Assembly (NCBI GenBank): GCA_902196205.1
Contig: CABIKM010000011.1
Coordinates: forward strand, 1-64,000
From: Candidatus Methylomirabilis lanthanidiphila
Lineage (GTDB): Bacteria; Methylomirabilota; Methylomirabilia; Methylomirabilales; Methylomirabilaceae
Length of the DNA: 64,000 bases
Reading direction: 5' to 3'
Under the pieces are notes generated by a model. It was given only the letters and a program-made list of their open reading frames with translations. It had not been told where the DNA came from and did no database searches. The translations under genes were made by a program, and so were the position numbers. Positions 1-64,000 of the stretch are shown piece by piece. The stretch's first letter is position 1. Each line of letters starts with the position of its first letter.

Positions 1-240
1 CCACGTAACTCGTTCTTGGTGCTCCACTATATCGCATAACCAATATACAAGACGTAGCGATACTATCGACACAATAGACGCGCCACCGCCGGTTTGACCC
101 GTACTGGTACCCGGCGGTCAGCAACCGTATATTCGAAAGGTCCCCGCTCGCATCTTACAATCCCCCTCTTCACCCTCTCAACTTCTTAAAATCTTAAGCA
201 TTTCCTAAGTGGGGAATTATCACGCTGGAACGTACCTGAC
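1..240. other. Intergenic region, no gene seen
   Basis: I see no convincing coding region, RNA gene or strong terminator in this stretch upstream of the first antitoxin gene. It is somewhat AT-richer than the coding DNA that follows. Confidence 0.5.
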
Positions 241-275
241 AACACACCAATGATGTGTTCCTATAGTGCTATAGG
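241..275 (+). promoter_or_regulatory. Probable operator of the first toxin-antitoxin operon
   Basis: Two adjacent inverted repeats lie just before the antitoxin start: AACACA/TGTGTT (241-246 and 254-259) and the near-perfect palindrome CCTATAG-TG-CTATAGG (260-275). The second one runs into the Shine-Dalgarno AGGAGG (273-278). Ribbon-helix-helix antitoxins normally bind such palindromes to repress their own operon, so autoregulation at this site is a reasonable inference. Confidence 0.55.
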
Positions 276-284
276 AGGTGCGTC

Positions 285-557
285 ATGGCGCGCGTAAACG
301 TGTTCTTGAAAGACGAATTGCTTGACAAAATCAACGAGGAAGCGAAAGACGAAGGAACCAATCGCAGCGCTCTCATTCAGACTGCATTAGAAGAACACCT
401 GGAGGCGAAACGGAAGAAGCGAGAAGAAGAGGAACAGCGGAAAGAGATGAAAGAGGCCTCCGAAAGGATGGACCGATTAGCCAAAAAACTCGGCCGCTGG
501 GACGCCCAGGCGATCATCCGGAAGTTCCGCGACACCAATTTGAAGGGTGACCGGTGA
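285..557 (+). CDS. Ribbon-helix-helix (CopG-like) antitoxin
   Basis: This 90-residue protein starts with a short beta strand (RVNVFLKDELLDKI, residues 3-16) followed by two helices, the ribbon-helix-helix DNA-binding fold of CopG/VapB-type antitoxins. Residues 40-66 are extremely rich in Lys and Glu and should form a charged helix or coiled coil. The C-terminal WDAQAIIRKFRD segment is the likely toxin-neutralising tail. The ATG follows AGGAGG at good spacing. The stop codon overlaps the GTG start of the PIN-domain toxin downstream (GTGA), so the two are translationally coupled. It should neutralise that toxin and repress the operon through the palindromes upstream. Confidence 0.8.
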   Translation: MARVNVFLKDELLDKINEEAKDEGTNRSALIQTALEEHLEAKRKKREEEEQRKEMKEASERMDRLAKKLGRWDAQAIIRKFRDTNLKGDR

Positions 558-991
558 TCCCCACCTACCACGCCGGCTATGTTGTTGATGCGTCAGTTCT
601 GACCAAGTGGTTTATGGAGGAGGAAGACCGTGACCTCGCGCTTGGTCTAAGGGAACTCCATATATCCGGCCGATCCACCCTGTGTGTTTCGGAGCTGACG
701 TGTTTTGAAATTCTCAATGCTATCCGGTACGGCCCAAAGGCAAAAGAAGAGGACGGCGCTGAAGCGCTCCACGTGCTCGAAAGATTACACCTCCAGGTGA
801 AGCCGACCGATCTTCAACTACTGCGCAAAGCCAACGCCATCGCCTGGGCCTACAAGATCACCATCTACGACGCGCTCCATGTGGCTCTTGCTGAGCAACT
901 GGGATACCCCCTCATCACCGCCGATGAGGTCATGGTGAAAAAGCTGAGGGCCCACAGCATCGTAGTCGCATTGAGAGACCTGGAGTTTTAA
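554..991 (+). CDS. vapC: VapC-type PIN-domain ribonuclease toxin
   Basis: This 145-residue PIN-domain protein has the four acidic residues of the metal-binding active site in order: D12 (VVDAS), E52 (FEILNA), D106 (YDALHVALA) and D124 (TADE). Proteins of this family are Mg2+-dependent endoribonucleases that cleave tRNA or other RNAs when freed from their antitoxin. It starts at a GTG that overlaps the stop of the preceding RHH gene by the usual GTGA junction. The length and pairing are typical of a VapBC module. The target RNA cannot be read from the sequence. Confidence 0.85.
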   Translation: MIPTYHAGYVVDASVLTKWFMEEEDRDLALGLRELHISGRSTLCVSELTCFEILNAIRYGPKAKEEDGAEALHVLERLHLQVKPTDLQLLRKANAIAWAYKITIYDALHVALAEQLGYPLITADEVMVKKLRAHSIVVALRDLEF

Positions 992-1166
992 GAGACGGCG
1001 CAGGCAAAGGTGAGAGGGCGCAGATTTTCATGCTGTTTCAAATTTCGTTGACAACTCTGCAGAAGATCGAGAGAATTCCTGCTATCGTGAGGAAGCTTGA
1101 TCCTGGGCTATATGGAGCAGCACGAGCATAGTTAAGTTGTTTGACATCAATCAAAATAGGGCGATT

Positions 1167-2324
1167 ATGCTATGTTACCTCGGATCACGCCGGATACTTG
1201 TGTTTGTTCTGATTTTGTTTACAATTCTGCCGTCCTCTGATCTTCGTGCGGATGATAACTGTCCGTCTCGATCCAAAGCCCGTTTCATTGTCATCAACAT
1301 GTCTTGCTCTGAGGTCCGGGCCGCAGCTCAGCACCAAATGACTACCCTTAGTTGCGAAGATCTCAGCCATCATGTCGAAGAGATGAAACAGGGCGCCCTC
1401 ACAAATATCACCTGCGACGATTTCCGTGAACGTTCATTGGCAACGGTTATGTCGAAGTCATGCGGCCAGCTTGGAGCGACGAATGAGGCGGAATGCAATC
1501 GACGACGCGCCGAACTTCTTTCCGACCTGCGAACTACCCCATGTGCAAAACTCCGAGAAGGGGTTGTCTCGGAACTGCAACAGACATCCTGTGCCCAAAT
1601 ACGGGCAATAATTCTGGAGAATATCCAGTCGGCTGGCTGTCCCGAACTCAGGGCGCAGCTTCTCGATTTGGTGAATTCTGTCGATTGCGCTGAGATGCAT
1701 GCCCTTCCCCTCTTCGATCGTCTACCCAGCATCGGAACTAATAACGAGATGACAGAGTTCCGTCTAACAAATGGGATCGTCATTGGTATTCCAAAATCGT
1801 GGATCGTCCTCGCTGGGCAGCAACAGCGAAAGATAGATGCCGAGACCCATCGCCTTCTTGATCTTTCGGGTATTGGGAGTCAAGTTGACCGTCTCATCGT
1901 TGCAACGTCTCCCCTTCACACAAGCTATGCTTACACCGACGTAGTTATCTCTTCAGAGAATACATACTCTCAACCACAACTTCAGAACTTCACAAATCAG
2001 GATCTATCAGCATACGACGCTGCTACCAAAGCTGTTATATCCAACATGCTAAACTCTGCGGGTGGCCGAATGCTTAGCTGGCTGGGTACCCGGGTAGAGC
2101 GTTTTGCAGGCCATTGGGCATTAGTCTCTTCGTATCGGCGCGCAGATCTTGGAAGAGACACTCGCCCTACAAAGGGGCCTATCAGGGTGACATTGACGAC
2201 AATCCCATTCGGCATAAAGGCAATTACCGTTACTGTGTCCTACACGGAACTCGGTAGGACTAGCGAGTGGCAGGAAACCACGAATGCTATACGGGCTTCT
2301 TTCAAATTCGAAGACGGCGGCTAA
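1167..2324 (+). CDS. Secreted protein with 16-residue cysteine repeats
   Basis: I do not recognise this 385-residue protein. The chosen ATG gives a clear signal peptide (hydrophobic LVFVLILFTIL, likely cleavage after LRA near residue 28); a TTG ten codons upstream is the alternative start. Residues 47-174 contain cysteines at 47, 63, 83, 99, 110, 126, 142, 158 and 174, most of them exactly 16 residues apart and followed by a pattern like C-x-x-L/I-R. This suggests a tandem helical repeat with regular disulfides. Residues about 190-385 form a separate beta-rich domain starting FRLTNGIVIGIPKSWIV. No partner gene is obvious; the VapBC pair lies upstream and a TIR protein downstream. Confidence 0.6.
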   Translation: MLCYLGSRRILVFVLILFTILPSSDLRADDNCPSRSKARFIVINMSCSEVRAAAQHQMTTLSCEDLSHHVEEMKQGALTNITCDDFRERSLATVMSKSCGQLGATNEAECNRRRAELLSDLRTTPCAKLREGVVSELQQTSCAQIRAIILENIQSAGCPELRAQLLDLVNSVDCAEMHALPLFDRLPSIGTNNEMTEFRLTNGIVIGIPKSWIVLAGQQQRKIDAETHRLLDLSGIGSQVDRLIVATSPLHTSYAYTDVVISSENTYSQPQLQNFTNQDLSAYDAATKAVISNMLNSAGGRMLSWLGTRVERFAGHWALVSSYRRADLGRDTRPTKGPIRVTLTTIPFGIKAITVTVSYTELGRTSEWQETTNAIRASFKFEDGG

Positions 2325-2515
2325 CATCTACAAGAACGAAGGTTATACGACTTTATTCGCGCGTGGGAATTGCCGGTGGGTCGTATCGTTTAGCGGTGTC
2401 GCCGGAAGTCGCGGCGTGTTAGTGACGGGCTAACTGCTGGGGATTCGTTTCACTCATCCAAGCCTATCTGGCTTAAGCAGTTCGCCACCGCACACGACAT
2501 GGGAGGCTCGGGGGA
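2325..2515. other. Intergenic region, nothing recognised
   Basis: No gene or clear structure is visible here apart from the Shine-Dalgarno GGGAGG (2501-2506) that serves the TIR-domain gene. Confidence 0.4.
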
Positions 2516-3223
2516 ATGCTCGTATTCCTAAGCTGGTCTGGAGATAGAAGCAAAGCTGTGGCTGAGGCGCTAGCTGCTTGGCTGGGTCAAGTTGTGCAAG
2601 CAGTCGAACCTTGGCTATCGCGGGACATTGCGAAGGGTACGCGGTGGGGCTCTGAAGTCGCAGACCGCCTAGAGAAATCACGCGTGGGTATCGTGTGTCT
2701 GACGCCTGAGAACCTGGACGCGCCATGGATACTGTTTGAGGCTGGAGCTCTTTCAAAGACCAACGACGCCTATGTTTGCACGCTTCTTTTTGACCTAAAA
2801 CCCGCCGATGTCGAGGAACCTTTGGCTCAGTTTCAGCATACCCTTGCCGCGAGGGACGATCTGAAGCGCTTGATTCAAGACATCAACCAGGCTGTGGGAC
2901 TGGCAGGCGAGAAGGGCCTTACTAATGCAGTCCTTGACGAAGTCTTTGAAACCAACTGGCCGAGACTCGCAACCAAGCTCGATCAGATCAGGTCCCAGAC
3001 GTCAGCACCCACCGAGAAAATCCGCACCGAAAGGGAGTTGCTCGAGGATGTTCTAGAGATCCTACGAAGGCAGGAACGCCGCTCGGCGCCAGACCGAGCG
3101 TCGAGGCGTTGGACGACATCGCCGTTTGAACTGCTATCGCCGAGGGAAAATGATGCGAATCTCCGCGGGCTACTGGATTTCCGCGCTCACTCACCATCAC
3201 AAGAAAGAACGAGTGAGTCATAA
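2516..3223 (+). CDS. Stand-alone TIR-domain protein
   Basis: Residues 1-110 match the bacterial TIR fold: the start VFLSWSGDRSKAVAEALA, the WLSRDIAKGTRWGSEV segment, and an APWILFEAGALSK motif in which E75 sits where the catalytic glutamate of TIR NADases is expected. The rest (to residue 235) has no recognised sensor or effector domain. Bacterial TIR proteins cleave NAD+ or make signalling nucleotides in antiphage defence, or serve other roles. Here the gene lies alone among toxin-antitoxin genes, with no Thoeris ThsA, SIR2 or Argonaute partner visible. The ATG at 2516 follows GGGAGG. A defence role is inferred from fold and neighbourhood. Confidence 0.75.
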   Translation: MLVFLSWSGDRSKAVAEALAAWLGQVVQAVEPWLSRDIAKGTRWGSEVADRLEKSRVGIVCLTPENLDAPWILFEAGALSKTNDAYVCTLLFDLKPADVEEPLAQFQHTLAARDDLKRLIQDINQAVGLAGEKGLTNAVLDEVFETNWPRLATKLDQIRSQTSAPTEKIRTERELLEDVLEILRRQERRSAPDRASRRWTTSPFELLSPRENDANLRGLLDFRAHSPSQERTSES

Positions 3224-3278
3224 TCCGAAACTCTCGGCGATAAAACCGATCCCGAGGAACCCAAATGAAAGCGCGATG

Positions 3279-3300
3279 GGCTGGGTTGAGGAATGAAACC
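3279..3300. repeat. Short intergenic repeat, copy 1
   Basis: The core GGCTGGGTTGAGG (3279-3291) followed by a near GAAACC recurs at 3647-3672. The two copies bracket the YgiT-type gene. This copy is an imperfect hairpin. Confidence 0.7.
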
Positions 3301-3338
3301 AGTCGAAGTCTTCGCAGACCGAACTGACGAGGTGCGGG

Positions 3339-3575
3339 ATGAAGTGTGATATTTGTGGCAAGAACAGTGCGAAGGTCCGACGCCTTACACAGCCCGTCGG
3401 CAGGGACAGCTCCAGCTTCCTCGTGCGCAACGTACCTGTGGTTAGCTGTTTGAGCTGCGGCGAGAGCTATCTTACCGCTGAGACGCTCAAGGAGCTCGAG
3501 CGAATGCGGCTGCACTGGCGCGAGTTGACCAAACAGGAGAAAGTGCCGGTCGCGACCTTCGTGGGAGCGGCATAG
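3339..3575 (+). CDS. YgiT-type zinc-finger protein
   Basis: This 78-residue protein carries two CxxC pairs (C3/C6 and C37/C40) that should bind one zinc. It matches the small YgiT/MqsA N-terminal zinc-finger family by its start MKCDICGK and the later VVSCLSCGESYLT. Such proteins usually act as antitoxin-like partners of a small DUF4258 or MqsR-type toxin encoded directly upstream. No such toxin fits in the roughly 115 bases between this gene and the TIR gene, so it appears orphaned. It lacks the C-terminal HTH of full MqsA. Copies of one short repeat lie on both sides. Confidence 0.75.
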   Translation: MKCDICGKNSAKVRRLTQPVGRDSSSFLVRNVPVVSCLSCGESYLTAETLKELERMRLHWRELTKQEKVPVATFVGAA

Positions 3576-3646
3576 CCTCCCCCCTGCAGTCGCTTCACGG
3601 TTCCTCAAGAGCCTTGGAGCATCGCAAGCGTCCGAGCAGCGCGCTA

Positions 3647-3672
3647 GGCTGGGTTGAGGGACGAAACCCAGC
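3647..3672. repeat. Short intergenic repeat, copy 2
   Basis: GGCTGGGTTGAGG...GAAACCCAGC forms a perfect small hairpin (GCTGGGTT pairs with AACCCAGC). It is the second copy of the element at 3279-3300. Confidence 0.7.
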
Positions 3673-3690
3673 TACACGGCTGAAAATCGG

Positions 3691-4026
3691 TTACGCGACG
3701 ACGACGGACACTTCGCCCCGGGCCTTGCGTGTGGGCCTGACGGTGATCTCCACGTCCTGCCCCAGGGCGGTGAGAAACTCTGTGAGGCGCTCGACAGAGA
3801 AGTTGCCGGAGCGGTTGCGCATCAATGCGGAGACGTGAGGCTGCTTGATGCCGAGGATTTGTCCCGCTTCAACCTGGGTAAGGCCGCGCTGTTTAATGAT
3901 GCGGTAAATGTGCAGCGTTAGACGTGCCTTCAGAAGTTCCCGCTCTGGATGAGGAGGGCCGAGGTCGGCGAACACATTCCCGCTGCTGTGTTCTACCCGG
4001 ACAGGCTTGTTCGTTTTTGTGGTCAT
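3691..4026 (-). CDS. XRE/HigA-type HTH antitoxin, apparently orphan
   Basis: This 111-residue protein has a helix-turn-helix at about residues 48-70 (GLTQVEAGQILGIKQPHVSALM), followed by the usual C-terminal segment ending in DVEITVRP. It resembles HigA-like antitoxins of the XRE family that regulate their own operon. A HigB/RelE-like toxin would be expected immediately upstream on the same strand, but that place is taken by a PIN-domain toxin that has its own RHH antitoxin. It is therefore either an orphan or a third component of the minus-strand operon 4706-3691; the gap to the PIN gene is only 33 bases. Confidence 0.75.
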   Translation of the reverse strand: MTTKTNKPVRVEHSSGNVFADLGPPHPERELLKARLTLHIYRIIKQRGLTQVEAGQILGIKQPHVSALMRNRSGNFSVERLTEFLTALGQDVEITVRPTRKARGEVSVVVA

Positions 4027-4059
4027 GCTAGTTCTGCGTTCGGTTCGGCTAGGCGCAGG

Positions 4060-4476
4060 TCATGGGAGTAACTCAAATGCTTTACAATGACGTGGGCGTA
4101 TGAGGGAAAAATCACGTCGGTCGGTTGTCAGAATGCGCGAGATTCTCAAACGCTCGGCCGTCGCCACGACGGCTGCGTCGACGAATCCGATGCGCGCAGC
4201 CGCATAGCGATTGAGGAGTTCAAGGGTACGTTGTAAGTCTTGGAGCGTGAGGTGCTCCAGCGTCATCTCGCCGTTCACGAAGGAGTGGATCAGCTTCTGC
4301 TCTGCCTCGAGTCCCAGATGAGTGGCCAACAGATAAGCGGCTTCCGGCAGCACAGCGATAGAAACAATCAGCTCAGCTTGTGAACGCTTGAGGAACCCGA
4401 CCACCCGAGCGTGCCAGTCGTCATCCTGATCGGCCATCGCGTACAGAGGGCCGGTATCAACGAGGATCGAGGGCAT
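4060..4476 (-). CDS. vapC: VapC-type PIN-domain toxin
   Basis: A 138-residue PIN-domain protein with active-site acids D7 (LVDTGP), E45 (LPEAAYLL), D100 (GFVDAAVVA) and D119 (TTDRRDF). It should be a metal-dependent endoribonuclease held in check by the RHH protein encoded directly upstream. The ATG overlaps the last base of the antitoxin stop codon, so the pair is translationally coupled. This is a second VapBC-like module within 5 kb, on the opposite strand and clearly different in sequence from the one at 285-991. Confidence 0.85.
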   Translation of the reverse strand: MPSILVDTGPLYAMADQDDDWHARVVGFLKRSQAELIVSIAVLPEAAYLLATHLGLEAEQKLIHSFVNGEMTLEHLTLQDLQRTLELLNRYAAARIGFVDAAVVATAERLRISRILTTDRRDFSLIRPRHCKAFELLP

Positions 4477-4706
4477 CAGCGGCCAAAGCCCTTACCGAGT
4501 AATTCCTCAGCGTGTTCGGCCACATCCTTACGCCCGCTTCGGCCGATTGCCACTAGCGACAGGCTGGAACGCCTGGGTCGACGGCGTGAGGCGTAGCGTT
4601 CGAGCGCGGTTCTGATGATCTCCGATAGCGTTGTCTGCTCACGTCTCGCAATCTCACGTAACCTGCGCAGTAGATCTTCATCCGCAAAGACTGTCGTCCG
4701 TTTCAT
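4476..4706 (-). CDS. Ribbon-helix-helix (CopG-like) antitoxin
   Basis: This 76-residue protein opens with MKRTTVFADEDLLRRLREIA, a beta strand and helix typical of CopG/Arc-type repressors, followed by a second helix (TTLSEIIRTALERY). Its C-terminal half is short and basic, then amphipathic, as expected for the toxin-binding tail. It precedes and overlaps the PIN-domain toxin. A palindrome just upstream is its likely operator. Confidence 0.85.
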   Translation of the reverse strand: MKRTTVFADEDLLRRLREIARREQTTLSEIIRTALERYASRRRPRRSSLSLVAIGRSGRKDVAEHAEELLGKGFGR

Positions 4707-4725
4707 CTCAACCTCCTGCTGTAGT

Positions 4726-4747
4726 GCATATATATGCTAGCATATCT
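4726..4747 (-). promoter_or_regulatory. Probable operator for the minus-strand VapBC pair
   Basis: The perfect palindrome GCATATATATGC (4726-4737) is followed by another GCATAT half-site. It lies about 20 bases upstream of the antitoxin start codon on the minus strand. Its position and symmetry suit an RHH repressor dimer; binding is inferred. Confidence 0.55.
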
Positions 4748-4840
4748 TGATCGGCGACTTCAACCCTCCCGTCTTCATCCCCCAGCGGGTTCCCTCCAGG
4801 TACGGAGAGCGCCAGAGTGAGAGACTTATCGCAATTCTGT

Positions 4841-4869
4841 TTGACAGTGCGGCCCCCTTTTGGTAGCGT
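4841..4869 (+). promoter_or_regulatory. Possible sigma70-type promoter of the aminotransferase gene
   Basis: TTGACA (4841-4846) is followed after 17 bases by TAGCGT (4864-4869), a good -35 with a weak -10, about 57 bases before the start codon. Confidence 0.4.
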
Positions 4870-4925
4870 GGAAGCGAGTTTACCATCGAAATGAACGGTC
4901 GCGTCGGTGACCGAAAGGAGCGTGG

Positions 4926-6092
4926 ATGGAGGAATTTCACCGTATTAGTCGGCTGCCTCCGTATGTCTTTAATATCGTAACCGAGCTCAAGGTCAAGGCG
5001 CGGGCTCGCGGCGATGATATTATCGACTTCGGGATGGGCAACCCCGATCTGCCGACCCCTCCCCATATCGTCGAAAAACTCTGCGAAGCGGCCCGGAATC
5101 CTCGTAACCACCGGTACTCGGCCTCGCGCGGGATTACAAAGCTCCGATCCGCCATCGCCGACTGGTATGCGCGGCGATACGGGGTGGAGATTAATCCTGA
5201 GCGGGAGGCAATTGCCACCATCGGCGCCAAGGAGGGGTTGTCGCACCTGGCCTTGGCGGTCGTCGAGCCGGGGGATGTGGCCTTGGTGCCTAGTCCGACG
5301 TATCCGATTCATCCGTACTCGGTGATCATTGCCGGGGGGGATGTGCGTAGCGTTCGTCTTGAAGAGGGGACCGATTTTTACGAGGCGCTCGTAACCGCCC
5401 ACCGTGAAAGTTGGCCGCCGCCCAAACTGCTGATCCTGAGCTTTCCCCACAACCCCACAACCGCCACTGTGGACCTCGCGTTTTTCGAAAAGGTGGTGGC
5501 GTTTGCGCAGGAGCATCATTTGATTTTGATTCACGATCTGGCCTATGCGGATCTGACCTTTGACGGCTATCAGGCGCCAAGCCTCCTGCAGGTCCCAGGG
5601 GCCAAGGAGATCGGGGTAGAGTTCTTCACGCTCTCCAAGAGCTATAATATGCCAGGCTGGCGGGTCGGGTTTTGCGTCGGAAACCCGCGAATCATTGCGG
5701 CCCTGACGCGGCTCAAAAGCTATCTGGATTACGGCATGTTCCAGCCGATACAGATCGCGGCGATCATCGCGCTGAACGGCCCGCAGGCCTGCGTGGGGAA
5801 GACGGTAGAGACGTACCGGGTGCGCCGTGATGCGCTGGTGGACGGGCTGAACCGGATCGGGTGGACGCTCTCGAAGCCGAAGGGTACGATGTTTGTCTGG
5901 GCCAAGATCCCGGAGGCGTACCTGGGTATGGGTTCTCTGGAATTTTCGAAGTTCCTGCTGGACAAGGCGAAGGTCGCTGTCTCGCCGGGGATCGGGTTCG
6001 GACAGTACGGCGATGCCTATGTTCGATTTGCCCTTGTCGAGAACGAGCACCGAACTCGCCAGGCCATCCAGGGCCTCAAGCGGGTGTTGTGA
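4926..6092 (+). CDS. alaC: Class I/II PLP aminotransferase, AlaC-like
   Basis: This 388-residue fold-type I aminotransferase most resembles AlaC/YfdZ glutamate-pyruvate transaminases. It begins [10 protein letters not shown] and carries [12 protein letters not shown] at about 34-45, the SFPHNPTTA segment near 172-180, D204 and Y207 for cofactor binding, and K238 in [11 protein letters not shown] as the PLP Schiff-base lysine. It should interconvert alanine and pyruvate using glutamate/2-oxoglutarate in the cytosol. The start follows AAAGGAG at good spacing. It stands alone; purF follows after a heptad-repeat spacer. Exact substrate preference within this subfamily is uncertain. Confidence 0.85.
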
Positions 6093-6152
6093 AAAGCAGC
6101 GAGTAGCTGTCAGCGGTCAGCGATTAGCTTATAACCTGGTTGATCGCGGTGT

Positions 6153-6187
6153 GCTGACTGCTGATGGCTGATGGCTGAAAGCTGATG
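6153..6187. repeat. Heptameric tandem repeat (GCTGATG type)
   Basis: Five consecutive heptads GCTGACT, GCTGATG, GCTGATG, GCTGAAA, GCTGATG fill the space before purF, and the last one contains its upstream ATG. Related degenerate heptads occur from about 6110. Confidence 0.8.
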
Positions 6188-7609
6188 AAGATGTCTACGC
6201 TACGGCTGGATAAGTTTCGCGAAGAGTGCGGCGTCGTAGGGATCTACGGCCATTCTGAGGCCGCCAACCTCGCCTATCTGGCGTTGTACGCGCTGCAACA
6301 CAGGGGACAGGAAAGCGCCGGTATTGCGACGTCTGACGGTGGAGCCTTACATCTTGAAAAGGGTATGGGGCTGGTGGCGGACGTCTTTTCCGAGACCAAG
6401 CTTCGTCGCCTCAAGGGTGCGCTGGCCATCGGGCATGTCCGTTACTCGACAACCGGGACCTCGCATCTCAAAAATGCGCAGCCGCTGCTGGCCGGCTACC
6501 TGCGAGGCCAGATCGCCTTGGCGCACAACGGCAATCTGACAAACGCTGAGAAGATTCGCCATGATCTCGAAGCGCAGGGCTCGATATTCGGTTCTACGAC
6601 TGACAGCGAGGTGATCGTTCACCTGATCGCCCGCTCGCGGGAGTCGAACCTGCTGGAGGCGTCCATCGATGCGCTGAGCCAGATTCGGGGCGCCTACTCG
6701 CTGGCCATTATGAATGAGACTGAGTTGCTGGGGATCCGCGATCCGTACGGATTTCGTCCTTTATCGTTAGGAAAACTTGGCGATGCGTGGATCCTGGCGT
6801 CGGAGAGTTGCGCCTTTGATCTGATCGAGGCGCAATTCGTGCGCGACATCGAGCCCGGCGAATTCATTCGGATCAATGAAAGCGGTGTGCATACGTTCTT
6901 TCCGTTCCCACCCGCGCCCAAGTCGCAGTGTATCTTTGAGTACGTCTACTTTTCGAGGCCGGATAGCTTCTTATTTGGGCGATCGGTTGCGGGGATTCGT
7001 AAGGATCTCGGCAGGTATCTGGCGCGCGAGCACCCGGTCGAGGCGGATGTAGTAATTCCGGTTCCCGATTCCGGGGTGCCCGCCGCGCTCGGTTTTGCTG
7101 AAGAGGCGCATCTGCCGTTTGAGCACGGCCTGATCCGCAATCATTATGTTGGCCGGACCTTTATCGAGCCGAAGCAGGCCATTCGGCATTTTGGGGTAAA
7201 GATCAAACTCAATGCCATTCAGGAGTTGCTCGAGGGGAAGCGCGTCGTCGTTGTGGACGACTCCATTGTTCGCGGGACGACCAGCCGGAAGATCGTCTCG
7301 ATGATCCGGGCGGCCGGCGCCTCTGAAGTCCATGTACGGATCAGCTCGCCCCCCACGATCGCTCCCTGCTACTACGGAATCGACACCCCGACACGTAAGG
7401 AACTGATCGCATCCACGCATGATGTCGAGGAGATTCGGCGCTATCTTCGCGCGGACAGCCTCGGCTATCTGAGCCTGAAAGGATTGCAACAGGCAGCCGG
7501 AAAAGAGAACCAGGGGACAGCAGATTTTTGCCACGCCTGTTTCAGCGGCTGTTACCCGGTTCCTTTTGTTGAAGAGAATCAGAAGCAACTCCGCCTCTTT
7601 ACGGATTAG
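6185..7609 (+). CDS. purF: Amidophosphoribosyltransferase
   Basis: PurF transfers the glutamine amide nitrogen to PRPP, the first step of de novo purine synthesis. The N-terminal nucleophile hydrolase domain has C15 ([10 protein letters not shown]), exposed after removal of a short propeptide. The C-terminal phosphoribosyltransferase domain has the PRPP loop [16 protein letters not shown]. Four cysteines (SQCIFEY, IAPCYYG and the CHAC pair near the C-terminus) match the ligands of the oxygen-sensitive 4Fe-4S cluster of the Bacillus-type enzyme. Two starts are possible, ATG 6185 and ATG 6191; the first lies inside a heptad repeat and neither has a strong Shine-Dalgarno. Length (474) is normal. 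Confidence 0.97.
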
Positions 7610-7791
7610 AGACGGCTCGGAGCGCGTGTAGGCATCCTGCTCAAGGGCAGAGGGCTTCCTTCCGGGAGTCGGTCAACCCTGCTCAGACATTGCCGCGATA
7701 TGGCGTGTCACATTCGTGAGCAACCCCTTTAGGTCGATGAGAAAGAAGAACGCTGCCCGTGTGCCGACACGCAGCATCGGCGTCAATCGCT

Positions 7792-7812
7792 GTCAGCTAC
7801 CAGCTATCAGTT
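7792..7812. repeat. Heptameric repeat (GTCAGCT type)
   Basis: Three heptads, GTCAGCT, ACCAGCT and ATCAGTT, lie directly upstream of the hppA Shine-Dalgarno. They are the reverse-orientation form of the GCTGATG-type heptads near purF. Confidence 0.65.
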
Positions 7813-7830
7813 AACAAGGAGACACGTTGC

Positions 7831-10152
7831 ATGAGTGAAGCCAGTATCGTATTGCCAACATTTGGCCCGCAGGAATGGAAGATCCTCTGGTTTGTCCTGG
7901 TTTCGGCTTTTATCGCCTTGGGGTACGGGGCCTACCTGGCGAAAAAGACCATCCAGGAAGACCCCGGCAGTCAGGCCATGCAGGATGTTGCTAAGGCGAT
8001 TGAAGAGGGGGCGCTGGCCTATCTTGCGCGACAGGTGAAGACGATGATCTGGTTCGTCATCGCCATCACAATCGGCCTCTTCTTCATGTATCGCGCGCTC
8101 TACGAGGGGATGCTCCTGCCGCTTGGCGTGGCGCTCGCCTTCTTGATGGGGGTTGCAGCCTCCTATGGGGCAGGGTACGTCGGCATGTTGCTGGCCGTGA
8201 AGGGCAATGTGCGGACGGCGGCAGCCGCGCTCCACAGCTTCAAACATTCGTTGGAGGTCGCATTTCGGGCCGGGACTGTCTCCGGGATGTTTACCGTCGG
8301 GCTCGGGCTCCTCGGTGCCACGATCATCTTCCTGCTGTTCAAAGAGAATGCCATGAAGATCCTGGTGGGCTTTGGCTTTGGCGGGTCGCTCGCCGCCCTC
8401 TTCATGCGCATGGGAGGCGGCATCTTCACCAAGGCGGCCGACGTCGGGGCCGACCTGGTCGGGAAGGTGGAAAAGGGGATTCCGGAAGATGACCCGCGTA
8501 ATGCCGCTACGATCGCCGACAACGTGGGCGACAACGTGGGCGACTGCGCCGGGATGGCGGCCGACGTCTTCGAGTCGTATGAGGTGACGCTGGTGGCGGC
8601 GATTATCCTGGGAGCCGGGGCGATGCTGGATAAGGATTTTGTCGAGTCGTTCGGCGGAGCCGCCAATGCCTCCAAGGTCGTCCTGGCCCTGATCATCTAC
8701 CCCCTCTTAATCCGTGCCGTAGGCGTCTTCGGCTCCATCCTCGGGACCTGGTGCGTTCGTGGTAAGGACGATCCCAACATGAACCCGATGAGGCCGATCA
8801 ATGTCGGCTTCTGGGTGGCGGCCCTCAGCTCCGTCGTCGGCTTCTGGGTCGTCAGCTACCTCTACCTTGGCGACATCGTGAGCGACAAATACGGCGCCCT
8901 CTGGTGGCGTGTGTTCCTGGCCAATGTCATGGGGATCGCCCTGGCTCTGCTGATCCAGTGGCTGACGGAATATTTCACCGCGACCGACAAGAAGCCTGTG
9001 ACCGAGATCGCCTATTCCAGCCGGACTGGGCCGGCCACGCTGATCCTCTCTGGATTTGCCGCGGGTCTGGAGTCGAGCGTGTGGGCCATCCTGGCCATTG
9101 CTGCGACCATCTTTGGTGCCGTCAGTATCTTTGGCGGGAGCTTTGCACTGTCAGCATATGGGATCGCCCTGGCCGGGCTTGGGCTGCTGGCGACCACCGG
9201 CTTCGTGCTGGCCGAGGATACCTTCGGTCCCATCTCCGACAACGCGAACGGCATCTTCGAGATGTCGGGGGCGCTAAAGAACAACCCGAAAACGCCGTCG
9301 GGGATCGAGGCCCATCGGATTGTCGCCAAGCTCGACGCCGTCGGCAATACGACCAAGGCTCTGACAAAGGGGCTGGCCATCGCCACCGCGGTCATCGCCG
9401 CTGTCTCTCTTTTCCGCTCCTTCATCGACGAAGCGCAGCTCTTCGAGCAGGGGATTCAGGTGAACCTGCCGGAGGTCTTCATCGGCTTCCTGATCGGGGG
9501 GGCGGTCCCGTTCCTCTTCTCTTCGTTTGCGATCCAGGCGGTGAGCCGGGCGGCCTTTCTCCTGGTGGAAGAGGTGAGACGGCAGTTCAGAGAGAAGCCG
9601 GGGATCATGGAGTTCAAGGAGAAGCCGGACTACGGTCGGTGCGTGGAGATCGTGACCGCTGCGGCGCAGAAGGAGTTGCTTGGGCCAGGCGTCCTGTCGA
9701 TCGTCAGTCCGATCCTGGTCGCCTTCGCGTTCGGCGCGCCGGCACTGGGGGGCTTCCTCGCCGGCGCGATTCTCACCGGCCAGCTTATGGCGGTGTTCCT
9801 CTCCAACACCGGCGGCGCGTGGGATAATGCCAAGAAGAAGATCGAAGAGGGGCTGTTCGGCGGAAAGGGGACCGACTGCCACAAAGCCGCCGTCATTGGC
9901 GATACGGTCGGCGACCCGTTCAAGGACACCGCCGGACCGGCTATCAACCCCATGATCAAGGTCATGAACCTGGTTGCGATCCTGATTGCCCCCTTGGCAA
10001 TCCGCCAGATAAGCTGGGGCACGCGGGGTATGATCGTGTTAGCGTGCGCGATCATCCTGGGGCTGTCAGTGCTCTTCAGCAAGCGCGGCTCCATCGTGGT
10101 GGAAGAAGAGCCCGTAGCCGCCGCGAAGGCGGAGACCAGCCGCGCGCACTAA
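7831..10152 (+). CDS. hppA: Membrane-bound proton-pumping pyrophosphatase
   Basis: This 773-residue polytopic protein (about 16 membrane segments) hydrolyses pyrophosphate and pumps protons across the cytoplasmic membrane. The signature DNVGDNVGDCAGMAADVFE is present, as are the later conserved GDTVGDPFKDTAGPAIN segment and an ADNANGIFEMSG-like stretch (SDNANGIFEMSG). The GNTTKALTKG motif has Lys and Thr at the two positions that separate K+-independent H+-pumps (K, T) from K+-dependent ones (A, often G), so this should be K+-independent. ATG 7831 is preferred because AAGGAG precedes it; the frame is open further upstream without a good start. It saves energy from PPi made by biosynthesis. 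Confidence 0.96.
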   Translation: MSEASIVLPTFGPQEWKILWFVLVSAFIALGYGAYLAKKTIQEDPGSQAMQDVAKAIEEGALAYLARQVKTMIWFVIAITIGLFFMYRALYEGMLLPLGVALAFLMGVAASYGAGYVGMLLAVKGNVRTAAAALHSFKHSLEVAFRAGTVSGMFTVGLGLLGATIIFLLFKENAMKILVGFGFGGSLAALFMRMGGGIFTKAADVGADLVGKVEKGIPEDDPRNAATIADNVGDNVGDCAGMAADVFESYEVTLVAAIILGAGAMLDKDFVESFGGAANASKVVLALIIYPLLIRAVGVFGSILGTWCVRGKDDPNMNPMRPINVGFWVAALSSVVGFWVVSYLYLGDIVSDKYGALWWRVFLANVMGIALALLIQWLTEYFTATDKKPVTEIAYSSRTGPATLILSGFAAGLESSVWAILAIAATIFGAVSIFGGSFALSAYGIALAGLGLLATTGFVLAEDTFGPISDNANGIFEMSGALKNNPKTPSGIEAHRIVAKLDAVGNTTKALTKGLAIATAVIAAVSLFRSFIDEAQLFEQGIQVNLPEVFIGFLIGGAVPFLFSSFAIQAVSRAAFLLVEEVRRQFREKPGIMEFKEKPDYGRCVEIVTAAAQKELLGPGVLSIVSPILVAFAFGAPALGGFLAGAILTGQLMAVFLSNTGGAWDNAKKKIEEGLFGGKGTDCHKAAVIGDTVGDPFKDTAGPAINPMIKVMNLVAILIAPLAIRQISWGTRGMIVLACAIILGLSVLFSKRGSIVVEEEPVAAAKAETSRAH

Positions 10153-10274
10153 TCGACCGACGACCTTTTCCCTCAATGTCCTGCCGGTCATCCTGACAGA
10201 GGATACGGTGATGGTCGTCGGCGTGGAAACGACAATAACCAGTCAGATCAGAACGTCTAACTGGAGGTGTACGT

Positions 10275-10317
10275 GCAACGGCCCTTCAGGGCAGGTAAAG
10301 CCCTAGAGGGCCGTTGC
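10275..10317. terminator. Long perfect inverted repeat, likely terminator
   Basis: GCAACGGCCCTtcAGGGC pairs with GCCCTagAGGGCCGTTGC around a short AGGTAAA loop. It lies about 120 bases after hppA. There is only a weak T-run afterwards (ATTTAT), so it may be a terminator or a small mobile repeat. Confidence 0.5.
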
Positions 10318-10377
10318 ATTTATAGGGGCGAGCGCTGATTTGCCTTACGCTGCATTGACAGGAAGATCGCGGCGGCC

Positions 10378-10406
10378 TTGACACTGGGAGTACCGATGGT
10401 TATACT
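10378..10406 (+). promoter_or_regulatory. Strong sigma70-type promoter of the MazEF-like pair
   Basis: TTGACA (10378-10383), a 17-base spacer and TATACT (10401-10406) form a near-consensus promoter. The antitoxin ATG begins at 10413, about where transcription should start, so the mRNA may be leaderless. The GGTAT/ATACTTCC symmetry around the -10 could serve as operator. Confidence 0.6.
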
Positions 10407-10412
10407 TCCGGT

Positions 10413-10652
10413 ATGAAAACCGCCGTATCGGTTCCTGACGAGATCTTCAAGCAGGCCGAAAGGTTGGCCAAGCGGGCGCGCATGTCTCGCAGTCGACTGT
10501 TCAGTGAGGCGCTCCGGGAGTACGTCGCACGCCATGCCCCGGAGGAGGTGACCGAGGCGATGGACCGCGTGTGCGGGGAACTGGGGGAAGCCGCAACGGA
10601 CGAGTTCACGGTCGAGGCGGGGCGTCAGATTCTGGCGCACAGCGAATGGTGA
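10413..10652 (+). CDS. Ribbon-helix-helix antitoxin (MazE-like)
   Basis: This 79-residue protein starts MKTAVSVPDEIFKQAERLAKRARMSRSRLFSEAL, a beta strand plus two helices of the ribbon-helix-helix fold commonly paired with MazF/PemK toxins. The C-terminal part (ATDEFTVEAGRQILAHSEW) is acidic to amphipathic and should occupy the toxin's RNA-binding groove. It overlaps the toxin gene by 7 bases. No Shine-Dalgarno precedes the ATG; the promoter position suggests leaderless translation. Confidence 0.82.
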   Translation: MKTAVSVPDEIFKQAERLAKRARMSRSRLFSEALREYVARHAPEEVTEAMDRVCGELGEAATDEFTVEAGRQILAHSEW

Positions 10653-10990
10653 TTTCGCAGGGCGAGGTCTGGTGGGCGGATCTACCGGCACCTACCGGAC
10701 CCGTCCCCGGCTTTCGGCGTCCTGTCGTTGTGGTCCAGGGAGACGGCTTAAACCGCAGTCGGATCGGTACGGTCGTATGTGTTCCATTGACCAGCAATCT
10801 CAAGTGGGCTGCCGCGCCCGGCAACGTGATGCTGTTGCCCCGCGTCACCGGGCTGACCAGGGAGTCGGTCGCTAATGTGTCGCAGTTGGTAACTATTGAC
10901 AAGGCCTACCTTGCAGAACGGGTCGGCAAACTTCCGGTCGCAAAGGTACAACTAATCCTGGCTGGTATCGATGTCGTGCTGGGCCGATAG
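10646..10990 (+). CDS. mazF: MazF/PemK-family endoribonuclease toxin
   Basis: This 114-residue protein has the MazF fold: ISQGEVWWADLP at the N-terminus, GFRRPVVVVQGDGLN with the conserved RP...V substrate loop, then VCVPLTSN and the C-terminal SQLVTIDKAYL. MazF toxins cleave single-stranded RNA at short specific sequences. The ATG at 10646 lies inside the last codons of the antitoxin gene (ATGGTGA overlap), which fixes the start; the longer frame upstream is only the shadow of the antitoxin. It is adjacent to hppA but unrelated to it. Confidence 0.87.
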   Translation: MVISQGEVWWADLPAPTGPVPGFRRPVVVVQGDGLNRSRIGTVVCVPLTSNLKWAAAPGNVMLLPRVTGLTRESVANVSQLVTIDKAYLAERVGKLPVAKVQLILAGIDVVLGR

Positions 10991-11033
10991 ACTTCCGGTC
11001 GGCTAGACCACAGAGCAGGGGGCAGACCCAACA

Positions 11034-11618
11034 ATGGGGAAGGTGTACGACGAGATCGATAACGAGCTGCGTACATTCATCGAGGAGCAGCGGATGTTCT
11101 TCGTAGCAACCGCCCCACTCGATGGCACGCAACAGATCAATCTATCGCCGAAGGGACTGGATTCGCTGAGGATACTCGGCCCGCGCGAGGTCGCGTATCT
11201 GGACTACGTCGGTAGCGGCGTGGAAACGATCGCGCACTTGAAAGAGAACGGCCGGATCGTCGTCATGTTGTGCGCACTGGACGGACGATCGAAGGTCGTA
11301 CGCCTTCATGGGTACGGCGACGTCTTGGAGCCCACGAATTCCGAATACCGGCGACTGCGTCCGTTCTTTCCGGTCCACCCGTCCGACCGGGCGATTATCC
11401 GCATCTCGATCCGCCGTATCTCGGTGTCGTGTGGCTTTGGCGTTCCGGTCTATCGATTTGAGCGGGAGCGGTCTGAGCTGATCGACTGGTCGGAACGCAA
11501 GGGTGCCGACGGCCTCAGACAGTATCAGCTTACAAGGAACGCCGCCAGCATCGATGGGCTCCCGGCGATCACGTGGCTACCACAACCGGAAGGTCCCGAT
11601 GAGCCGTCGGTCGGCTGA
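11034..11618 (+). CDS. Pyridoxamine 5'-phosphate oxidase-family flavoprotein
   Basis: This 194-residue protein has the split-barrel flavin-binding fold of the PPOX family: an N-terminal helix followed by MFFVATAPLDGTQQINLSPKG, and a barrel segment LDYVGSGVETIAHLKENGRIVVMLCA. Members bind FMN, F420 or haem and reduce or oxidise small substrates. The sequence most resembles the general 'pyridoxamine 5'-phosphate oxidase family' proteins, not PdxH itself. It starts 43 bases after the MazF-like gene. The substrate cannot be read from the sequence. Confidence 0.75.
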   Translation: MGKVYDEIDNELRTFIEEQRMFFVATAPLDGTQQINLSPKGLDSLRILGPREVAYLDYVGSGVETIAHLKENGRIVVMLCALDGRSKVVRLHGYGDVLEPTNSEYRRLRPFFPVHPSDRAIIRISIRRISVSCGFGVPVYRFERERSELIDWSERKGADGLRQYQLTRNAASIDGLPAITWLPQPEGPDEPSVG

Positions 11619-11704
11619 TGGATATGAGCAGCCGACGATTGCACCCACCTGTCTACGTACGGATATGCACAGGCAGATGGGGTATGAAAGTTGTGAGTTC
11701 TGGC

Positions 11705-11754
11705 AAAATTCCCCCTCGCCCCCCTTTATCAAAGGGGGGGAACAGGGAGAATTG
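11705..11754. repeat. G6/C6 hairpin repeat, copy A
   Basis: AATTCCCCCTCGCCCCCC, a TTTATCAAA loop and then GGGGGGG, ending near GAGAATTGAG. It is one of eight family members in the window. Confidence 0.8.
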
Positions 11755-11786
11755 AGACGGGGATTTCAGGACGAGAGAGGGAGACT

Positions 11787-11835
11787 TTCCGGGCAATCCC
11801 GCATGCGCTGCCCGCGCGCCCATGGGCATGACAGT
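11787..11835. repeat. Fragment of the 51-kb repeat element
   Basis: TTCCGGGCAATCCCGCATGC and the following GCGCGCCCATGGGCATGACAGT-like stretch match 51085-51126 and 52515-52556 almost base for base. Confidence 0.7.
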
Positions 11836-11850
11836 TATGACGCCCAGCGC

Positions 11851-11890
11851 AAAATCCCCCCCTTTTAAAAGGGGGGTCAGGGGGGATTTC
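11851..11890. repeat. G6/C6 hairpin repeat, copy B
   Basis: AAAATCCCCCCCTTTTAAAA then GGGGGGTCAGGGGGGATTTC: the same hairpin family in a compact form. Confidence 0.8.
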
Positions 11891-11944
11891 GGGACCCGAG
11901 TGAGACACTTTCGAAGCGATACCTAACAGGAGACAGAGCGTAGA

Positions 11945-12235
11945 ATGCCAGCCTATATGATTCTCGATATTGAGGTCAGCGATCCGATTGGCTTTGAGCA
12001 GTACAAGCGAGTGGCCCCGCCCGCCTTGGCCGTGTATGGCGGCCGGTATCTGGCGCGTGGGGGTCGAACCGACATACTGGAAGGTAAGTGGGTTCCCAGC
12101 CGACTGGTGATTCTGGAATTTCCGGATGCGGCCCGCGCGAAGCAGTGGCTCGAATCCCCGGAGTATCGTGAGGCGAGAGACCTGCGCCGCCAGAGCGCGA
12201 CGACGAACATCGTCGTCATCGAGGGGGTAGAGTAA
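11945..12235 (+). CDS. DUF1330 family protein
   Basis: This 96-residue protein matches the DUF1330 dimeric alpha-beta barrel family: it opens MPAYMILDIEVSDPIGFEQYK and contains the GGRYLARGG and VILEFPDAARAKQWLESPEY motifs that are highly typical. The biochemical role of the family is unknown. A purine-rich AGGAGACAG lies upstream as ribosome binding site. It is transcribed in the same direction as the MgtE_N/CBS gene but is separated from it by a possible promoter. Confidence 0.85.
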   Translation: MPAYMILDIEVSDPIGFEQYKRVAPPALAVYGGRYLARGGRTDILEGKWVPSRLVILEFPDAARAKQWLESPEYREARDLRRQSATTNIVVIEGVE

Positions 12236-12271
12236 CTATCTATTCACACCGCATCACGGGTCGAAATACGG

Positions 12272-12300
12272 TTGACAATGGGTCCTGTTCATACTACAAG
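12272..12300 (+). promoter_or_regulatory. Possible promoter of the MgtE_N/CBS gene
   Basis: TTGACA (12272-12277), a 17-base spacer and TACAAG (12295-12300) lie just before the start codon at 12318; the -10 is only a partial match. Confidence 0.35.
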
Positions 12301-12317
12301 GACTGGACGGAGACCGT

Positions 12318-13595
12318 ATGAACACCATGCCTCTCCTCTTTTCAAGGTTGCGCCATTGTCCGATCCTCGATGCTGAGGGTCGGCTGGTAGGTCAGCTTAA
12401 GGACCTGATTATCCTGCCATTGGGGGTCCTGCCTCCGGTGACTAAGTTCGTGGTCCTGACGTCCGACAAGGAGGAGCTGATTCTGCCCTGGGAGGCCGTG
12501 GCTCGCCTGGAACAGGAGCCGGCGGCGATTCACCTGTCGTCGCAGCGTGAGGCGCTGCAGCCGATCGAGCCGCGAGCCGAAGAGATGGGGTTAGGCAGGA
12601 CGCTCGTGGATCGGAAGGTCGTAGATACGAAGCGCCACAAAGTGATCCGGGTTAACGACCTTGAGTTCCAGGAGGCGCAGGGACGACTACACCTGGTCGC
12701 GGTGGAGTGCGGGCTCCGGAGTCTCTTACGACATCTGGTCTCCGATGCCTCTGTTGAACGGATCGAGCGCCTGTTCAATGCGCGGTTGGAACGGGAGACG
12801 ATTGCGTGGGAGGTGGTCGAACCGGTCGAGACGGAGCTGACCAAGGCCAAGCACCGCGCAACCTATGCCAAACTGGCAAAACTCCATCCGGCCGACATCG
12901 CCGACATCATCGAGGAGCTGAACCCAAGTGAGCGCGCGACCGTGCTGGCGGCGCTGGATGAAGAGACCGCGGCCGAGACGCTGACCGAGACGGAGCCGGA
13001 GGTTCAGAGCTCGATGGTTCAGATGATGGAGAGTGAGCAGGCTGCCGACATCCTGGAGCGTATGGAACCGGACGAGGCGGCGGATATCTTGAGCGACCTG
13101 CCGGAAGAGAAGGCGCAGGAGCTTCTGGACACGATGGAAGAAGAGGAGGCTCAGGAGGTGGTTGAACTGCTGACGCACGAGGAGGACACCGCCGGCGGGC
13201 TGATGACCACTGAGGTGTTTACACTGCCGCCCGACCTCACCATGGTTGACGCGATTGGCCGGCTCCGCTCCGCTGAGGGGGCTGAGGCCGAGACGATCTA
13301 TTACATCTACGTCACCGACGACCTGGATCGGTTGCTTGGGGTGCTGAGCCTTCGAGATCTGATCCTGGCCGATCCGGGCCGGCGCCTTGATGACATTATG
13401 GTGCGGCAGGTCATCAGCGTGCGACCGGAGACCGACCTGCGCGAGGTTGCGGAGACCTTTACCAAGTATAATTTATTGGCAGTGCCGGTTGTAGACGAGG
13501 GGGGGGAGTTGAGAGGGATCATCACAGTCGATGACGTCCTGAACCTGATCCTCCCAATGATATGGAAGCAGCGCGTAGCGAAAAAGTACATTTAG
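12318..13595 (+). CDS. MgtE_N/CBS regulatory protein without a channel domain
   Basis: Residues 1-180 contain PRC-barrel-like modules (DAEGRLVGQLKDL, then VVDTKRHKVIRVNDL). Residues 188-290 are the superhelical MgtE N-domain (LHPADIADIIEELNP, repeated xxAADILERMEPDEAADIL units), and 295-420 are a CBS pair. In the MgtE Mg2+ channel these N and CBS domains sense cytosolic Mg2+ and gate the pore, but here the membrane domain is absent and the protein ends IWKQRVAKKYI. Its last 11 codons and stop are duplicated 21 kb away directly before an NRAMP gene, so it probably once formed an operon with that transporter and regulates it. Confidence 0.85.
   Translation: MNTMPLLFSRLRHCPILDAEGRLVGQLKDLIILPLGVLPPVTKFVVLTSDKEELILPWEAVARLEQEPAAIHLSSQREALQPIEPRAEEMGLGRTLVDRKVVDTKRHKVIRVNDLEFQEAQGRLHLVAVECGLRSLLRHLVSDASVERIERLFNARLERETIAWEVVEPVETELTKAKHRATYAKLAKLHPADIADIIEELNPSERATVLAALDEETAAETLTETEPEVQSSMVQMMESEQAADILERMEPDEAADILSDLPEEKAQELLDTMEEEEAQEVVELLTHEEDTAGGLMTTEVFTLPPDLTMVDAIGRLRSAEGAEAETIYYIYVTDDLDRLLGVLSLRDLILADPGRRLDDIMVRQVISVRPETDLREVAETFTKYNLLAVPVVDEGGELRGIITVDDVLNLILPMIWKQRVAKKYI
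13560..13595. repeat. 36-bp direct repeat, left copy (attL-like)
   Basis: The 36 bases from ATATGGAAGC to TACATTTAG are identical to 34642-34677. This copy is the in-frame 3' end of the MgtE_N/CBS gene. Confidence 0.95.
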
Positions 13596-13669
13596 GCTAC
13601 TCGACAGCACCCTCAATAGAATTAATAGGTTATAAGGTATATCCTGTCTCCTGTTCCGTCCTAGTACCT

Positions 13670-13681
13670 CATGTTGCTACC
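13670..13681. repeat. CATGTTGCTACC repeat, left end
   Basis: The same 12-mer recurs near the right end of the island (34523-34534), next to a one-base variant (34512-34523). Such repeats near element ends are candidate recombinase binding sites. Confidence 0.5.
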
Positions 13682-13721
13682 ATTTTGGGTTCCTCTCCTA
13701 AAAAAATATGGGCCTTTTTTC

Positions 13722-13750
13722 TTGACACACACTCGACAGGTGAGATAAAA
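13722..13750 (+). promoter_or_regulatory. Promoter of the cobalamin operon leader
   Basis: TTGACA (13722-13727), a 17-base spacer and ATAAAA (13745-13750) lie just upstream of the riboswitch, inside the AT-rich left end of the island. Confidence 0.55.
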
Positions 13751-13751
13751 G

Positions 13752-13990
13752 AAGGTGCCGGCTACTCCGGGCAAGGAGTAGGGGTTCTGTTTAGAAAATC
13801 TTTGCTGATGGCAGCCCGTGATGGGCTGGTGAGGGAAAGCGGTGAGCCCACTTGCATAAGGCGGGCAATCCCGCTGCTGCCCCGCAACTGTAATCGGCGT
13901 CGAAATCCGCATAGTGCCACTGCCCTGAACACAATACAGGGTGGGAAGGCGCGGATAGTAGGTTAAGCCGAGAGCCAGGATACCTCTTCA
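13752..13990 (+). ncRNA. Cobalamin riboswitch
   Basis: The conserved blocks of the cobalamin (B12) aptamer occur in order: GGGAAAGCGGTGAG (13833-13846), GCTGCCCCGCAACTGTAA (13876-13893), GCCACTG (13916-13922), GGGAAGG (13943-13949) and the B12-box-like AAGCCGAGAGCCAGGATACC (13965-13984). Binding of adenosylcobalamin should switch off the downstream biosynthesis genes. An antiterminator/terminator pair follows (14021-14082), which suggests transcriptional control. Confidence 0.92.
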
Positions 13991-14020
13991 TCACTACGAA
14001 TGCGGACCTTCCGAGGGGAG

Positions 14021-14082
14021 GGGTTCGAGATGAAAGAAGACGAAACATTCTCGAAAACCCAACCTTTGAGGTTGGGTTTTTT
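14021..14082 (+). terminator. Riboswitch expression platform: antiterminator and terminator
   Basis: AAAACCCAACCT (14054-14065) and AGGTTGGGTTTT (14069-14080) form a terminator hairpin followed by TTTTTTGTTTG. The 5' arm can instead pair with an upstream segment: GGGTTCGAGA (14021-14030) with TCTCGAAAACCC (14049-14060), a plausible antiterminator. The two folds are mutually exclusive, as expected for a riboswitch that controls termination. Confidence 0.7.
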
Positions 14083-14275
14083 GTTTGTAGGCCGTGAAGA
14101 GAGCGGTGGGCCCACAGATGGGGCGTCCCGCCAACCGCGGGTGCTCTCGGTCGCCCCGGAAGACCTTCCGGTTATCATCCGACTGCTCCTCCGTGAAGGC
14201 CCAAGGGACTATGTCCTCCGTAAGACCAAGGCAGGTAAGCTGCTTTTGAACCGGCGCGACGAGACCGTCGGGTAA
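14030..14275 (+). CDS. Possible small leader protein, unrecognised
   Basis: An 81-codon frame starts MKEDETFSKTQ after a strong AGGGGAGGGG ribosome binding site, and its codons 8-18 run straight through the riboswitch terminator. The C-terminal half, RVLSVAPEDLPVIIRLLLREG onward, has a plausible protein-like composition, but I recognise no family. It may be a real small gene expressed only on read-through, a leader peptide, or an accident of the frame. It ends just before the second terminator. Confidence 0.3.
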   Translation: MKEDETFSKTQPLRLGFLFVGREESGGPTDGASRQPRVLSVAPEDLPVIIRLLLREGPRDYVLRKTKAGKLLLNRRDETVG

Positions 14276-14302
14276 CAATTCAGTATTCCGATAGCCAGCG
14301 AG

Positions 14303-14371
14303 TTCTCACTCCGTATTGTGGAGTGGAGAAGGGTAGCCAGCCACGGATGAAGAGCCGTGGCTGGCTTTTTT
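14303..14371 (+). terminator. Second intrinsic terminator before cbiX
   Basis: A 12-bp perfect stem, AGCCAGCCACGG (14335-14346) with CCGTGGCTGGCT (14355-14366), is followed by a run of T. Just upstream a second hairpin forms from TTCTCACTCC (14303-14312) and GGAGTGGAGAA (14320-14330). It lies between the riboswitch and the first B12 gene, so it either attenuates the operon again or ends the small leader transcript. Confidence 0.8.
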
Positions 14372-14438
14372 GTTTGAGAAGCCTCTTGAATCACCCGGAG
14401 GCGGCTACTCTGAGGAGACGCGAGGAGGTTAACACGCT

Positions 14439-15284
14439 ATGACCTGTGAAGTTGTGCTCCTCGTTGGCCATGGCAGTCGCGAGCCTTCTGGAAACGAGGA
14501 GTTCCTCCAACTTTCGGAACAGATGAGGAAGGCTGTGGTCGGCGCCATGACGGAGGTTTGCTTCGTTGACTCGGCAGAGCCGGACATCCCCACCGGGTTA
14601 GACGCCTGTGTGCGCATGGGGGCGCAGGAGGTTGTGGTGCTGCCCGTGATGCTGTTCGCGGCCGGCCACGTCAAAGTGGAGATCCCATCTGAAATCGATC
14701 TGGCGCGAGTACGCCACCCAGAGATCAGGTTCCGCTACGGGCGACCCTTCGGGCTTCACCCGAAGATGCTGCAGATCCTTGACCAGCGCCTCGGGGAGAT
14801 CGAGGGCGCGCTTCCTGGCGCGCCAGAGGAGACGGCTGTCCTACTGGTCGGCCGTGGCAGCAGCGATCCGGACGCCAATGGCGACGTGTGTAAGTTGGCG
14901 AGGCTGCTGTGGGAGAGGCGAAGGTTCGGCTGGGTGGAGAGCTGCTTCATCGGCATCACCAAGCCCGACTTTGCTGAGGGGGTTCGTCGATGCGTGGCGC
15001 TGGGCGCACGACGGCTTCTGATCCTGCCGTACCTGCTGTTCTCAGGGGTCCTTATTCGACGGATCGGGATGCGCTTGCACGAGTTGCAGCGCTTGTACCC
15101 GAACATCGCCATGGGCGTGGCCAGATACCTTGAAGGCCATCCAAATCTGGTAACCGTACTACTGGAGCGGTATGAGGAGGCCCGTTATGGGACCGCAGTT
15201 ATGAACTGTGAGATATGCAAGCAACGAGTCTTGGTAGGTCATGAGGCAGTGACCCCTCTGCCTGCGGCCGTGGTGCCGGGATAG
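14439..15284 (+). CDS. cbiX: Sirohydrochlorin cobaltochelatase, CbiX long form
   Basis: CbiX inserts Co2+ into sirohydrochlorin, the entry to the anaerobic B12 pathway. The 281-residue protein has two chelatase halves: VVLLVGHGSREPSGNEEF with the active-site His near residue 11, and VLLVGRGSSDPDANGDV in the second half, where Arg replaces that His. The C-terminal tail carries MNCEIC (255-260), matching the MxCxxC motif reported to bind a 4Fe-4S cluster in long CbiX of Bacillus. It is the first gene after the riboswitch and has a strong GAGGAGG ribosome binding site. Confidence 0.93.
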   Translation: MTCEVVLLVGHGSREPSGNEEFLQLSEQMRKAVVGAMTEVCFVDSAEPDIPTGLDACVRMGAQEVVVLPVMLFAAGHVKVEIPSEIDLARVRHPEIRFRYGRPFGLHPKMLQILDQRLGEIEGALPGAPEETAVLLVGRGSSDPDANGDVCKLARLLWERRRFGWVESCFIGITKPDFAEGVRRCVALGARRLLILPYLLFSGVLIRRIGMRLHELQRLYPNIAMGVARYLEGHPNLVTVLLERYEEARYGTAVMNCEICKQRVLVGHEAVTPLPAAVVPG

Positions 15285-15296
15285 GAAGGTTACGCC

Positions 15297-15977
15297 GTGC
15301 AGCCTAAGCAGACCCTTCTTCCCACGTCACGCCACGTCACGGTCCTTGCGCCCGAGGCGATCGAGGTCGAGTCATTCCGGATCATCGAGCAAGAGATGGG
15401 GCCGCACGACTTCTCGGTCCTCGAGTGGCCGGTGGTGCAGCGGGTGATTCACTCGACGGCCGACTTCGATCTGGGTTCAAGTCTCGTCTTCCACCCGCGA
15501 GCCATTGAGGCCGGGATTGCCGCCATTCGGAGTGGGTGTGATGTTGTGGTGGACGTCCGGATGGTGCAGGCGGGGATCAGTGCTGCCCTGCTCGAACGGT
15601 TTGGCGGCCATGTGCGCTGCTTTATGGCCGATCCCGATGTGGTCGAGCTGGCCAAGGTGAATGGGACGACGCGAGCCATCCAGTGCGTGCGCAAGGCAGC
15701 ACAAAAGGTGCCAGGGGCGATCTATGCCATCGGCAACGCCCCGACGGCGCTCCTTGAGCTTGTGCGCCTGATCGAGGACGGCGAGGCGAGCGTAAGCCTT
15801 GTCATCGGGGTGCCGGTCGGCTTTGTGGCTGCGGTGGAATCGAAGGAGCAGCTCCGGACGCAGGGCCTGGTGCCTTATATCACCAATCACGGCCGGAAGG
15901 GTGGCACGCCCGTTGCCGTCTCGATCGTTAACGCCCTCTTGCGTATTGCGCAGGGGCGTGGGGAGCCGGCAAGGTGA
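15297..15977 (+). CDS. cbiC: Cobalt-precorrin-8 methylmutase
   Basis: CbiC moves the C11 methyl group to C12, turning cobalt-precorrin-8 into cobyrinate. The 226-residue sequence has the family features EAIEVESFRIIEQEM, the VIHSTADFDLGSSLVFHP block with the catalytic His, and GVPVGFVAAVESKEQL near the C-terminus. It starts at GTG 15297 after GGAAGG and overlaps the next gene by 4 bases (GTGA), as is usual in this tightly packed operon. Confidence 0.96.
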   Translation: MQPKQTLLPTSRHVTVLAPEAIEVESFRIIEQEMGPHDFSVLEWPVVQRVIHSTADFDLGSSLVFHPRAIEAGIAAIRSGCDVVVDVRMVQAGISAALLERFGGHVRCFMADPDVVELAKVNGTTRAIQCVRKAAQKVPGAIYAIGNAPTALLELVRLIEDGEASVSLVIGVPVGFVAAVESKEQLRTQGLVPYITNHGRKGGTPVAVSIVNALLRIAQGRGEPAR

Positions 15978-17572
15978 AGCTCTATGCGATCGGCGTGGGT
16001 CCTGGCGCCCCGGACCTGATCACCGTCCGGGCTGCCGGGATCTTGCGCCGAGTTCCCGTCATCTTCTGCCCGCGCACGGCCATGGGAACCACGAGTCAGG
16101 CGCTTACGGTCATCCGCCTTTGCCTGGACCAGAACCGACAGCAGATCGTTGAGCTTACGTTTCCGATGGAGAAGGAGCAGGATGAGCTTGCGGCGCATTG
16201 GGAAGAGGCTGCTTCAGAGCTCATGGCCCATCTCGTCAGGCACGGCGAGGGCGCCTTCGTCGCCCTCGGGGACGTGTCACTCTACTGTACTTTCACCTAC
16301 CTCCGGCCGTTCCTTGAGGCAGACCACCCGGAACTCGAGATCGAAGTGGTCCCCGGTATCCCCTCCTTCTCTGCGATGGCAGCCTCTCTCGGAATGTCTT
16401 ATGGTCAAGGGGATGACAAGATCGCCATGCTGCCCGCCACCTTCGCCCCGGATCGGCTCGCCCGTGTTCTCCGCGATTTCGACACCGTGATCCTGATGAA
16501 GATCCATCGGGTCCTGGACGATGTCCTCGACACGCTTGAACGGCTGAATCTGACCGAGCATGCCACGTTCATGACCAGGTGCGGGATGCCGGATCAGGAG
16601 GTGGTCTATGATGTTCGTACCCTTCGCGGCACGCGGCCCAGCTACTTCTCCATCATCCTGGTGTCGAAGAGTACCCGCCCGAGGGTCGCGGCACCGGCCA
16701 TGCCCCCGAAGATGGGTTCTGTATCTGCCCCTACTTCGACCGCCTCCCCGATGAGAGCCGAAGCACCCAGCAAGACTGGCGGTAAGCTGTTCCTGGTCGG
16801 ATTCGGGCCTGGCAACCACGATCACTTGACGTTCAAGGCTCAGGCGGCCATCGAAGAAGCTGAGGTCGTCATCGGCTACAGCACTTATATCCGCCTCGTG
16901 CGCGACCTGCTCAACGGTAAAGAGGTCCACTGCACCGGCATGACCGAGGAGCTGGCGCGGGCTGCCAAGGCCGTGGGTTTGGCCTATGCGGGTCGGAAGG
17001 TCGCATTGCTCAGCAGTGGCGACGTAGGCATCTACGGGATGGCGGGGCCGACCTTCGAGATCTTGAAGTCGAGGGGGTGGCGAAAAGGGTGCGGGGTAGA
17101 GGTGGAAGTGATCCCTGGGATCACAGCGCTCAGCGCCTGCGGGTCGATTCTAGGGGCGCCCCTCGGTCATGACTTTGCGGCTATCTCGCTGAGTGATCTG
17201 CTCACCCCTTGGGAGCTGATCGTCCGCCGACTTGAGGCTGCCGCCAGAGCGGACTTTATCATCGCCCTCTATAACCCCAAGAGCGGACGTCGGACCGAGC
17301 AAATCGTGGAAGCCAGGAGGATTCTTCTGACGTACAGGCGGCCTGACACGCCCGTGGGGATCGTGAAGAGCGGGTTGCGGAAGGGTGAGCACGTGGTCCT
17401 GACCACACTGGACGATCTGCTTAACCACGAGATCGGGATGCTGACAACGATCTTGGTCGGCAATACGACCACCTTCACGTATGAGGGTTTGATGATTACG
17501 CCACGTGGCTACCAGCATAAGTATGACCTGGATAACCTGGAAGGGGCGGCGACAGTCGCAGAGGAGCCGTGA
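15974..17572 (+). CDS. cobIJ: Fused CbiL-CbiH methyltransferases (C20 and C17)
   Basis: Two SAM-dependent corrin methyltransferases are joined in one 532-residue chain. Residues 1-235 are CbiL/CobI (cobalt-precorrin-2 C20-methyltransferase), starting KLYAIGVGPGAPDLITVRA. A Pro/Ala/Ser-rich linker spans about 236-268. Residues 269-520 are CbiH/CobJ (C17-methyltransferase and ring contraction), starting KLFLVGFGPGNHDHLTFKA and containing LSSGDVGIYGMAGP. The two steps are consecutive, so the fusion should channel an unstable intermediate. There is no extra FeS domain of the aerobic CobG type. Confidence 0.94.
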   Translation: MKLYAIGVGPGAPDLITVRAAGILRRVPVIFCPRTAMGTTSQALTVIRLCLDQNRQQIVELTFPMEKEQDELAAHWEEAASELMAHLVRHGEGAFVALGDVSLYCTFTYLRPFLEADHPELEIEVVPGIPSFSAMAASLGMSYGQGDDKIAMLPATFAPDRLARVLRDFDTVILMKIHRVLDDVLDTLERLNLTEHATFMTRCGMPDQEVVYDVRTLRGTRPSYFSIILVSKSTRPRVAAPAMPPKMGSVSAPTSTASPMRAEAPSKTGGKLFLVGFGPGNHDHLTFKAQAAIEEAEVVIGYSTYIRLVRDLLNGKEVHCTGMTEELARAAKAVGLAYAGRKVALLSSGDVGIYGMAGPTFEILKSRGWRKGCGVEVEVIPGITALSACGSILGAPLGHDFAAISLSDLLTPWELIVRRLEAAARADFIIALYNPKSGRRTEQIVEARRILLTYRRPDTPVGIVKSGLRKGEHVVLTTLDDLLNHEIGMLTTILVGNTTTFTYEGLMITPRGYQHKYDLDNLEGAATVAEEP

Positions 17573-18105
17573 GTCTGGAGAAGCGGGGGCTAATCATCGT
17601 CTACACGGGGGACGGGAAGGGAAAGACCACTGCTGCCCTCGGCCTTGCGCTCCGGGCGGTAGGGGCGGGGCTGAAGGTGCGGATGCTTCAGTTCATCAAG
17701 GGGGAGTGGAAGCCGGCGGAGCTGAAGGCGGCGAAGTGGCTCGCGCCCGCCTTCTCCATGGAGCAACTGGGGATCGGCTTTGTTACCTATAAGCCGAAGC
17801 GTCCTTATGAGGCGCATCTTCAGGCGGCGCAGGCAGCGTGGGCACAGGCCAAGGTCGAGATCGCCTCCGGCCACCAGGATCTGCTGATCCTGGATGAGAT
17901 CAACAACGCCTTTCAGCTCAATCTCCTCTCGGTCAGGGAGGTCGTGGGCGCGCTTCAGGGCAAGCCCGAAGCTCTCCATGTCGTCCTGACCGGCCGGGGG
18001 GCGCCGCCTGAGATTATCGAGCTGGCCGACCTCGTGACGGAGATGAAGGCGATCAAGCACCCCTATGAGAAAGGGATCCGAGCACAGTACGGGATCGATT
18101 TCTGA
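17569..18105 (+). CDS. cobO: Cob(I)yrinic acid a,c-diamide adenosyltransferase
   Basis: This CobA/CobO/BtuR-family enzyme transfers the adenosyl group of ATP to Co(I). The 178-residue sequence has the Walker A-like IIVYTGDGKGKTTAALGLALR at the N-terminus, MLQFIKGEWK, and LLILDEINNAFQLNLL with the family's conserved DE. It starts at GTG 17569, overlapping the previous stop. It lies mid-pathway in the operon and its product feeds the adenosylated branch (CbiP onward). Confidence 0.95.
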   Translation: MSLEKRGLIIVYTGDGKGKTTAALGLALRAVGAGLKVRMLQFIKGEWKPAELKAAKWLAPAFSMEQLGIGFVTYKPKRPYEAHLQAAQAAWAQAKVEIASGHQDLLILDEINNAFQLNLLSVREVVGALQGKPEALHVVLTGRGAPPEIIELADLVTEMKAIKHPYEKGIRAQYGIDF

Positions 18106-18122
18106 TTGCGAAGTGAACACCG

Positions 18123-18187
18123 GTCAGCTATCAGTGGTCGGCTCTCTGTAGTTTTCTTGAAAGCTGACGGCTGAGCCCTGAAGGCTG
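18123..18187. repeat. Heptameric repeats before cbiD
   Basis: GTCAGCT, ATCAGTG and GTCGGCT (18123-18143) face an opposite-strand set AAGCTGA, CGGCTGA, GCCCTGA (from about 18161). Together they form an inverted pair of heptad arrays in the only real gap of this part of the operon. Confidence 0.65.
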
Positions 18188-18194
18188 CTTTGTA

Positions 18195-19280
18195 ATGGCT
18201 GAATCCAAGAGAGGAAAGGGGCTGCGGGAGGGGTACTCGACCGGCTCCTGTGCCGCAGCCGCGGCCAAGGCGGCCGCGCTGTTGCAGCTCACCAGGACCG
18301 CGCCGGAAGCGGTGACGATTAACCTGCCGATCGGGGGGCGGGCAACCTTCAGGGTCCAGCAGTGCCATCTTGGGGCAGATTGGGCGAGCGCTTCTATCAT
18401 CAAGGATGCGGGCGATGACCCCGACTGTACGCACGGGGCGGAGATCGTAGCAGAACTCTCCTTGCGGGGAGAGCCCGGAATCGGAATCGAGGGCGGAGCG
18501 GGCGTGGGTCGGATTACGAAGCCGGGCCTAGGAATTGCGATTGGTCAGGCCTCGATCACGCGAGTCCCGCGCCGGATGATCAGCGAATCGGTCGGTGAAG
18601 CTTTGGCCCTTGGCGGATACGGCGGCGCCAGGGTGCTGATCACCGTGCCTCATGGTGAGGAGTTGGCGAAGCGGACCATGAATACCCGTCTGGGCATCGT
18701 CGGCGGCATCTCGATCCTGGGGACCAGTGGGATTGTCAAACCGTATTCGACCGCCGCCTACAAGGTGAGCATCGTGCAGGCGATCGATGTCGCGACCGCC
18801 ATCGGCTTGGATGAGGTGGTCCTCACCACGGGCGGGCGATCTGAGGAGTATGCTATGCGCCATTTCCGCCTTCGAGAAGAAGCCTTCGTGCAGATGGGGG
18901 ATTGGGTAGGCTTTGCTCTCACCTACCTGGCGAAGAAGAGGATCGGCAAGGTTAGTATCGCCGGCATGATCGGAAAACTGTCCAAGGTCGCGAATGGGGA
19001 CCTCCATACTCATGCCAGTCGGTCCGACGTCGACCTGGATGGTCTAGCTGCACTTGCCGCCTCCTGCGGGGCTGATGCTGAGACGATGCAGGCGGTGCGA
19101 CGCAGCAACACTGCTCGTGAGGCCCAGGAAATCGTCCTGGCACAGGATGTGGTAGGCTTCTTTGACCAGGTGGCCGAAAGGGTCGCTGGGCGGTGCCATG
19201 CCTACGTAAAGGGCGCATTCACGGTGCAGTGCATCCTTACCGATTCAGATGGGGCGGTCCTAGGACGCGCCACCGCCTAA
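18195..19280 (+). CDS. cbiD: Cobalt-precorrin-5B C1-methyltransferase
   Basis: CbiD methylates C1 in the anaerobic pathway and marks this as the early-cobalt route. The 361-residue protein opens with REGYSTGSCAAAAAKAAALL, the hallmark of the family, and continues with DAGDDPDCTHGAEI and ITVPHGEELAKRTMNTRLGI. Length is normal. The ATG lies after a heptad-repeat spacer and has only a weak Shine-Dalgarno, unlike most genes in this operon. Confidence 0.96.
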   Translation: MAESKRGKGLREGYSTGSCAAAAAKAAALLQLTRTAPEAVTINLPIGGRATFRVQQCHLGADWASASIIKDAGDDPDCTHGAEIVAELSLRGEPGIGIEGGAGVGRITKPGLGIAIGQASITRVPRRMISESVGEALALGGYGGARVLITVPHGEELAKRTMNTRLGIVGGISILGTSGIVKPYSTAAYKVSIVQAIDVATAIGLDEVVLTTGGRSEEYAMRHFRLREEAFVQMGDWVGFALTYLAKKRIGKVSIAGMIGKLSKVANGDLHTHASRSDVDLDGLAALAASCGADAETMQAVRRSNTAREAQEIVLAQDVVGFFDQVAERVAGRCHAYVKGAFTVQCILTDSDGAVLGRATA

Positions 19281-19290
19281 CGGAGAGGCG

Positions 19291-20553
19291 GTGAGTCAGA
19301 CGCTCGCTGTCGTGGGTATTGGCATGGAGGGGAGGGAGAGCCTCACCCGTCGGGCGCTTGCCATCGTCCTGAAGGCTGAGGTGTTGGCTGGCGGAGCGCG
19401 CCTACTCGATCTCTTCCCCGAGGTACAGGCCGAGCGGGTGCGGATAGGCTCCCATGTGGATGAGGTGGTCGGGTCCCTTGCGTCTCGCCTCGGCGAGAAG
19501 CGGATCGTAATGCTGGCAACCGGCGATCCGAATTTCTATGGCATCACGAGGGTGCTCCTGCGCCACGTCCCTCGGGAATCGCTTACGATCGTGCCGAACG
19601 TCAGCGCCATGCAGTGGGCCTTCGCCAAGGTGGCCGAACCCTGGGAGGATGCCACCTTCCTGAGCGTTCACGGGCGGAGCATGGAGCGATTGCCGGAGCT
19701 GGTGAGAGGACGGCCCAAGCTTTGCCTCTTCACCGATGAGACGAACTCGCCATCCGCCGTCGCCAGGGCACTGCTTGAGGCTCATATCGATGGCTATCGG
19801 GCGATCCTGTGTGAGGACCTGGGCGGGCCAGCGGAGCGGATCACCCGGACCACCCTGGCGGCGCTCGTCGAGCTGAAGGCCGATCCTGTCAATACCCTGA
19901 TCCTCCTGGCCATCCAAGATGCTCCGGAGGTGGGGGCGACCTGGGCACCTGGCCTGCCGGAAGAGGCCTTCGATCATCGCACACCACACGCCGGCCTCAT
20001 CACAAAACGTGAGATCCGAGTCCTGAGCCTAGCGGCGCTCAAGCTTACACCCCGAAGCATCGTCTGGGATATCGGGGCCGGATCTGGCGCCGTCGCCATC
20101 GAGGCGGCGAAGATCGCTCGCGATGGTCGGGTCTTTGCGGTGGAGAAAAACGCTGAGGATGTGGCGATCATTCGAGGGAATGTGACCCGATTCAAGGTCG
20201 GTAACGTCCATATCCTTCACGCGAAGGCGCCGGCCGGTCTCGAGACACTCCCAGATCCCGATGCTATTTTCATCGGCGGCAGCAGCGGCGCGATGCGGGC
20301 GATCCTCGTGGAGGCATCGCGCCGCCTGCGTCCAGGGGGGCGGATCGTAGTGAACGCCATCACCATGGAGACGCTGCACGAGGCGGTGAGCGTGTTCCGC
20401 GATCTGCAATTCGACCACGAGGCGATCCTGGTGAATGTCGCCCGCTCGAAGCCGCTTCAGGGCAAGCTGTCGTTCGAGGCCCTGAATCCGGTCTACATCG
20501 TCACGGCATGGCGCGCGGGTGACCGTGAGCTTTTAACCCACCTTCAGAATTGA
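19291..20553 (+). CDS. cobL: Fused CbiE-CbiT (CobL-type) methyltransferase/decarboxylase
   Basis: Residues 1-205 are CbiE, which methylates C5 (AVVGIGMEGRESLTRRAL; MLATGDPNFYGITRVLL). Residues about 215-410 are CbiT, which decarboxylates the acetate at C12 and methylates C15, with the SAM-binding motif VWDIGAGSGAVAIEAAK. The fusion, called CobL in aerobic organisms, is common in anaerobic pathways too. The start is GTG 19291 after a GGAGAGGCG Shine-Dalgarno, 10 bases after cbiD. Confidence 0.94.
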   Translation: MSQTLAVVGIGMEGRESLTRRALAIVLKAEVLAGGARLLDLFPEVQAERVRIGSHVDEVVGSLASRLGEKRIVMLATGDPNFYGITRVLLRHVPRESLTIVPNVSAMQWAFAKVAEPWEDATFLSVHGRSMERLPELVRGRPKLCLFTDETNSPSAVARALLEAHIDGYRAILCEDLGGPAERITRTTLAALVELKADPVNTLILLAIQDAPEVGATWAPGLPEEAFDHRTPHAGLITKREIRVLSLAALKLTPRSIVWDIGAGSGAVAIEAAKIARDGRVFAVEKNAEDVAIIRGNVTRFKVGNVHILHAKAPAGLETLPDPDAIFIGGSSGAMRAILVEASRRLRPGGRIVVNAITMETLHEAVSVFRDLQFDHEAILVNVARSKPLQGKLSFEALNPVYIVTAWRAGDRELLTHLQN

Positions 20554-20566
20554 AAGGAGGCTCTCG

Positions 20567-21781
20567 ATGAGAACAATGCGGCTGTGGGTGAGCATCGGTC
20601 TGATGGCCGTAGTCCTGGCGTTCCCTGTAGCCGGGTGGAGTGCCCAGGACAAAAGTGCCGTGGGTTCGCTGAGTAGGTACGATCCCAAACAGTTGGTCTT
20701 CGTGGCCAACCGCGACTCCAATGATGTGGCAGTCATCGACAGCCAAACCGACGAGATTGTGTCGAGGATCGCCTTGGGGAACTTCGCCAATGGGCACATG
20801 GCGATGCTCACAAACGACGGCAAGAAACTGCTGGTCTCTGCCACGGGAAAGGATCGCTTCCTGATCATCGACCTGGCGACCCTCACAATCGAACGGACCG
20901 TTGCGACCGGACGCTCGCCGGAGCACTTTGATATCACCAGCGATGATCGCCTGGCCTACGTTGGCAACATCGAGGACTCAACCGTTTCAGTGATCGATCT
21001 GCAGGATGGGAAGGAACTGCACCGCCTGGCCGGCTTCTTTGAGCCCCACGGTTTCAACGTGATGCCGGATGGGTCGAAGGTCTATGTGTCGAATTTTGGC
21101 GCTCACCAGGTGGGTGTCGTGTCCGTGCCGAGGCAGCAGCTTGCGAAGCGGCTCGCCGTGGGCGACGCGCACCGATTCGCGGTCAGAGACCCCGGTCGCT
21201 ACCTCAGCCAGATCAAGGGGATTGCGAACCCGACGTTGACCATGGATGGGAAATTCGCCTATGCCGCAGATGGGGATGGCGGTGAATTGGCAGTGATTGA
21301 TACACGGACCGACAGGGTCGTGACGACCTTCAAGGTGGGTGAAGAGCCGTGGCGGGCTTACGCGTCACCGGATGGCCGGTGGATGTTGGTTCCCAATAAC
21401 GGGGACGAGACCGTATCGGTCATCAGTACGGCCACCCACAAGGTGGTCACCACTTTAAAGGGTGGTCGCGAGATGACGGGGATCAACTTTGTCCAGGGCG
21501 GCAAGAAGGCCTATGTGATCAGCAGCGGCGACAGCACGGTCTATGTGTACGATATGCAGGGCTTCCGCCTGCTCAATCGATTGAAGATCGGGACCAACCT
21601 GGCGCTCGAGACCGCCTCCACGACCGCTGATGGCAACAGGATCTACCTGGCCTCATCGACGGACGACTCGGTCTACGTGATTGATGGGGCCACCGACCAG
21701 GTGAAGCGGATTGCCAACGTCGGGCGCTATCCGTGGGCGGTGACGATCCTAGGTGCGGCCAGCCCCAACTACTGCCACTGA
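20567..21781 (+). CDS. Exported YVTN-type beta-propeller protein
   Basis: This 404-residue protein has a signal peptide (LWVSIGLMAVVLAFPVAGWSA, cleavage near residue 27) and at least seven blades of the YVTN/NHL type, such as LVFVANRDSNDVAVIDSQTD and WMLVPNNGDETVSVISTATH. It lacks haem-binding CxxCH. Propellers of this kind act in tetrapyrrole systems (NirF and NirN for haem d1) and in many other periplasmic roles. It lies inside the B12 operon, 13 bases after cobL and just before an S41-type peptidase; its function there is unknown. A role in periplasmic cobalt or corrinoid handling is only a guess. Confidence 0.8.
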   Translation: MRTMRLWVSIGLMAVVLAFPVAGWSAQDKSAVGSLSRYDPKQLVFVANRDSNDVAVIDSQTDEIVSRIALGNFANGHMAMLTNDGKKLLVSATGKDRFLIIDLATLTIERTVATGRSPEHFDITSDDRLAYVGNIEDSTVSVIDLQDGKELHRLAGFFEPHGFNVMPDGSKVYVSNFGAHQVGVVSVPRQQLAKRLAVGDAHRFAVRDPGRYLSQIKGIANPTLTMDGKFAYAADGDGGELAVIDTRTDRVVTTFKVGEEPWRAYASPDGRWMLVPNNGDETVSVISTATHKVVTTLKGGREMTGINFVQGGKKAYVISSGDSTVYVYDMQGFRLLNRLKIGTNLALETASTTADGNRIYLASSTDDSVYVIDGATDQVKRIANVGRYPWAVTILGAASPNYCH

Positions 21782-21833
21782 TGGCGCATGTTCCGGAGCT
21801 CAGGTACCACGTTCCGGGCCTGAAACGAGACGG

Positions 21834-22739
21834 GTGAAGGTTTCAGTCGTTTCCGCTTTCGCGATCATGCTCCTGGTGGGGCGAGGGTATGCGTTCGGTC
21901 TCGAACTGGATGGTCAGCCGCCCTCGTTACGCCAGGCGCTTATCCTGGCGATCCAGAGCCACTATGTCGAGGAGGTCGATATGAGCGCGCTACAGTCGCT
22001 CTCTGTCCAGGAGATTGTGGCCAGGCTGGATCGGGACAGCTCGCTCCGCAAGGTCAAACCCTCTTCTCTTGAGTTCATTCGCGGGCTTGAGCAGGAGCGT
22101 TCGGTCTCCGGGCTGACGATGCGCTCGAAGGCGATTGGCTACCTTCGGATCGGGTTCTTCGGTCGACGGACGGTTCAGGATCTGGTCAGGACGCTGGAGG
22201 CGCTCCCGTCGTATCGGTGCTCTGGCCTGATCCTCGACCTTCGGGACAATCCGGGTGGCAGGGTTGAGACAGCCCTTCAGCTCGCGGGACTGTTTCTCCC
22301 AGTGGGGGTCTCTCTTGGCCGCTACCACGGTCGTGGAGCAGAAGAACAATTGTATGTCTCGAACGGGCTAGGGCGCAGGACAGAGTTGGTCGTTATCCTC
22401 ATCAACCGTGGTACGGCGAGCAGTGCCGAGCTGTTGGCTGGCCTGTTCCGATACTACGATCGGGCCCGCTTGGTGGGAACCTCTACGGCAGGGAAGGTCA
22501 CAGTGCAGGCGGCCCTTCCGCTCGATCATCGGCACGTGCTCTTTCTCACCACTGGCCGCTATCGCTTTCCCGATGGCTCCGCCGTGGCTGCGACGGGGCT
22601 TCGACCTGATGACGAAGTCTCCGGAGAGGCTGAAGCCTTCATCAAGGCCCAAACGATCGTCATGGATCATGGTGCGAGGTGCGAGGGGCGGAGTGCGACG
22701 CACGAAGGACGAGGCGAGACATCGGTTCGGACTGAGTGA
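21834..22739 (+). CDS. Small exported S41-family peptidase
   Basis: The 301-residue frame from GTG 21834 starts with a signal peptide (VSVVSAFAIMLLVGRGYAFG). The core matches C-terminal processing peptidases: GLILDLRDNPGGRVETALQLA, then NRGTASSAELLAG with the likely catalytic Ser, and VGTSTAGKVTVQ with the catalytic Lys. No PDZ domain is evident before the core, so it is a reduced form. The last 23 codons are derived from a GGTGCGA heptad repeat and overlap bluB. Its presence in a B12 operon, after a propeller protein, is unusual; substrate unknown. Confidence 0.8.
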   Translation: MKVSVVSAFAIMLLVGRGYAFGLELDGQPPSLRQALILAIQSHYVEEVDMSALQSLSVQEIVARLDRDSSLRKVKPSSLEFIRGLEQERSVSGLTMRSKAIGYLRIGFFGRRTVQDLVRTLEALPSYRCSGLILDLRDNPGGRVETALQLAGLFLPVGVSLGRYHGRGAEEQLYVSNGLGRRTELVVILINRGTASSAELLAGLFRYYDRARLVGTSTAGKVTVQAALPLDHRHVLFLTTGRYRFPDGSAVAATGLRPDDEVSGEAEAFIKAQTIVMDHGARCEGRSATHEGRGETSVRTE

Positions 22740-23421
22740 GCGGCGGGGTCTGTACCGCGCCATCTACTCGCGGCGCGACATCCGGGCCCAGTTTCGCCCC
22801 GATCCGGTCCCGGCAGCCCTGCTGGTTCGCCTCCTCCGGGCGGCCCACCATGCCGGCTCGGTCGGTTTCATGCAACCGTGGAACTTCGTAGTCGTGCGAG
22901 ACCTAGACATCCGACGCGCGATTCACACTGCCTTCTTGCAGGAGCGGGAGCGGGCGGCGGGGCTCTACGAGGAGCCGCAGCGCTCGCACTTCTTGTCGCT
23001 CAAGCTCGAAGGGATCCTGGAGGCGCCGCTCAACCTGTGTGTTACTTGCGACCCGGAGCGGGGGGGGCCGCATGTCCTGGGTCGGAGCGCCGTTCGCGAG
23101 ACCGATCTGTTCAGCACCTGCTGTGCCATCCAAAACCTCTGGCTGGCGGCGCGCGCTGAAGGGATCGGGGTGGGCTGGGTCAGCATTCTGCAGCCATCGG
23201 AGCTTAAGGCGATCCTTGGCATCCCGGGGCGGATCATCCCTGTGGCCTACCTGTGCCTTGGATTCGTGAGGGGGTTTCCCCATGAGCCGGAACTTCAGCG
23301 GACCCGCTGGCGCACAAGGCTTCCCCTCAGCGATCTGGTCTTTGCCGAGCGGTGGGGTGAGTCGCCTGGAGCAGAGTTTGCCGCTGCCTTCAATGCCCTC
23401 GAACGAGGAATGCGCCCATGA
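22669..23421 (+). CDS. bluB: 5,6-dimethylbenzimidazole synthase
   Basis: BluB uses O2 to break down reduced FMN into 5,6-dimethylbenzimidazole, the lower ligand of true B12. The family start RRGLYRAIYSRRDIRAQF is at residues 25-42, followed by RAAHHAGSVGFMQPWNF and the FSTCCAIQNLWLAARAEGIGVGWVSI block. ATG 22669 is chosen as the first plausible start; it lies within the heptad repeat and gives an extra basic N-terminal stretch of about 22 residues. The frame overlaps the S41 gene by 71 bases. Needing O2, it contrasts with the anaerobic corrin ring genes around it. Confidence 0.93.
   Translation: MVRGARGGVRRTKDEARHRFGLSERRGLYRAIYSRRDIRAQFRPDPVPAALLVRLLRAAHHAGSVGFMQPWNFVVVRDLDIRRAIHTAFLQERERAAGLYEEPQRSHFLSLKLEGILEAPLNLCVTCDPERGGPHVLGRSAVRETDLFSTCCAIQNLWLAARAEGIGVGWVSILQPSELKAILGIPGRIIPVAYLCLGFVRGFPHEPELQRTRWRTRLPLSDLVFAERWGESPGAEFAAAFNALERGMRP
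22671..22719. repeat. Heptameric repeat (GGTGCGA type) inside overlapping genes
   Basis: Heptads GGTGCGA, GGTGCGA, GGGGCGG, AGTGCGA, CGCACGA, AGGACGA, GGCGAGA run through the 3' end of the S41 gene and the 5' end of bluB. Confidence 0.7.
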
Positions 23422-24209
23422 TGCAGGTGAAGGGAGGAACTGTCTACTTCGTCGGCGTGGGGCCTGGCGATCCTGATCTGATGACAATCCGGGCGAAGCG
23501 GGTGATCGATCAGGCAGACCTGATCCTCTACACGGGATCGCTACTGGGTCAGGAGGGGTTTCAGGAGAGGAAGATGACCGCCAAGCTGATCGACAGCGCA
23601 TCCCTTCACCTTGCCGAGCTCGTGGAGCTCATGCAGCAGGCAGCAGCAGCAGGAGAGGTAGTGGCGAGGGTCCATGACGGGGATCCCAGCCTCTTCGGGG
23701 CGATTGCTGAGCAGATCGCCCCGCTGGAGGCCGCAGGCATCCCTTGCGAGGTGATCCCTGGCGTGAGCGCAGCCTTTGCGGCAGCGGCCGCCCTCAGAGC
23801 GGAGCTCACCATCCCAGAGCTGTCTCAAACCGTGATCGTCACCCGGATGGAGGGGCGGACGCCCGTACCTGAGCGGGAGCGGCTCCGGGATCTGGCCAGC
23901 CATCGGACCACGCTTGCGTTGTATCTGAGTATTGCCCTGATCGACGAGGTGGTAGCGGAACTGCAGACCGCCTACCCAGCGGAGACACCGGTTGTCGTCG
24001 TCCAGCGGGTGAGCTGTCCTGACCAGCAGATCCTACGCGGCACGCTCGCCGATATCGCCGACCAAGTGAAGGCGGCTCGGATGCGCACGCAGGCCGTGAT
24101 CTTGGTTGGCCCGGTCCTTACGCCTGATCTCCGGCAGAGCTGGGATATGCAGTCGAAGCTCTATGACCGGAGATTTGCCCACGCCTTTCGTCGTGGTGAA
24201 CCGACATGA
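23418..24209 (+). CDS. cbiF: Cobalt-precorrin-4 C11-methyltransferase
   Basis: CbiF methylates C11 of cobalt-precorrin-4. The 263-residue sequence has the SAM-binding start VYFVGVGPGDPDLMTIRAKR, then ADLILYTGSLL and the RVHDGDPSLFGAIAEQ loop typical of CobM/CbiF. It starts at ATG 23418 in an ATGA overlap with bluB and itself overlaps cbiG by the same kind of junction. Confidence 0.95.
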   Translation: MMQVKGGTVYFVGVGPGDPDLMTIRAKRVIDQADLILYTGSLLGQEGFQERKMTAKLIDSASLHLAELVELMQQAAAAGEVVARVHDGDPSLFGAIAEQIAPLEAAGIPCEVIPGVSAAFAAAAALRAELTIPELSQTVIVTRMEGRTPVPERERLRDLASHRTTLALYLSIALIDEVVAELQTAYPAETPVVVVQRVSCPDQQILRGTLADIADQVKAARMRTQAVILVGPVLTPDLRQSWDMQSKLYDRRFAHAFRRGEPT

Positions 24210-25294
24210 GTATTGCGGTCATCACCGTGACCAGGCGAGGGATGGCGCTCGGACAGAAGATCTTGGGGGGCGAGCCTCGCGCTGTCCTCTACCTCCCGGA
24301 GCGCTATGGACCCCCGCCAAGCGATCGGGTGCGCATCTTTTCAGGCGATCTCAGGGCGCTTCTGACGCAGATCTATCCTCAGTATCCTGGGTTCGTCTTC
24401 CTGATGGCGACCGGGATCGTGGTCCGCCTGATCGCCCCGTTGATCAAGGACAAACGGGAAGATCCGGCCATCGTGGTCATGGACATCACAGGGCGGTTCG
24501 CCATCAGCCTCCTCTCCGGCCACCTGGGGGGCGCTAATACCTTAGCCAGGCGGATGGCGGCGATGACCGGGGCAACCGTTGTGGTGACCACCGGTACCGA
24601 CCTCTGCGGGACGATCGCCCCCGATCTGATGGCGCTGGAAATCGAAGGCGAGGTGGATGACTTCGAGGCGATGAAGCGGGTAAGCGCCGCGCTTGTGGAT
24701 GGGGAGCGGGCCGCGGTGCTGGATTTAGGCGGCGTAGACCCGCCGTCATTGCGCTGCGCGCTCCCGTCGAACGTGGAGCGTGTCCCTAGCCTGGAGGCGC
24801 TGGCCACATCAGAAGCGATCGCGGCCATCGTGATCACCAATCGGCTGCTTGACCTCACTGCCGCCCTGCCTGGGAAATCGGCAGTGATCCTGCATCCGAA
24901 GAACCTGGTCGTCGGTGTGGGGTGTCACCGGGGCACCTCGGCTGAGGAGATCGTACAGGCCATCCAACGGGTCCTGGTCGATGCTGGGCTGTCGATCAAG
25001 AGCGTCCGGTGTCTGGCGACAGTGGAGGTCAAGCGAGATGAGGCTGGGCTGCAAGAGGCCGGAAGGCGGCTTGGACTCCCGCTTCGGTTCTGCGCGAAAG
25101 AGGCGCTAAATCAGATGGCGCACATACCGAATCCGTCCAACGCGGTAGTGAAGTACGTTGGCGTCCAGGGCGTGGCGGAACCAGCGGCTTTGCTGCTCTC
25201 CGGCGGGCGGCTGGTGGTGGAGAAGGTGAAATCAGGGAACGTGACAGTGGCAGTGGCTGAAGGACAGGGTGTAGGGTACAAGAACAGGGTATAG
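24206..25294 (+). CDS. cbiG: Cobalt-precorrin-5A hydrolase
   Basis: CbiG opens the delta-lactone of cobalt-precorrin-5A and releases acetaldehyde; it is diagnostic for the anaerobic pathway. The 362-residue protein has VFLMATGIVVRLIAPLIKDKR and VVMDITGRFAISLLSGHLGGAN, the core family motifs, then a C-terminal domain from VVGVGCHRGTSAEEI. The last residues (GVGYKNRV) are encoded by the GGGTGTA-type heptad repeat, so the original stop was probably displaced. Confidence 0.95.
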   Translation: MSIAVITVTRRGMALGQKILGGEPRAVLYLPERYGPPPSDRVRIFSGDLRALLTQIYPQYPGFVFLMATGIVVRLIAPLIKDKREDPAIVVMDITGRFAISLLSGHLGGANTLARRMAAMTGATVVVTTGTDLCGTIAPDLMALEIEGEVDDFEAMKRVSAALVDGERAAVLDLGGVDPPSLRCALPSNVERVPSLEALATSEAIAAIVITNRLLDLTAALPGKSAVILHPKNLVVGVGCHRGTSAEEIVQAIQRVLVDAGLSIKSVRCLATVEVKRDEAGLQEAGRRLGLPLRFCAKEALNQMAHIPNPSNAVVKYVGVQGVAEPAALLLSGGRLVVEKVKSGNVTVAVAEGQGVGYKNRV

Positions 25295-25305
25295 GGTGTA
25301 GGGTG
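25267..25305. repeat. Heptameric repeat (AGGGTGT/AGGGTAT type)
   Basis: AGGGTGT, AGGGTAC, (AAGAAC), AGGGTAT, AGGGTGT, AGGGTGG span the end of cbiG and the gap before cbiA. The same heptads occur at 46887-46956 and 47792-47805. Confidence 0.8.
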
Positions 25306-25317
25306 GAACAGGAAAGC

Positions 25318-26769
25318 ATGAGCGAAACGCGAGTGCCGACGATCATCATCGCCGGGACAGCGAGTGGAGTGGGAAAGACGACGTTCACCCTCGGCCTGAT
25401 CGCGGCATTCCGGGCGCGGGGCCTGCGCGTGCAGCCGTTTAAGTGCGGACCCGACTATCTCGATCCCACGTACCATACCTTGGCGGCTTCCCTCCCCTGC
25501 CGCAATCTGGACACCTGGATGCTTACTCCTGAGGTCATGACGGGCCTGTTCACCCGTGCGGTCGCGGGTGCCGATATCGCCGTCATCGAAGGGGTCATGG
25601 GGCTGCATGATGGGCGCGGTGGGGCGGGGGCGCGTGGGAGCACGGCGGAGGTGGCCAAGCTCCTGCGGGCGCCGGTCCTCCTGGTGATCGACACGGCGAG
25701 GCTTTCCAGGAGCGCTGGGGCGATGGCCCTCGGGTACCAGGCGTTCGATCCTGACGTCTGGATCGCCGGTCTGCTGCTCAACCAGGTAGGGACGGAACGA
25801 CACCGGCGCTGGGTGACAGAGGGAATCCAGGAGCGGACGGGGATTCCGATCCTGGGCCATCTCCCGAAACAGGCCCCGGTGAAGCTTCCAGAACGGCACC
25901 TTGGGCTGGTGCCGGCGGGTGAGGTCGAGGATGTCTCGAGATCGCTGGCGGCGATTCGCGAGCAGGTGGAGGCCACGGTGAACGTCGAGGAGATCCTCGC
26001 CCTAGCCCGTGCGGCGGCGCCCCTTCCCACTGGGGATCGAGCGTTGTGTCCGGAGAGACCGCCTCAGAGAAAGGTGAGGATCGGGCTCGCCCGTGACGCA
26101 GCCTTTGGCTTCTACTACGAAGATAACCTGGACCTGCTGCGGGCTTGGGGGGCGGAGCTGGTCGCCGTGAGCCCGCTCCGGGACCACATCCTTCCGCCAG
26201 ACCTCCAGGGTCTCTATATCGGTGGCGGCTTTCCCGAGCTGCATGCGCGTGAGCTCGCGACCAACCGGTCGTTCCGGCGGCAGATCGCGGAGGCGGCTGG
26301 CGATGGGATGCCGGTGTACGCCGAGTGCGGCGGTCTCATGTACCTGGCCGAGTCACTGGTCGATCTTGAGGGAGAACGGCACGGCATGGTGGGCGCGGTC
26401 CCAGGGACCTCGGTGATGCAGCGGTCCAGGGTCCGATTGGGGTATGTGACGGCCACAGCGGTCCGAGACAGCATCCTATCCCCGGCCGGCGTGACCCTGA
26501 TGGGCCACGAGTTTCACTGGTCCAACATGGCGCCGCCGGATCCACGCTATGCCGCCTACCGGATCCCTGAGGCCTGCTCTGAGCTAGGTCGAAGGGATGG
26601 TGATCGGTTGGAGGGGATCGTCGCCGGTCCCGCCGGCAACATCCTTGCCTCTTACCTCCACCTTCATTTCGGGAGTGACCTGCAGCTTATGCACCGGTTT
26701 CTGGAGCGGTGCCGCGTCTGGATGCGGGCTGCGACTGCTGACGCCTTCGTCATGGAGGGCGGATCGTGA
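25318..26769 (+). CDS. cbiA: Cobyrinate a,c-diamide synthase
   Basis: CbiA/CobB amidates the a and c side chains using glutamine and ATP. The 483-residue form from ATG 25318 (preceded by AGGAAAG) begins with the synthetase P-loop IIIAGTASGVGKTTFTLGLI and FKCGPDYLDPTYH, and ends with a class I glutamine amidotransferase domain with its nucleophile in VYAECGGLMYL. A GTG five codons upstream is a less likely start. It overlaps cbiP by 4 bases. Confidence 0.95.
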   Translation: MSETRVPTIIIAGTASGVGKTTFTLGLIAAFRARGLRVQPFKCGPDYLDPTYHTLAASLPCRNLDTWMLTPEVMTGLFTRAVAGADIAVIEGVMGLHDGRGGAGARGSTAEVAKLLRAPVLLVIDTARLSRSAGAMALGYQAFDPDVWIAGLLLNQVGTERHRRWVTEGIQERTGIPILGHLPKQAPVKLPERHLGLVPAGEVEDVSRSLAAIREQVEATVNVEEILALARAAAPLPTGDRALCPERPPQRKVRIGLARDAAFGFYYEDNLDLLRAWGAELVAVSPLRDHILPPDLQGLYIGGGFPELHARELATNRSFRRQIAEAAGDGMPVYAECGGLMYLAESLVDLEGERHGMVGAVPGTSVMQRSRVRLGYVTATAVRDSILSPAGVTLMGHEFHWSNMAPPDPRYAAYRIPEACSELGRRDGDRLEGIVAGPAGNILASYLHLHFGSDLQLMHRFLERCRVWMRAATADAFVMEGGS

Positions 26770-28328
26770 GGTCGGCATACGGCTTGGCACCGAGCCTCAT
26801 GGTCCAGGGGACCAGCTCATCGGTGGGGAAGAGCGTGCTGGTAACGGCCCTCTGCCGGATCTTCGCCTCGGCGGGGTATCGGGTCGCGCCGTTCAAGTCA
26901 CAGAACATGGCGCTCAACTCTGCCGTCACTGTTGATGGCGGGGAGATCGGGCGTGCCCAGGCGGTTCAAGCGGAGGCGGCAGGCGTGGAGCCTACGGTGG
27001 ACATGAACCCTATCCTACTCAAGCCGGAAGAGGATGCCCGCTGCCAGGTGGTGGTCCGTGGGCGCCCGGTCGGGAGTTTCCATTTCAGCGAGTATAACCG
27101 GATGAAGCCGGATCTGCTGCCGGTGATTCGGGAGAGCCTGGAGCTTCTCCGGGGGGCCTACGACCTGGTGCTGATCGAGGGGGCTGGAAGCCCGGCTGAG
27201 GTGAACCTGAAGGCGGATGAGATCGTGAACATGCGGGTCGCGCGCCTGGCCGAGTCGCCGGTCCTGCTGGTTGGCGATATCGATCGCGGCGGCGTCTTCG
27301 CGGCGCTGGTGGGGACGCTTGAGCTGTTAGAGCCTACGGAGCGGGCGGCGGTCCAGGGTCTCGTCATCAATAAGTTTCGGGGCGACCCGGCGCTGCTCAC
27401 CACGGGCCTTGAATTTCTCATGCGCCGAACAGGGGTGCCGGTGCTGGGTGTGCTCCCCTACTGCTCGGATCTTCAGGTCCCGGCAGAGGATTCGATGAGC
27501 CTTGATGGGGGTTGCTGGCAGGGGAGGGGCGAGGGCTGGCTCGATATCGTCGTGATCCGTCTGCCACGCATCGCCAACTTTGACGACTTTGAACCTCTGG
27601 CCCAGGAGCGGGGTGTGCGCCTTCGCTTCATCCGTCACGCGCACGAATTGAACGGCGCCGACGCGATCATCTTGCCGGGCACCAAGAGCACTGTGACGGA
27701 TCTTGAGTTCCTCCAGCAAAACGGCCTCGCGAGGCTGATTTGCGCCCGTGCGGCATCGGGCACGCCGGTACTGGGGATCTGCGGTGGCTACCAGATGCTG
27801 GGACAGGAGATCCGCGATCCAAAGGGGGTTGAATCGGATCGCATGAGGGTGCCAGGTCTGGGCCTGCTGCCGGTGGTCACCGAATTCTCCCCGCTCAAAA
27901 CCACCCAGCGGGTGAGCGCCCGTGTCACTGCGCGAGTCGGCCTGTTCGCGACGGTGGCAGGCTCGATGGTGCAGGGGTATGAGATCCACATGGGGCAGAG
28001 TCGCATCATAGAAGTGCCTTCTCCCTGCTCTGAGCCCCTTGAAGGGCCCTTCACCATCACCGAGCGACAGGGGGTTGCCACCGAGGAGCGGGATGGTGCG
28101 ATGGATCAGACGGGGAATATTGTGGGGACCTACCTTCATGGACTCTTCCGAAACGGCCCTGTGCGGCGGACCTTCCTCACATACCTGGCCGACCGGAAGG
28201 GAGTGGCGCCTGACCCCGGCTGGGGGACGTGCAGCTCGGTCGAAGCCACCTACGACGGGCTTGCCAGGCTGGTGGCTTCGCATCTGGATATGGCCCGGAT
28301 CGCCAAACTGGTCAATTTGCCCCTTTGA
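26766..28328 (+). CDS. cbiP: Cobyric acid synthase
   Basis: CbiP/CobQ amidates the b, d, e and g side chains of adenosyl-cobyrinate diamide. The 520-residue sequence has the N-terminal P-loop MVQGTSSSVGKSVLVTALCR, FKSQNMALNSAVT, the DMNPILLKPEEDARCQVVV block and the C-terminal amidotransferase nucleophile in VLGICGGYQMLG. The start is GTG 26766 in a GTGA overlap with cbiA. Confidence 0.97.
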   Translation: MRSAYGLAPSLMVQGTSSSVGKSVLVTALCRIFASAGYRVAPFKSQNMALNSAVTVDGGEIGRAQAVQAEAAGVEPTVDMNPILLKPEEDARCQVVVRGRPVGSFHFSEYNRMKPDLLPVIRESLELLRGAYDLVLIEGAGSPAEVNLKADEIVNMRVARLAESPVLLVGDIDRGGVFAALVGTLELLEPTERAAVQGLVINKFRGDPALLTTGLEFLMRRTGVPVLGVLPYCSDLQVPAEDSMSLDGGCWQGRGEGWLDIVVIRLPRIANFDDFEPLAQERGVRLRFIRHAHELNGADAIILPGTKSTVTDLEFLQQNGLARLICARAASGTPVLGICGGYQMLGQEIRDPKGVESDRMRVPGLGLLPVVTEFSPLKTTQRVSARVTARVGLFATVAGSMVQGYEIHMGQSRIIEVPSPCSEPLEGPFTITERQGVATEERDGAMDQTGNIVGTYLHGLFRNGPVRRTFLTYLADRKGVAPDPGWGTCSSVEATYDGLARLVASHLDMARIAKLVNLPL

Positions 28329-28339
28329 CCGTGACATCC

Positions 28340-29449
28340 ATGACGATCGTCCCGCGATCTGAGGTCGTGAGGCTTGTGAGGGCGGAGCATGGGGGTCGGC
28401 TGCCTCTCGTGACCGACCTTCCGGCACATGCGCGTGAGGGTCTCCTTGACTTTAGCACCACCGTCCATGCCTACGGCCCACCTCCTGAAGTGCGACAGGC
28501 TCTCCAGGAGGCCTGTCTGGAGGAGTACCCGGATCCTGACGCCTCGGCCTTCTGTGCCCTCGCCGCCAAGGTGGGCGGCGTACCGGTGAAGTGGGTGATG
28601 GCCGGCAGCGGCTCGGTGGAGTTCTTGCGCCTGATCCCCCTCTCCTATGTACGGCCACGTGACCCAGTGCTCATCATCGGTCCCACCTTCGATGAATACC
28701 GGGTCGGGGTAGAGGTGATGGGGGGCATCATCCACGAGGTGCGGGCCAAACCCGAGAGAGGCTTTCGCTCGGATATCGGTGCCGTCGTCAAAACCATCAG
28801 ATCGGTTCGCCCGCGCCTGATCTTTCTCTGTAATCCCAACAACCCAACCGGGCATTATCTGTCCGAGGCGGAGGTGTGTGAGATCCTCCGTGCCTGCGGA
28901 CAGGGGATCGTCGTCATGGATGAGGCCTTTATCAACTTCGTGGCGAAGCCGTGGGCCTCTACACGATTGTTGCAGGCCGGCCCGGTTATTTTGGTCCGAT
29001 CCATGACCAAGGACTACGCGCTTCCTGGGGTCAGGCTGGGGTATGCCTTGGGGGATCCAATGCTGCTTGATCCGCTGCGCAAGGTACAGGTGCCATGGAG
29101 CGTCAGCAGTCTCGCTCAGGCAGCCGGGATAGCTGCCTTCTCAGAGAAGGACTACCTGCCAAAGGTGATGCGCGTGGTTCGGGAGGATGCGCGGGTCTTC
29201 GTCGAAGAACTCCGGGCGGAAGGGCTCGGGGTAGTGCATGAGGCGGCCCATTTCTGTCTTATCTCCGTGGCCGATGGGGATGAGGCGGCTGAGTCGCTGT
29301 GTCGCTTCGGGATGTTGGTTCGATCCTGCCGATCGTTTGGGCTGAAGGCGTACATCCGAGTCGGACCCCGCCGTCCCGAGGAGAATGCGCGCCTCATTCA
29401 GGCGATGAGAACAGCGCATAGCTATCAACCATCAGCTTTCAGCGAGTGA
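28340..29449 (+). CDS. cobD: L-threonine-O-3-phosphate decarboxylase
   Basis: This PLP enzyme makes (R)-1-amino-2-propanol phosphate, the linker to the nucleotide loop. It is a HisC-like aminotransferase with FLCNPNNPTGHYLS, the VMDEAFINFV segment and the PLP lysine in VRSMTKDYALPGVRLGY. The B12 context supports CobD over histidinol-phosphate aminotransferase. ATG 28340 is chosen; a GTG three codons earlier is possible. Its C-terminal HSYQPSAFSE comes from an AGCTATC-type heptad repeat and is not part of the family. Confidence 0.9.
   Translation: MTIVPRSEVVRLVRAEHGGRLPLVTDLPAHAREGLLDFSTTVHAYGPPPEVRQALQEACLEEYPDPDASAFCALAAKVGGVPVKWVMAGSGSVEFLRLIPLSYVRPRDPVLIIGPTFDEYRVGVEVMGGIIHEVRAKPERGFRSDIGAVVKTIRSVRPRLIFLCNPNNPTGHYLSEAEVCEILRACGQGIVVMDEAFINFVAKPWASTRLLQAGPVILVRSMTKDYALPGVRLGYALGDPMLLDPLRKVQVPWSVSSLAQAAGIAAFSEKDYLPKVMRVVREDARVFVEELRAEGLGVVHEAAHFCLISVADGDEAAESLCRFGMLVRSCRSFGLKAYIRVGPRRPEENARLIQAMRTAHSYQPSAFSE
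29419..29446. repeat. Heptameric repeat at the cobD 3' end
   Basis: AGCTATC, AACCATC, AGCTTTC, AGCGAGT: four degenerate heptads that encode the last residues of CobD. Confidence 0.6.
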
Positions 29450-29465
29450 GGGGCGAAGCGCACTG

Positions 29466-30548
29466 ATGACGCACTGGATCAGGCCTGTACCGCCCTTGGA
29501 TGAGGAGGCGATGCGGGAGGCGAGACGGCGTCAGGGGAGGCTGACCAAGCCGCCCGGGAGCCTGGGCCGCCTGGAGGGGCTGGCCGTCCACCTGGCCGGC
29601 ATGACGGGCCGCGTGCGTCACCTCAAGCTGCGGCATAAGGCGGTGATCGTGATGGCAGCGGATCACGGGATCACCGCCGAGGGGGTGAGCGCCTATCCGG
29701 CTGAGGTGACGGCGCAGATGGTGCAGAGCTTCGCTCGTGGGACGGCGGCGATCAATGTCCTGGCCCGCACCATGGGCGCTCGCGTCGTCACCGTGGACAT
29801 CGGCGTGAGAGGGCCCGAGGTACCGGGCGCGGGGTGGGTGGTGCGGAAGGTGGGGCCAGGCACGCGCAATTTCCTGGCGGAGCCGGCGATGAGCCGAGTG
29901 GAGGCGATCTGCGCCATCGAGACGGGGATCGACATCGTTGAGCAGGAGCGGAGCAGAGGGCTTGACCTGCTGGCGACGGGAGATATGGGAATCGGCAACA
30001 CCACCGCCTCAAGTGCCATTACGGCTGTCCTGTGCGGCAGGACTCCGGCCGAGGTGACCGGCCCGGGAACGGGCCTGTCTCACGAGCAGATCGTGAGAAA
30101 AGCCGATGTGATCGAACGGGCGATCACGTTGCACCGTCCAGACCCCTCAGATCCGCTTGACGTGCTGGTCAAGGTTGGAGGATTCGAAATAGGGGGGATT
30201 GTGGGGGTGATCCTGGGCGCCGCAGCCTCGCGCGTTCCAATCCTGATCGATGGGTTCGTCTCCGGGGCCGCCGCACTGATCGCGGCACGCCTGGCCCCTG
30301 TGACCCGAGACTATCTAATCGCCGGTCACCGATCGACGGAGCCAGGACATCAAGCCATCCTTGACCACCTCAACCTCGAGCCGATCCTTGACCTAGGGCT
30401 CCGGCTTGGGGAAGGGACGGGGGCCGTACTGGCGATGCCGATCCTCGAGGCGGCGGGTCGTCTCCTGGATGAGATGGCGACCTTTGAAGAGGCGCGTGTT
30501 TCTCATCGATCCCCCGACCACGCTCAGGACGGGTCTCAAGAACGATGA
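29466..30548 (+). CDS. cobT: Nicotinate-nucleotide-dimethylbenzimidazole phosphoribosyltransferase
   Basis: CobT makes alpha-ribazole phosphate from DMB and nicotinate mononucleotide. The 360-residue protein shows RQGRLTKPPGSLGRLEGLA, VIVMAADHGITAEGVSAYP, LLATGDMGIGNTTASSAI and LRLGEGTGAVLAMP, where the glutamate is the catalytic base. Together with BluB it shows that the cell attaches DMB, so it should make true cobalamin. It overlaps cobS by 4 bases. Confidence 0.97.
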   Translation: MTHWIRPVPPLDEEAMREARRRQGRLTKPPGSLGRLEGLAVHLAGMTGRVRHLKLRHKAVIVMAADHGITAEGVSAYPAEVTAQMVQSFARGTAAINVLARTMGARVVTVDIGVRGPEVPGAGWVVRKVGPGTRNFLAEPAMSRVEAICAIETGIDIVEQERSRGLDLLATGDMGIGNTTASSAITAVLCGRTPAEVTGPGTGLSHEQIVRKADVIERAITLHRPDPSDPLDVLVKVGGFEIGGIVGVILGAAASRVPILIDGFVSGAAALIAARLAPVTRDYLIAGHRSTEPGHQAILDHLNLEPILDLGLRLGEGTGAVLAMPILEAAGRLLDEMATFEEARVSHRSPDHAQDGSQER

Positions 30549-31291
30549 CGGCTCTCATGCAGGCGCTGTCGTTTCTCACCATCGTCCGGCTCGCGAGGCG
30601 GGCGGGGGGTGAGGGTGCGCCAACCGCCTGGACAGCCGCCTGGTTTCCGCTGGTGGGTCTGGCGTTGGGGGTTGGGCTTGTCGGGTTGGATCGCCTCCTC
30701 GCCTTCGTGTTGCCGAGACCGGTGGGTAGCACGCTGCTGGTTGTGGCTTGGGTGGCCGTGACAGGGGCGCTCCACCTGGACGGGCTCATGGACTGCGCCG
30801 ATGCGCTCCCTGGCGTCCGCGGGGAGGCGGATCGGCTGCGGATTCTCAAGGATCCAGCGCTCGGGGCTTTCGGCGTCGCGGCAGGGTGTTTTGCCATTCT
30901 CCTGAAGGTGATGGCCCTCGCCAGCACTGAAGGCGCCATGCGGCTGCAGGCGCTGGGGCTGGCGCCGGCCATGGGACGCTGGGCAGTCCTGCTGGTGATG
31001 AGGCTCTTTCCTTACGCGAATCGACCGAATGGCGGGACCGGCGCGGGCATGACTCGGACGCTTGGTCTGCGGCACCTCGCCGTCGGAACGGTGGTCGCGT
31101 TGGTCGCGGGTGCAGCCTGCGGCTTCAGAGGGGTGGCAGCCATGAGCCTCGCCGGAGGGGTCGCCCTACTGATCGCACAGTATGCAGGACGGCGGCTTCC
31201 CGGACTGACAGGGGATGTCTATGGGGCGGTGATTGAATGCACGGAGATGACCACGCTTCTCCTCTTTTCTGCACACCGGATCGCGTATTGA
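30545..31291 (+). CDS. cobS: Adenosylcobinamide-GDP ribazoletransferase
   Basis: CobS is an integral membrane enzyme that joins adenosylcobinamide-GDP to alpha-ribazole (phosphate). The 248-residue protein has several hydrophobic helices and the conserved GALHLDGLMDCADALPGVRG and RILKDPALGAFGVAA motifs with metal-binding Asp residues. The ATG overlaps the cobT stop. The final base of its stop codon is the first base of cbiZ. Confidence 0.95.
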   Translation: MTALMQALSFLTIVRLARRAGGEGAPTAWTAAWFPLVGLALGVGLVGLDRLLAFVLPRPVGSTLLVVAWVAVTGALHLDGLMDCADALPGVRGEADRLRILKDPALGAFGVAAGCFAILLKVMALASTEGAMRLQALGLAPAMGRWAVLLVMRLFPYANRPNGGTGAGMTRTLGLRHLAVGTVVALVAGAACGFRGVAAMSLAGGVALLIAQYAGRRLPGLTGDVYGAVIECTEMTTLLLFSAHRIAY

Positions 31292-31953
31292 TGGCCGGTT
31301 CAACTCTGCTCACCACGGGCTTCCCGGGCCTCGCGCTTGAGGCTGATGAGGCGGTGCTGCGGATCGCCTCAGAGACGCCGTTAGCGGTCCTCTCATCAGC
31401 GGTGGTCGGGGCCGAGCTGGTGGTCGCGCAGGAGTTCCTCGTGCTGCGGGTCCCACGCGATTACGCCGGGACAGCGCCGGCGGCCGATCTTCATGCCGTG
31501 GCGAGAAGGCGGGGACTGGATCGACCGTTCGTCGGGTTCATGACGGCGGCGCCTGTCGCCGTGCCGCGCCTTGCCCTCGAGACGCATGACCATGCGCGTG
31601 TTCTGGCCGTGGCTACGATGGGGCTTGGGAACCTTTCCGCCGCCGGCCTGAGTCCGCCCGCCCCGCGTCCGCAGGGGACGATCAATCTGCTCCTGTTCAT
31701 CGATGCGCACCTTTCCCGGTCGGCAACGGTGGGGGCTGTGATCACCGCGACTGAGGCCAAGGCGGCGGCCCTGGCCGCGAGGGGCCTCCGGACATTGGAG
31801 GGGTGGCCCGCCTCAGGGACTTCTACCGATGCCATCGTGATTGCCAGCACGGGCCATGGACCCAGCCTGGACTATGCGGGTCCAGTCACGACAGTCGGGT
31901 GGCTCATCGGCCTGGTGGTCCGCCGAATCCTCCAAGATCCGAGCCTGCCATGA
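31291..31953 (+). CDS. cbiZ: Adenosylcobinamide amidohydrolase
   Basis: CbiZ cleaves the aminopropanol-linked loop from adenosylcobinamide (and pseudo-B12 in some bacteria) to give adenosylcobyrate, allowing the lower ligand to be replaced. The 220-residue form from ATG 31291 has VATMGLGNLSAAGL, TINLLLFIDAHLSRSATVGAVITATEAKAAAL and STGHGPSLDYAGP, all typical. CbiZ is best known from archaea and salvaging phototrophs; here it is part of a de novo operon and overlaps cbiB by 4 bases. Confidence 0.92.
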   Translation: MAGSTLLTTGFPGLALEADEAVLRIASETPLAVLSSAVVGAELVVAQEFLVLRVPRDYAGTAPAADLHAVARRRGLDRPFVGFMTAAPVAVPRLALETHDHARVLAVATMGLGNLSAAGLSPPAPRPQGTINLLLFIDAHLSRSATVGAVITATEAKAAALAARGLRTLEGWPASGTSTDAIVIASTGHGPSLDYAGPVTTVGWLIGLVVRRILQDPSLP

Positions 31954-32942
31954 CGGATGCCGCTGTCGTCCTCCTCCTGGCGCTTGTCCTCGACCTTCTG
32001 TTGGGCGAGCCGCCCAATCGGGTGCATCCGGTGGCGTGGATGGGCGGCTGGCTTTACTGGGTGGAGCGGGCGGCGCAGGGGCGCACCTCACGGTCGCAAC
32101 TGTTCATGGGGGGCGCAGGGGTCCTTGCCGGCCTGCTTACGATCCTGTTGCTGACAAAGGCTCTGGTAATGGGTTGTGAGGCGTTGGTGGCACCGGCGCG
32201 CCTCGTGGCCTCTGCGCTACTCCTCAAAGTCACTTTCTCCTGCCGTCGTCTACTCGGGGCGGCCGAGGAGATCCGGCGGGCCCTCGGGCGCCTGGATTTC
32301 ACCGAGGCCAGACGGTTAGTGGGCTGGCACTTGGTCAGCCGTCCGACTGCGGAGCTATCCGGCGAAGAGATCGCAGGGGCCACGGTGGAGTCGCTCGCCG
32401 AGAATTTCACCGATGCGGTGGTCGCGCCGATCCTCTACTGGCTGGTCGGCGGGATTCCGCTCGCGATGGCCTACCGGTTTCTCAATACCGCAGACGCCAT
32501 GTTGGGCTATCGTGACGCGAGCCATGAGTATCTGGGCAGGGTGGCCGCGCGGCTGGATGACGCAGCCAACCTCCTCCCCGCTCGATTCGCGGCGGCACTG
32601 CTCCTGTTGGGTGGTGGGATAGTGGGAGGGAACCTCCGAGAGGGAATTCGGGTGCTCCTTCGAGACCGTGGGGTGACGGCCAGCCCCAACGCCGGCTGGA
32701 CTATGGCGGCCATGGCGGGGCTTCTCCGAGTCCAATTGACCAAACGCGGGGCGTATGCGCTCGGCGACTGCGGTACCCCTGTAACTGCTCAGACTATTGC
32801 CAAAGCACAGCGTGTTGTGGCAGCAGCCATGCTCCTGCTCCTGGTAGTCGTCCTTGCCAGCCTCTCACGTGATGCCCTGCACCTCACACCTCACACCTCA
32901 TACGCCTTTGGGATCCATGGCGTCCACTTTCCAAGATCGTAG
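31950..32942 (+). CDS. cbiB: Adenosylcobinamide-phosphate synthase
   Basis: CbiB condenses adenosylcobyric acid with aminopropanol (phosphate) at the membrane. The 330-residue protein starts with LLLALVLDLLLGEPPNRVHPVAWMG, typical of the family, and contains VESLAENFTDAVVAPILYW and AYRFLNTADAMLGY. ATG 31950 overlaps the cbiZ stop. The end (LHLTPHTSYAFGIHGVHFPRS) derives from a TCACACC heptad repeat and extends past the normal C-terminus into cobC. Confidence 0.95.
   Translation: MTDAAVVLLLALVLDLLLGEPPNRVHPVAWMGGWLYWVERAAQGRTSRSQLFMGGAGVLAGLLTILLLTKALVMGCEALVAPARLVASALLLKVTFSCRRLLGAAEEIRRALGRLDFTEARRLVGWHLVSRPTAELSGEEIAGATVESLAENFTDAVVAPILYWLVGGIPLAMAYRFLNTADAMLGYRDASHEYLGRVAARLDDAANLLPARFAAALLLLGGGIVGGNLREGIRVLLRDRGVTASPNAGWTMAAMAGLLRVQLTKRGAYALGDCGTPVTAQTIAKAQRVVAAAMLLLLVVVLASLSRDALHLTPHTSYAFGIHGVHFPRS
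32878..32905. repeat. Heptameric repeat (TCACACC type) at the cbiB 3' end
   Basis: CTGCACC, TCACACC, TCACACC, TCATACG: four heptads inside the 3' end of cbiB. Confidence 0.65.
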
Positions 32943-33558
32943 CGGCCCGGTTCGCTGCGCAGCGATCCTCCTGGTTCGCCATGGCGAGGCGCGTGGTGGG
33001 GGCGAGGGGCGCTACATCGGCGTCACCGACCCGCCCCTGAGCGCCCGCGGAGAGCGGCAGGTCAGCCGCCTCGCGATGCGGCTTTCGGCAGAGCACGTGG
33101 AGCGGGTGATGAGCAGTGACAGGCGTCGGGCGCTCATGACGGCGGAGGTTATCTCGCGAGTCCATAGGCTTGGCGTAGAGGTCCGAAGCGAGCTTCGGGA
33201 GCTCAACTTCGGTACGTGGGAGGGGGCTAGCTTTGAGGAGCTGATGCTCCGCGACAGGGTCCGGTTTCGCTCGTGGCTGGCTCAGCCGTGGCGACATCGG
33301 CCTCCAGGTGGCGAGTCCCTTGCTTCGCTCTGGCGAAGGGCCCGCGCCTTATGGGAGGATCTCTGTGCTGCGCCAGAAGGATCAACGACGATTGTGATCG
33401 GCCATGGGGGATCGCTCAGGGCAATGCTGGGGGTTGCCCTCGGCCTGCCGTCCAAGACGCTTCTATCGTGGGAACTGACCCCGGGGTCGATCTCCTGTCT
33501 GGGAGTGACCCATGGGAAGGCGTGGTTGCGGTATGCCAACGACACCTGCCACCTTTAG
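32917..33558 (+). CDS. cobC: Alpha-ribazole phosphatase
   Basis: A 213-residue histidine phosphatase with the catalytic motif LLVRHGEARGGG near residues 18-29 and the second histidine in VIGHGGSLRAML. In this operon it should remove the 5' phosphate from alpha-ribazole phosphate or adenosylcobalamin phosphate. ATG 32917 is preferred; it lies within the end of cbiB. Phosphoglycerate mutase-like family members have many substrates, so the assignment rests on context. Confidence 0.88.
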   Translation: MASTFQDRSGPVRCAAILLVRHGEARGGGEGRYIGVTDPPLSARGERQVSRLAMRLSAEHVERVMSSDRRRALMTAEVISRVHRLGVEVRSELRELNFGTWEGASFEELMLRDRVRFRSWLAQPWRHRPPGGESLASLWRRARALWEDLCAAPEGSTTIVIGHGGSLRAMLGVALGLPSKTLLSWELTPGSISCLGVTHGKAWLRYANDTCHL

Positions 33559-34102
33559 ACCCCACATCGTCCTGGTGCTTGGCGGCGCCGCAAGCGGCAA
33601 AAGCGAGTTTGCTGAACGTTACGCCGTCAGCCTTGGAGGTTCGGTCTGCTATGTGGCGACCGCTGAGCCCGGGGATGAAGAGATGCGGTGCCGGATCGAG
33701 CGTCACAAGGCCCGCCGGCCACCCGAGTGGAGAACGAGGGAGGTGACACGCGATCTGGCTTCGCACCTTACTGCCGACTCCAGGAGTGAGATCATCCTCG
33801 TGGAGAGCCTAGGGATGGTACTCGCCAATCACATGGCGGTCGTCCCTCAAGCCGGCTTCGGCCCCCTTGAGCTGCGCGGCATCCTTCGAACTGAAATAGG
33901 GGCGCTGGTCGGCCTCTCAGCGTCATGGAAGGCGGTGCTGATCGTCGTCTCGGAGGAGGTTGGGCTCAGCCTTGTGCCGCTCACTCCATTTGCGCGCGGC
34001 TTCTCGGAACAGCTCGGATGGTGTAATCAACACACCGCCGCGCTGGCGGATGAGGTCTACCTCGTTGTTGCGGGGATCTCGATCCGACTAAAGCCGCAGT
34101 GA
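33533..34102 (+). CDS. cobU: Adenosylcobinamide kinase / guanylyltransferase
   Basis: CobU phosphorylates adenosylcobinamide and transfers GMP to it. The 189-residue sequence has a P-loop LVLGGAASGKSEFAERYA and the segment RIERHKARRPPEWRTRE, where the His is the expected guanylylation site. It is the last gene of the B12 operon; the ATG lies 26 bases inside cobC. Some residues between 85 and 130 diverge from the usual CobU pattern but the overall length is normal. Confidence 0.93.
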   Translation: MPTTPATFRPHIVLVLGGAASGKSEFAERYAVSLGGSVCYVATAEPGDEEMRCRIERHKARRPPEWRTREVTRDLASHLTADSRSEIILVESLGMVLANHMAVVPQAGFGPLELRGILRTEIGALVGLSASWKAVLIVVSEEVGLSLVPLTPFARGFSEQLGWCNQHTAALADEVYLVVAGISIRLKPQ

Positions 34103-34235
34103 TCCTTCGATAATTCGGCTCGGTCTCGGAAATAACCCTTCGTGTTTCACCCGTGCTCGGTAGACCCTTTCCCAAAGACGCGTGGAACACCCTCCTGCGC
34201 TACGTACAGGAAGGAGTCCTCAAGGTGCTGTAACA

Positions 34236-34273
34236 GGTCAACGACCCTCGACTAAAGTAGAGGGTCGTTGACC
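34236..34273 (+). terminator. Probable terminator of the cobalamin operon
   Basis: A 14-bp perfect stem, GGTCAACGACCCTC (34236-34249) and GAGGGTCGTTGACC (34260-34273), is followed by TTAATAAAA. It lies about 130 bases after cobU. The T-run is short. Confidence 0.6.
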
Positions 34274-34511
34274 TTAATAAAATGCGACCTGACCCAGGTC
34301 GAGTTGCTTTTTCCGGGTGCCCCTGGAGTGTCCGTGGGTGCTCTGCCTAGTTTTTCAACGGCGGTCTGGTTGGCGGCTGGAATGAGTGGACCGCCCGCAA
34401 GGCATTGCCCTTGGGCCTTGAATCGCTCCCGGTAAAGGGTTGCGCCAACCGCAGTCCTTTTGGTACACTTTCCCCATCCCATGCGACCTTCGGCTCCGTC
34501 CTTTGAACAAT

Positions 34512-34534
34512 CATGCTGCTACCATGTTGCTACC
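34512..34534. repeat. Tandem CATGCTGCTACC / CATGTTGCTACC repeats
   Basis: Two 12-mers share one base at their junction; the second is identical to 13670-13681 at the other end of the island. They are candidate recombinase binding sites. Confidence 0.5.
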
Positions 34535-34641
34535 GGTTGTAGCCAAATCAGGGGTACCCAGGAGCCTAATTAGAGCAGCGTGATCGTCGATTGTATGCAT
34601 AGTTATGTGGTGTGAGATGCGCATGGGTTGGTCTGAAAATA

Positions 34642-34677
34642 ATATGGAAGCAGCGCGTAGCGAAAAAGTACATTTAG
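34642..34677. repeat. 36-bp direct repeat, right copy (attR-like)
   Basis: Identical to 13560-13595. It preserves the last 11 codons and stop of the MgtE_N/CBS gene, now separated from the rest of that gene by the island. Confidence 0.95.
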
Positions 34678-34701
34678 CCGTCCCCACGCTCAGGACTCTC
34701 G

Positions 34702-35937
34702 ATGCGGCTTTCGCGGATCAAGAAGCGGCGGATCCTCCGATTTTTGGCCATTATGGGCCCGGGGATCATCACCGCCAGCGTCGATCAGGACGCGGGGGGG
34801 ATTACAACTTATTCCCTCGCCGGCGCCCAGTTCGGCTATGGTCTGCTCTGGTCGTTATTCTTCATCGCCATCGCGCTTGCTATTGTCCAGGAGATGGGCT
34901 CGCGAATGGGGGTCGTCAGCGGCAAGGGCCTTGCCGAATTGATTCGCGAGCGGTTTGGGGTTCGAATCACATTCGGCGTGATGCTGGTTCTGGTGCTGGC
35001 GAACCTGGCCAACACCGTCTCCGAGTTTGCCGGCATCGCCGCAAGCCTGGAGCTCTTTGGCATCAGCCGCTATGTCACGGTGCCGCTCGCTGCGTTCCTG
35101 GTGAGCTGGCTGGTGGTCAAGGGGACGTACCGTCTGGTCGAGCGGATCTTCCTTGGCGCCAGCCTCTTTTACGCCGTCTATCTGGTGTCGGCCTTTCTGG
35201 CCGGTCCGACGTGGCCCACCGTCTTACGCCAGACGATCAGGCCCAACTTCCATATCGAGCGCGACTATCTCACGATGCTCATCACCCTGGTGGGGACCAC
35301 AATCGCGCCCTGGATGCAGTTCTATATCCAGGCGTCGATTGTCGATAAAGGTGTTCGGCGCCAGGCGTACGGCTACGTCAAGCTCGATGTCTGGATCGGC
35401 AGCCTCGTGGCATCGGCTGTGGCGTTTTTCATTATCGTGGCGTGCGGGGCCACCCTGAATACGCACGGGGTTCGGATCGAGACGGCCGAACAAGCCGCCA
35501 TGGCGATCGAACCGTTCGCAGGCCAGTACGCGACGCTCCTCTTTGCCCTCGGCCTGTTTAACGCCTCCCTCTTTTCCGCAGCCATCGTCCCCCTCTCTAC
35601 GGCATATGCAGTCTGTGAGGGGCTGGGCTGGGACACGGGCATCAATCGGAGCTTTCGCGAGGCTCCAGGGTTTTTCAGCATCTACCTGAGCATGGTGGGC
35701 GCCGGCGCGCTCTTGATCCTCTGGCCGAGGGCGCCGCTCATCACGATCATGTACCTCTCCCAGACCTTAAACGGCATCCTGCTCCCGGCTGTCCTGGTCT
35801 TCATGCTCCTGTTGGTCAACGATCCGGCGATCATGGGGACGCAGGTGAACTCGCCGACCTACAACCTGATCGCGTGGGGGACGGCCTTCCTGATGGTGGT
35901 CCTCACGCTGTTGCTGCTGGTGACCAGCATTGTGTAA
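34702..35937 (+). CDS. NRAMP-family divalent cation transporter, non-canonical site
   Basis: This 411-residue polytopic protein has the NRAMP fold but altered metal-site motifs. The canonical helix-1 DPGN reads D30-A-G-G33 (SVDQDAGGITT) and the helix-6 MPHNL reads A202-P-W-M-Q (TTIAPWMQFY), so the conserved Met and Asn are lost. Changes of this kind are described for NRAMP-related Mg2+ transporters, while classical Mn2+/Fe2+ NRAMPs keep both. A stranded 3' end of an MgtE_N/CBS gene lies 24 bases upstream, supporting an ancestral operon with a Mg2+-sensing protein. Mg2+ as substrate is an inference. Confidence 0.85.
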   Translation: MRLSRIKKRRILRFLAIMGPGIITASVDQDAGGITTYSLAGAQFGYGLLWSLFFIAIALAIVQEMGSRMGVVSGKGLAELIRERFGVRITFGVMLVLVLANLANTVSEFAGIAASLELFGISRYVTVPLAAFLVSWLVVKGTYRLVERIFLGASLFYAVYLVSAFLAGPTWPTVLRQTIRPNFHIERDYLTMLITLVGTTIAPWMQFYIQASIVDKGVRRQAYGYVKLDVWIGSLVASAVAFFIIVACGATLNTHGVRIETAEQAAMAIEPFAGQYATLLFALGLFNASLFSAAIVPLSTAYAVCEGLGWDTGINRSFREAPGFFSIYLSMVGAGALLILWPRAPLITIMYLSQTLNGILLPAVLVFMLLLVNDPAIMGTQVNSPTYNLIAWGTAFLMVVLTLLLLVTSIV

Positions 35938-35947
35938 CCTTCTCCAC

Positions 35948-35987
35948 TGATCCCCCCTTTATCGAAAGGGGATGAGGAGGGATTTTG
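35948..35987. repeat. G6/C6 hairpin repeat, copy C
   Basis: TGATCCCCCCTTTATCGAAA, GGGGATGAGGAGGGATTTTG: a partly decayed member of the family. Confidence 0.7.
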
Positions 35988-36054
35988 GAGTATTCGCCGG
36001 TAAAAGAACGGAGAATCGTCAAGAGGAAGCTCTCAGCGAATGGCCTCTTCCACT

Positions 36055-36094
36055 GGTTCCCCCCTTTCATAAAGGGGGGCGCGGGGGGATTTCG
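36055..36094. repeat. G6/C6 hairpin repeat, copy D
   Basis: GGTTCCCCCCTTTCATAAA, GGGGGGCGCGGGGGGATTTCG. It directly abuts a truncated methylase tail. Confidence 0.8.
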
Positions 36095-36210
36095 AGGGCG
36101 ACCAACTCCAACGCCAGATCGAAACGACGGATCGCGAAATCAACGCCTTGGTGTACAAGCTTTGCGGCATGACGGATCGTGACTGGACGACCGTTGAGGT
36201 GTATAGCGCT
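36091..36210 (+). pseudogene. 3' remnant of a type II restriction-modification methylase
   Basis: Read in frame, the DNA encodes FEGDQLQRQIETTDREINAL followed by VYKLCGMTDRDWTTVE. This is the characteristic C-terminal tail (LxxQIexTDreIdaLVYeLYGLT) of large Eco57I-like restriction/methylase proteins. Everything upstream is missing and the frame runs straight into hairpin repeat copy D. The remnant is fused in frame to the following unknown gene, whose own start is probably ATG 36211. Confidence 0.65.
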
Positions 36211-37167
36211 ATGATTTTCAGACGAACATATCGAATAAGGTCAGACGTGGCCATTGACCCTTCATTGAGATTCTCCTTTGGCAGGCTAGACGCGGTTCTC
36301 CGTAGAGAAAACGATGAAAACGCCCAATTCATTTTGGAGCGCCCGATTAAACCAGAAGACCTGATGATTCCCGATTCAGTACCTCAGCCAAAAGCAGGGC
36401 CGATCAAGGCCCATCTCTTGTTTCCCGCTCTCAGAGACAAATCTATTTATGAAGAATTCGAAGAAGCTGTCACGTTTCTTGAAGCATATCTCTTCCAGCA
36501 CGGGATCCTGAGCATCGATCGGGACGATATCAGAATCGAGTTGATGCCCCAAAATGAAGCCGAAGACGCAATGCTTCAAAAGCCATTTCTAGTTAGGCAG
36601 ATGGCTCTACAACGTTCAAAGCCGTCTCTTGCAGAAATAACAAAAGACTGGATGGATCCTGAATTACTGCCTGTAGCCTATGATCTTCGCGAACTCCTGG
36701 TCCCATACTCGCTCTTTAGGCGAGCATTCCTTGCCATGGAAGACGATGACTACCCAATCGCATTCTTGTCGTTGTTTCTAATCATCGAGGGGTTCTATGG
36801 TGAGAGCAAACATGAGAACCTTGATAAAATATTTAGGAATCAGCAAGAGCTAGTAACTATTGTCCAGCAAATCCTAGATTCGGATCGGGGGGTGGGGAAG
36901 GCTTTCGAGGACTTTCCAGGGCCAAAGTCCCCGCCGACTGTCGAGGGAATCTTCAAAACAATGGTGGTGGCGCGCGGCCATGCTTCACATTTTAGTGTTG
37001 AGAAACCCCGACCTTACATAACGGCTGCGAACCGAAGAGATTATGCTGACCTGGCTTACGCAATGATAAAAATTGCCGCAGTGGTCCTAGACACCCAGAT
37101 AAGGAAGATTGCTTTGAGGGAAGGCATTCCAGTTCTTCCACGGAAGACCAGAGCGACCTCAACGTGA
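36211..37167 (+). CDS. Unrecognised protein, 318 residues
   Basis: I do not recognise this protein. From ATG 36211 (MIFRRTYRIRSDVAIDPSLRF) it has an N-terminal beta-rich half and a helical C-terminal half with PIAFLSLFLIIEGFYGESKH and VVARGHASHFSVEKPRPYI, which recall RM-associated or abortive-infection-like helical proteins without matching a named family. There is no signal peptide or clear membrane segment. Base composition is lower in GC than the neighbouring core genes, and it lies in a repeat-rich stretch behind a methylase remnant, which suggests transferred accessory DNA. Confidence 0.6.
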   Translation: MIFRRTYRIRSDVAIDPSLRFSFGRLDAVLRRENDENAQFILERPIKPEDLMIPDSVPQPKAGPIKAHLLFPALRDKSIYEEFEEAVTFLEAYLFQHGILSIDRDDIRIELMPQNEAEDAMLQKPFLVRQMALQRSKPSLAEITKDWMDPELLPVAYDLRELLVPYSLFRRAFLAMEDDDYPIAFLSLFLIIEGFYGESKHENLDKIFRNQQELVTIVQQILDSDRGVGKAFEDFPGPKSPPTVEGIFKTMVVARGHASHFSVEKPRPYITAANRRDYADLAYAMIKIAAVVLDTQIRKIALREGIPVLPRKTRATST

Positions 37168-37268
37168 TATCGTTATGACCATATGACCATGTGCCATCAA
37201 CTGGATTTCGAACTATATGGTTGTTCGACTTGCTTTTCAGGATCGAGGAAAGTTTAAGGAGGAAATTT

Positions 37269-37436
37269 TCGCGTGAGATGGCCGATCTTCCCGAGGAGCA
37301 ACACGAAGCGGTGATCGACCTCGTTGGTTACCCGAACGGAAAACGTGCAGTAGGCGGAGCGAAATCCCCCCGCGCCCCCCTTTTGGAAAGGGGGGTCGGA
37401 GTGAGAGAGAGTGATGCTAACGTGCGGGCTGCATGA
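37269..37436 (+). pseudogene. Short frame truncated by a hairpin repeat
   Basis: MADLPEEQHEAVIDLVGYPN looks like the beginning or an internal piece of a protein, but after GKRAVGG the frame reads through hairpin repeat E (KSPRAPLLERG). A second short frame just upstream (MVVRLAFQDRGKFKEEIFA) ends at a stop next to it. I take this as debris of an unidentified gene. Confidence 0.3.
37361..37397. repeat. G6/C6 hairpin repeat, copy E
   Basis: GAAATCCCCCCGCGCCCCCC, TTTTGGAAA, GGGGGGTC: a full-length copy. Confidence 0.85.
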
Positions 37437-37486
37437 CGTCATACCTCATTCTCCATTAATTTGAATCTATGAAAGGAGGGCATCTG

Positions 37487-37954
37487 ATGGAGATGGAATG
37501 GGAAGAGATCCGCGGTCTGGTAGAGGCGATGCGAAAGGATTTATTTACGCTTAAAGCCCCAACCCAACCACTGACCGCCCTTGAGACCGTTCGAACTCAA
37601 TTTCGTGAGGCTGTTAGCGTCTTCAAGTCAAATCCGACGAAAGAAGGCGCGTTGGAGATTATGCAGCTCAAAGAACAATTGATCACCCTTGCCAAACAAA
37701 CCCCAGGCTTCAATCTCGCTTCTCATGCTTTTGCAGAGTTGTCGAGTGAAATCGAAGCGGGCCTCAAGACTATGAAGGATTCATCGATGCTCAGCTACCC
37801 GATAATCGCCGCGTGGGGTTTTAGTCCAGGCGAAATCCCCCCACGCCCCCCTTTTGGAAAGGGGGGAATTTCAACGAAGGAAATCGAGTGTTGCCTGTGG
37901 AGGGAACAGGTGATGGGTACAACGAGGCGTTACGCGAATAGTCTTTTCTACTAA
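37487..37954 (+). CDS. Unrecognised helical protein with repeat-derived tail
   Basis: This 155-residue frame starts at ATG 37487 after a strong AAAGGAGGG. Residues 1-105 are mostly helical and polar (EMEWEEIRGLVEAMRKDLF, then EGALEIMQLKEQLITLAKQ) and look like a genuine small protein of unknown function. From about residue 115 the frame reads hairpin repeat F (EIPPRPPFGKGG), so the original C-terminus has been replaced by repeat insertion. It lies between copies E and F. Confidence 0.5.
   Translation: MEMEWEEIRGLVEAMRKDLFTLKAPTQPLTALETVRTQFREAVSVFKSNPTKEGALEIMQLKEQLITLAKQTPGFNLASHAFAELSSEIEAGLKTMKDSSMLSYPIIAAWGFSPGEIPPRPPFGKGGISTKEIECCLWREQVMGTTRRYANSLFY
37831..37872. repeat. G6/C6 hairpin repeat, copy F
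   Basis: CGAAATCCCCCCACGCCCCCC, TTTTGGAAA, GGGGGGAATTTC: a full-length copy inside the 3' end of a small gene. Confidence 0.85.
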
Positions 37955-37993
37955 TCCCCCTTACAAAAGGGGGGTTAGAGGTGATTTCTTGAG
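37951..37993. repeat. G6/C6 hairpin repeat, copy G
   Basis: CTAATCCCCCTTACAAAAGG, GGGGTTAGAGGTGATTTC. It ends next to the start codon of the DUF559 gene. Confidence 0.75.
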
Positions 37994-38399
37994 ACCCCAC
38001 CTCACATATAATCCTACACTGAAACCGAAGGCGCGCAGTCTGCGTACGGCCATGACCGACTGCGAGCAGATCATCTGGTACCACCTGCGTCGGAAACAGG
38101 TGCTGGGTGTGCAGTTTTACCGACAGAGGCCTCTCGGGCATTATATCGTCGACTTCTATGCTCCCATGGCGAAGCTGGTCGTAGAAATTGACGGTTCCCA
38201 ACATGCGAGTGCTGAACATGTGATCAAAGATACCCAACGCGATGCCTATCTGGCAGGGCAGGGGATACGCGTTCTTCGATTCAATGACCTGCAGGTGTTG
38301 CAGGAAATTGAGGCGGTGATGCGGGAAGTCTTTCGGGTGATAGCGGAGCAGGTGGAGCGAAATCCCCCCACGCCCCCCTTTTGTAAAGGGGGGATGTAG
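37989..38399 (+). CDS. DUF559 (Vsr-like) endonuclease-fold protein
   Basis: This 136-residue protein matches the DUF559 family of the PD-(D/E)XK/Vsr-like nuclease fold: ARSLRTAMTDCEQIIWYHLRR, VQFYRQRPLGHYIVDFYAP and the acidic-site region KLVVEIDGSQH. It should be a small DNA endonuclease, possibly nicking. Repeat copy G overlaps its start and copy H encodes its last residues (NPPTPPFCKGG), so the gene is bracketed by the hairpin family. The true C-terminus before the repeat is probably near EVFRVIAEQV. Confidence 0.82.
   Translation: MRPHLTYNPTLKPKARSLRTAMTDCEQIIWYHLRRKQVLGVQFYRQRPLGHYIVDFYAPMAKLVVEIDGSQHASAEHVIKDTQRDAYLAGQGIRVLRFNDLQVLQEIEAVMREVFRVIAEQVERNPPTPPFCKGGM
38358..38399. repeat. 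G6/C6 hairpin repeat, copy H
   Basis: CGAAATCCCCCCACGCCCCCC, TTTTGTAAA, GGGGGGATGTAG: a full-length copy at the 3' end of the DUF559 gene. Confidence 0.85.
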
Positions 38400-38452
38400 A
38401 GACGACCGGTTGATAGCCTGTTTGAGAGCGAAAGCGAAGGAAGGAGCATAGT

Positions 38453-38665
38453 ATGGGTAAGATCAAGCTGGAAATCTCTTTGGAAGAGCTTGCAAAGACT
38501 ATTACGGAGTTGCCGCCGAAAGAGCGAAAAGAGCTTTGGTCGCTCTTGGCGACCCTCGAAGAGGCATCTGATCGAGGCGCTTTGGAAGCCCTTAAAGAAT
38601 CCGAAGAAGATGTCAAGAAAGGCAGACTCCATAGTTGTGAAGAGGTCTTTGGAGTATGTCTCTAA
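38453..38665 (+). CDS. Small antitoxin-like protein, apparently orphan
   Basis: This 70-residue acidic protein (GKIKLEISLEELAKTITELP, then EEDVKKGRLHSCEEVFG) resembles small antitoxins of RelB/Phd-like addiction modules, in which a helical body precedes a DVKxGRxxSxEEV tail. A RelE-like toxin would normally follow, but only a 22-codon overlapping frame (from ATG 38655) is present before HicB. I infer an antitoxin whose toxin was lost; the family assignment is tentative. ATG 38453 has GAAGGAG upstream. Confidence 0.5.
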   Translation: MGKIKLEISLEELAKTITELPPKERKELWSLLATLEEASDRGALEALKESEEDVKKGRLHSCEEVFGVCL

Positions 38666-38778
38666 TGCGCAAACCGCAACTCACGGCACGGGCAAAAAAG
38701 GGGGATCAACGTCGTCCCTGCTGAGACGGAAGAACAGATCGGTAGCGATAGGGGATGAACGGGAAGGAGGTTAGGTCG

Positions 38779-38988
38779 GTGGACAAGGAAATCATCTTTC
38801 TAGTAGAAGAATCCTCAGAAGGAGGGTACCAGGCCAGGGCGCTTGGCTATCCCATCTTCACCGAGGCGGATACTTTTGAAGAACTCAAAGGAATGGTGCA
38901 AGATGCCGTGCGCTGCCATTTTGAGGAGGCAGAGAGGCCGTCCCTCATTTGCCTGCACCTGGTTAAGGATGAGGTCATCACTGTATGA
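38779..38988 (+). CDS. hicB: HicB-like antitoxin
   Basis: This 69-residue protein has the degraded RNase H fold of small HicB antitoxins: EIIFLVEESSEGGYQARAL, then YPIFTEADTFEELKGMVQDA. GTG 38779 is chosen because AAGGAGG stands 8 bases before it; an ATG eight codons upstream has no such site. It overlaps hicA by 4 bases (ATGA). It lacks an obvious C-terminal DNA-binding domain. Confidence 0.82.
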   Translation: MDKEIIFLVEESSEGGYQARALGYPIFTEADTFEELKGMVQDAVRCHFEEAERPSLICLHLVKDEVITV

Positions 38989-39230
38989 AATTGCCAAGAG
39001 ACATCGGCGGCAAGGAATTAGCCAAGGTCCTTGGTAAATACGGATACCGAATCACCCACCAAACAGGAAGCCACGTCCGGTTAACCTCCTCCTTCAAAGG
39101 AACGGAACACCACGTTACCGTACCAAGCCATAGGGCGCTAAGGGCCGGTACGCTTAGCGGCATATTAAACGACATCGCGACGTATCTGGAGGTGGAGAAG
39201 CAATCGCTTGTGGAGGATCTGTTTGGATGA
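38985..39230 (+). CDS. hicA: HicA mRNA interferase toxin
   Basis: An 81-residue dsRBD-fold HicA toxin: LPRDIGGKELAKVLGKYGYR, then TGSHVRLTS with the catalytic histidine, and HHVTVPSHRALRAGTLSGIL. HicA cleaves mRNA and tmRNA in other bacteria. The antitoxin gene comes first here, the reverse of the hicA-hicB order first described in E. coli, but common elsewhere. Confidence 0.88.
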   Translation: MKLPRDIGGKELAKVLGKYGYRITHQTGSHVRLTSSFKGTEHHVTVPSHRALRAGTLSGILNDIATYLEVEKQSLVEDLFG

Positions 39231-39299
39231 TGAAGGCGTAGATGGGTGCGGGCTTTGGCTTGACAGGGTTGGGGGAGAGAGGGTAGAAGAGAGCGGAGC

Positions 39300-40046
39300 G
39301 TGGGAGGCATGGGACCGAAGCAGCGGTATACATCAGCGATTAAGGCGTGGCCGATGGAGGAGCGACCGCGGGAGCGGCTGCTTGCGCATGGCTCGAGCGC
39401 GCTGACGACGGCGGAGCTGCTCGCTATCCTGCTGCGTACCGGAACCGGCGGCCAGAGCGCCGTAGAACTAGCTCGTAGCCTGCTGGAAAAATCCGGAGGA
39501 CTGCGCGAGCTGGACGGCAAGAGCGCCGAAGAGTTGCAAGAGGCGAAGGGACTGGGGCTGGCGAAGATCGCCCAGCTCAAGGCCGCCCTTGAATTGGGCC
39601 GTCGGCTGATGGCCGAGGAGAAGAAGGTCCTGGGGGCGGTGACCTCATCAAAAGAGGTCTACGAGTGGCTGCGACCGCAGATGCAGGGCCTGGCCAAAGA
39701 GGTCTTCAAGGTGCTCCTGCTGAACGGCAACAACGAGGTGTTGGAGAGCGTCACCGCGTCGGAGGGGTCGCTTACGGAAAGCCCGGTCTACCTTCGGGAC
39801 TTGGTGAATCTCGCCAACCGGCACCGGGCGGCCGCCTTGATCGTAGCCCACAATCATCCCTCCGGTAATCCTCGCCCGAGTTCGACCGACAAGTCGCTGA
39901 CTGAGGAATTAGTTGTCATGGGGCGATTGATGAAGATCGGCGTCTTGGATCATGTGATTATTGGCGATGGACGCTATTACAGCTTCGCCGATGAAGGATT
40001 GATCGAGCAATATGGTACGGCCTTTGACGGACGTCGGACGCGGTAA
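39300..40046 (+). CDS. radC: RadC family JAB-domain protein
   Basis: The 248-residue protein has a helix-hairpin-helix-like N-terminal region (LTTAELLAILLRTGTGGQSA, KGLGLAKIAQLKAALELGRR) and the C-terminal MPN/JAB metallo-domain with the zinc motif VAHNHPSGNPRPSSTD. RadC proteins were named for DNA repair, but their biochemical role is uncertain. It starts at GTG 39300 or ATG 39309; both lack a strong Shine-Dalgarno. A lipoprotein gene follows after 21 bases. Confidence 0.93.
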   Translation: MGGMGPKQRYTSAIKAWPMEERPRERLLAHGSSALTTAELLAILLRTGTGGQSAVELARSLLEKSGGLRELDGKSAEELQEAKGLGLAKIAQLKAALELGRRLMAEEKKVLGAVTSSKEVYEWLRPQMQGLAKEVFKVLLLNGNNEVLESVTASEGSLTESPVYLRDLVNLANRHRAAALIVAHNHPSGNPRPSSTDKSLTEELVVMGRLMKIGVLDHVIIGDGRYYSFADEGLIEQYGTAFDGRRTR

Positions 40047-40067
40047 GGGTGGAGCAGGGAGGGGTGC

Positions 40068-40601
40068 GTGGAGAAGGCATTCGAAAGAGTTGTGATGAGG
40101 GTCGCGGGTGTTGCAGGATTGGTGGGGTTGTTGGTGCTATCGGGGTGTCGGCTCCTTCCGCCGGAGCTCAGAACGCTCAAGTCACCGATCAGGCTGTCTC
40201 CGATTAAGCATGAGGTGACAGTACAGCCGGCTCAGGGGATGGGTCCTGCGCCATTCAAGATCGATCAAGCGAAGGCCGGATCCTCCGAGGTACAGCTTAC
40301 AATCTCCAACCCTACCACCTCGACGATTCGCATGGTATGGTCAGACGGGACCTTCATCACCGCAGATAGCATCTCATATGCGATCGGGGTAAGAACCGAT
40401 CGAGATGGACTATCCACGCAATCGACGACTATCGAGGCCAACGGTGCGGTTCAAATGACCGTTGTGGCCCTCGCGAAAGACGGTAAGCTGGTGACGTCAG
40501 TCGATAAGTCGATCGAGGCGCCCTATCGGGTGGGGCTCAAACTCACCGTGGAGCGGGGGATCACGCGTTGGAAGGGGACCGTGTGGGTATTTGTCTTATA
40601 G
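40068..40601 (+). CDS. Predicted lipoprotein, unknown function
   Basis: The GTG start is preceded by AGGGAGGGG. A basic N-terminus and hydrophobic stretch lead to the lipobox LVLSGC with C27 as lipidation site. The mature part (about 150 residues) is beta-rich, with VQLTISNPTTSTIRMVWSDG and a tryptophan-containing end WKGTVWVFVL. I recognise no family. It follows radC closely but a functional link is unlikely. Confidence 0.7.
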   Translation: MEKAFERVVMRVAGVAGLVGLLVLSGCRLLPPELRTLKSPIRLSPIKHEVTVQPAQGMGPAPFKIDQAKAGSSEVQLTISNPTTSTIRMVWSDGTFITADSISYAIGVRTDRDGLSTQSTTIEANGAVQMTVVALAKDGKLVTSVDKSIEAPYRVGLKLTVERGITRWKGTVWVFVL

Positions 40602-40650
40602 GTCATCCCTGCAATGAGGGGATATATCGAGAGTAGGAGGGAGCGACGTA

Positions 40651-41280
40651 ATGCCGGTAATGAGCGGAGAGGAAAGGTGTAAGGCGCAAGGCATAAGGCG
40701 CAGAGAGCACCGCGTTTTCGGATGTGGGACGTTAATAAAAGGAGCTATTCTCACGTGCGGGCTCGTATTCGTCTGGGTCGTGAATGGCTGGAGCCAGGAG
40801 CCCCCGCAGACGGGTGGACATCACCATCACCCGGCAGTGACACCCCCGCCGAAGATCCCGCAACAAAAAGGTCCGGCCGCGCAACCGCCTCGCCTTGCGA
40901 TACCCCCAAAGTGGCGGTTTACCATGCCGGCCGGAGATCATCACGCCGGACGGCAGATCTTTATCGACTTTGAATGCTTCAAGTGCCATGAGGTCGTCGG
41001 TGAGGATTTTCCCGCACCCAAGGCCGAGCAGGGGGATGTCGGGCCTGCCCTCTCAGGGATGGGGGCAATGCATCCCGCGGAGTATTTTCTGGAGACGATG
41101 ATCGACCCGAATGCCTCCGCAGCCTGGCGGATCGCGCACCACAAGGATGAACAAAAAGGGTATCTCGGTGCCGACGGTAAGTCGAAGATGCCCAGCTACA
41201 ACGACACGATGACCGTCCAACAACTCATCGATCTTGTCGCGTACATGAAGAGCCTGACCGAAGGCGGGCATCGACATTGA
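40651..41280 (+). CDS. Exported single-haem cytochrome c
   Basis: A 209-residue protein with one haem c site, CFKCH at 109-113, and a likely distal methionine in KMPSYNDTM. A hydrophobic segment at 29-48 (LIKGAILTCGLVFVWVVNGW) is a signal peptide or anchor, followed by a His-rich stretch GGHHHHP and a Pro-rich linker. The first residues (CKAQGIRRREH) are encoded by an AGGCGCA heptad repeat, so the original start may have been downstream, although no ATG is near. It should be a periplasmic electron carrier. Confidence 0.85.
   Translation: MPVMSGEERCKAQGIRRREHRVFGCGTLIKGAILTCGLVFVWVVNGWSQEPPQTGGHHHHPAVTPPPKIPQQKGPAAQPPRLAIPPKWRFTMPAGDHHAGRQIFIDFECFKCHEVVGEDFPAPKAEQGDVGPALSGMGAMHPAEYFLETMIDPNASAAWRIAHHKDEQKGYLGADGKSKMPSYNDTMTVQQLIDLVAYMKSLTEGGHRH
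40675..40702. repeat. Heptameric repeat (AGGCGCA type)
   Basis: AGGTGTA, AGGCGCA, AGGCATA, AGGCGCA run inside the 5' end of the cytochrome gene. Confidence 0.7.
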
Positions 41281-41283
41281 TAA

Positions 41284-41308
41284 AGGGTTCGAGGTTCGAG
41301 GTGCAAAG
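41284..41308. repeat. Heptameric repeat (AGGTTCG type)
   Basis: AGGGTTCG, AGGTTCG, AGGTGCA follow directly after the cytochrome stop codon. Confidence 0.55.
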
Positions 41309-41358
41309 GAAAAAATGATTTCAGGGTATTCCGGAACCCGGTACGTGATATATAAAAC

Positions 41359-42054
41359 ATGAAACGTTTTCCTGATCTCTATCAGCGGCAGCGGGGCTTC
41401 TTTGCGCGGGTCTACGAGTCGGGTAGTCCGACACCGTGGCCTTCCACTGAGCCGACGCCGTCTGCCAGCCGATTGGCCCAGCTTTTGAAACGGCGCAAGG
41501 GAAGTAGGCGGATACTCGATCTGGGTTGTGGCGAGGGACGACATACGCTACTGTTTGCTCAAGCCGGCTTCTTCACTGTTGGTCTTGACTATCTGGCTGC
41601 ACCCCTCAGAACCGTCGCGCAGCGGGCACAAGCGAAGCGGTTAACTCCACGAATCAGACTTCTGCTGGGCGATGCGCTCATGCCGCCGTTTAAGCCGGGG
41701 TATTTCGATGTAGTGGTGGACAGTGGGGTGTTCCATCATCTTAAAAAAGCCGATTGGCCGATCTACGTCGACCGCGTGCTCGGGCTTGTGAAGCCTGGAG
41801 GCTATATTCACCTGACGGTCTTCAGTACCAAATTCAAACACTATCCCGGCGAGCGACGGACACGCAATTGGTGCATCCACCGCAACCACTATGACCATTT
41901 TTTCGCCAAGCGAGACTTTACCGGAATCTTCGGTCGATGGTGCGAGATCCTGGCGATCGAAGAGGAGCATGAGGGGCTAAACGGTTTTTTTCACGTCCTC
42001 ATGCGAAAGCTTCCAGGACATGTACGGCTCACCCGCCAAGGTCAGCCGTGTTAA
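41359..42054 (+). CDS. Class I SAM-dependent methyltransferase
   Basis: The 231-residue protein has motif I RILDLGCGEGRHTLLFA, a motif II-like acidic residue in VGLDYL, and VVVDSGVFHHL. The fold is certain and the substrate is not. The C-terminal segment has several His and Trp residues (NWCIHRNHYDHFF). It is the first gene of a three-gene run with overlapping ends (GTG 42048, then ATG 42818 of nagZ). Confidence 0.8.
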   Translation: MKRFPDLYQRQRGFFARVYESGSPTPWPSTEPTPSASRLAQLLKRRKGSRRILDLGCGEGRHTLLFAQAGFFTVGLDYLAAPLRTVAQRAQAKRLTPRIRLLLGDALMPPFKPGYFDVVVDSGVFHHLKKADWPIYVDRVLGLVKPGGYIHLTVFSTKFKHYPGERRTRNWCIHRNHYDHFFAKRDFTGIFGRWCEILAIEEEHEGLNGFFHVLMRKLPGHVRLTRQGQPC

Positions 42055-42821
42055 CATTTCGTCTACTCGTTGGCCCTCTTGTGATCGTTGGCCTCCTTGT
42101 TATGTCCTACACCGCATTCATCACTGACCTGTCTGCTGCTATTGCCTCGGAGGCAGAGAACAAGGCAGTGCCTGAAGACGTCGTCATCATTGAGGATCCT
42201 GAGATCCGTGAAATCATCGCACAGCCTACTCTTCATCGACAGATCCCACGCATCCGGTTCCGGAGCGATCGCCGGACCTACGAGTTCCTGGCGAGTCACC
42301 CGCCGCTTTCGAGTCAGATTGCGAGGCGCCTGTATCCACAACTGGAGGGGTATACCGTCACGCAGGTCCAGCAGGGTGTCTATACGATCCAAGATCGTAG
42401 CGCTCTACGAGGCGAGGCGAGGCTGATCGCAGCAACAGCCGATCAGCGCATTTATCGGTTTCAGGGGGAGTTTCGATCACTCGCAAACCTCCTGCATTTT
42501 ACAGGTCGAATGGTAGTGATCTTCCGCTATCGTGAAGTACGGGAAGGAAGCCGGACCTACATAGACACTGAGCCGGGATTCTACCTCCGGATCGATCACG
42601 TATTTATCCATCATATAACGAAACTGCTATCGCCGGCCATACGATCAATTGTCGATCGGCGAGTGAAGATCATCGTTGAGGCGACTCATACACTCTTCGA
42701 TCGGGTACGCACAGATCCCGAGGGGCTCTACAAGCAGGTGCGTACGTGGCCCGAGGTGCAACCTGTCGATCTGGAGGGATTCCGGCAGGCCTTCGTGAGC
42801 AAAGAGACGGTAAGACGATGA
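42048..42821 (+). CDS. Exported protein of unknown function
   Basis: GTG 42048 overlaps the stop of the methyltransferase gene. The N-terminus is hydrophobic (LLVGPLVIVGLLVMSYTAFI), a signal peptide or anchor. The 230-residue remainder is mixed alpha/beta with RTYEFLASHPPLSSQIARRLYP and TEPGFYLRIDHVFIHHI; I recognise no named family. It overlaps nagZ by 4 bases, so it may act at the cell wall or periplasm, which remains a guess. Confidence 0.65.
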   Translation: MLTFRLLVGPLVIVGLLVMSYTAFITDLSAAIASEAENKAVPEDVVIIEDPEIREIIAQPTLHRQIPRIRFRSDRRTYEFLASHPPLSSQIARRLYPQLEGYTVTQVQQGVYTIQDRSALRGEARLIAATADQRIYRFQGEFRSLANLLHFTGRMVVIFRYREVREGSRTYIDTEPGFYLRIDHVFIHHITKLLSPAIRSIVDRRVKIIVEATHTLFDRVRTDPEGLYKQVRTWPEVQPVDLEGFRQAFVSKETVRR

Positions 42822-43882
42822 CGCTCCTGGAGGCGATTGGTCAGCTTTTCATTCTCGGATTTGAGGGTAACCGACCGTCGGAAGCGCTCAAAGCTTTTGT
42901 GCGGGAGCTTGCCCCTGGTGGCGTGATTCTGTTTGGACGCAATCTTGGGAGCCCGGAGGAGATCGCGGCGCTGACACACGCACTCCAAGCGGCCTCGTCA
43001 ACGCCGCTCTTCATCGCGATTGACCAGGAGGGTGGGAAGGTGGCTCGCCTGCAGGCTCCCTTCACGCGGTGGCCATCCGCCGAAGCCGTCGGGGCGGCGG
43101 GTTCTACGGAGCTGACTGCCGCCATTGCCGCATCGATCGCCAGGGAACTGATGGCGGTCGGAATCAATATGAATATGGCGCCGGTACTCGATGTGCTGAC
43201 CAATCCCGCAAACCCGGTCATGGCGGGCCGAAGCTATGGGTCGGACCCGCACATGGTGGCCCGACATGGGATCGCCTTTTTCAGAGGGCTCGCAGAGCGG
43301 GGGGTGATAGCGGTCGGGAAGCACTTCCCGGGACACGGCGACACCACGGTTGATTCGCACCTGGCGCTCCCGCTCGTCCCGCATGACCTCGATAGGCTCT
43401 CAACGGTTGAGTTCGCTCCCTTCGCCGCCTCGATCAGCGCCGGCATTCCGGCGCTCATGACGGCTCATCTCCTTATTCCTGCTCTGGACCGGGAATGGCC
43501 GGCTACCCTGTCGCGACGGATCCTGACCGATCTGTTACGACAGCAGATGGGCTTCGAAGGTTTGGTGATCAGTGACGATCTCTTGATGCAGGGGATCGCT
43601 GACAATACTCCTCCTGGTGAGGCGGCCATTCGGTTGTTGGAGGCCGGAGGCGACCTTGTGTTGGTGTGCCATGACGAGGCGGCACAGCGAGAAGCGCTCC
43701 GTGCCGTGGCTGAAGCGGTAGAGACCGGGCGGCTGTCTGAGGCGAGGGTACGGGTTTCAGGTGACCGAATCGCCAAGGCAAAGGCGGACTACCTACGTGA
43801 GAAGCCGAGAGCATCTACCGAGGAGATCATGGCGGTTGTGGGCTGTGATGCCCACCAGCGGCTCGCAGAACGGCTCGCGTAG
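42818..43882 (+). CDS. nagZ: Beta-N-acetylhexosaminidase (GH3)
   Basis: NagZ removes GlcNAc from muropeptides or GlcNAc-anhydroMurNAc during peptidoglycan recycling. The 354-residue glycoside hydrolase family 3 domain has AIDQEGGKVARLQ, the KHFPGHGDTTVDSH loop with the His/Asp acid-base pair, and the nucleophile region GLVISDDLLMQGI. There is no signal peptide, consistent with cytosolic recycling. ATG 42818 is set by the ATGA overlap with the gene before. AnmK is encoded 4 kb away on the other strand. Confidence 0.93.
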   Translation: MTLLEAIGQLFILGFEGNRPSEALKAFVRELAPGGVILFGRNLGSPEEIAALTHALQAASSTPLFIAIDQEGGKVARLQAPFTRWPSAEAVGAAGSTELTAAIAASIARELMAVGINMNMAPVLDVLTNPANPVMAGRSYGSDPHMVARHGIAFFRGLAERGVIAVGKHFPGHGDTTVDSHLALPLVPHDLDRLSTVEFAPFAASISAGIPALMTAHLLIPALDREWPATLSRRILTDLLRQQMGFEGLVISDDLLMQGIADNTPPGEAAIRLLEAGGDLVLVCHDEAAQREALRAVAEAVETGRLSEARVRVSGDRIAKAKADYLREKPRASTEEIMAVVGCDAHQRLAERLA

Positions 43883-43890
43883 CCAGGGTC

Positions 43891-44535
43891 ATGACGTGTT
43901 GTCGGCGATTTATGATCTCGCTTATGCTGCTGACGCTGACCGCATGCACCGCCGGCGCCGGCCTACAAGTCCTGCGGGCGCCCGATGAGATATTCCGCGC
44001 GGAGCGAAGCGCGCACACGCTTGTGAAGGCTTTCCCGGTCAACGTATCCAGACGGTCGTTTACCTTCCAGATCGTACGCGATGACCGAGCTTCAGCATGG
44101 AATATTGCCCCAGGCAATATCTATATCAGCTACACGTTCGTCCACGATGCCACCGACGATGAGTTGGCTCAACTCATCGCCCATAGTATTGGGCACGACC
44201 TGTTGGCCCATCCCGTCGCCGAAACGAACCCCTCGGGTGCGCGTGAGGCAGCGGAGAATGTCGCCATTGTAGTAGTGCCTGGAGGGATCCTGCTGGCGGG
44301 GATTGTAGAAGGTGTCGTAGGAAGTCGGGAGTACACCCTCGCCCAGGAACTTGACGCGGAGCGTATTGGGCTGCGGCTCTGGCTATATAGCGGTCGGACC
44401 TGCGCCTCGTGGATCTCGCTGCGCGAGAGTCAGAAGGCGCACGGCAGCGGTTGGCACGAACCGATCAAAGATATGACGCCGCCCTTCAATGATCTTGTGA
44501 CGACGGCCAAGGAGGAGTGCGTGGGCCGGCCATGA
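43891..44535 (+). CDS. M48-like lipoprotein with altered zinc motif
   Basis: This 214-residue protein has a lipoprotein signal (LMLLTLTAC, C19) and the layout of an M48 metallopeptidase. However, the expected HEXXH reads HSIGH (98-102), so the catalytic glutamate is Ser; the downstream ELDAERIG (153-160) with the third ligand is intact. It may still bind zinc but should not be a normal peptidase. It follows nagZ by 8 bases. A role as a binding or chaperone-like pseudo-peptidase at the outer membrane is inferred. Confidence 0.75.
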   Translation: MTCCRRFMISLMLLTLTACTAGAGLQVLRAPDEIFRAERSAHTLVKAFPVNVSRRSFTFQIVRDDRASAWNIAPGNIYISYTFVHDATDDELAQLIAHSIGHDLLAHPVAETNPSGAREAAENVAIVVVPGGILLAGIVEGVVGSREYTLAQELDAERIGLRLWLYSGRTCASWISLRESQKAHGSGWHEPIKDMTPPFNDLVTTAKEECVGRP

Positions 44536-44564
44536 CAGACAAGCGATAGCGTGTAGTATAGGGG

Positions 44565-45284
44565 TCAGGGCGATTTAGCGGCGGCGTCAACCAGCGCCCG
44601 AAAAAGCGCGAGTTGCTCCGGATGATGGGTGAACATCCGCTCGGGATGCCAGTGGACGGCGAGGAGAAACCGTCCGGTACCCTCAACGCCTTCAACGACG
44701 CCGTCAGGAGCCACCGCATTGACCGTGAGGCCCGGCGCCAGGTCGCGGATGATTTGGTGATGGGTGCTGGTTACGCGTAACTCCCGCGCGCCGAGAATCC
44801 CGGCGAGGCGTGAGCCTTCCGCAATAGCTATCTGATGGACCGGCTCCCTGCGCCGGTCCCGTGGGCTTTGATGAGCCGGGTCGGTCTCTTGCCGATAGGA
44901 GAGGTCCTGATAGAGGCTGCCGCCCAGCGCCACATTCAGGACCTGGAGCCCCCGGCATATCCCCAGAAGCGGGACGTCGCGGCCGCGGGCGGCGTGAACC
45001 AGCTCTACTTCGAAGCGATCCCGCTCTTCGTCGATCTCGCCGCATCGTTCCAGGATGGTCTGGTCGTAGAAGGAAGGATGAACGTCGGCCCCTCCAGTCA
45101 GGAGGAGTCCATCGATGATGTCCAGGTATGCGTCGGCTATGACCGGCTCCGTAGAGGTAGTGGGAAGGATCAGCGGCAAGCCGCCGGCTTCCAGGATAGC
45201 ACGGGGGTAGCCTTCCAGGATCGCCTGCCAGCGTTCGTCGTCATCCAGATAATGCCAGCTCGTAATCCCAATCTTCGGTCGCAT
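44565..45284 (-). CDS. Class I glutamine amidotransferase-like hydrolase (C26)
   Basis: This 239-residue protein resembles gamma-glutamyl-gamma-aminobutyrate hydrolases (PuuD-like, peptidase C26). It shows KIGITSWHYLDDDERW, GLLLTGGADVHPSFY, the nucleophile in LLGICRGLQVLNVALGG and the His in LLAVHWHPERM. It should cleave a gamma-glutamyl bond. Given its neighbours (D-aminoacylase, SIS protein, AnmK, M20 peptidase) a substrate from the cell wall peptide (gamma-D-Glu linkage) is possible. It directly follows the D-aminoacylase gene on the same strand. Confidence 0.85.
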   Translation of the reverse strand: MRPKIGITSWHYLDDDERWQAILEGYPRAILEAGGLPLILPTTSTEPVIADAYLDIIDGLLLTGGADVHPSFYDQTILERCGEIDEERDRFEVELVHAARGRDVPLLGICRGLQVLNVALGGSLYQDLSYRQETDPAHQSPRDRRREPVHQIAIAEGSRLAGILGARELRVTSTHHQIIRDLAPGLTVNAVAPDGVVEGVEGTGRFLLAVHWHPERMFTHHPEQLALFRALVDAAAKSP

Positions 45285-46874
45285 CTATGATGCCCTGCGC
45301 ACGACGCGGCCGGGTCTGGCGCCGGTGTGCTCACCGGCCTCCACCACCGATACCCCGTTAACAAAGACGTGATGAATGCCGACAGGGTACCGGATCGGCG
45401 CCTCGTAGGTCGCCCGGTCGGATACGGTCGCTGAGTCAAAGAGGACCAGGTCCGCCACGCAGCCGGGCTGCAGATGCCCCCGGTCCCACAGGCCAAGCTT
45501 ACGGCATGGATCCCCGGTCATCTTCTTGATGGCAAGCGGCAGATCGAGCAGACACCGTTCTCGCACAAAATGGCCCAGTACCCTGGGGAAGGTCCCGAAG
45601 GTTCGCGGATGTGGACGACCGTGACTGAGCGGGCCCTCATGGCTCCGACAGCCGGAGTCAGACCCGATCATCGTATAGGGCTTTGTAAGGATCGCTTGCA
45701 GGTTGTCTTCACACATCGTGAAGAAGATGCCATCGACCTGCATCTGCTCTGCCAGCAGCAATTCGAGAACAAAGTCGACCGGTTCCGCGGCTGCCAGCTT
45801 TGCTGCCTCGCTGACCCGCAATCCCTCATACCGTCGGTGCTCGTCCTGCGTCACCTCAGCAATCATCAGCCGGGACCAGTAATCCCATGGGTAGCGCGAG
45901 GCGAGGTCTTGTGTCATGCGGGCGCGCGCTGCCGGATTGCGCAGCCGTTCGACTCTCTCCCGTTGTCGGCCTTCCAGGGCCCAATCCGGTAGGACCGCCT
46001 GAAGCCCGGTGTTGGAGGCCGTATACGGGTACCGGTCGCAGGAGACGTTGAGGCCTCTTGCCTGCGCATCTTCGATACGGCGAAATGCGTCATGAAGCTT
46101 CGGCCAGTTGCGCTCACCGGAGGTCTTGAGGTGAGAGATCTGAAGCGGAATGTTCGCGCGCTCCGCTACGCCGATAATCTCGTCGATCGCCTCAAGCAAC
46201 CCGTCGCCTTCGCTCCGCATATGGCAGGTGAGGATACCGCTGCAATCCTGCACCGCGGCGGCAATCGCTATAAGTTCCTCCGGTCCGGAGAAGCAGGCCG
46301 GGGCATATAACAGGCCTGTGGACAGACCAAGTGCGCCCTCAGCCATCCCTTGTCGCGCTCCGTCGATCATCGCCTCCAACTCGTGTGCTGAAGGTGCGCG
46401 ATCGACGCCTCCCATGGCTGAGCCCCGCAGTGTGTTGTGGCCGATCAGCAGGCCGAAGTTCTCCGAGATCCCGACTGCCTCCAGTTGCGCGAAGTACTGG
46501 GCGACACTGCGCCAATCATGATCGAGGCCGTACAGGTTCCGGTACAGGGTCGCCCGTTCTTCGAGCCAGGGTCCCCATATCGGGGCGGCTGCGTAGCCGC
46601 AGTTGCCCCCGATTTCGAGGGTCACCCCCTGTCGAACGGCGCTGTCGGCCGTCGGCTGAAGCAGCAGATGATAATCGGAGTGTGAGTGGATATCGACAAA
46701 GCCAGGGGCAAGCGTGAGGCCGGTTGCCTCGATGACACGATACCCCAAGGATGGGGCAATCCGCCCGATCTGTGCGATCCGATCCCCAGCAACGGCGAGG
46801 TCGGCTCGTCGCGCAGGCGCTCCGGTCCCATCAATCAGATCGGCACCGCGGATTATCAAGTCATAGGTAGCCAT
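45285..46874 (-). CDS. N-acyl-D-amino-acid deacylase family amidohydrolase
   Basis: A 529-residue amidohydrolase with the metal motif PGFVDIHSHSDYH, then GGNCGYAAAP, the ISHLKTSGERNWPK segment with metal-binding His and Lys region, and MIGSDSGCRSHEGPLSHGRPHP near the C-terminus. This is the D-aminoacylase/dihydroorotase-like family, which removes acyl groups from N-acyl-D-amino acids. It is next to a C26 hydrolase and a muropeptide-recycling kinase, which fits catabolism of D-amino acid peptides. Confidence 0.88.
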   Translation of the reverse strand: MATYDLIIRGADLIDGTGAPARRADLAVAGDRIAQIGRIAPSLGYRVIEATGLTLAPGFVDIHSHSDYHLLLQPTADSAVRQGVTLEIGGNCGYAAAPIWGPWLEERATLYRNLYGLDHDWRSVAQYFAQLEAVGISENFGLLIGHNTLRGSAMGGVDRAPSAHELEAMIDGARQGMAEGALGLSTGLLYAPACFSGPEELIAIAAAVQDCSGILTCHMRSEGDGLLEAIDEIIGVAERANIPLQISHLKTSGERNWPKLHDAFRRIEDAQARGLNVSCDRYPYTASNTGLQAVLPDWALEGRQRERVERLRNPAARARMTQDLASRYPWDYWSRLMIAEVTQDEHRRYEGLRVSEAAKLAAAEPVDFVLELLLAEQMQVDGIFFTMCEDNLQAILTKPYTMIGSDSGCRSHEGPLSHGRPHPRTFGTFPRVLGHFVRERCLLDLPLAIKKMTGDPCRKLGLWDRGHLQPGCVADLVLFDSATVSDRATYEAPIRYPVGIHHVFVNGVSVVEAGEHTGARPGRVVRRAS

Positions 46875-46886
46875 AAAGCATCACTC

Positions 46887-46956
46887 AGGGTGTGGGGTAT
46901 GGGGTTTAGGGTATAGGGTGACGTCCTTCAACCCAAAAGCCCGAACCCTATACCCT
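46887..46956. repeat. Heptameric repeat with inverted copy (hairpin)
   Basis: AGGGTGT, GGGGTAT, GGGGTTT, AGGGTAT, AGGGTGA run from 46887 to 46921. The segment AGGGTATAGGGT (46908-46919) is repeated inverted as ACCCTATACCCT (46945-46956), giving a 12-bp hairpin just upstream of the D-aminoacylase start. Confidence 0.75.
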
Positions 46957-47027
46957 CATTCCAGTATAGCGTGATCGATTTCGTTGCGTCGCGTTCGTTC
47001 GTCTTCCGTGTCCCGCAGGACATTTGC

Positions 47028-47765
47028 TTACGCCAACAACTTGATGCGCCCCCTGTACTTCGCCTCCAGTCGGCGATTGTGATCATCGCCGCCGGGCAGA
47101 TTGGCGCTGAGATAGACCGGCGGCACAAGCCCTTTTCGCACGAACCGCTCCACCACGCTGCACACGATCGAGTTGATGATGAAGGCTCCGGCGATCAGGG
47201 AGGTCGGCCCCACCTTCGCCGTAAGGCCGGGGAAGGCGAGAGCGCCATCGCCGGCCTTACCGCCGTTATCGATGGCGAGATCCGCGACCTCGAAGAGGCG
47301 TTGACCGCTGGTATGGCGCGACGCGACGGCCCGGGCATGGCGGAGCGACGTGATGGCGATAACGGTGAGCGCCCGCCTCTTTGCCTCCAGCGCCAGCTCG
47401 ACCGGAACTGCATTGATCCCGGCGTTGGAGATAATAATGAGGACCTCACCGGAACACGGCGCGTGGTAGTCAAGGAGAATTGCGGCGATACCGCTCACGC
47501 GTTCAAGTTGTCCGCTCTTTTTTGGAGACGTAAGCGGGCTGAGAAACGGCTCGGTCATCGGATTGACGGGAACCAGTCCGCCGGCGCGATGGAACGCCTC
47601 TTCGGCAACGAGTTGGGAATGGCCGCTGCCGAAGACGTGGAGGACCCCGTCAACCGCAAGAGATGAGAAGATCAGATCGGCGGCTCTGTCGATCGTCTCC
47701 ACCTGAGTTCGCTGAATCTCTTCAAGCACTCGAATGACGGCGTCGTAATAGCCTGAATTGGGCAC
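47028..47765 (-). CDS. SIS-domain sugar-phosphate protein
   Basis: This 245-residue protein has a SIS fold: GVLHVFGSGHSQLVAEEAFHRAGG near 39-62 and the second phosphate loop EVLIIISNAGINAVPVELA. It belongs to the small SIS family often annotated 'sugar isomerase domain-containing' (UPF0309-like). It is not a canonical MurQ, yet it sits directly downstream of AnmK, whose product MurNAc-6-phosphate is the MurQ substrate. A role as a MurNAc-6-P etherase or isomerase substitute is a reasonable hypothesis. Confidence 0.8.
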   Translation of the reverse strand: MPNSGYYDAVIRVLEEIQRTQVETIDRAADLIFSSLAVDGVLHVFGSGHSQLVAEEAFHRAGGLVPVNPMTEPFLSPLTSPKKSGQLERVSGIAAILLDYHAPCSGEVLIIISNAGINAVPVELALEAKRRALTVIAITSLRHARAVASRHTSGQRLFEVADLAIDNGGKAGDGALAFPGLTAKVGPTSLIAGAFIINSIVCSVVERFVRKGLVPPVYLSANLPGGDDHNRRLEAKYRGRIKLLA

Positions 47766-47791
47766 CGCATCCTCCGCACTTCACACAAGAA

Positions 47792-47805
47792 AAGGGTATA
47801 GGGTG
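47792..47805. repeat. Heptameric repeat (AGGGTAT type), short
   Basis: AGGGTATAGGGTGT, two heptads, between the SIS and AnmK genes. Confidence 0.5.
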
Positions 47806-47826
47806 TGTTCCGCACCTCGCAGCATC

Positions 47827-49011
47827 TCACGTGAACCGTATTCCCCGAAAAGTCCGTCCTGGTACAATCTTGCCGAGGATTGCGCGATGACTCGCCCCGG
47901 TGATGTGGGGCAGATTGCCTGGCCGACCGCAGGCTGTCAGGTAGGCCAAGAGCGCGAAGGCCGAGGCCTCAATGGCGCGGCCTGGGAAGCCCGCTTCGTC
48001 GGCGCTCAGGAGGCGGCACTCAGGCAGCGCCTCTTGAAGCTGTTTGATCAGCGTCAAATTGTTGACGCCGCCGCCACAGGTGATCAGTTCTGCCGAAACA
48101 GCGCCGGCCGGCAGGTCGCGTGTGACATGAAGGGCGACCGCCTTCGCCGTAAAGGCCGTAACAGTCGCGACCAGGTCCTGTTTAGGAATGCCCTGTGCCG
48201 CGGCACGGTGGAGCAGGGCATCGATCAGGGGCGGACCGAAGGTGTCTCTGCCGGTGCTCTTTGGCGAGTGGCGTTTTAAGAACGGGTGAGCCATGAGGAA
48301 GCGCAGCAGTCGCCGGTTGACTGCTCCAGCCGCAGCGATTCGGCCATCCAGGTCGGCGTGCATTGCCCCGCCACTCAACCGTACGACAAGGCCATCAATC
48401 AAGACATTACCGGGTCCGGTGTCAAACGCGAGTACGCCGCGCGGCCCGCGTCCCCTCGGTAGGAAGGTGAGGTTTGCGATCCCGCCGAGATTCAGGACCA
48501 TCCGGTCTTGTCGCAGATGTCGAAAAAGGAGCGTATGCAGATACGGTGTAAGCGGCGCCCCCTCACCGCGTGCGGCTATGTCCCGATGGCGGAAGTCGGC
48601 TATGGTCGTCACCCCCGTTCGCTCGGCGATGACCGACGGCTCACCGATCTGCAACGTGGCGCGAACCGATACGCTGTGTTCAACCACGGGATTCGGCAAA
48701 TGAGCGATAGTCTGTCCGTGCGAACCGATCAGGGCTACATCGCGCAAGGGGATGCCAGCGCGTCTGGACAACTGCACCGCCGCTTTCGCGAATAGCTCAC
48801 CGAGCAGCACATTTAAGCGACAGATTTCGGAGGTAGCGCCCGATCCGGCGTCCGCCGTTCGTAGAATCTGCCGCCGAAGCCCGCTGGGGAAAGGATAGAC
48901 CTCAAAGTGTACAAGGCGAAGTGCCGGTTGCTTCGCACCCGGAGTAATCTCCAGAAGTGCGGCATCGATCCCGTCGGCCGACGTCCCCGACATGAGGCCG
49001 ATGACATTCAT
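47827..49011 (-). CDS. anmK: 1,6-anhydro-N-acetylmuramate kinase
   Basis: AnmK opens the anhydro ring of recycled anhMurNAc and phosphorylates it to MurNAc-6-phosphate. The 394-residue sequence has the family start VIGLMSGTSADGIDAALLEI, GSHGQTIAHLP, LNLGGIANLTFLP, and DTGPGNVLIDG. The M20 peptidase gene ends 3 bases upstream, so they are co-transcribed. NagZ is in the window too, which supports a working peptidoglycan recycling route. Confidence 0.94.
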   Translation of the reverse strand: MNVIGLMSGTSADGIDAALLEITPGAKQPALRLVHFEVYPFPSGLRRQILRTADAGSGATSEICRLNVLLGELFAKAAVQLSRRAGIPLRDVALIGSHGQTIAHLPNPVVEHSVSVRATLQIGEPSVIAERTGVTTIADFRHRDIAARGEGAPLTPYLHTLLFRHLRQDRMVLNLGGIANLTFLPRGRGPRGVLAFDTGPGNVLIDGLVVRLSGGAMHADLDGRIAAAGAVNRRLLRFLMAHPFLKRHSPKSTGRDTFGPPLIDALLHRAAAQGIPKQDLVATVTAFTAKAVALHVTRDLPAGAVSAELITCGGGVNNLTLIKQLQEALPECRLLSADEAGFPGRAIEASAFALLAYLTACGRPGNLPHITGASHRAILGKIVPGRTFRGIRFT

Positions 49012-49014
49012 GGC

Positions 49015-50235
49015 TTATATGACGCGGACGGTTGCCGCCGGTTGGTCGGGACCGGAACGCCGAGCGTGACGCGCTCCAAACTCTTCCTGGATGTACCGCC
49101 GCGCGGTGGAATCGGTGAACAGATCGACCGCCGTCATGGCCAACGCTTTGCCTGCGAGCAGGATGGTGCGATCGCCGGCCGATCCACCGGCGGCTTCGGC
49201 AAAGGCGGCGGAGTGGCAGACGACGTCGAGTTGGTCGGTGAGCGCGATGGTCGGATGAATCGTGGGGACGACCTGGCTGACGTTGCCCACATCAGTCGAG
49301 CCCAGCTCCTGATCCTCGGGCGTCTGCTCTATCCGTTCCCCTAATGCCTCGAGGTTTGCCCGAAAGAGAGCGCCTAAGGCGCGGTTACACCTCATGGGGT
49401 GGTACATCTCGCCTTCATCATCGATTGTAACCGTGGCACCTGTAGCCTTTGCCGCCCCCTCGAAGCAGCCGACCACGCGCCCATACAGGTCGCCAAGGTA
49501 GTCGAGATCGAGCGAACGAATACAGAATCTGGCGGCCGAATGGTCCGGAATGATATTGGGCGCGCGACCGCCGTCGGTGATGATCCCGTGGATTCTGGCG
49601 TCGTCTCGGAGCTGTTGGCGCAGCGCATTGAGGTTTGTGAAGGCAAGCACCAGTGCGTCGAGCGCATTGATACCGAGATAAGGGGCCGCCGCGGCGTGGC
49701 TGGCCTTTCCGAAGAATTCAACGCGAAGCGCGCGCATCGCCAGGGCGCTCTTGAATATTTCGGTTCGGTTGCTCGGGTGGACGAGAAGCGCGGCGTCGAC
49801 GTCGGCGAACAGCCCGGCCTTCACCAGGGCAATCTTACCTCCGCCTTTTTCCTCGGCGGGGCAACCGACCACCTGCAGCCGTCCTCCGATCGCGGACAGA
49901 AATGGCTGTAAGGCTAACGCGGCACCAACGGAACTCGCTGCGATCAGATTGTGACCGCAGGCGTGGCCGAGTACGGGGAGTGCATCGTATTCGGCAAGAA
50001 AGGCAACAGTTGCTGATGGGTGATCGACACCCGCCGTGGCGATAAACGCGGTGGGTAACCCGCCAACCCCCTCGATCACCTCAAAGTGGTGCGCCCTGAG
50101 GAGTGAGGTCAGATATCGCGCCGACTCTCGCTCCTCGTAAGCTAACTCCGGATGCAGGTGCAGGAAGCGGCCGACCGCGCTCAGCGTACTCGATAGTCGA
50201 TCGACCGCCGAGCTGACCTCATCTTTGACGGGCAT
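49015..50235 (-). CDS. M20 family metallopeptidase/amidohydrolase
   Basis: A 406-residue M20D-type hydrolase: VAFLAEYDALPVLGHACGHN with metal-binding Asp/His, GCPAEEKGGGK with the Glu pair, and VEFFGKASHAAAAPYLG in the lid domain. Related enzymes cleave p-aminobenzoyl-glutamate, N-acyl amino acids or dipeptides. ATG 50235 is chosen as the first residue before a typical M20 start; the frame stays open to 50292 with another ATG. It heads the minus-strand set with AnmK and probably feeds a cell wall peptide or acyl-amino-acid route. Confidence 0.87.
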   Translation of the reverse strand: MPVKDEVSSAVDRLSSTLSAVGRFLHLHPELAYEERESARYLTSLLRAHHFEVIEGVGGLPTAFIATAGVDHPSATVAFLAEYDALPVLGHACGHNLIAASSVGAALALQPFLSAIGGRLQVVGCPAEEKGGGKIALVKAGLFADVDAALLVHPSNRTEIFKSALAMRALRVEFFGKASHAAAAPYLGINALDALVLAFTNLNALRQQLRDDARIHGIITDGGRAPNIIPDHSAARFCIRSLDLDYLGDLYGRVVGCFEGAAKATGATVTIDDEGEMYHPMRCNRALGALFRANLEALGERIEQTPEDQELGSTDVGNVSQVVPTIHPTIALTDQLDVVCHSAAFAEAAGGSAGDRTILLAGKALAMTAVDLFTDSTARRYIQEEFGARHARRSGPDQPAATVRVI

Positions 50236-50323
50236 CGTTCGTGTGTCTCTCGCTCTTCCGCCGGAGCCTCTCTGGTCGGCGAGGTAAGGCAACGGGTGCT
50301 ATACCGCGGACACCTTTGGCTGT

Positions 50324-50953
50324 TTATCGGATGACAGTAAAGGTAGTGTGTTGAGCGGCTTCCTTGCCATCCGCCTTCACAGTCATGACGACCTGATAGC
50401 TTCCACTCGCTGCATTCGCGGGGAGGATAAGCGGCTGACTGCTGGTCCACGTTCCGCCCATGCGCTGCACTTGCAGGGTTGAGTCGCCGACTGCGGAACC
50501 GTTGAAGGAGATCTGTCGGCGCTCTGTGACTTGAACGGTCTGCTGATCGTTGGGCGCAAGCACCGCAAACCTCATGTTGAGGTTGATCGTATCGCCCGGG
50601 TGGATCTGCGCCGGATGCGCCTCGACGGCCTCGATTCTGAGTATGGTTCCCTGCGTGGGGTTGTAGCGGTAACGTTGGGATGTTGTCGACCGATCCCACG
50701 ATCGCGCCTCTACAACATTGCCGACGACGCCGCCCGTGAGACCGCCCAGAAGTCCGCCCACCAGTGTTCCGGCGGCGTTGCCGAATATCAACCCTCCGGT
50801 CAACATACCGGCCGCAGCCCCAATACCGGCGCCGAGGGCGGTTTCGGGATGTGCCTTTACCTGCTCTTCGATCGCTGCGCAACCCAGCGTGCCGCCGGTC
50901 ACTAAGAACAGACACAGCAATAACGCGATCCCTTGTCTGAAAGAAACGGCCAT
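50324..50953 (-). CDS. Lipoprotein with glycine-zipper segment
   Basis: A lipobox (TGGTLGC, C25) is followed at about 40-80 by a glycine zipper GAGIGAAAGMLTGGLIFGNA and GGLLGGLTGGVVGNVV, which forms a membrane-inserting helix pair as in SlyB/OmpA-like lipoproteins. Residues 95-209 form an Ig-like beta domain (HPGDTINLNMRFAVLAPND, GSYQVVMTVKADGKEA). It should be an outer membrane or cell envelope protein; function unknown. A similar glycine zipper lipoprotein is at 51394. Confidence 0.75.
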   Translation of the reverse strand: MAVSFRQGIALLLCLFLVTGGTLGCAAIEEQVKAHPETALGAGIGAAAGMLTGGLIFGNAAGTLVGGLLGGLTGGVVGNVVEARSWDRSTTSQRYRYNPTQGTILRIEAVEAHPAQIHPGDTINLNMRFAVLAPNDQQTVQVTERRQISFNGSAVGDSTLQVQRMGGTWTSSQPLILPANAASGSYQVVMTVKADGKEAAQHTTFTVIR

Positions 50954-51056
50954 CTGTATCGTCTCCTATTTAAGCCGTAAATGTGTGCTGCCTTTCGCGA
51001 AACTATCCTAACATCAGCGGCAAGAGCGCGTCAACGATTCCAATAGCCCCCGCCCG

Positions 51057-51312
51057 CGTCATTGCGAGGGAGCGTAGCGACCGAAGCAATCCCGCATGCG
51101 CCGCCGGCGCGCCCATGGGCATGACAGTCGATATCCCGCACCCCCTCACCTGCATCCTCTCTTCCGGATGAGGGGAGAGGAGATCTTTGTTGATCCCCCT
51201 CGCCCCGTTTGGGAAGAGGGTTGGGGTGAGGGAACGTTCCGGGCAATCTCGCAGTGTTTTCAGGATAACGATCGTGAGATTGCCACGCTCCCGTTGGTCG
51301 CTCGCAATGACG
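51057..51312. repeat. 255-bp element with inverted ends, MITE-like
   Basis: The ends are inverted copies of one sequence: CGTCATTGCGAGGGAGCG at 51057-51074 and, inverted, CGCTCGCAATGACG at 51299-51312, each followed inward by a matching AGCAATC/GAGATTGC arm. The interior holds the segment shared with 11787-11835 and 52515-52676, including a GAGGGG/CCCCTC hairpin. No gene is inside. It fills the space between two glycine zipper lipoprotein genes. Confidence 0.65.
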
Positions 51313-51393
51313 GAGTTTGGGGGTCGGAGTTGCGCGGCCCTAGTTGTGGCGGCTGTTGAGGTTGTGCTATATATTTACCAGAAGGTGAGGCCA

Positions 51394-51915
51394 ATGAGAT
51401 ACCCCGTAGCGGTCATTGTGATCTTCTTGCTGGTGCTTGCAGGGTGCGCGACACCTCCGACACCCAGAGAGAGCGGGACCGTGGGAGGTGCCGCGATCGG
51501 TGCCGCGACTGGCGCCGCCCTTGGCGGGATTGGGGGGGCGCCGGGAAAGGGCGCGGCCATTGGCGCGGCGGTGGGAGCGGTCACTGGCGCGCTGACAGGC
51601 GACGCAGTTCAAAGCGAACAGGCGGATAGGGCGCACGCGTCGAGATATGCCTATGCGAGCCCGCCATACCCGCCACCCAGCGGCGCTTTGCAGATTGAAG
51701 TAACACCTGGGGATGCTGAGATCCTTATTGATGGCAGGCGGATCGGGGCGGCGAAGGAGTTTCGCGGTCCCGCCGTGGTGCCCGTTGTCGCGGGTCTGCA
51801 CGTGGTGGAGTTCCATTGGAGAGGGTTCAGTGTGACGAGTCAGGTGATGGTTCCACCGCAGACTACTGTACCCTTCAGGCGGGACCTGGGGCCTCCGCCC
51901 TCCGCCATGCAATAG
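51394..51915 (+). CDS. Glycine-zipper lipoprotein with PEGA-like domain
   Basis: ATG 51394 follows GAAGGTGAGG. The 173-residue protein has a lipobox LVLAGC (C17), a glycine zipper (GGAAIGAATGAALGGIGG and AAIGAAVGAVTGALTG), and a C-terminal PEGA-like domain ALQIEVTPGDAEILIDGRRI, which is often found on surface proteins and binds sugars or cell wall in some cases. The frame is open far upstream through the repeat element, but no start there is supported. Confidence 0.75.
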   Translation: MRYPVAVIVIFLLVLAGCATPPTPRESGTVGGAAIGAATGAALGGIGGAPGKGAAIGAAVGAVTGALTGDAVQSEQADRAHASRYAYASPPYPPPSGALQIEVTPGDAEILIDGRRIGAAKEFRGPAVVPVVAGLHVVEFHWRGFSVTSQVMVPPQTTVPFRRDLGPPPSAMQ

Positions 51916-51934
51916 AACCTCTCACCCGGAGCAG

Positions 51935-52621
51935 ATGGTCAGTCGTTCCAACAAGGGCGTGCTCAGCCTCGATTTCCCTCTACGCCGGGCAGGATGGTTC
52001 GGTGCATCCACCAGTCAGCAGGCGTTCTGGTGGGATGAGTTGTTTGGCCCTGGCAAGCGTATGACGGAGCATGGACTGGCCGCCAATGAGGGTGCAGCAC
52101 TGTTTGGGACGCGTAGAGCCCCAGTGCATCCGTATGAAGCGTTTGAGTCGTTTCCCCTCGCCGATCCCGTCTCTGGAGCCCGGACGGTGATTTCATCGGG
52201 CGGGGGCTGGTTCACGCCTGATCCTCAGACCTGCGTTTGCACGCCGGGGAGTAAGGCGACTTTCGGGTTTGTGTCGCAGTGCAAGAAAGGAACGTGGATC
52301 CCGACCGGCAACCAGGAGTTCCAGTGCAAGGCGGATAATATTAACCTCCACAGCACGAGTTTCGACTGGCTGGTTGTGAGCGGCCAACAGGCCCAGTTCC
52401 ATGGCACAGGTACGATCAATGGTACGGGGGCCTTCGAGTCCCGGGTGACCGTGCGGGACGGGGACCTGATCGGTCAGCCGGATCGGTTTGAGATCAGGAT
52501 CCTCCCGGCAGGTAGCAATACCGCATGCGCCCCTGGCGCGCCCATGGGGATGACAGTCGATACCCCGCCCCCCTCACCTGTATCCTCTCCCCCATGTGAG
52601 GGGGGAGGAGATCTTTTGTGA
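51935..52621 (+). pseudogene. Fragment of an extracellular repeat-type protein
   Basis: The 228-codon frame lacks a signal peptide. Residues 100-195 (TFGFVSQCKKGTWIPTGNQ, LHSTSFDWLVVSGQQAQFHG, GTINGTGAFESRVTVRDGDL) match a domain common near the C-terminus of large secreted PKD/HYR-type proteins. The first 90 residues do not resemble it, and the last ones (NTACAPGAPMGMTVD) are the translated repeat element. I read it as a piece of a larger gene, broken at both ends. Confidence 0.6.
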
Positions 52622-52676
52622 TCCCCCTCGCCCCGTTTGGGGAGAGGGTTGGGGTGAGGGGACGTTCCGGGCAATA
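52515..52676. repeat. Second copy of the 51-kb repeat core
   Basis: GCAATACCGCATGCGCCCCT through GACGTTCCGGGCAATACC matches the interior of the 51057-51312 element. It lacks the outer inverted ends and cuts the gene fragment before it. Confidence 0.75.
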
Positions 52677-52816
52677 CCTCCGTTGAACCCTACCGATTAT
52701 ACCGCTTCCTATGGCATCTGGTAATTCGGAAGCGACCACTTGATGGCGCTTGCCCACTGCCGCAGTTCTGAGCTAAGATAACATGTCGAAATAAGGCTGA
52801 TTCTAACGGAGGGGCA

Positions 52817-53185
52817 ATGAAAATCAAACTGTTGGCAACGGTGGTTGTGGTATCAATGGCGTTGGTTAGCGGTTTATTCACGGCTGTCTTTGCGGAGGAG
52901 GGAGTGGCGCTACCGGCAGCCAGGAAGGCAGTGCGTGGGCTGACGAATAGCGGGCTTGGGGTGATTGTTGAGGTGCCGAAGACGATCTACTACGACACGC
53001 TTGAGGATGGACTGTTGTACGGCCTCACGGTAGGGGCCTTAGAGGGATTGAGCTGGGGGATTGCGCGAGCGCTTACCGGGGTCTACGAAATCGTGACCTT
53101 CCCGTTCCCGATTCCGGAAGGGTATCGTCCGATCTACAAGCCCGGCTTCCCCCTTGAGCCCGGGAAAACGGATGTCGCTGATTGA
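52817..53185 (+). CDS. TIGR04073-type exosortase-associated protein
   Basis: A 122-residue secreted protein with a signal peptide (LLATVVVVSMALVSGLFTAVFA). The rest matches the family of exosortase-system-associated proteins TIGR04073: RKAVRGLTNSGLGVIVEVPK, repeated glycines in GLLYGLTVGALEGLSWGIAR, then TGVYEIVTFPFPIPEGYRPI. No exosortase or PEP-CTERM gene is in the window. Its role in envelope or exopolysaccharide-linked sorting is inferred from the family. Confidence 0.75.
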   Translation: MKIKLLATVVVVSMALVSGLFTAVFAEEGVALPAARKAVRGLTNSGLGVIVEVPKTIYYDTLEDGLLYGLTVGALEGLSWGIARALTGVYEIVTFPFPIPEGYRPIYKPGFPLEPGKTDVAD

Positions 53186-53271
53186 CAGCGAAAGGGCCGG
53201 AAAACTCTTAGGGTCTTTGCTTGAGCAACGAGCTTCCCTGCATAACAGGTTGTGTTGACGGGCGAAACCGG

Positions 53272-53889
53272 CTACTGAGGGAGCATCGGGGCTTGAGGCC
53301 CGCCTCCGCCTTCTGGTTGGGTTGATGGCGCTGATGTCGGGTAGTTTACAGGCGGAACGCTGTAGCCGGGGTCGTAAGGGATACCCGTCTGAGGCGGGCA
53401 GTATGGTGCGTAGGCCGGATCCGGGGAGAGACATGGATCTGACCCGTAGTAGGGTGGGTAGCCGTAGTAATAGTGGCTGGAATACGGATAGCCGTAATAG
53501 GAATAGTAAGGATAGTAGGGATAGTAGGGGGGTACACCCGAATAGTAGTAAGGGTCGTACCACCACCAGGCTGGGGCAAAGGCGCTTACGCCGAAGCCAA
53601 AGAAGAAATGGTCGTGGCCACGGTTGTCGTGGCCACCGTGTGTCGGACCACGGAATGGATGGCTATGTCCGCCACCGCCGGTCACGCCGCCCCGTGCTCC
53701 TCTAACTGCCGGGCTACCACTCCGGCTTCCTCCAGTTACCCCCCCGCCTCTGAAGCCGCTAGTACGGCCTGCGCCTCCTCCTCCACCATCTCTGCCGCCC
53801 GCTTGGGCGAAGGTGGCTGGAACCGTAACGAGCAGGAGGAGGACAAGTATATTCGCTATAATCACCATGAACATTCTGCCTTGCTTCAT
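53272..53889 (-). CDS. Exported Gly/Tyr/Pro-rich protein
   Basis: The 205-residue frame from ATG 53889 has a signal peptide (FMVIIANILVLLLLVTVPATFA), then a Gly-rich stretch (GGRDGGGGGAGR), a His/Gly segment GHSHPFRGPTHGGHDNRGHDH, and a long Tyr/Pro region (PPYYPYYPYYSYYGYPYSSH). Composition is that of extracellular low-complexity proteins. The His cluster could bind metal. A hairpin overlaps its ribosome binding site. No enzymatic domain is present. Confidence 0.7.
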   Translation of the reverse strand: MKQGRMFMVIIANILVLLLLVTVPATFAQAGGRDGGGGGAGRTSGFRGGGVTGGSRSGSPAVRGARGGVTGGGGHSHPFRGPTHGGHDNRGHDHFFFGFGVSAFAPAWWWYDPYYYSGVPPYYPYYPYYSYYGYPYSSHYYYGYPPYYGSDPCLSPDPAYAPYCPPQTGIPYDPGYSVPPVNYPTSAPSTQPEGGGGPQAPMLPQ

Positions 53890-53897
53890 GATCGTTC

Positions 53898-53933
53898 CCT
53901 TACACACGTCAAGTTATCTTGACGTGTGTAAGG
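53898..53933 (-). promoter_or_regulatory. Perfect hairpin overlapping a ribosome binding site
   Basis: CCTTACACACGTCAAG (53898-53913), loop TTAT, and CTTGACGTGTGTAAGG (53918-53933) form a 16-bp perfect stem. On the minus-strand mRNA its 3' arm ends in AAGG, part of the Shine-Dalgarno AAGGGAACG of the Gly/Tyr-rich gene, 8 bases before the ATG. It could control translation or mark the end of the upstream transcript. Confidence 0.65.
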
Positions 53934-53966
53934 CTCCCTCCGGGTTCCTGCTGACCTGAACTGTAT

Positions 53967-54503
53967 CTACCTGAAGTCCCCCTCTGAAAGCTGAAGCCGA
54001 AAACTTCGATCTCGTGGGTCGATTTGGATCTGCCGTTCATACCGTCCGGTAGGCGGTGCTCCTGTCGCAGCCTCAGCGGTCGGCCTGGCGGCGATTCGAT
54101 GTGGCCCGGCCACGAGTGCGAGTTGACGCGATTCGCCTGGTCGTAGTGTAAAAAGAGGTGCAACTCCGGCAGCAGCCGGGTCCGCATCTAGATAGACGTT
54201 AACGGTCCAGTGAGTGTTATTGACCAGCATCCCTGGCGTTCTGGGCGCGCCCATAGCCGGTGGCGGACTGTGCCAGGCAACCGGCGGGACCGGCGGCGGA
54301 CAAAAGCGCCACCCCTCCATAGCCTCGATGGCCTGTTCATGCTGAATGCCGGCCTCGGAGATGCCAAGGGTAATAATTCCGAGAAAGAACCGCGCCGCAT
54401 ACTTCGAATCACGAGTTCCGACCGAATCGCACGGACGAACCGCCAAGCTGGCGCATCCCGACAGGGCAATCGCCAGTAAGAGACAAGCGAGCGCTCGCTT
54501 CAC
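53967..54503 (-). CDS. Predicted lipoprotein, unknown function
   Basis: A 178-residue protein with a lipobox IALSGC (C17). It contains a hydrophobic patch at 39-52 (ARFFLGIITLGISEAG) and a C-terminal beta domain of about 90 residues (NNTHWTVNVYLDADPAAAGV, ESRQLALVAGPHRI). I recognise no named family. It lies upstream of the Gly/Tyr-rich protein on the same strand, with a hairpin between. Confidence 0.7.
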   Translation of the reverse strand: MKRALACLLLAIALSGCASLAVRPCDSVGTRDSKYAARFFLGIITLGISEAGIQHEQAIEAMEGWRFCPPPVPPVAWHSPPPAMGAPRTPGMLVNNTHWTVNVYLDADPAAAGVAPLFTLRPGESRQLALVAGPHRIAARPTAEAATGAPPTGRYERQIQIDPRDRSFRLQLSEGDFR

Positions 54504-54582
54504 CCTGATCTCCTTCTACGAGTGATGTGGCAAGTTAGTTGCCCGATACGCCTTGTAGCATGACAGGCGCTCAGCACCGGCC

Positions 54583-54888
54583 TCAATAGCCATAGTAACC
54601 GCAATCGTAGCGATAGTACCCGAAGACCCAGTTGCCGTACCCATCATAGTATCCGGGAATCCATACCCGGGCGCATGGTGGATAGGCGCGGTAGTACGGA
54701 TACGGCTGATAGTGCACTGGGGGCGGATAAGGGTAGCCATATGCGGGATAGGGCGTCAGTGGAACCGCAAGATTCAAGCCGAAGGAAAACTGCGTCCTTG
54801 CCGCTGCCGGATCCGCCGTCAGAAGTAGCCCGATTACCAGTGAAGCGCCGATCGCCAGGGCCGCCACGCGTCTCTTCGCCGCTTTCAT
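54583..54888 (-). CDS. Small exported Tyr/Pro-rich protein
   Basis: The 101-residue frame starts at ATG 54888 after GAGGAGG with 8-base spacing (a GTG three codons upstream is less likely). A signal peptide (ALAIGASLVIGLLLTADPAAA) precedes a Tyr/Pro-rich mature part with VWIPGYYDGYGNWVFGYYRY, a pattern seen in small secreted YXWG-type proteins found widely in Proteobacteria and relatives. Function unknown. Confidence 0.75.
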   Translation of the reverse strand: MKAAKRRVAALAIGASLVIGLLLTADPAAARTQFSFGLNLAVPLTPYPAYGYPYPPPVHYQPYPYYRAYPPCARVWIPGYYDGYGNWVFGYYRYDCGYYGY

Positions 54889-55128
54889 CTTATCCACCTC
54901 CTCTCATATTTTAAAGTACGTACCTCCGCTTTTATGGTAACATGCGCCAACCGGATTTTAAAGGGTCGGTGCTTGGCTGTGCTGCCGGCTCAGCGCCGGA
55001 TACTGCTGCATTGTCGATATGCTCGCCACGGTGCGCAGTACGCTCGGTGGAACCTTTCTGACCTATTAGATACGTCGTCACGGCTTCGGGTTTATTGGTC
55101 CGATCTGCGTTATATTGGAGGGGGATGG

Positions 55129-55362
55129 ATGGTTCACGCCTATGTCTTTATTATAACGAGCAAGGCCAGGGAGCAAGAGGTGGCAGATGCAATCGGAGAG
55201 CTGCCAATGGTCAAGTTCACGCATAGTGTCACCGGCAATATCGATGTGATAGCCTTTATCGAAGCTCCGGATCTCAGCGCGCTGTGGGATACCGTCAATC
55301 ATGTTCAAGCCCTGCCGGCGGTGACACGAACCACCACCAGTCTGGTCGTTGAACCGGTATAG
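55129..55362 (+). CDS. Stand-alone Lrp/AsnC ligand-binding domain protein
   Basis: From ATG 55129 (after GGAGGGGG) this is a 77-residue RAM/Lrp C-terminal domain without the HTH: MVHAYVFIITSKAREQEVAD, HSVTGNIDVIAFIEAPDLSA, then VNHVQALPAVTRTTTSLVVE. Such proteins bind amino acids and form dimers or decamers, and can act as sensors or partners of full Lrp-like regulators. The frame is open upstream but with no plausible start. Confidence 0.88.
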   Translation: MVHAYVFIITSKAREQEVADAIGELPMVKFTHSVTGNIDVIAFIEAPDLSALWDTVNHVQALPAVTRTTTSLVVEPV

Positions 55363-55373
55363 GGATTTCGATC

Positions 55374-56255
55374 TCAGGCGAAGCCGGCCAGCGAAGCAGC
55401 CGATGCGGCGGTCGTTGCCGCTACCTGCCGAAGAAAACGAAGATTAAGCGTGTCAAGGGTATCCGTCGGCAGATGGTAATGCGGGTTACGCAGGAAAGCA
55501 GTGTCGGTAATCATGACAGCGGGGTAGCCGGCGTCCCAGAAAGCCGCATGATCGCTCTGGCGCACGAGTGGTAGGTTCGCCCCGTTGTCCTCTACGACTA
55601 AAGCCTGTACGGGTAGCATGGGGGCAACCAGGGCCGCTGTCTCTTTGAAGAGCGCGACGAGTCCATCCGATTGTCGGTTTCCCACCACACCGATGAAATC
55701 TCCTAGGGCCGGCGCCTGGATTCCTGGGGGAATCGCCTGCGTAGGACCGGTATAGCCAATCATTTCCAAGTCGAAGACACCTCGAATCGGCGCGCCACAC
55801 GCCTTGGCCCGTTCTGCATAGTACAGGCTGCCTGGGTTTCCGTACTCTTCAAGTGCAAAGGCAATGAAGACCAGATCGTCCCGGAAGTGGTGATCGGTCA
55901 CGGCTCCGGCGATCTCAAGCAGTCCGGCGACTCCGCTGGCATTATCGTCGGCCCCTGGACAATTCGGGACGGTATCGTAGTGGGCGACGACCAGCACCTG
56001 TCCATGACGGGACGACCCGGGATGCGACGCGATCAGATTTCGGTACCATCGGCCGTCGCACCTGAAGCGATCCTCCACAAGCTGCAGGCCCAATTCCGTC
56101 AATGCGTGAGCGATCGTATCCGCAGCCGCTTCCATACGGGCGTAGCCGGCATACGGGTCTCTTGGCCCAACAAGCCGTTCGAGATGCGTGCGTATACCGG
56201 ATTCGGAAACCATCTCGACGATCCTATGGATACGATCGATGGGCTTCATATACAA
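55374..56255 (-). CDS. M28 family metallopeptidase
   Basis: The 293-residue sequence has the M28 zinc aminopeptidase pattern: VLVVAHYDTVPNCPGADDNASGVAGLLEIA (first His and bridging Asp), FVAFALEEYGNPGS-like FIAFALEEYGNPGSLYYAE with the catalytic Glu pair, and the last His in LRNPHYHLPTDTLDTL. There is no signal peptide. Substrate unknown; members include aminopeptidases and glutaminyl cyclases. Confidence 0.88.
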   Translation of the reverse strand: MYMKPIDRIHRIVEMVSESGIRTHLERLVGPRDPYAGYARMEAAADTIAHALTELGLQLVEDRFRCDGRWYRNLIASHPGSSRHGQVLVVAHYDTVPNCPGADDNASGVAGLLEIAGAVTDHHFRDDLVFIAFALEEYGNPGSLYYAERAKACGAPIRGVFDLEMIGYTGPTQAIPPGIQAPALGDFIGVVGNRQSDGLVALFKETAALVAPMLPVQALVVEDNGANLPLVRQSDHAAFWDAGYPAVMITDTAFLRNPHYHLPTDTLDTLNLRFLRQVAATTAASAASLAGFA

Positions 56256-56284
56256 GATGCCCTGCGGGGTAGACGCCGATCGCG

Positions 56285-56806
56285 CTACCGGGTTAATTGG
56301 CTGGATCCCACGTTGTCCAGCGCCTTATTGCTGGCGTAAATCGGGACGCTCGCTCGCAACGCCAACGCAATCGCATCACTGGGTCGACTGTCGACTGTAA
56401 TCTCTTTGCCGTCGATCTCGATATATAGAGTTGCATAATAGATATTATCCCTGAAGTCGCTGATAATGACGCGCCCCAGGTGAGAGCGGAGGGCCGCTAG
56501 AAGGGAGAGGGTCAGATCGTGGGTCAAAGGACGGGGAGGTGTGAGCTGTTGGAGAGGGACAACGATACTTTGAGCTTCAAGAGGCCCAACAAAAAGTGTG
56601 AGTTCTCGCTTCGCGCCTTTCCCACGAAGGAGTACGGCGGTCTGGTCGCCTCCTGGGGCGGGGGCTACACCCAGCACCTCCATTTCGTATAAATCCTTAC
56701 GTTCTTCGGCTTGCCCGGCAGTCCAGGGGATGAGGAATAAAGCGGTCAGAAGGGAAACCGTTGCAATCCGCGGATAGTATGCGGAGTGGCGTTGCTGCTT
56801 ATTCAT
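56285..56806 (-). CDS. Exported BFN (DUF151) domain protein
   Basis: The 173-residue protein has the bifunctional nuclease domain (LYEMEVLGVAPAPGGDQTAV, LRSHLGRVIISDFRDNIYYA, then EITVDSRPSDAIALALRASV). It starts with a predicted signal peptide IATVSLLTALFLIPWTAGQA, which is unusual because BFN proteins are normally cytosolic. It overlaps the methyltransferase gene upstream by 8 bases. The domain's role is poorly defined in bacteria. Confidence 0.82.
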   Translation of the reverse strand: MNKQQRHSAYYPRIATVSLLTALFLIPWTAGQAEERKDLYEMEVLGVAPAPGGDQTAVLLRGKGAKRELTLFVGPLEAQSIVVPLQQLTPPRPLTHDLTLSLLAALRSHLGRVIISDFRDNIYYATLYIEIDGKEITVDSRPSDAIALALRASVPIYASNKALDNVGSSQLTR

Positions 56807-57422
56807 TCAGACAACGAACGAGGCGCCAGCCATTCAGCATATTAACGCGGTGCAACTGTTCGGGTATCAGTTGCGCCGCCTTCAGGACCGGCATCAGCCT
56901 GAGATCGGTCTTGAACCCAAGCCTGGTACACAACGGCGCGATCAGTTCCTCCATGGTACCGACAACCGGGTTCTCGCTCTTAAAATGGTTTAAAATGACG
57001 ATGTGGCCCTTCTTCTTGCACACTCGTTTGATCTCTTGGAGGACCTGCACCGGTTCTGGTACGGCGCTAATGACGTACGTGGCCAACACATGATCGAAGT
57101 GTGCGTCGGGAAACTCCAGCTTCGACGCATCCATCTCTTTAATGGTGACGTTGGTCATCCCATAGTCTCTCACCTTCTCCTCGGCCTTGCTCAACATCGG
57201 TCGAGACAGGTCGATGCCGACGAGGTGGCAATCCTGCGGGTAGAGCGGGAGGTTCAACCCTGTACCGATCCCGACCTCGAGGACGATGTCGTTCGGCTTG
57301 ACATCGAGAAGTTGTACTGCCGCAACGCGCCCCGGGTGAAACACTCTTTCGAACAGGAGGTCGTACATAGGGGACAAGATGGCATAGGCTCGCGTGATCT
57401 GCTTGTAGTCTAAGGCGACCAT
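56799..57422 (-). CDS. SAM-dependent methyltransferase, PmtA/UbiE-like
   Basis: A 207-residue methyltransferase with DIVLEVGIGTGLNLPLYPQD as motif I, GIDLSRPMLSKAEEKV, and VLATYVISAVPEPVQVLQEI. The start ALDYKQITRAYAILSPMYDLLFE resembles phosphatidylethanolamine N-methyltransferase (PmtA) and UbiE. It may methylate a membrane lipid or quinone precursor; the sequence alone does not decide. Confidence 0.78.
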   Translation of the reverse strand: MVALDYKQITRAYAILSPMYDLLFERVFHPGRVAAVQLLDVKPNDIVLEVGIGTGLNLPLYPQDCHLVGIDLSRPMLSKAEEKVRDYGMTNVTIKEMDASKLEFPDAHFDHVLATYVISAVPEPVQVLQEIKRVCKKKGHIVILNHFKSENPVVGTMEELIAPLCTRLGFKTDLRLMPVLKAAQLIPEQLHRVNMLNGWRLVRCLNE

Positions 57423-57483
57423 TCAACCCTCCAATAGCCTTCCGTATCGATCAATCTCCCGTCAAGACGCAAAGCATTATACT

Positions 57484-60483
57484 CTACCTCGACTGTCGCG
57501 AAAACAGATTTTCGTCAAAGTCTACCGGCAGCCTGACCGCCCGTCCCTGAATATCCCGGTACAACAGATACCCGTGTTGTCGGCCAAAATCATAGAGCCG
57601 CTTCGTCAGGAGGACGTCCTGCTTACAGTATTCGATCACCCGCTCGATCTCGCCTGCCTTAAACCAGGCCAGGCTTTGCAGGCCATCTGCTGACTTTCGC
57701 TCCCCCAGAGTCTCTTGAGCCAGATGATCCAGTTTCAGCCGGAAGCCGAGTCTTCGGTAGACGCATTCGAGAATATCCAGCGTGGGCAGGGAATTCCAGT
57801 CAACGTCGGCGTAGGCCCGCAAGACATCGAAGTCGAAACGCCGCAGGTTGAACCCGACGACCAGACGCGCGCGGACCAGGTCTCTGATCAGAGCATCAAC
57901 CTGCGGCTCGGTGTAGACGCGGAACTCGGCGCGATCCAGGTCGTAGACGACGCCGACCGCAAGCCCCATCCGATGTCGCTGGTCCCATCCGCCAACATCA
58001 TCGGCGCTGCGCTGCGTCTCAAGGTCAAAGACGACGGCACAGGGCGCCGCCGTCGTGGTGTCGGCGTCGTCCTCCTTCCGCGGATGAGATACGGCTGCCA
58101 CCAGGTGATCGGGGCGCGGTCGCCTGGTGTCGGTCCACGGCGTCTCCCCGAGCAGACCCTGAAGCGTCAGGGAGGCGCCCTGTTTATCGAGCGGTTTATT
58201 GCCGGAACCGCACTTGGGTGAGTGGACGCATGAGGGGCATCCGGCTTCGCATGTGCACTCGTCGAGGAGTTGTCGTGTCTTGAGGAACAGCTCCGGCAGA
58301 ACCTGGAAGCCGCGTTCGGTCAACCCGATACCGCCCGGGTAGCCGTCGTAAATAAAAATTGCCGCGCGACCGACCTGGGGGTGGATCGGATAAGAGATCC
58401 CGCCGATGTCCGAGCGGTCGCAGAGGGCATACAGCGGGAAGAGACTGATCATGGCGTGCTCCACCGCATGAATGCTCCCCATGAAGTGTGACCCCGTCTG
58501 TTCCACCATCGCCTTTAGCCCATCAGGCACCTCAAACCAGAGACCGACGGTCTCAAAGGTGTGAGGCGGCAGATCCAGACGATAGGACCCAATCTTATCC
58601 TGGCCAAAGATTCGCCTGCGTTCATAACCAAGCACCCGCTCAGTGACTTTGAGCCGTCCCAGGTGATATGGGATCCCTTGATGCTCCATGGATTCCATGA
58701 TTTCGAGAACCTCAGTATCCTTCTCGGCGAGCGGCGTCGTGTAGTAATCGATGGAGACCGGTCTGACGTGCACCTTGTGCTGGACCAGATCCAGATTCAG
58801 GATCTCATATTGCTGCCCCTGATGCAGATAGACGGCCCCCGGATGACACTCATGGACGGCGCGGATGCCATCAATGGTGCCGATAGCCCGGCCGGCCTGG
58901 TCAAGAATCGCACAGGCCTCTCCCAGTGAGCGGATGTTGATTCGGCGCTGAGGATTTCGCTCACGGGCGTACCATTCCGTCCCGTCCGCCGACAACAGCA
59001 ACCGCCCCTGATCGTGAAGCGCCCGGATGAGGTCCTTCTCCGCCGCATAGAACGGGTCGTCGGTTCGCAACGGCACTTCGGAAGCCGCTGCCACGAGATG
59101 CGCTGTGAGAATCTGGCGATTCGCGGGATCGACGATCGCCGCTTCGAATGGCCGACCGAAGAAGTCATCGGGGTGTCGGAAAAAGTACTGATCGAGGGCA
59201 TCGGGAAGCGCAATCAGGATGATCAGCGCCTCTCGCCGGCCGCGACCCACTCGACCGCCCCGTTGCCATGTGCTGGTAATGCTGCCGGGATACCCCACAA
59301 GGAGACAGGCATCCAGCCCGCCCACATCAATCCCAAGCTCCAGGGCGGAGGTGGTCACGACTCCTGACAATTGTTCGCTGAACAGCCCTTGCTCGACAGC
59401 TCGGCGTTCATCGGCCCTAAAGCCCGCTCGATAGGCGGCAAGTCGGCCGCCAAGCGTCGGATCGGTTTGTCGGGCCCACATCGCGATCAACTCGGCGATC
59501 TTTCTGGCCTTGGCGAAGGCGATGGTCTTCAGCCCTTTCCGGAGACACTGGAGGAGCAGGTCGGTCGCCTCGGTGTATGCGCTGCCGGTTGGATTGATCA
59601 GCAGAAAGTGCTTACCCTGCTGCGGCGCGCCATCCGCGTCAATCACGTGAAATGTGTGACCGGTGAGTTGCTCCGACAGGCCGGCAGGATTACTGATTGT
59701 CGCCGAGCAGGCGATGAACTGCGGCTGCGCTCCGTAGGCGGCCGCCACCCTCCGCAGCCGACGCAGGACGTGGGCGATGTGCGAGCCGAACACCCCGCGA
59801 TACGTGTGCAGTTCGTCGAGCACCACATAGCGGAGGTTGCGCCACAACTCACGCCACTGAGCGTGGTAGGGTAATAACGACAGATGGAGAAGATCAGGGT
59901 TGCTCAGCAGAAGCTGGGGCGGGTTCGCCCGGAGTTTCTCGCGGCGCGACGCCGGCGTATCGCCATCCACAATGGCGGCCTCGATACCTGCACCGGGAGG
60001 CAGCAGCGTCTGCAACGTCTTCAGTTGATCCTGCTCCAGCGCCTTGATTGGGAACAACAGCAGGGCTCGAGCCGAACGATCGGCCAGCAGGTGTTCAAGA
60101 ATCGGCAAGAGATAGGTCAGACTTTTCCCGGATGCGGTGGAGGTGACGACTAAAGGATGCCGGCCGGCGCGGGCCGCTTCAATGGCGGCGCACTGGTGCG
60201 TGTAGAGCCGGTCGACACCAATCCGACGCAACGCGTCCCAAAGGGGTTCAGGCAGAGGGTCGCCTAAGTCTGCGTAGCTTGGAGATTTGGACGGAATCTT
60301 CCTGAGGTGGACAGGATGACCCCGTGTCGCGTAGCCTTGACGCAATTCGTCCACAAATCGATCGACGTGGGGGAGGGATGGAGGCGACGGGGATCGCCCG
60401 GCCGGATGTGCCTTAACAGGTCGCATCATGCTCAGGCGTTGTGGATCAAAACCCGTCTGCCGTCTGCGGTTGCTCGTGGCCAC
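57484..60483 (-). CDS. MrfA-like DEAD-box helicase fused to a DEDDy exonuclease
   Basis: This 999-residue protein joins two repair enzymes. Residues 1-780 are a Hrq1/YprA-type superfamily 2 helicase: Walker A STASGKS (115-121), motif II VVLDELH, CSATISNP, and a C-terminal DUF1998 region with the four-cysteine cluster CTCEAGCPSCVHSPKCG. Residues about 805-990 are a DnaQ-like exonuclease with FDLET, GFNLRRFDFD and YCKQD, the YxxxD form of motif III. In Bacillus these activities are separate proteins MrfA and MrfB that repair mitomycin-type DNA damage. The start is GTG 60483 (an ATG 18 codons later is possible). Confidence 0.85.
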   Translation of the reverse strand: MATSNRRRQTGFDPQRLSMMRPVKAHPAGRSPSPPSLPHVDRFVDELRQGYATRGHPVHLRKIPSKSPSYADLGDPLPEPLWDALRRIGVDRLYTHQCAAIEAARAGRHPLVVTSTASGKSLTYLLPILEHLLADRSARALLLFPIKALEQDQLKTLQTLLPPGAGIEAAIVDGDTPASRREKLRANPPQLLLSNPDLLHLSLLPYHAQWRELWRNLRYVVLDELHTYRGVFGSHIAHVLRRLRRVAAAYGAQPQFIACSATISNPAGLSEQLTGHTFHVIDADGAPQQGKHFLLINPTGSAYTEATDLLLQCLRKGLKTIAFAKARKIAELIAMWARQTDPTLGGRLAAYRAGFRADERRAVEQGLFSEQLSGVVTTSALELGIDVGGLDACLLVGYPGSITSTWQRGGRVGRGRREALIILIALPDALDQYFFRHPDDFFGRPFEAAIVDPANRQILTAHLVAAASEVPLRTDDPFYAAEKDLIRALHDQGRLLLSADGTEWYARERNPQRRINIRSLGEACAILDQAGRAIGTIDGIRAVHECHPGAVYLHQGQQYEILNLDLVQHKVHVRPVSIDYYTTPLAEKDTEVLEIMESMEHQGIPYHLGRLKVTERVLGYERRRIFGQDKIGSYRLDLPPHTFETVGLWFEVPDGLKAMVEQTGSHFMGSIHAVEHAMISLFPLYALCDRSDIGGISYPIHPQVGRAAIFIYDGYPGGIGLTERGFQVLPELFLKTRQLLDECTCEAGCPSCVHSPKCGSGNKPLDKQGASLTLQGLLGETPWTDTRRPRPDHLVAAVSHPRKEDDADTTTAAPCAVVFDLETQRSADDVGGWDQRHRMGLAVGVVYDLDRAEFRVYTEPQVDALIRDLVRARLVVGFNLRRFDFDVLRAYADVDWNSLPTLDILECVYRRLGFRLKLDHLAQETLGERKSADGLQSLAWFKAGEIERVIEYCKQDVLLTKRLYDFGRQHGYLLYRDIQGRAVRLPVDFDENLFSRQSR

Positions 60484-60545
60484 ATATACGCCATTCCTTT
60501 ATCACGGGGCGTGAAAGCGTGTCAAGGCTAAAACCCATTTGGACC

Positions 60546-60573
60546 TTGACAAAGATGACGGTGAGATTATGAT
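60546..60573 (+). promoter_or_regulatory. Sigma70-type promoter of sucCD
   Basis: TTGACA (60546-60551), a 16-base spacer and TATGAT (60568-60573) lie about 100 bases before sucC and divergent from the helicase gene. Confidence 0.6.
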
Positions 60574-60642
60574 AGCCGTTCGACGGTCGAATGCCGATCG
60601 TGATCCTGAGGCTATCGAGGTATTACTATTATCGCAATGCTA

Positions 60643-60669
60643 TGAGCTATTAGCTGATAGCTGACGGCT
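60643..60669. repeat. Heptameric repeat (TAGCTGA type)
   Basis: GAGCTAT, TAGCTGA, TAGCTGA, CGGCTAC: four heptads just before the sucC start codon. Confidence 0.65.
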
Positions 60670-60675
60670 ACCGTT

Positions 60676-61842
60676 ATGAAGATTCATGAGTTTCAGGCGA
60701 AGGCGATCCTGAGCGCGTACGGGGTGCCTGTGCCAAAAGGGGAAGTGGTGGCGACACCCGTCGAGGCGAGGCGCGCCGCGGAGCGACTGGGCGGCGCCGT
60801 CGTGCTGAAGGCCCAGATCCATGCGGGCGGCCGCGGGAAAGCCGGCGGGGTCATGTCGGCCTCGTCCTCACAGGAGGCCGAAGGGTTAGCGAACCGGCTC
60901 ATTGGCGCCCGCCTGGTCACGCATCAGACCGGTCCCGAAGGTAAGATTGTGAAGAGAATCCTGGTGGAGGAACAACTGGTCGTCAGTCGCGAGCTGTACG
61001 CTGGAGTTGTTCTGAATTATCAGGCGGCACGGCCCGTCATTATGGTCAGTGCGGCCGGGGGGATGGAGATCGAGGCGGCGGCGACAGATCCGGAGAGAAT
61101 CACCGGGGTCGCCATCGATCCGGCCATACAGCTTCAGCCGTTTCATATTCGCCGACTCGTGTCGGGTTTCGCATTGCCGCCGTCGATCCAGAAGGCGGCC
61201 GGCGGCGTAGTGTCCGCCCTGTATCAAGTGTTTCAGGAGAAAGATTGTTCATTGGTCGAGATCAATCCCCTGGTCGTCACAACCGAGGGTCGACTCCTGG
61301 CGCTGGATGCCAAGCTGAATATCGACGACAACGCCCTGTTCCGCCACCCGGAGTTGGCGGCGCTTCGCGATCCGGATGAGGAGTTACCCCTCGAGGTCGA
61401 GGCCTCGAAGTCCGGCCTGAACTACATCAAGCTGAACGGGACCGTGGGATGCATGGTGAATGGGGCTGGATTAGCCATGGCAACCATGGATTTGGTTAAG
61501 CTTGTCGGCGGCGAGCCGGCGAATTTTCTCGATGTCGGTGGTGGCGCCAGCGCCGAACAGATCGAACGGGCGTTTCGCATCCTGGTCTCAGATCAATCCG
61601 TCAAAGTGGTGTTCATCAACATTTTTGGAGGAATCCTCAGGTGTGATCGGCTGGCGGAGGGGGTCATTCGTGCGGCTCGCTCGCTCCATGTGACATGGCC
61701 GATCGTGCTCCGGATGGAGGGGACCAATGTGGATCAAGGTAAGCGTATGCTCGCCGAGTCCGGCTTAAATTTCATCACAGCGGATGGCATGCAGGAAGCC
61801 GCCGAGCAGGCCGTGAAGGCCGCCAGACAAGCCGTTTCTTAG
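60676..61842 (+). CDS. sucC: Succinyl-CoA synthetase beta subunit
   Basis: SucC is the ATP-grasp subunit that binds succinate and nucleotide in the citric acid cycle step forming succinate and ATP. The 388-residue protein starts MKIHEFQAKAILSAYGVPVPKG and has VVLKAQIHAGGRGKAGGV, EINPLVVTTEGRLLALDAK and the GGASAEQIERAFRILVSD segment. It is followed by sucD after a gap filled with TTGAACA-type heptads. ATG 60676 lies right after a heptad repeat with a weak Shine-Dalgarno. Confidence 0.96.
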   Translation: MKIHEFQAKAILSAYGVPVPKGEVVATPVEARRAAERLGGAVVLKAQIHAGGRGKAGGVMSASSSQEAEGLANRLIGARLVTHQTGPEGKIVKRILVEEQLVVSRELYAGVVLNYQAARPVIMVSAAGGMEIEAAATDPERITGVAIDPAIQLQPFHIRRLVSGFALPPSIQKAAGGVVSALYQVFQEKDCSLVEINPLVVTTEGRLLALDAKLNIDDNALFRHPELAALRDPDEELPLEVEASKSGLNYIKLNGTVGCMVNGAGLAMATMDLVKLVGGEPANFLDVGGGASAEQIERAFRILVSDQSVKVVFINIFGGILRCDRLAEGVIRAARSLHVTWPIVLRMEGTNVDQGKRMLAESGLNFITADGMQEAAEQAVKAARQAVS

Positions 61843-61850
61843 AAAATGTC

Positions 61851-61955
61851 GATTGCGTCTATTGCGTCGATTGCGAACCTTGAAGCTTGAACGTCATACT
61901 TTGAACATTGAACATTGAACATTGCACGTTGAACCTCGAACCTTGAACATTGCAC
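61851..61955. repeat. Heptameric repeat (TTGAACA type)
   Basis: After a short ATTGCGTC-type start, TTGAACA, TTGAACA, TTGAACA, TTGCACG, TTGAACC, TCGAACC, TTGAACA, TTGCAC run up to about 61955, filling most of the sucC-sucD gap. This is the longest heptad array in the window. Confidence 0.85.
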
Positions 61956-61968
61956 TTTTTAACGAACA

Positions 61969-62838
61969 ATGAGCATTCTCGTAGATCAGCAGACGCGCGT
62001 CGTGGTGCAGGGGATCACCGGCAAGGAGGGGACGTTTCACGCCCTGGCGTGTCGTGAGTACGGGACCCGTATGGTCGCAGGCGTGACCCCAGGCAAGGGG
62101 GGTGTACGCCATGAGGAAATTCCGGTCTTTGACACCGTGCGTGAGGCTGTAGATAGAGAGGGCGCCAATACCGCCCTGATTTTTGTCCCCGCCGCCTTCG
62201 CCGCCGAGGCGATTCTGGAGGCGATCGATGCGGCGGTCCCGCTGGTGGCGTGTATTACGGAGGGGATTCCCATTCTGGATATGGTGCGGGTCGCCCGTGT
62301 TCTTCACGATTCTGGAACCCGCCTGGTAGGCCCGAACTGTCCGGGGATTATCTCTCCTGGACAGGCGAAAGTGGGGATTATGCCGGGCCACATCCACAAA
62401 CCCGGTCGCATCGGTGTTATCTCACGAAGCGGTACGCTCACCTATGAGGCGGTCAATCAGCTCACACGTCTGGGTCTTGGTCAATCTACGTGCATCGGGA
62501 TTGGCGGAGATCCGATTATCGGCACCACCTTCGTCGATTGCCTGGCGCTCTTTGAAACCGATCGAACGACCGATGCCGTTCTGATGATCGGTGAGATCGG
62601 GGGGACGGCTGAAGAGGAGGCTGCAGCCTTTGTTGAGCGCCATGTCACGAAACCGGTCATTGCATACATCGCCGGGCTTGCGGCGCCTTCCGAGCGACGC
62701 ATGGGTCACGCGGGGGCGATTATCTCCGGCGGAAGAGGAACGGCAGCGGAGAAGATCGATGCACTGCAGCGGGCCGGTATTACCGTCGTACGCAATCCGG
62801 CGGAGATCGGCGCCGCTGTCAAAAAAGTTCTCGGCTGA
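61969..62838 (+). CDS. sucD: Succinyl-CoA synthetase alpha subunit
   Basis: SucD carries the CoA-binding site and the phosphorylated histidine. The 289-residue sequence has [40 protein letters not shown] and [18 protein letters not shown] with the active-site His. It pairs with SucC upstream; unusually for such an operon, more than 120 bases of repeat DNA separate the two genes. Confidence 0.96.
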
Positions 62839-62876
62839 CAGCGTTGAGCTGGCAGCTCCTCATAACGGAGTAGACC

Positions 62877-63323
62877 ATGGAACACACCTTAGTCATTGTG
62901 AAACCGGACGCTGTAGCACGGGGCCTTATTGGTGAGGTTATTCGACGGTTTGAGAGCGAGGGGCTGGTGGTATGCGGGCTGAAGATGGTCCGGCTGGCGC
63001 AGAAAGAGGCCGAGGGGTTCTATCAGGTACATCGGGCTCGACCATTTTTTGACAGTCTGACCCGTTTCATGGCCGCCGGCCCTTGCGTGGCGATGGTCCT
63101 TGCGGGGGAGGGGGCGATAGGGCGCGTTCGGACGCTGATGGGCGCTACCGATCCGGCCAAGGCTGCCGAGGGCACGCTCCGGCGAAGCTTTGCCGCCAGC
63201 ATTGAGAAGAACGTCGTGCATGGTTCGGACTCAGAGGCCTCAGCGGCCTTTGAAATCCCATATTTTTTCAATCGATTAGAGATCGTTTCTCCTGCCGAGC
63301 GGGGAGAAATATCCGTAATGTAA
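62877..63323 (+). CDS. ndk: Nucleoside diphosphate kinase
   Basis: Ndk transfers the terminal phosphate between nucleoside triphosphates. The 148-residue protein has LVIVKPDAVARGLIGEVIRRFE and the active-site histidine in NVVHGSDS. Length is normal (a few residues more than the E. coli form). It follows sucD closely and complements ATP/GTP balance from succinyl-CoA synthetase. Confidence 0.97.
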   Translation: MEHTLVIVKPDAVARGLIGEVIRRFESEGLVVCGLKMVRLAQKEAEGFYQVHRARPFFDSLTRFMAAGPCVAMVLAGEGAIGRVRTLMGATDPAKAAEGTLRRSFAASIEKNVVHGSDSEASAAFEIPYFFNRLEIVSPAERGEISVM

Positions 63324-63357
63324 GTTCAGGGTGATGGTGGTTTTACCTGGAAATTCC

Positions 63358-63386
63358 TTGACTTGAGGGTGCTCGCCTTGTAAAAT
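63358..63386 (+). promoter_or_regulatory. Sigma70-type promoter of yceD-rpmF
   Basis: TTGACT (63358-63363), 17-base spacer, TAAAAT (63381-63386), about 28 bases before the yceD start codon. Confidence 0.65.
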
Positions 63387-63413
63387 GCCACTAGGTTTGG
63401 CGGAGTAGAGACT

Positions 63414-63923
63414 ATGCTGGTAGAACGGTCACAGATTCCCCCCGAAGGGCTGGATCTGGAAGTGCGCGAAGAACCGTGCTGGGAGGGGGTTGAAGGATTG
63501 TGGCTCTCGCTCGCGCCGGTTGAAGCCTCGCTCCATCTGGAGCGGGATGTAACAGGCATTCTTGCGAGTGGAACATTCTCAACAACGGCGATTATACAAT
63601 GCAGTCGATGTTCCGAGCCGGTGTCCGTCCCTATCTCCGACTCGTTCACGATTCTGTATGCGGAAGCGGGCGAAGCCTTTGATGACGAGGAGGTGGAACT
63701 CAGCGCCGCCGAGATGGATGTCGATGTCATGCAGGACCAGCGTCTCGACGTGACCAAGCTGCTGCGGGAAAATGTCCTGCTGAACGTGCCGCTCCAGCCC
63801 CTTTGTCGGGTTGACTGCCGCGGCTTGTGCCCCCATTGCGGAATCAATCTGAACGAGAACACGTGTGAGTGTCGCGTTCAGGAAGGCGATCCAAGGCTGC
63901 TTCCCCTTCAACAATTACTCTAG
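63414..63923 (+). CDS. yceD: YceD/DUF177 family protein
   Basis: This 169-residue DUF177 protein is typically encoded before rpmF and is thought to take part in 23S rRNA accumulation or ribosome biogenesis. It shows FSTTAIIQCSRCSEPVSVPI with a CxxC, an acidic stretch (EAFDDEEVELSAAEMDVD) and the C-terminal LCRVDCRGLCPHCGINLN with further Cys pairs, so a zinc site is likely. The L32 gene follows 26 bases later. Confidence 0.9.
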   Translation: MLVERSQIPPEGLDLEVREEPCWEGVEGLWLSLAPVEASLHLERDVTGILASGTFSTTAIIQCSRCSEPVSVPISDSFTILYAEAGEAFDDEEVELSAAEMDVDVMQDQRLDVTKLLRENVLLNVPLQPLCRVDCRGLCPHCGINLNENTCECRVQEGDPRLLPLQQLL

Positions 63924-63949
63924 CCTGCTAAACATCCAGGAGGATTCGA

Positions 63950-64000
63950 ATGCCCCTACCAAAACGTCGTCATAGCAATACGCGGACACGAACACGACGC
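63950..64000 (+). CDS. rpmF: Ribosomal protein bL32, partial
   Basis: The first 17 codons, MPLPKRRHSNTRTRTRR, match the N-terminus of bL32; the gene runs off the end of the window. AGGAGG precedes the ATG. The order yceD-rpmF is highly conserved in bacteria. Confidence 0.93.
   Translation, partial: MPLPKRRHSNTRTRTRR

Follow-up and report, generated by a model that had tools for sequence, protein, structure and literature searches.

A near-complete cobalamin (vitamin B12) operon with its own riboswitch resides in the genome of Candidatus Methylomirabilis lanthanidiphila between two exact 36-bp direct repeats, the left one of which forms the end of a host protein-coding gene. The operon was very probably inserted at this 36-bp site by a tyrosine integrase and persists as an att-bounded island that now lacks an integrase. 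It looks like a stranded mobile island which has made a producer of B12 out of an importer.

Direct Repeats and the Target Gene

Comparison of the window (the whole stretch of DNA analysed, 64,000 nucleotides) with itself revealed exact identity between positions 13560–13595 and 34642–34677, at a start-to-start distance of 21,082 bp; with one mismatch allowed, the match grows to 40 bp (from 13556 and 34638). No further copies were found in a search of the organism's own assembly (3.05 Mb, 90 contigs), and the chance expectation for an exact 36-bp repeat in 64 kb is ca. 1e-13. The junctions comprise the following features:

12318–13595, + strand: gene of an MgtE_N/CBS-domain protein, 425 aa, the target; its 3′ end represents attB (Pfam MgtE_N and CBS; orthologues in nine congeners)
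13560–13595, + strand: attL core, the left 36-bp repeat, restoring the MgtE_N/CBS frame (the same 36 bp are single-copy in G001, G003 and G009)
34642–34677, + strand: attR core, the right 36-bp repeat, followed by the native spacer
34702–35937, + strand: NRAMP transporter gene, the native neighbour (Pfam; adjoins the MgtE_N/CBS gene in relatives)

The left repeat makes up the final 12 codons (11 residues and the stop) of the MgtE_N/CBS gene, so the 425-aa product and its stop are preserved despite the insertion at the 3′ end of the gene. Directly 3′ of the right repeat come the native spacer (TAGCCGTCC...) and then the NRAMP gene. Hence, three points made in a preliminary description of this DNA are borne out, i.e., the mismatch-free repeats, the restoration of the host frame by the left copy, and the right copy as a stranded gene end beside a native gene. 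The base 3′ of the stop differs between the copies (TAG-G at the left one vs. TAG-C at the right one and in the TAG-bearing relatives), and on the other side the base preceding the 36 bp differs as well. Since the flanking bases differ on either side of the repeat, the crossover is placed inside the 36 bp. The att direct repeats of integrated genomic islands span 8–60 bp (PMC5704250), a range which includes this exact 36-bp repeat.

The Cargo of the Island

The B12 genes form one run between the repeats, all of them on the + strand, behind a cobalamin riboswitch (RF00174) scoring 88.4 bits vs. the gathering score of 31.5. From left to right, the island harbors:

13793–14005, + strand: cobalamin riboswitch (RF00174), with a homologous leader in G025
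14053–14081, + strand: terminator-like hairpin right after the riboswitch, likely its expression platform
14335–14366, + strand: second terminator-like hairpin, ahead of the first structural gene
14439–15284, + strand: CbiX-type cobalt chelatase (Pfam CbiX)
15297–15977, + strand: CbiC, precorrin-8X methylmutase
15974–17572, + strand: CbiL-CbiH fusion
17569–18105, + strand: CobA/BtuR corrinoid adenosyltransferase
18195–19280, + strand: CbiD, the marker used for distribution searches and the tree
19291–20553, + strand: CbiE-CbiT fusion
20567–21781, + strand: YncE-like beta-propeller protein, non-B12, missing at the corresponding place in G025
21753–22739, + strand: S41 peptidase, non-B12
22738–23421 (start approximate), + strand: BluB, dimethylbenzimidazole synthase
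23418–24209, + strand: CbiF
24206–25294, + strand: CbiG
25303–26769, + strand: CbiA/CobB
26766–28328, + strand: CbiP/CobQ
28229–29449 (ORF limits; true start probably near 28330), + strand: CobD/CobC-like aminotransferase
29466–30548, + strand: CobT
30545–31291, + strand: CobS
31237–31953, + strand: CbiZ adenosylcobinamide amidohydrolase
31803–32942 (ORF limits), + strand: CbiB
32854–33558 (ORF limits), + strand: CobC-like alpha-ribazole phosphatase
33512–34102, + strand: CobU
34235–34274, + strand: strong hairpin 3′ of the operon (−29.8 kcal/mol, z −8.3)

The cobalt-early de novo set is complete for CbiX/K, L, H, F, G, D, C, E, T, A, P and B together with the nucleotide-loop genes; neither the CbiJ reductase nor the uroporphyrinogen-III methyltransferase turned up among the genes of the island. 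The cargo had been described earlier as a coherent set of promoter, riboswitch and B12 genes and as nothing but a vitamin pathway. The riboswitch and the B12 genes are indeed there, but a scan upstream of the riboswitch for the sigma-70 consensus gave no match, and the two non-B12 genes (20567–22739) sit in the middle of the island. A TTGACA hexamer can be spotted by eye near position 13722.

Arm-Type Motifs and the Rebuilt attP

The heptamer TGCTACC occurs just inside both ends of the island in the same orientation, and in tandem at the right end:

13671–13681, + strand: left-end arm-type motif (ATGTTGCTACC), 79 bp from the core to the heptamer
34513–34534, + strand: right-end tandem arm-type motif (ATGCTGCTACC ATGTTGCTACC), 107 bp from the core

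At the left end, ATGTTGCTACC sits 75 bp inside the repeat, and ATTT-TGGGTTC stands where the usual pair has its second heptamer (ATTT-TGCTACC). Within the 64-kb window, the heptamer motif is confined to three places, which share one strand and all lie a short way in from the ends of the island; none of 100 shuffles reached this number. The organism's own genome has a single instance of the tandem pattern TGCTACCATNNTGCTACC, at 107 bp from attR, and the pattern is found in 10 of the 95 genomes of the phylum (11 occurrences, with no matches to the reversed control); the other congeners possess no tandem arm motif. At two of the phylum places, the distance from the motif to the end of an intact tRNA is 50 bp. 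Pieces of tRNA were also noticed by eye near the motif at other phylum places.

In public viral contigs, the tandem motif adjoins tyrosine-integrase genes and is found on either side of tRNA-derived att repeats. A tyrosine integrase lies within 300 bp of the motif in 14 of 40 viral stretches vs. 0.075 expected per locus (P ~6e-7, or ~7e-6 with duplicates removed; the stretches are partly non-independent, with two pairs being near copies and two pairs coming from one contig each), and Pfam confirmed PF00589 in all five viral integrases tested. The full layout is displayed by three prophage-like contigs (L175; L176/L184; L195/L204): the motif, 118–120 bp, and the tRNA-derived att repeat (45 bp and exact in L175) at one end; the repeat, 49–55 bp, and the motif at the other. 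The ends of the island, if rejoined, read as the motif, 107 bp, the 36-bp core, 79 bp, and the motif, with a core-to-left-arm gap longer than the 49–55 bp of the prophages. The distance from motif to motif amounts to ca. 240 bp, vs. 222–231 bp in L180, L189, L191 and L203 and 281 bp in L181.

Since the viral tandem motif adjoins integrases and flanks att repeats at nearly the same spacing, the joined ends of the island rebuild what is, judging by its layout, a typical tyrosine-integrase attP, with arm-type sites on both sides of the core as identified by comparison with the integrase-adjacent motifs. The motif itself is a candidate arm site of the integrase, a role suggested by its position. 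A literature search for the motif returned unrelated sequence matches only. The arm motifs are a line of evidence independent of what the preliminary description, made from the sequence alone, could check.

The Missing Integrase and the Mode of Insertion

Annotation of the island from end to end yielded no integrase, excisionase, relaxase or other transfer gene, and PF00589 had no match on the island's contig. None of the ten PF00589 matches in the organism's own genome has the motif beside it; a single heptamer within an integrase gene fragment of this genome was dismissed as a chance occurrence. Six-frame reading of positions 13596–13795 and 34103–34640 uncovered no integrase remnants. The right end of the island contains 22 codons of a small gene of the phylum, and at the left end the leader with the cobalamin riboswitch begins where the integrase should lie. 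In several viral contigs, the integrase gene ends 9–13 bp past the second motif; at the left end of the island, the second motif stops after TGCTACCATTTTG and gives way to the leader of the operon. Such a break-off would fit a deletion that took out the integrase.

Integrative and conjugative or mobilisable elements (ICEs and IMEs) are recognised by a conjugation or mobilisation module, and none was found in the island. CIMEs (cis-mobilizable elements), in turn, are islands that keep attL and attR but have lost their integration and transfer genes (PMC5704250); retained att sites and absent integration and transfer genes are found together here as well. Since it has neither an integrase nor a transfer gene, the name that suits the att-bounded island best is integrase-less (CIME-like) genomic island, rather than self-mobile element. 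The term “integrative element”, applied to it earlier, is thus true of its origin but not of its present abilities, given the lack of integrase, relaxase and transfer genes.

The insertion most probably proceeded as follows. A circular or prophage-like element bearing the riboswitch-controlled operon would have entered the cell, and a tyrosine integrase, binding the TGCTACC-type arm sites on both sides of the core, would have inserted it at the 36 bp that close the MgtE_N/CBS gene. On the left (attL), the host gene would have been made whole again by the gene end carried on attP, and the original end of the host gene would have come to lie 21 kb to the right, beside the NRAMP gene (attR). The integrase would either have been lost later, perhaps via a deletion with one end at the left arm site, or always have acted from another element. 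If expressed and functional, the cargo would confer cobalamin synthesis on a lineage with seemingly import-only relatives.

A more far-reaching version of the latter option, which we regard as rather unlikely, is a satellite-like vitamin operon that carries attP arms, never had an integrase of its own, borrows one of the TGCTACC-arm group and is still moving between B12-importing bacteria. If true, it would mean that prototrophy has been spread among such bacteria. Very improbable is an insertion by short homology or RecA-dependent recombination (e.g., after transformation), in which no site-specific recombinase took part and the repeat is incidental. The absence of an integrase would agree with such a route, but it leaves unexplained both the directly oriented arm motifs at the two ends with their att-like spacing and a junction placed exactly at the end of a gene which stayed whole.

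The Site and the B12 Genes in Related Genomes

The uninterrupted MgtE_N/CBS–NRAMP arrangement with a single copy of the site was found in nine congeners. Both genes are joined on one contig in eight of them (G001, G002, G003, G005, G006, G008, G009 and G010; the G006 assembly is a single contig of 2,752,854 bp), and in G004 their order is kept across two overlapping contigs. A second 3′ end on another contig of G004 was considered as a second insertion at the same site and rejected; the two contigs overlap at the empty site. The identical 36 bp are present once each in the three nearest relatives (G001, G003 and G009), the other empty-site congeners having variants, and the distance from the MgtE_N/CBS stop to the NRAMP start is 24 bp in the three relatives measured. 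The other five congeners searched gave no full-length match to the MgtE_N/CBS gene. Because both repeat copies match the allele of the nearest relatives, the attP of the element is suggested to have come from, or adapted to, their clade. The proposal of site-specific integration at a gene 3′ end, made earlier from the repeats, is thus supported by the empty sites along with the arm-type motifs; the uninterrupted single-copy site it predicted does exist, and the opposite case of all relatives carrying the cluster at this place is contradicted by the nine congeners.

The B12 genes show a patchy distribution. CbiD was detected in 4 of the 95 phylum genomes, and CbiC in the same four plus a contig-edge fragment in G018 (5 of 95); neither is present in the other 13 congeners. 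The absence of the ring-synthesis genes from nearly the whole phylum likewise favours the integration proposal. At the same time, full-length MetH was found in the organism's own genome and in 8 of the 12 congeners searched, and 9 of the 12 have two cobalamin riboswitches each. The second riboswitch locus of the own genome, followed by genes for a TonB-dependent receptor, a periplasmic binding protein, a FecCD permease, an ABC ATPase and TonB, is consistent with B12 import. Overall, the congeners with well-covered genomes retain MetH and cobalamin riboswitches, and the relatives of the host lineage appear only to import cobalamin.

Related B12 genes occur in two other members of the order, the congener G002 and G025 of another family, on incomplete contigs; in both genomes, the site is empty and the cluster lies elsewhere. 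In the tree built from CbiD, the sequences of the four phylum genomes are united with support 100; within this group, G002 pairs with G025 (88% identical; branch support 86, unstarred), and CbiD of G002 is 72% identical to that of the island. Since CbiD of G002 groups with that of G025 and not with that of the island, the history of the B12 genes does not appear to track that of the species. Still, misbinning of the B12 contig in G002 is possible because this contig is short and the bin is 81% complete. The nearest named CbiD relatives (Nitrospira) are ca. 53% identical in a collection that may omit genomes near the window. Viral contigs contained no B12 relatives of the island; phage and plasmid records contained distant ones only, with CbiD on plasmid records of Thermus, Leptospira and Candidatus Manganitrophus.

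It is very improbable that the island is ancestral at this place and was lost from the other lineages by precise recombination between the repeats. The repeats would allow precise excision, and G002 and G025 do hold related B12 genes, but the sites of nine congeners are empty, the two carriers have their genes elsewhere, the other 13 congeners lack CbiD and CbiC, and no other congener has the tandem arm motif, so many independent precise losses would be needed. An empty site at the deeper branches is, moreover, largely what is observed already. The least probable explanation is a foreign contig misjoined during assembly or binning. The genome is a draft of 90 contigs, and misassembly classically happens at repeats like those present at the two joins. 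The contig, however, measures 128.6 kb and shows the synteny typical of the genus to the left and right of the island; the completeness of the bin is 99.98% and its contamination 0.25%; CbiD of the four phylum genomes falls into a single supported group; and a misjoin would not yield arm motifs in register at both ends.

Implications

De novo B12 synthesis needs about 20 genes, and the patchiness of this capability among bacteria is an old question. If integrase-mediated insertion is the right explanation, a nearly full pathway arrived together with its riboswitch in one site-specific event, in a lineage whose congeners possess B12-dependent methionine synthase and B12 riboswitches but yielded no ring-synthesis genes. 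Such a one-step gain of prototrophy is testable at a defined site. In addition, TGCTACCATNNTGCTACC provides a signature for islands with a lost integrase, which would be missed by integrase-first searches.

Comparison with Known Systems

The closest parallels are CIMEs and the Dehalococcoides islands located at ssrA without integration modules (PMC3146451). Like these, the B12 island keeps attL and attR, has no integrase or transfer genes and is inserted at a gene 3′ end; unlike these, it is a single copy without a tandem neighbour and targets a protein-coding gene. Its cargo is one cofactor operon, as opposed to the dehalogenase genes of Dehalococcoides. The tRNA-gene prophages (L175, L176/L184, L195/L204, L180 and L202) share with it a direct att repeat flanked by the TGCTACC motif in the same orientation and at similar spacing, but they have the integrase gene beside the motif and tRNA targets.

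B12 genes on mobile or acquired DNA have been documented before. As summarized in PMC3084715 (citing Morita 2008), Lactobacillus reuteri harbors them on a genomic island, and, as here, prototrophy is unusual in its group; in contrast, that island belongs to a different phylum, is joined to propanediol use and marked by low GC, and the passage devoted to it there reports no att architecture. The Geobacter lovleyi plasmid pSZ77 is a mobile replicon with de novo cobalamin genes (PMC3403914); it differs from the B12 island in being a plasmid, in its incomplete set (several late genes are chromosomal) and in having no integration site. Hence, the earlier remark that such a cargo is not described does not hold for B12 islands and plasmids at large, but it does seem to hold for an att-bounded one. 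The literature searched, of partial coverage, offered no comparable B12 operon island between att sites, and the literature on cobalamin biosynthesis genes and ICEs offered nothing related. A B12 cargo consisting of a single operon, bounded by att sites and with arm sites that can be reconstructed, appears to be new. What distinguishes it is the combination of a near-complete B12 operon that makes up almost the whole cargo, integrase-type att sites enclosing it where a protein-coding gene ends, recognisable arm sites, and a series of empty sites within the same genus.

Island Boundaries and the Downstream Gene

The right end of the B12 island carries a stranded gene remnant (34169-34234), comprising the final 22 codons and the stop of a small gene of the phylum, with 91% identity to the sequence at G009:C10:337055 in the near congener with an empty site; the gene is also present in the genomes G011 and G022. 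Since the end of a phylum gene is stranded there, the sequence suggests that the island earlier passed through a related host.

The insertion also splits the MgtE_N/CBS gene from NRAMP (34638-34702), which in relatives lie 24 bp apart. Because of this separation, and because no sigma-70-like promoter turned up upstream of NRAMP, the expression of the latter may have been altered.

Palindrome-like repeats with the cores CCCCCCTTT...AAAGGGGGG are interspersed in both orientations at 11693-11748, 36045-36094, and 37349-38406 of the window.

Other Candidate Islands

Pairs of the arm-type heptamer TGCTACC were found 50 bp downstream of intact tRNA genes in two other stretches from the phylum, L226 (G084:C237) and L227 (G086:C51). 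Neither 20-kb stretch yielded an integrase, so these are possibly further islands lacking one.

Operon Composition and Riboswitch Leader

Within the B12 operon, CbiET and BluB are separated by beta-propeller and S41 peptidase genes (20567-22739). In G025, a genome of another family with its own B12 cluster (stretch L072), BluB adjoins CbiET; a propeller gene at L072 11269-12351 shares 37% identity with the beta-propeller gene of the island.

Downstream of the riboswitch, ahead of the island's first gene, lies a small ORF (14030-14275) that ends in YVLRKTKAGKLLLNRRDE and matches HemP (PF10636) weakly, below the cut-off (E 0.004). The G025 leader harbors two ORFs of the same kind (HemP E 0.0018 and 0.097). 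Judging from these matches, a HemP-like peptide may be conserved in the cobalamin-riboswitch leaders of both genomes, which is of possible interest.

Follow-up and report, generated by a model that had tools for sequence, protein, structure and literature searches.

A DUF559 nuclease gene between inverted hairpin repeats as a candidate minimal mobile element

The hairpin cluster and its nuclease gene

Hairpin repeats cluster around a small nuclease gene in the DNA analysed here (hereafter the window, a stretch of 64,000 nucleotides from Candidatus Methylomirabilis lanthanidiphila), which raises the question of whether the nuclease is what spreads them. The first-pass annotation, made from sequence alone, had reported eight copies of one hairpin, six of them within 2.5 kb, and this held once core coordinates and a random-sequence control were available. 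The eight copies of the hairpin CCCCCCTTTNNNAAAGGGGGG have their cores at 11719-11739, 11857-11876, 35952-35971, 36059-36079, 37375-37395, 37846-37866, 37956-37974 and 38373-38393; those at 35952 and 37956 are imperfect, and six of the eight fall in 35952-38393. In none of 30 random sequences with the dinucleotide composition of the window were the exact cores reached. Pattern searches, on which all our genome-wide hairpin counts rest, found 65 exact cores of this repeat type (type A, the type of the window, with CCCCCCTTT arms) in the 3.05-Mb genome that contains the window (G000), and no copy of the reversed type-A control pattern in the same 3.05 Mb. Because the genome average is thus about 1 per 47 kb, the 4 exact copies in 2.4 kb represent a real cluster.

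Most copies consist of the hairpin plus an extra G-run arm (NNN-GGGGGGATTT) on one side, as in AAAGGGGGG-CGC-GGGGGGATTT; this arm is the tail referred to below. The tail lies on the left of the copies at 11706-11739, 37361-37395 and 37832-37866 (all minus strand) and on the right of those at 11857-11889 and 36058-36093 (both plus strand), while a degenerate copy at 35951-35985 (plus strand) sits directly 3' of the Nramp stop codon. The two remaining copies frame the DUF559 gene, a 136-aa ORF with a TTG start (37989-38399, plus strand), which is the sole full-length DUF559 gene of the genome. The left end of this unit (37953-37988, plus strand) comprises the core 37956-37974 and a degenerate third-strand tail up to the start codon, so that the TTG at 37989 is the first base after it. 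The right end (38359-38393, minus strand), inverted with respect to the left one, comprises a third-strand tail and the core 38373-38393; it encodes the last codons of the gene (ERNPPTPPFCKGGM), and the ORF stops just beyond it. Both tails therefore point inward. In a relative (G033), the intact left end of the ortholog, GGGGGATTTC-ATG, likewise abuts the start codon. The further claim of the first-pass annotation, that two hairpins lie flush against the gene and supply its start region and last codons, also held. No RNA family of Rfam matched in the region.

The ORF matches PF04480 (DUF559) with an E-value of 4e-33 and, weakly, MTES_1575, with no other Pfam match. Its structure model (pLDDT 87.5) matches 3hrl, a gonococcal DUF559 protein, and 3r3p, the catalytic domain of the EDxHD homing endonuclease I-Bth0305I (sequence E-value 8e-5, Foldseek TMt 0.80). 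Residues E26, D55, D68 and H72 are invariant in 54 sequences, and their spacing equals that of E73, D102, D115 and H119, the residues proposed to be catalytic in the Caulobacter DUF559 protein VsrA, itself proposed as a mismatch-repair nuclease (PMC12907096). YcjD-like proteins had earlier been predicted as PD-(D/E)XK nucleases (PMC1189080). Fold and conserved catalytic residues are shown by these comparisons; cutting of the hairpins by DUF559 is inferred and has no biochemical proof.

Comparison with relatives indicated that the whole cluster belongs to an insertion of about 3.3 kb between the Nramp and RadC genes (35926-39249), which holds the six hairpins, the DUF559 unit and HicA. In six relatives of the genus the Nramp-RadC gap measures only 19-33 bp between aligned ends, against about 3.3 kb in the window. 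In G033 a DUF559 unit occupies the same left flank (TAACCTTCTCCACT) that in the window carries the gene-less hairpin at 35952. A small ORF and the HicA toxin gene (38454-39230) fill the rest of the insertion, which also contains a 339-aa ORF (36148-37167) without a Pfam, NCBIfam or PADLOC match. A coding remnant at 36090-36210 (GDQLQRQIETTDREINALVYKL...), in our reading similar to the C-terminal end of a type IIG restriction enzyme, lies immediately next to a hairpin; in G033 (L300), behind the last hairpin, it reads through it. Two other members of the genus (G022 and G027) hold different cargo at the Nramp-RadC site, so that it looks like an insertion hotspot. Since PADLOC returned only weak, domain-level matches (DpdF, mREase_II, HEase), nothing here points to a named defence system.

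Bracketing of DUF559 genes across bacteria

Surveying 95 genomes of the window's phylum with Pfam, we identified two sorts of full-length DUF559 genes, bracketed either by type A or by a second hairpin, type B (CCCTCTCC...GGAGAGGG-NNN-GGGTGAGGG and variants); the genes of the latter sort had looked repeat-free at first. Bracketing was found for 15 of the 16 full-length genes of this survey. Additionally, a scan of genome contigs with a DUF559 alignment headed by the window protein returned 80 loci of many phyla, in order of their similarity to that alignment. A motif-free test showed that upstream and downstream flanks are inverted repeats of each other (score >=16) in 51% of 77 DUF559 genes; the 1315 windows of equal size taken from other parts of these loci gave 0%. 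A hairpin classifier, applied to 106 non-redundant DUF559 genes of many phyla, assigned the same type to both sides within 150 nt in 69; 33 of the others had a hairpin on one side, 2 had mixed types and 2 had none. Same-type brackets were absent from the controls of this classification, namely 443 random windows of the same loci, 24 HicA genes and 18 Y1_Tnp genes. The classifier is heuristic, and many contigs are metagenome assemblies. In separate samples, 9 of 17 DUF559 genes on viral contigs were bracketed, as were 2 of 8 plasmid copies (on both sides). Same-type, type-specific bracketing of DUF559 across phyla is shown by these data, and the expectation raised for the window, that DUF559 genes of many genomes would be flanked by the repeat, held in a general, type-specific form, for types A and B.

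The E. coli gene ycjD has a single motif, downstream only. About 3,360 of 5,426 E. coli genomes contain, at the sapF locus, ycjD together with the triplex motif that follows it (L321, L322 and L324, compared with L323 and L325), and the E. coli examined that lack ycjD have efflux genes at this site. We considered ycjD as an insertion polymorphism and rejected it, as the locus alternates with an efflux operon and so shows no simple unit insertion, with only the one motif downstream.

The bracketing hairpins share a common anatomy, in which a third arm can pair in antiparallel orientation with the purine arm, G facing G and either A or T facing A; type A also conforms to this purine third-strand scheme. 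The better fit lies on the gene side in 129 bracketing hairpins and on the outer side in 22 (p = 1e-19), and a fit >=0.85 on the gene side was obtained for 95 of 175. Loop triplets differ between left and right ends in 35 of 37 pairs, the commonest being TTA at the left end and CCA at the right. Several variants were observed beside these forms. In G001-G006, which belong to another family of the same order, hairpins carry third-strand tails on both sides (e.g., G001:C28:2539-2584) in the form AAATCCCCCC-CCCCCCTTTNNNAAAGGGGGG-GGGGGGATTT with two different loops, and could conceivably represent a left and a right end joined together. Type-B-flanked DUF559 genes at L123, L231 (G126) and L295 (G127) have another, different long hairpin beside them (CGACTAGGCTG...CAGCCTAGTCG). 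The reversed type-B control pattern occurs 24 times in G142 (Clostridia, L130) and 12 times in G113 (L101), where a mirror-image repeat may exist.

Repeat type follows the protein. On the DUF559 tree the A/B label changes 6 times, compared with 30 when labels are shuffled (none of 500 shuffles went as low), and a careful tree without two faulty rows again gave 6 changes (bootstrap 5-6), or 3 with stricter labels. Copy number follows as well: type-A hairpins are more numerous in genomes with a type-A DUF559 (p = 2e-7, 50 genomes), and the association persisted when two copies were subtracted per genome, because bracketing itself adds two (p = 8e-6), and within the window's genus (p = 0.002). 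Shared ancestry is uncorrected in all these values, and genome relatedness was only partly controlled. The first-pass annotation would have been refuted by repeat abundance independent of DUF559, which is not what we found.

Five type-A-rich genomes had entered the sample through a type-B DUF559 gene, and a family search recovered a matching second DUF559 in 4 of the 5, bracketed by type A in G128, G126 and G131 and accompanied by a one-sided type-A hairpin in G116; in G124 this search found no second, type-A gene. A one-to-one rule between hairpins and DUF559 was rejected, as G019, G034 and G124 carry many hairpins without a matching intact gene. Tail subtypes (ATTT versus TTTC) were only partly supportive: TTT-tailed copies occur in all 3 genomes with a TTTC-type gene, and G000 has almost none, but G021 and G034 have them without an intact TTTC-type gene.

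Signs of mobility and competing explanations

In some genomes the repeat is nearly confined to the gene. The sole two exact type-A hairpins of a 5-Mb Bacteroidetes genome (G106) are those at its DUF559 gene, 4 of 5 in a Chlorobaculum (G107) lie within 0.8 kb of the gene, and 2 of the 3 copies of its own repeat in a Lachnospiraceae genome (G136) bracket the gene. Elsewhere, gene-less doublets, in which a short spacer separates the left end from the right end and the tails point inward, recur at about 58 bp (G128) or 57-60 bp (the window's genus); they equal the DUF559 unit minus its gene, a form seen in several genomes only. Intermediate states exist, since the DUF559 genes of L052, L053 and L055 have internal deletions with the hairpins intact at both ends. 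Those of L052 and L055 are independent deletions in different genomes at one shared locus, next to an ABC ATPase gene. One filled and empty site pair was identified in G021 (C13), where a 106-bp insertion holding a doublet (L218:5810-5915) interrupts a copy of a RAYT-like (Y1_Tnp) gene (L218:5418-6550), and neighbouring paralogs on the same contig represent the empty site. At this insertion, the sole one examined, there was no clear target duplication, only short sequence shared at the junctions. Within the genus, DUF559 presence is patchy and its genomic neighbours vary.

The explanation that we favour, with moderate confidence, is that the arrangement of hairpin and tail, DUF559 gene, and inverted tail and hairpin, about 0.45 kb in all, constitutes a minimal autonomous mobile element, with cutting and mobilisation by DUF559 inferred. 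Its ends would be imperfect inverted copies of an intrastrand-triplex hairpin with the antiparallel third strand on the gene side, and lone hairpins and inverted doublets would be its non-autonomous derivatives, as REPINs are to RAYTs. Ends that become single-stranded or extruded, for example at replication forks, would fold into hairpin or triplex; DUF559, with its Vsr/EDxHD fold, would recognise its cognate arms and nick or cut there, and the freed end would then, by microhomology and without target-site duplication, be copied into or joined to another site. Units, internally deleted units and gene-less doublets would multiply as a result. The spread by cutting and the copying step are inferred throughout. 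Several points speak against a mobile element: about a third of DUF559 genes have a one-sided hairpin, ycjD of E. coli has its motif downstream only, G019, G034 and G124 are rich in hairpins but lack a matching intact gene, VsrA has its proposed mismatch-repair role (PMC12907096), and the single insertion examined reveals no transposition signature.

The main rival, which we consider unlikely, holds that DUF559 is a selfish gene of the homing-endonuclease kind, which invades existing hairpin doublets, the repeats being its target and spread by slippage, recombination or another enzyme. The EDxHD homing endonuclease fold, the exact fit of the gene into the doublet spacer and the microhomology junctions favour it. 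Against it, the copies of G106 and G107 lie almost all at the gene, which argues that the unit brought the repeats in rather than finding them, and the internally deleted units point from unit to doublet.

Less likely still is that DUF559 is a housekeeping repair nuclease, Vsr-like or structure-specific, that is retained beside structured DNA, with repeats of structural or regulatory function (e.g., terminators) and a linkage that is selected rather than mobile. The role proposed for VsrA agrees with this, and hairpins followed by stop codons could terminate transcription. However, the gene is patchy within the genus and its neighbours vary, bracketing concerns DUF559 only and not HicA or Y1 genes, and the E. 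coli triplex motifs showed neither promoter nor terminator activity (PMC4666352).

We give slightly less weight again to a RAYT or other transposase of the same genomes that moves the repeats with DUF559 as passenger. The eight Y1_Tnp genes of the window's genome suggest it, but no type-A hairpin lies within about 1.5 kb of any of them, none of the 18 Y1_Tnp loci is bracketed, a doublet interrupts one RAYT-like gene, and G019 has 27 hairpins without any Y1_Tnp match; on the distance and bracketing data we rejected a RAYT as mobiliser of these repeats. Chance clustering or an artefact of assembly or annotation, which one genome taken alone might suggest, is all but ruled out by recurrence in many phyla and several collections and by the 0 of 443 control windows.

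Comparison with known systems

The proposed element resembles insertion sequences with MITEs in having an autonomous unit, inverted ends, and internally deleted and gene-less derivatives. It differs from insertion sequences in that no DDE, HUH or serine/tyrosine recombinase domain can be recognised and that the one insertion examined shows no clear target duplication. With I-Bth0305I and Vsr, DUF559 shares the fold and the pattern of catalytic residues. Unlike EDxHD homing endonucleases, it is a stand-alone domain of about 120 aa between inverted repeats, with no intron or intein in the window, and the doublets might be empty alleles of a homing-type gene, although no conversion event was seen. 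Unlike Vsr, it has no linked cytosine methyltransferase in the window, where its neighbours are Nramp, HicA and RadC.

The repeats share with the E. coli intrastrand triplex motif (TM_ECO/PIT) the three-arm purine-motif layout and the inverted pairs with two loops, which in E. coli always combine a TTA and a CCG copy (PMC4666352). Type B is this known motif. Type A has a different sequence with the same layout, and its triplex is inferred from fit, triplex formation having been shown in vitro only for TM_ECO (PMC4666352). That motif was described without a linked mobility gene and without mention of DUF559 (PMC4666352); in the open-access literature searched, no paper links DUF559 to these repeats, although an unseen report is possible. 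We incline, with some reserve, to a bolder reading, in which such units form an unrecognised, cross-phylum class of minimal (about 0.45 kb) mobile elements, an EDxHD/Vsr-fold nuclease between inward-facing triplex ends, and have given rise to some of the most widely distributed short repeats of bacteria, including the E. coli triplex motifs. If so, DUF559 would be the missing enzyme that spreads these common repeats, and a family of unknown function would gain a role. DUF559 is in any case the mobility candidate that Holder et al. lacked for the E. coli motifs, and because PF04480 is small and structurally characterised (PDB 3hrl), the origin of the repeats is directly testable.

The closest parallel is the REP/REPIN-RAYT (TnpA_REP) system, in which a small nuclease gene also lies between inverted short palindromes (PMC3116915, PMC2817692), repeats are likewise dispersed and form inverted doublets (doublets here in several genomes only), nuclease and repeat types co-vary, and orphan repeats persist (PMC3116915, PMC2817692). 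The first-pass annotation had proposed this resemblance and, with it, that DUF559 would be a new kind of repeat mobiliser. The resemblance is supported as analogy and not as membership, because neither the HUH nuclease nor the GTAG or CGTC tag that defines REPs at the palindrome foot (PMC3733652) was present when tested for: DUF559 is a PD-(D/E)XK/EDxHD nuclease, not an HUH/Y1 tyrosine nuclease (PF01797), and its repeats carry a third-strand arm instead of the tag. The new mobiliser is supported too, with cutting and moving by DUF559 itself inferred. By analogy, the DUF559 unit would then be a counterpart of REP-RAYT and, if the reading is correct, a second, independent invention of the lifestyle of a nuclease plus a hairpin-repeat population known from RAYTs.
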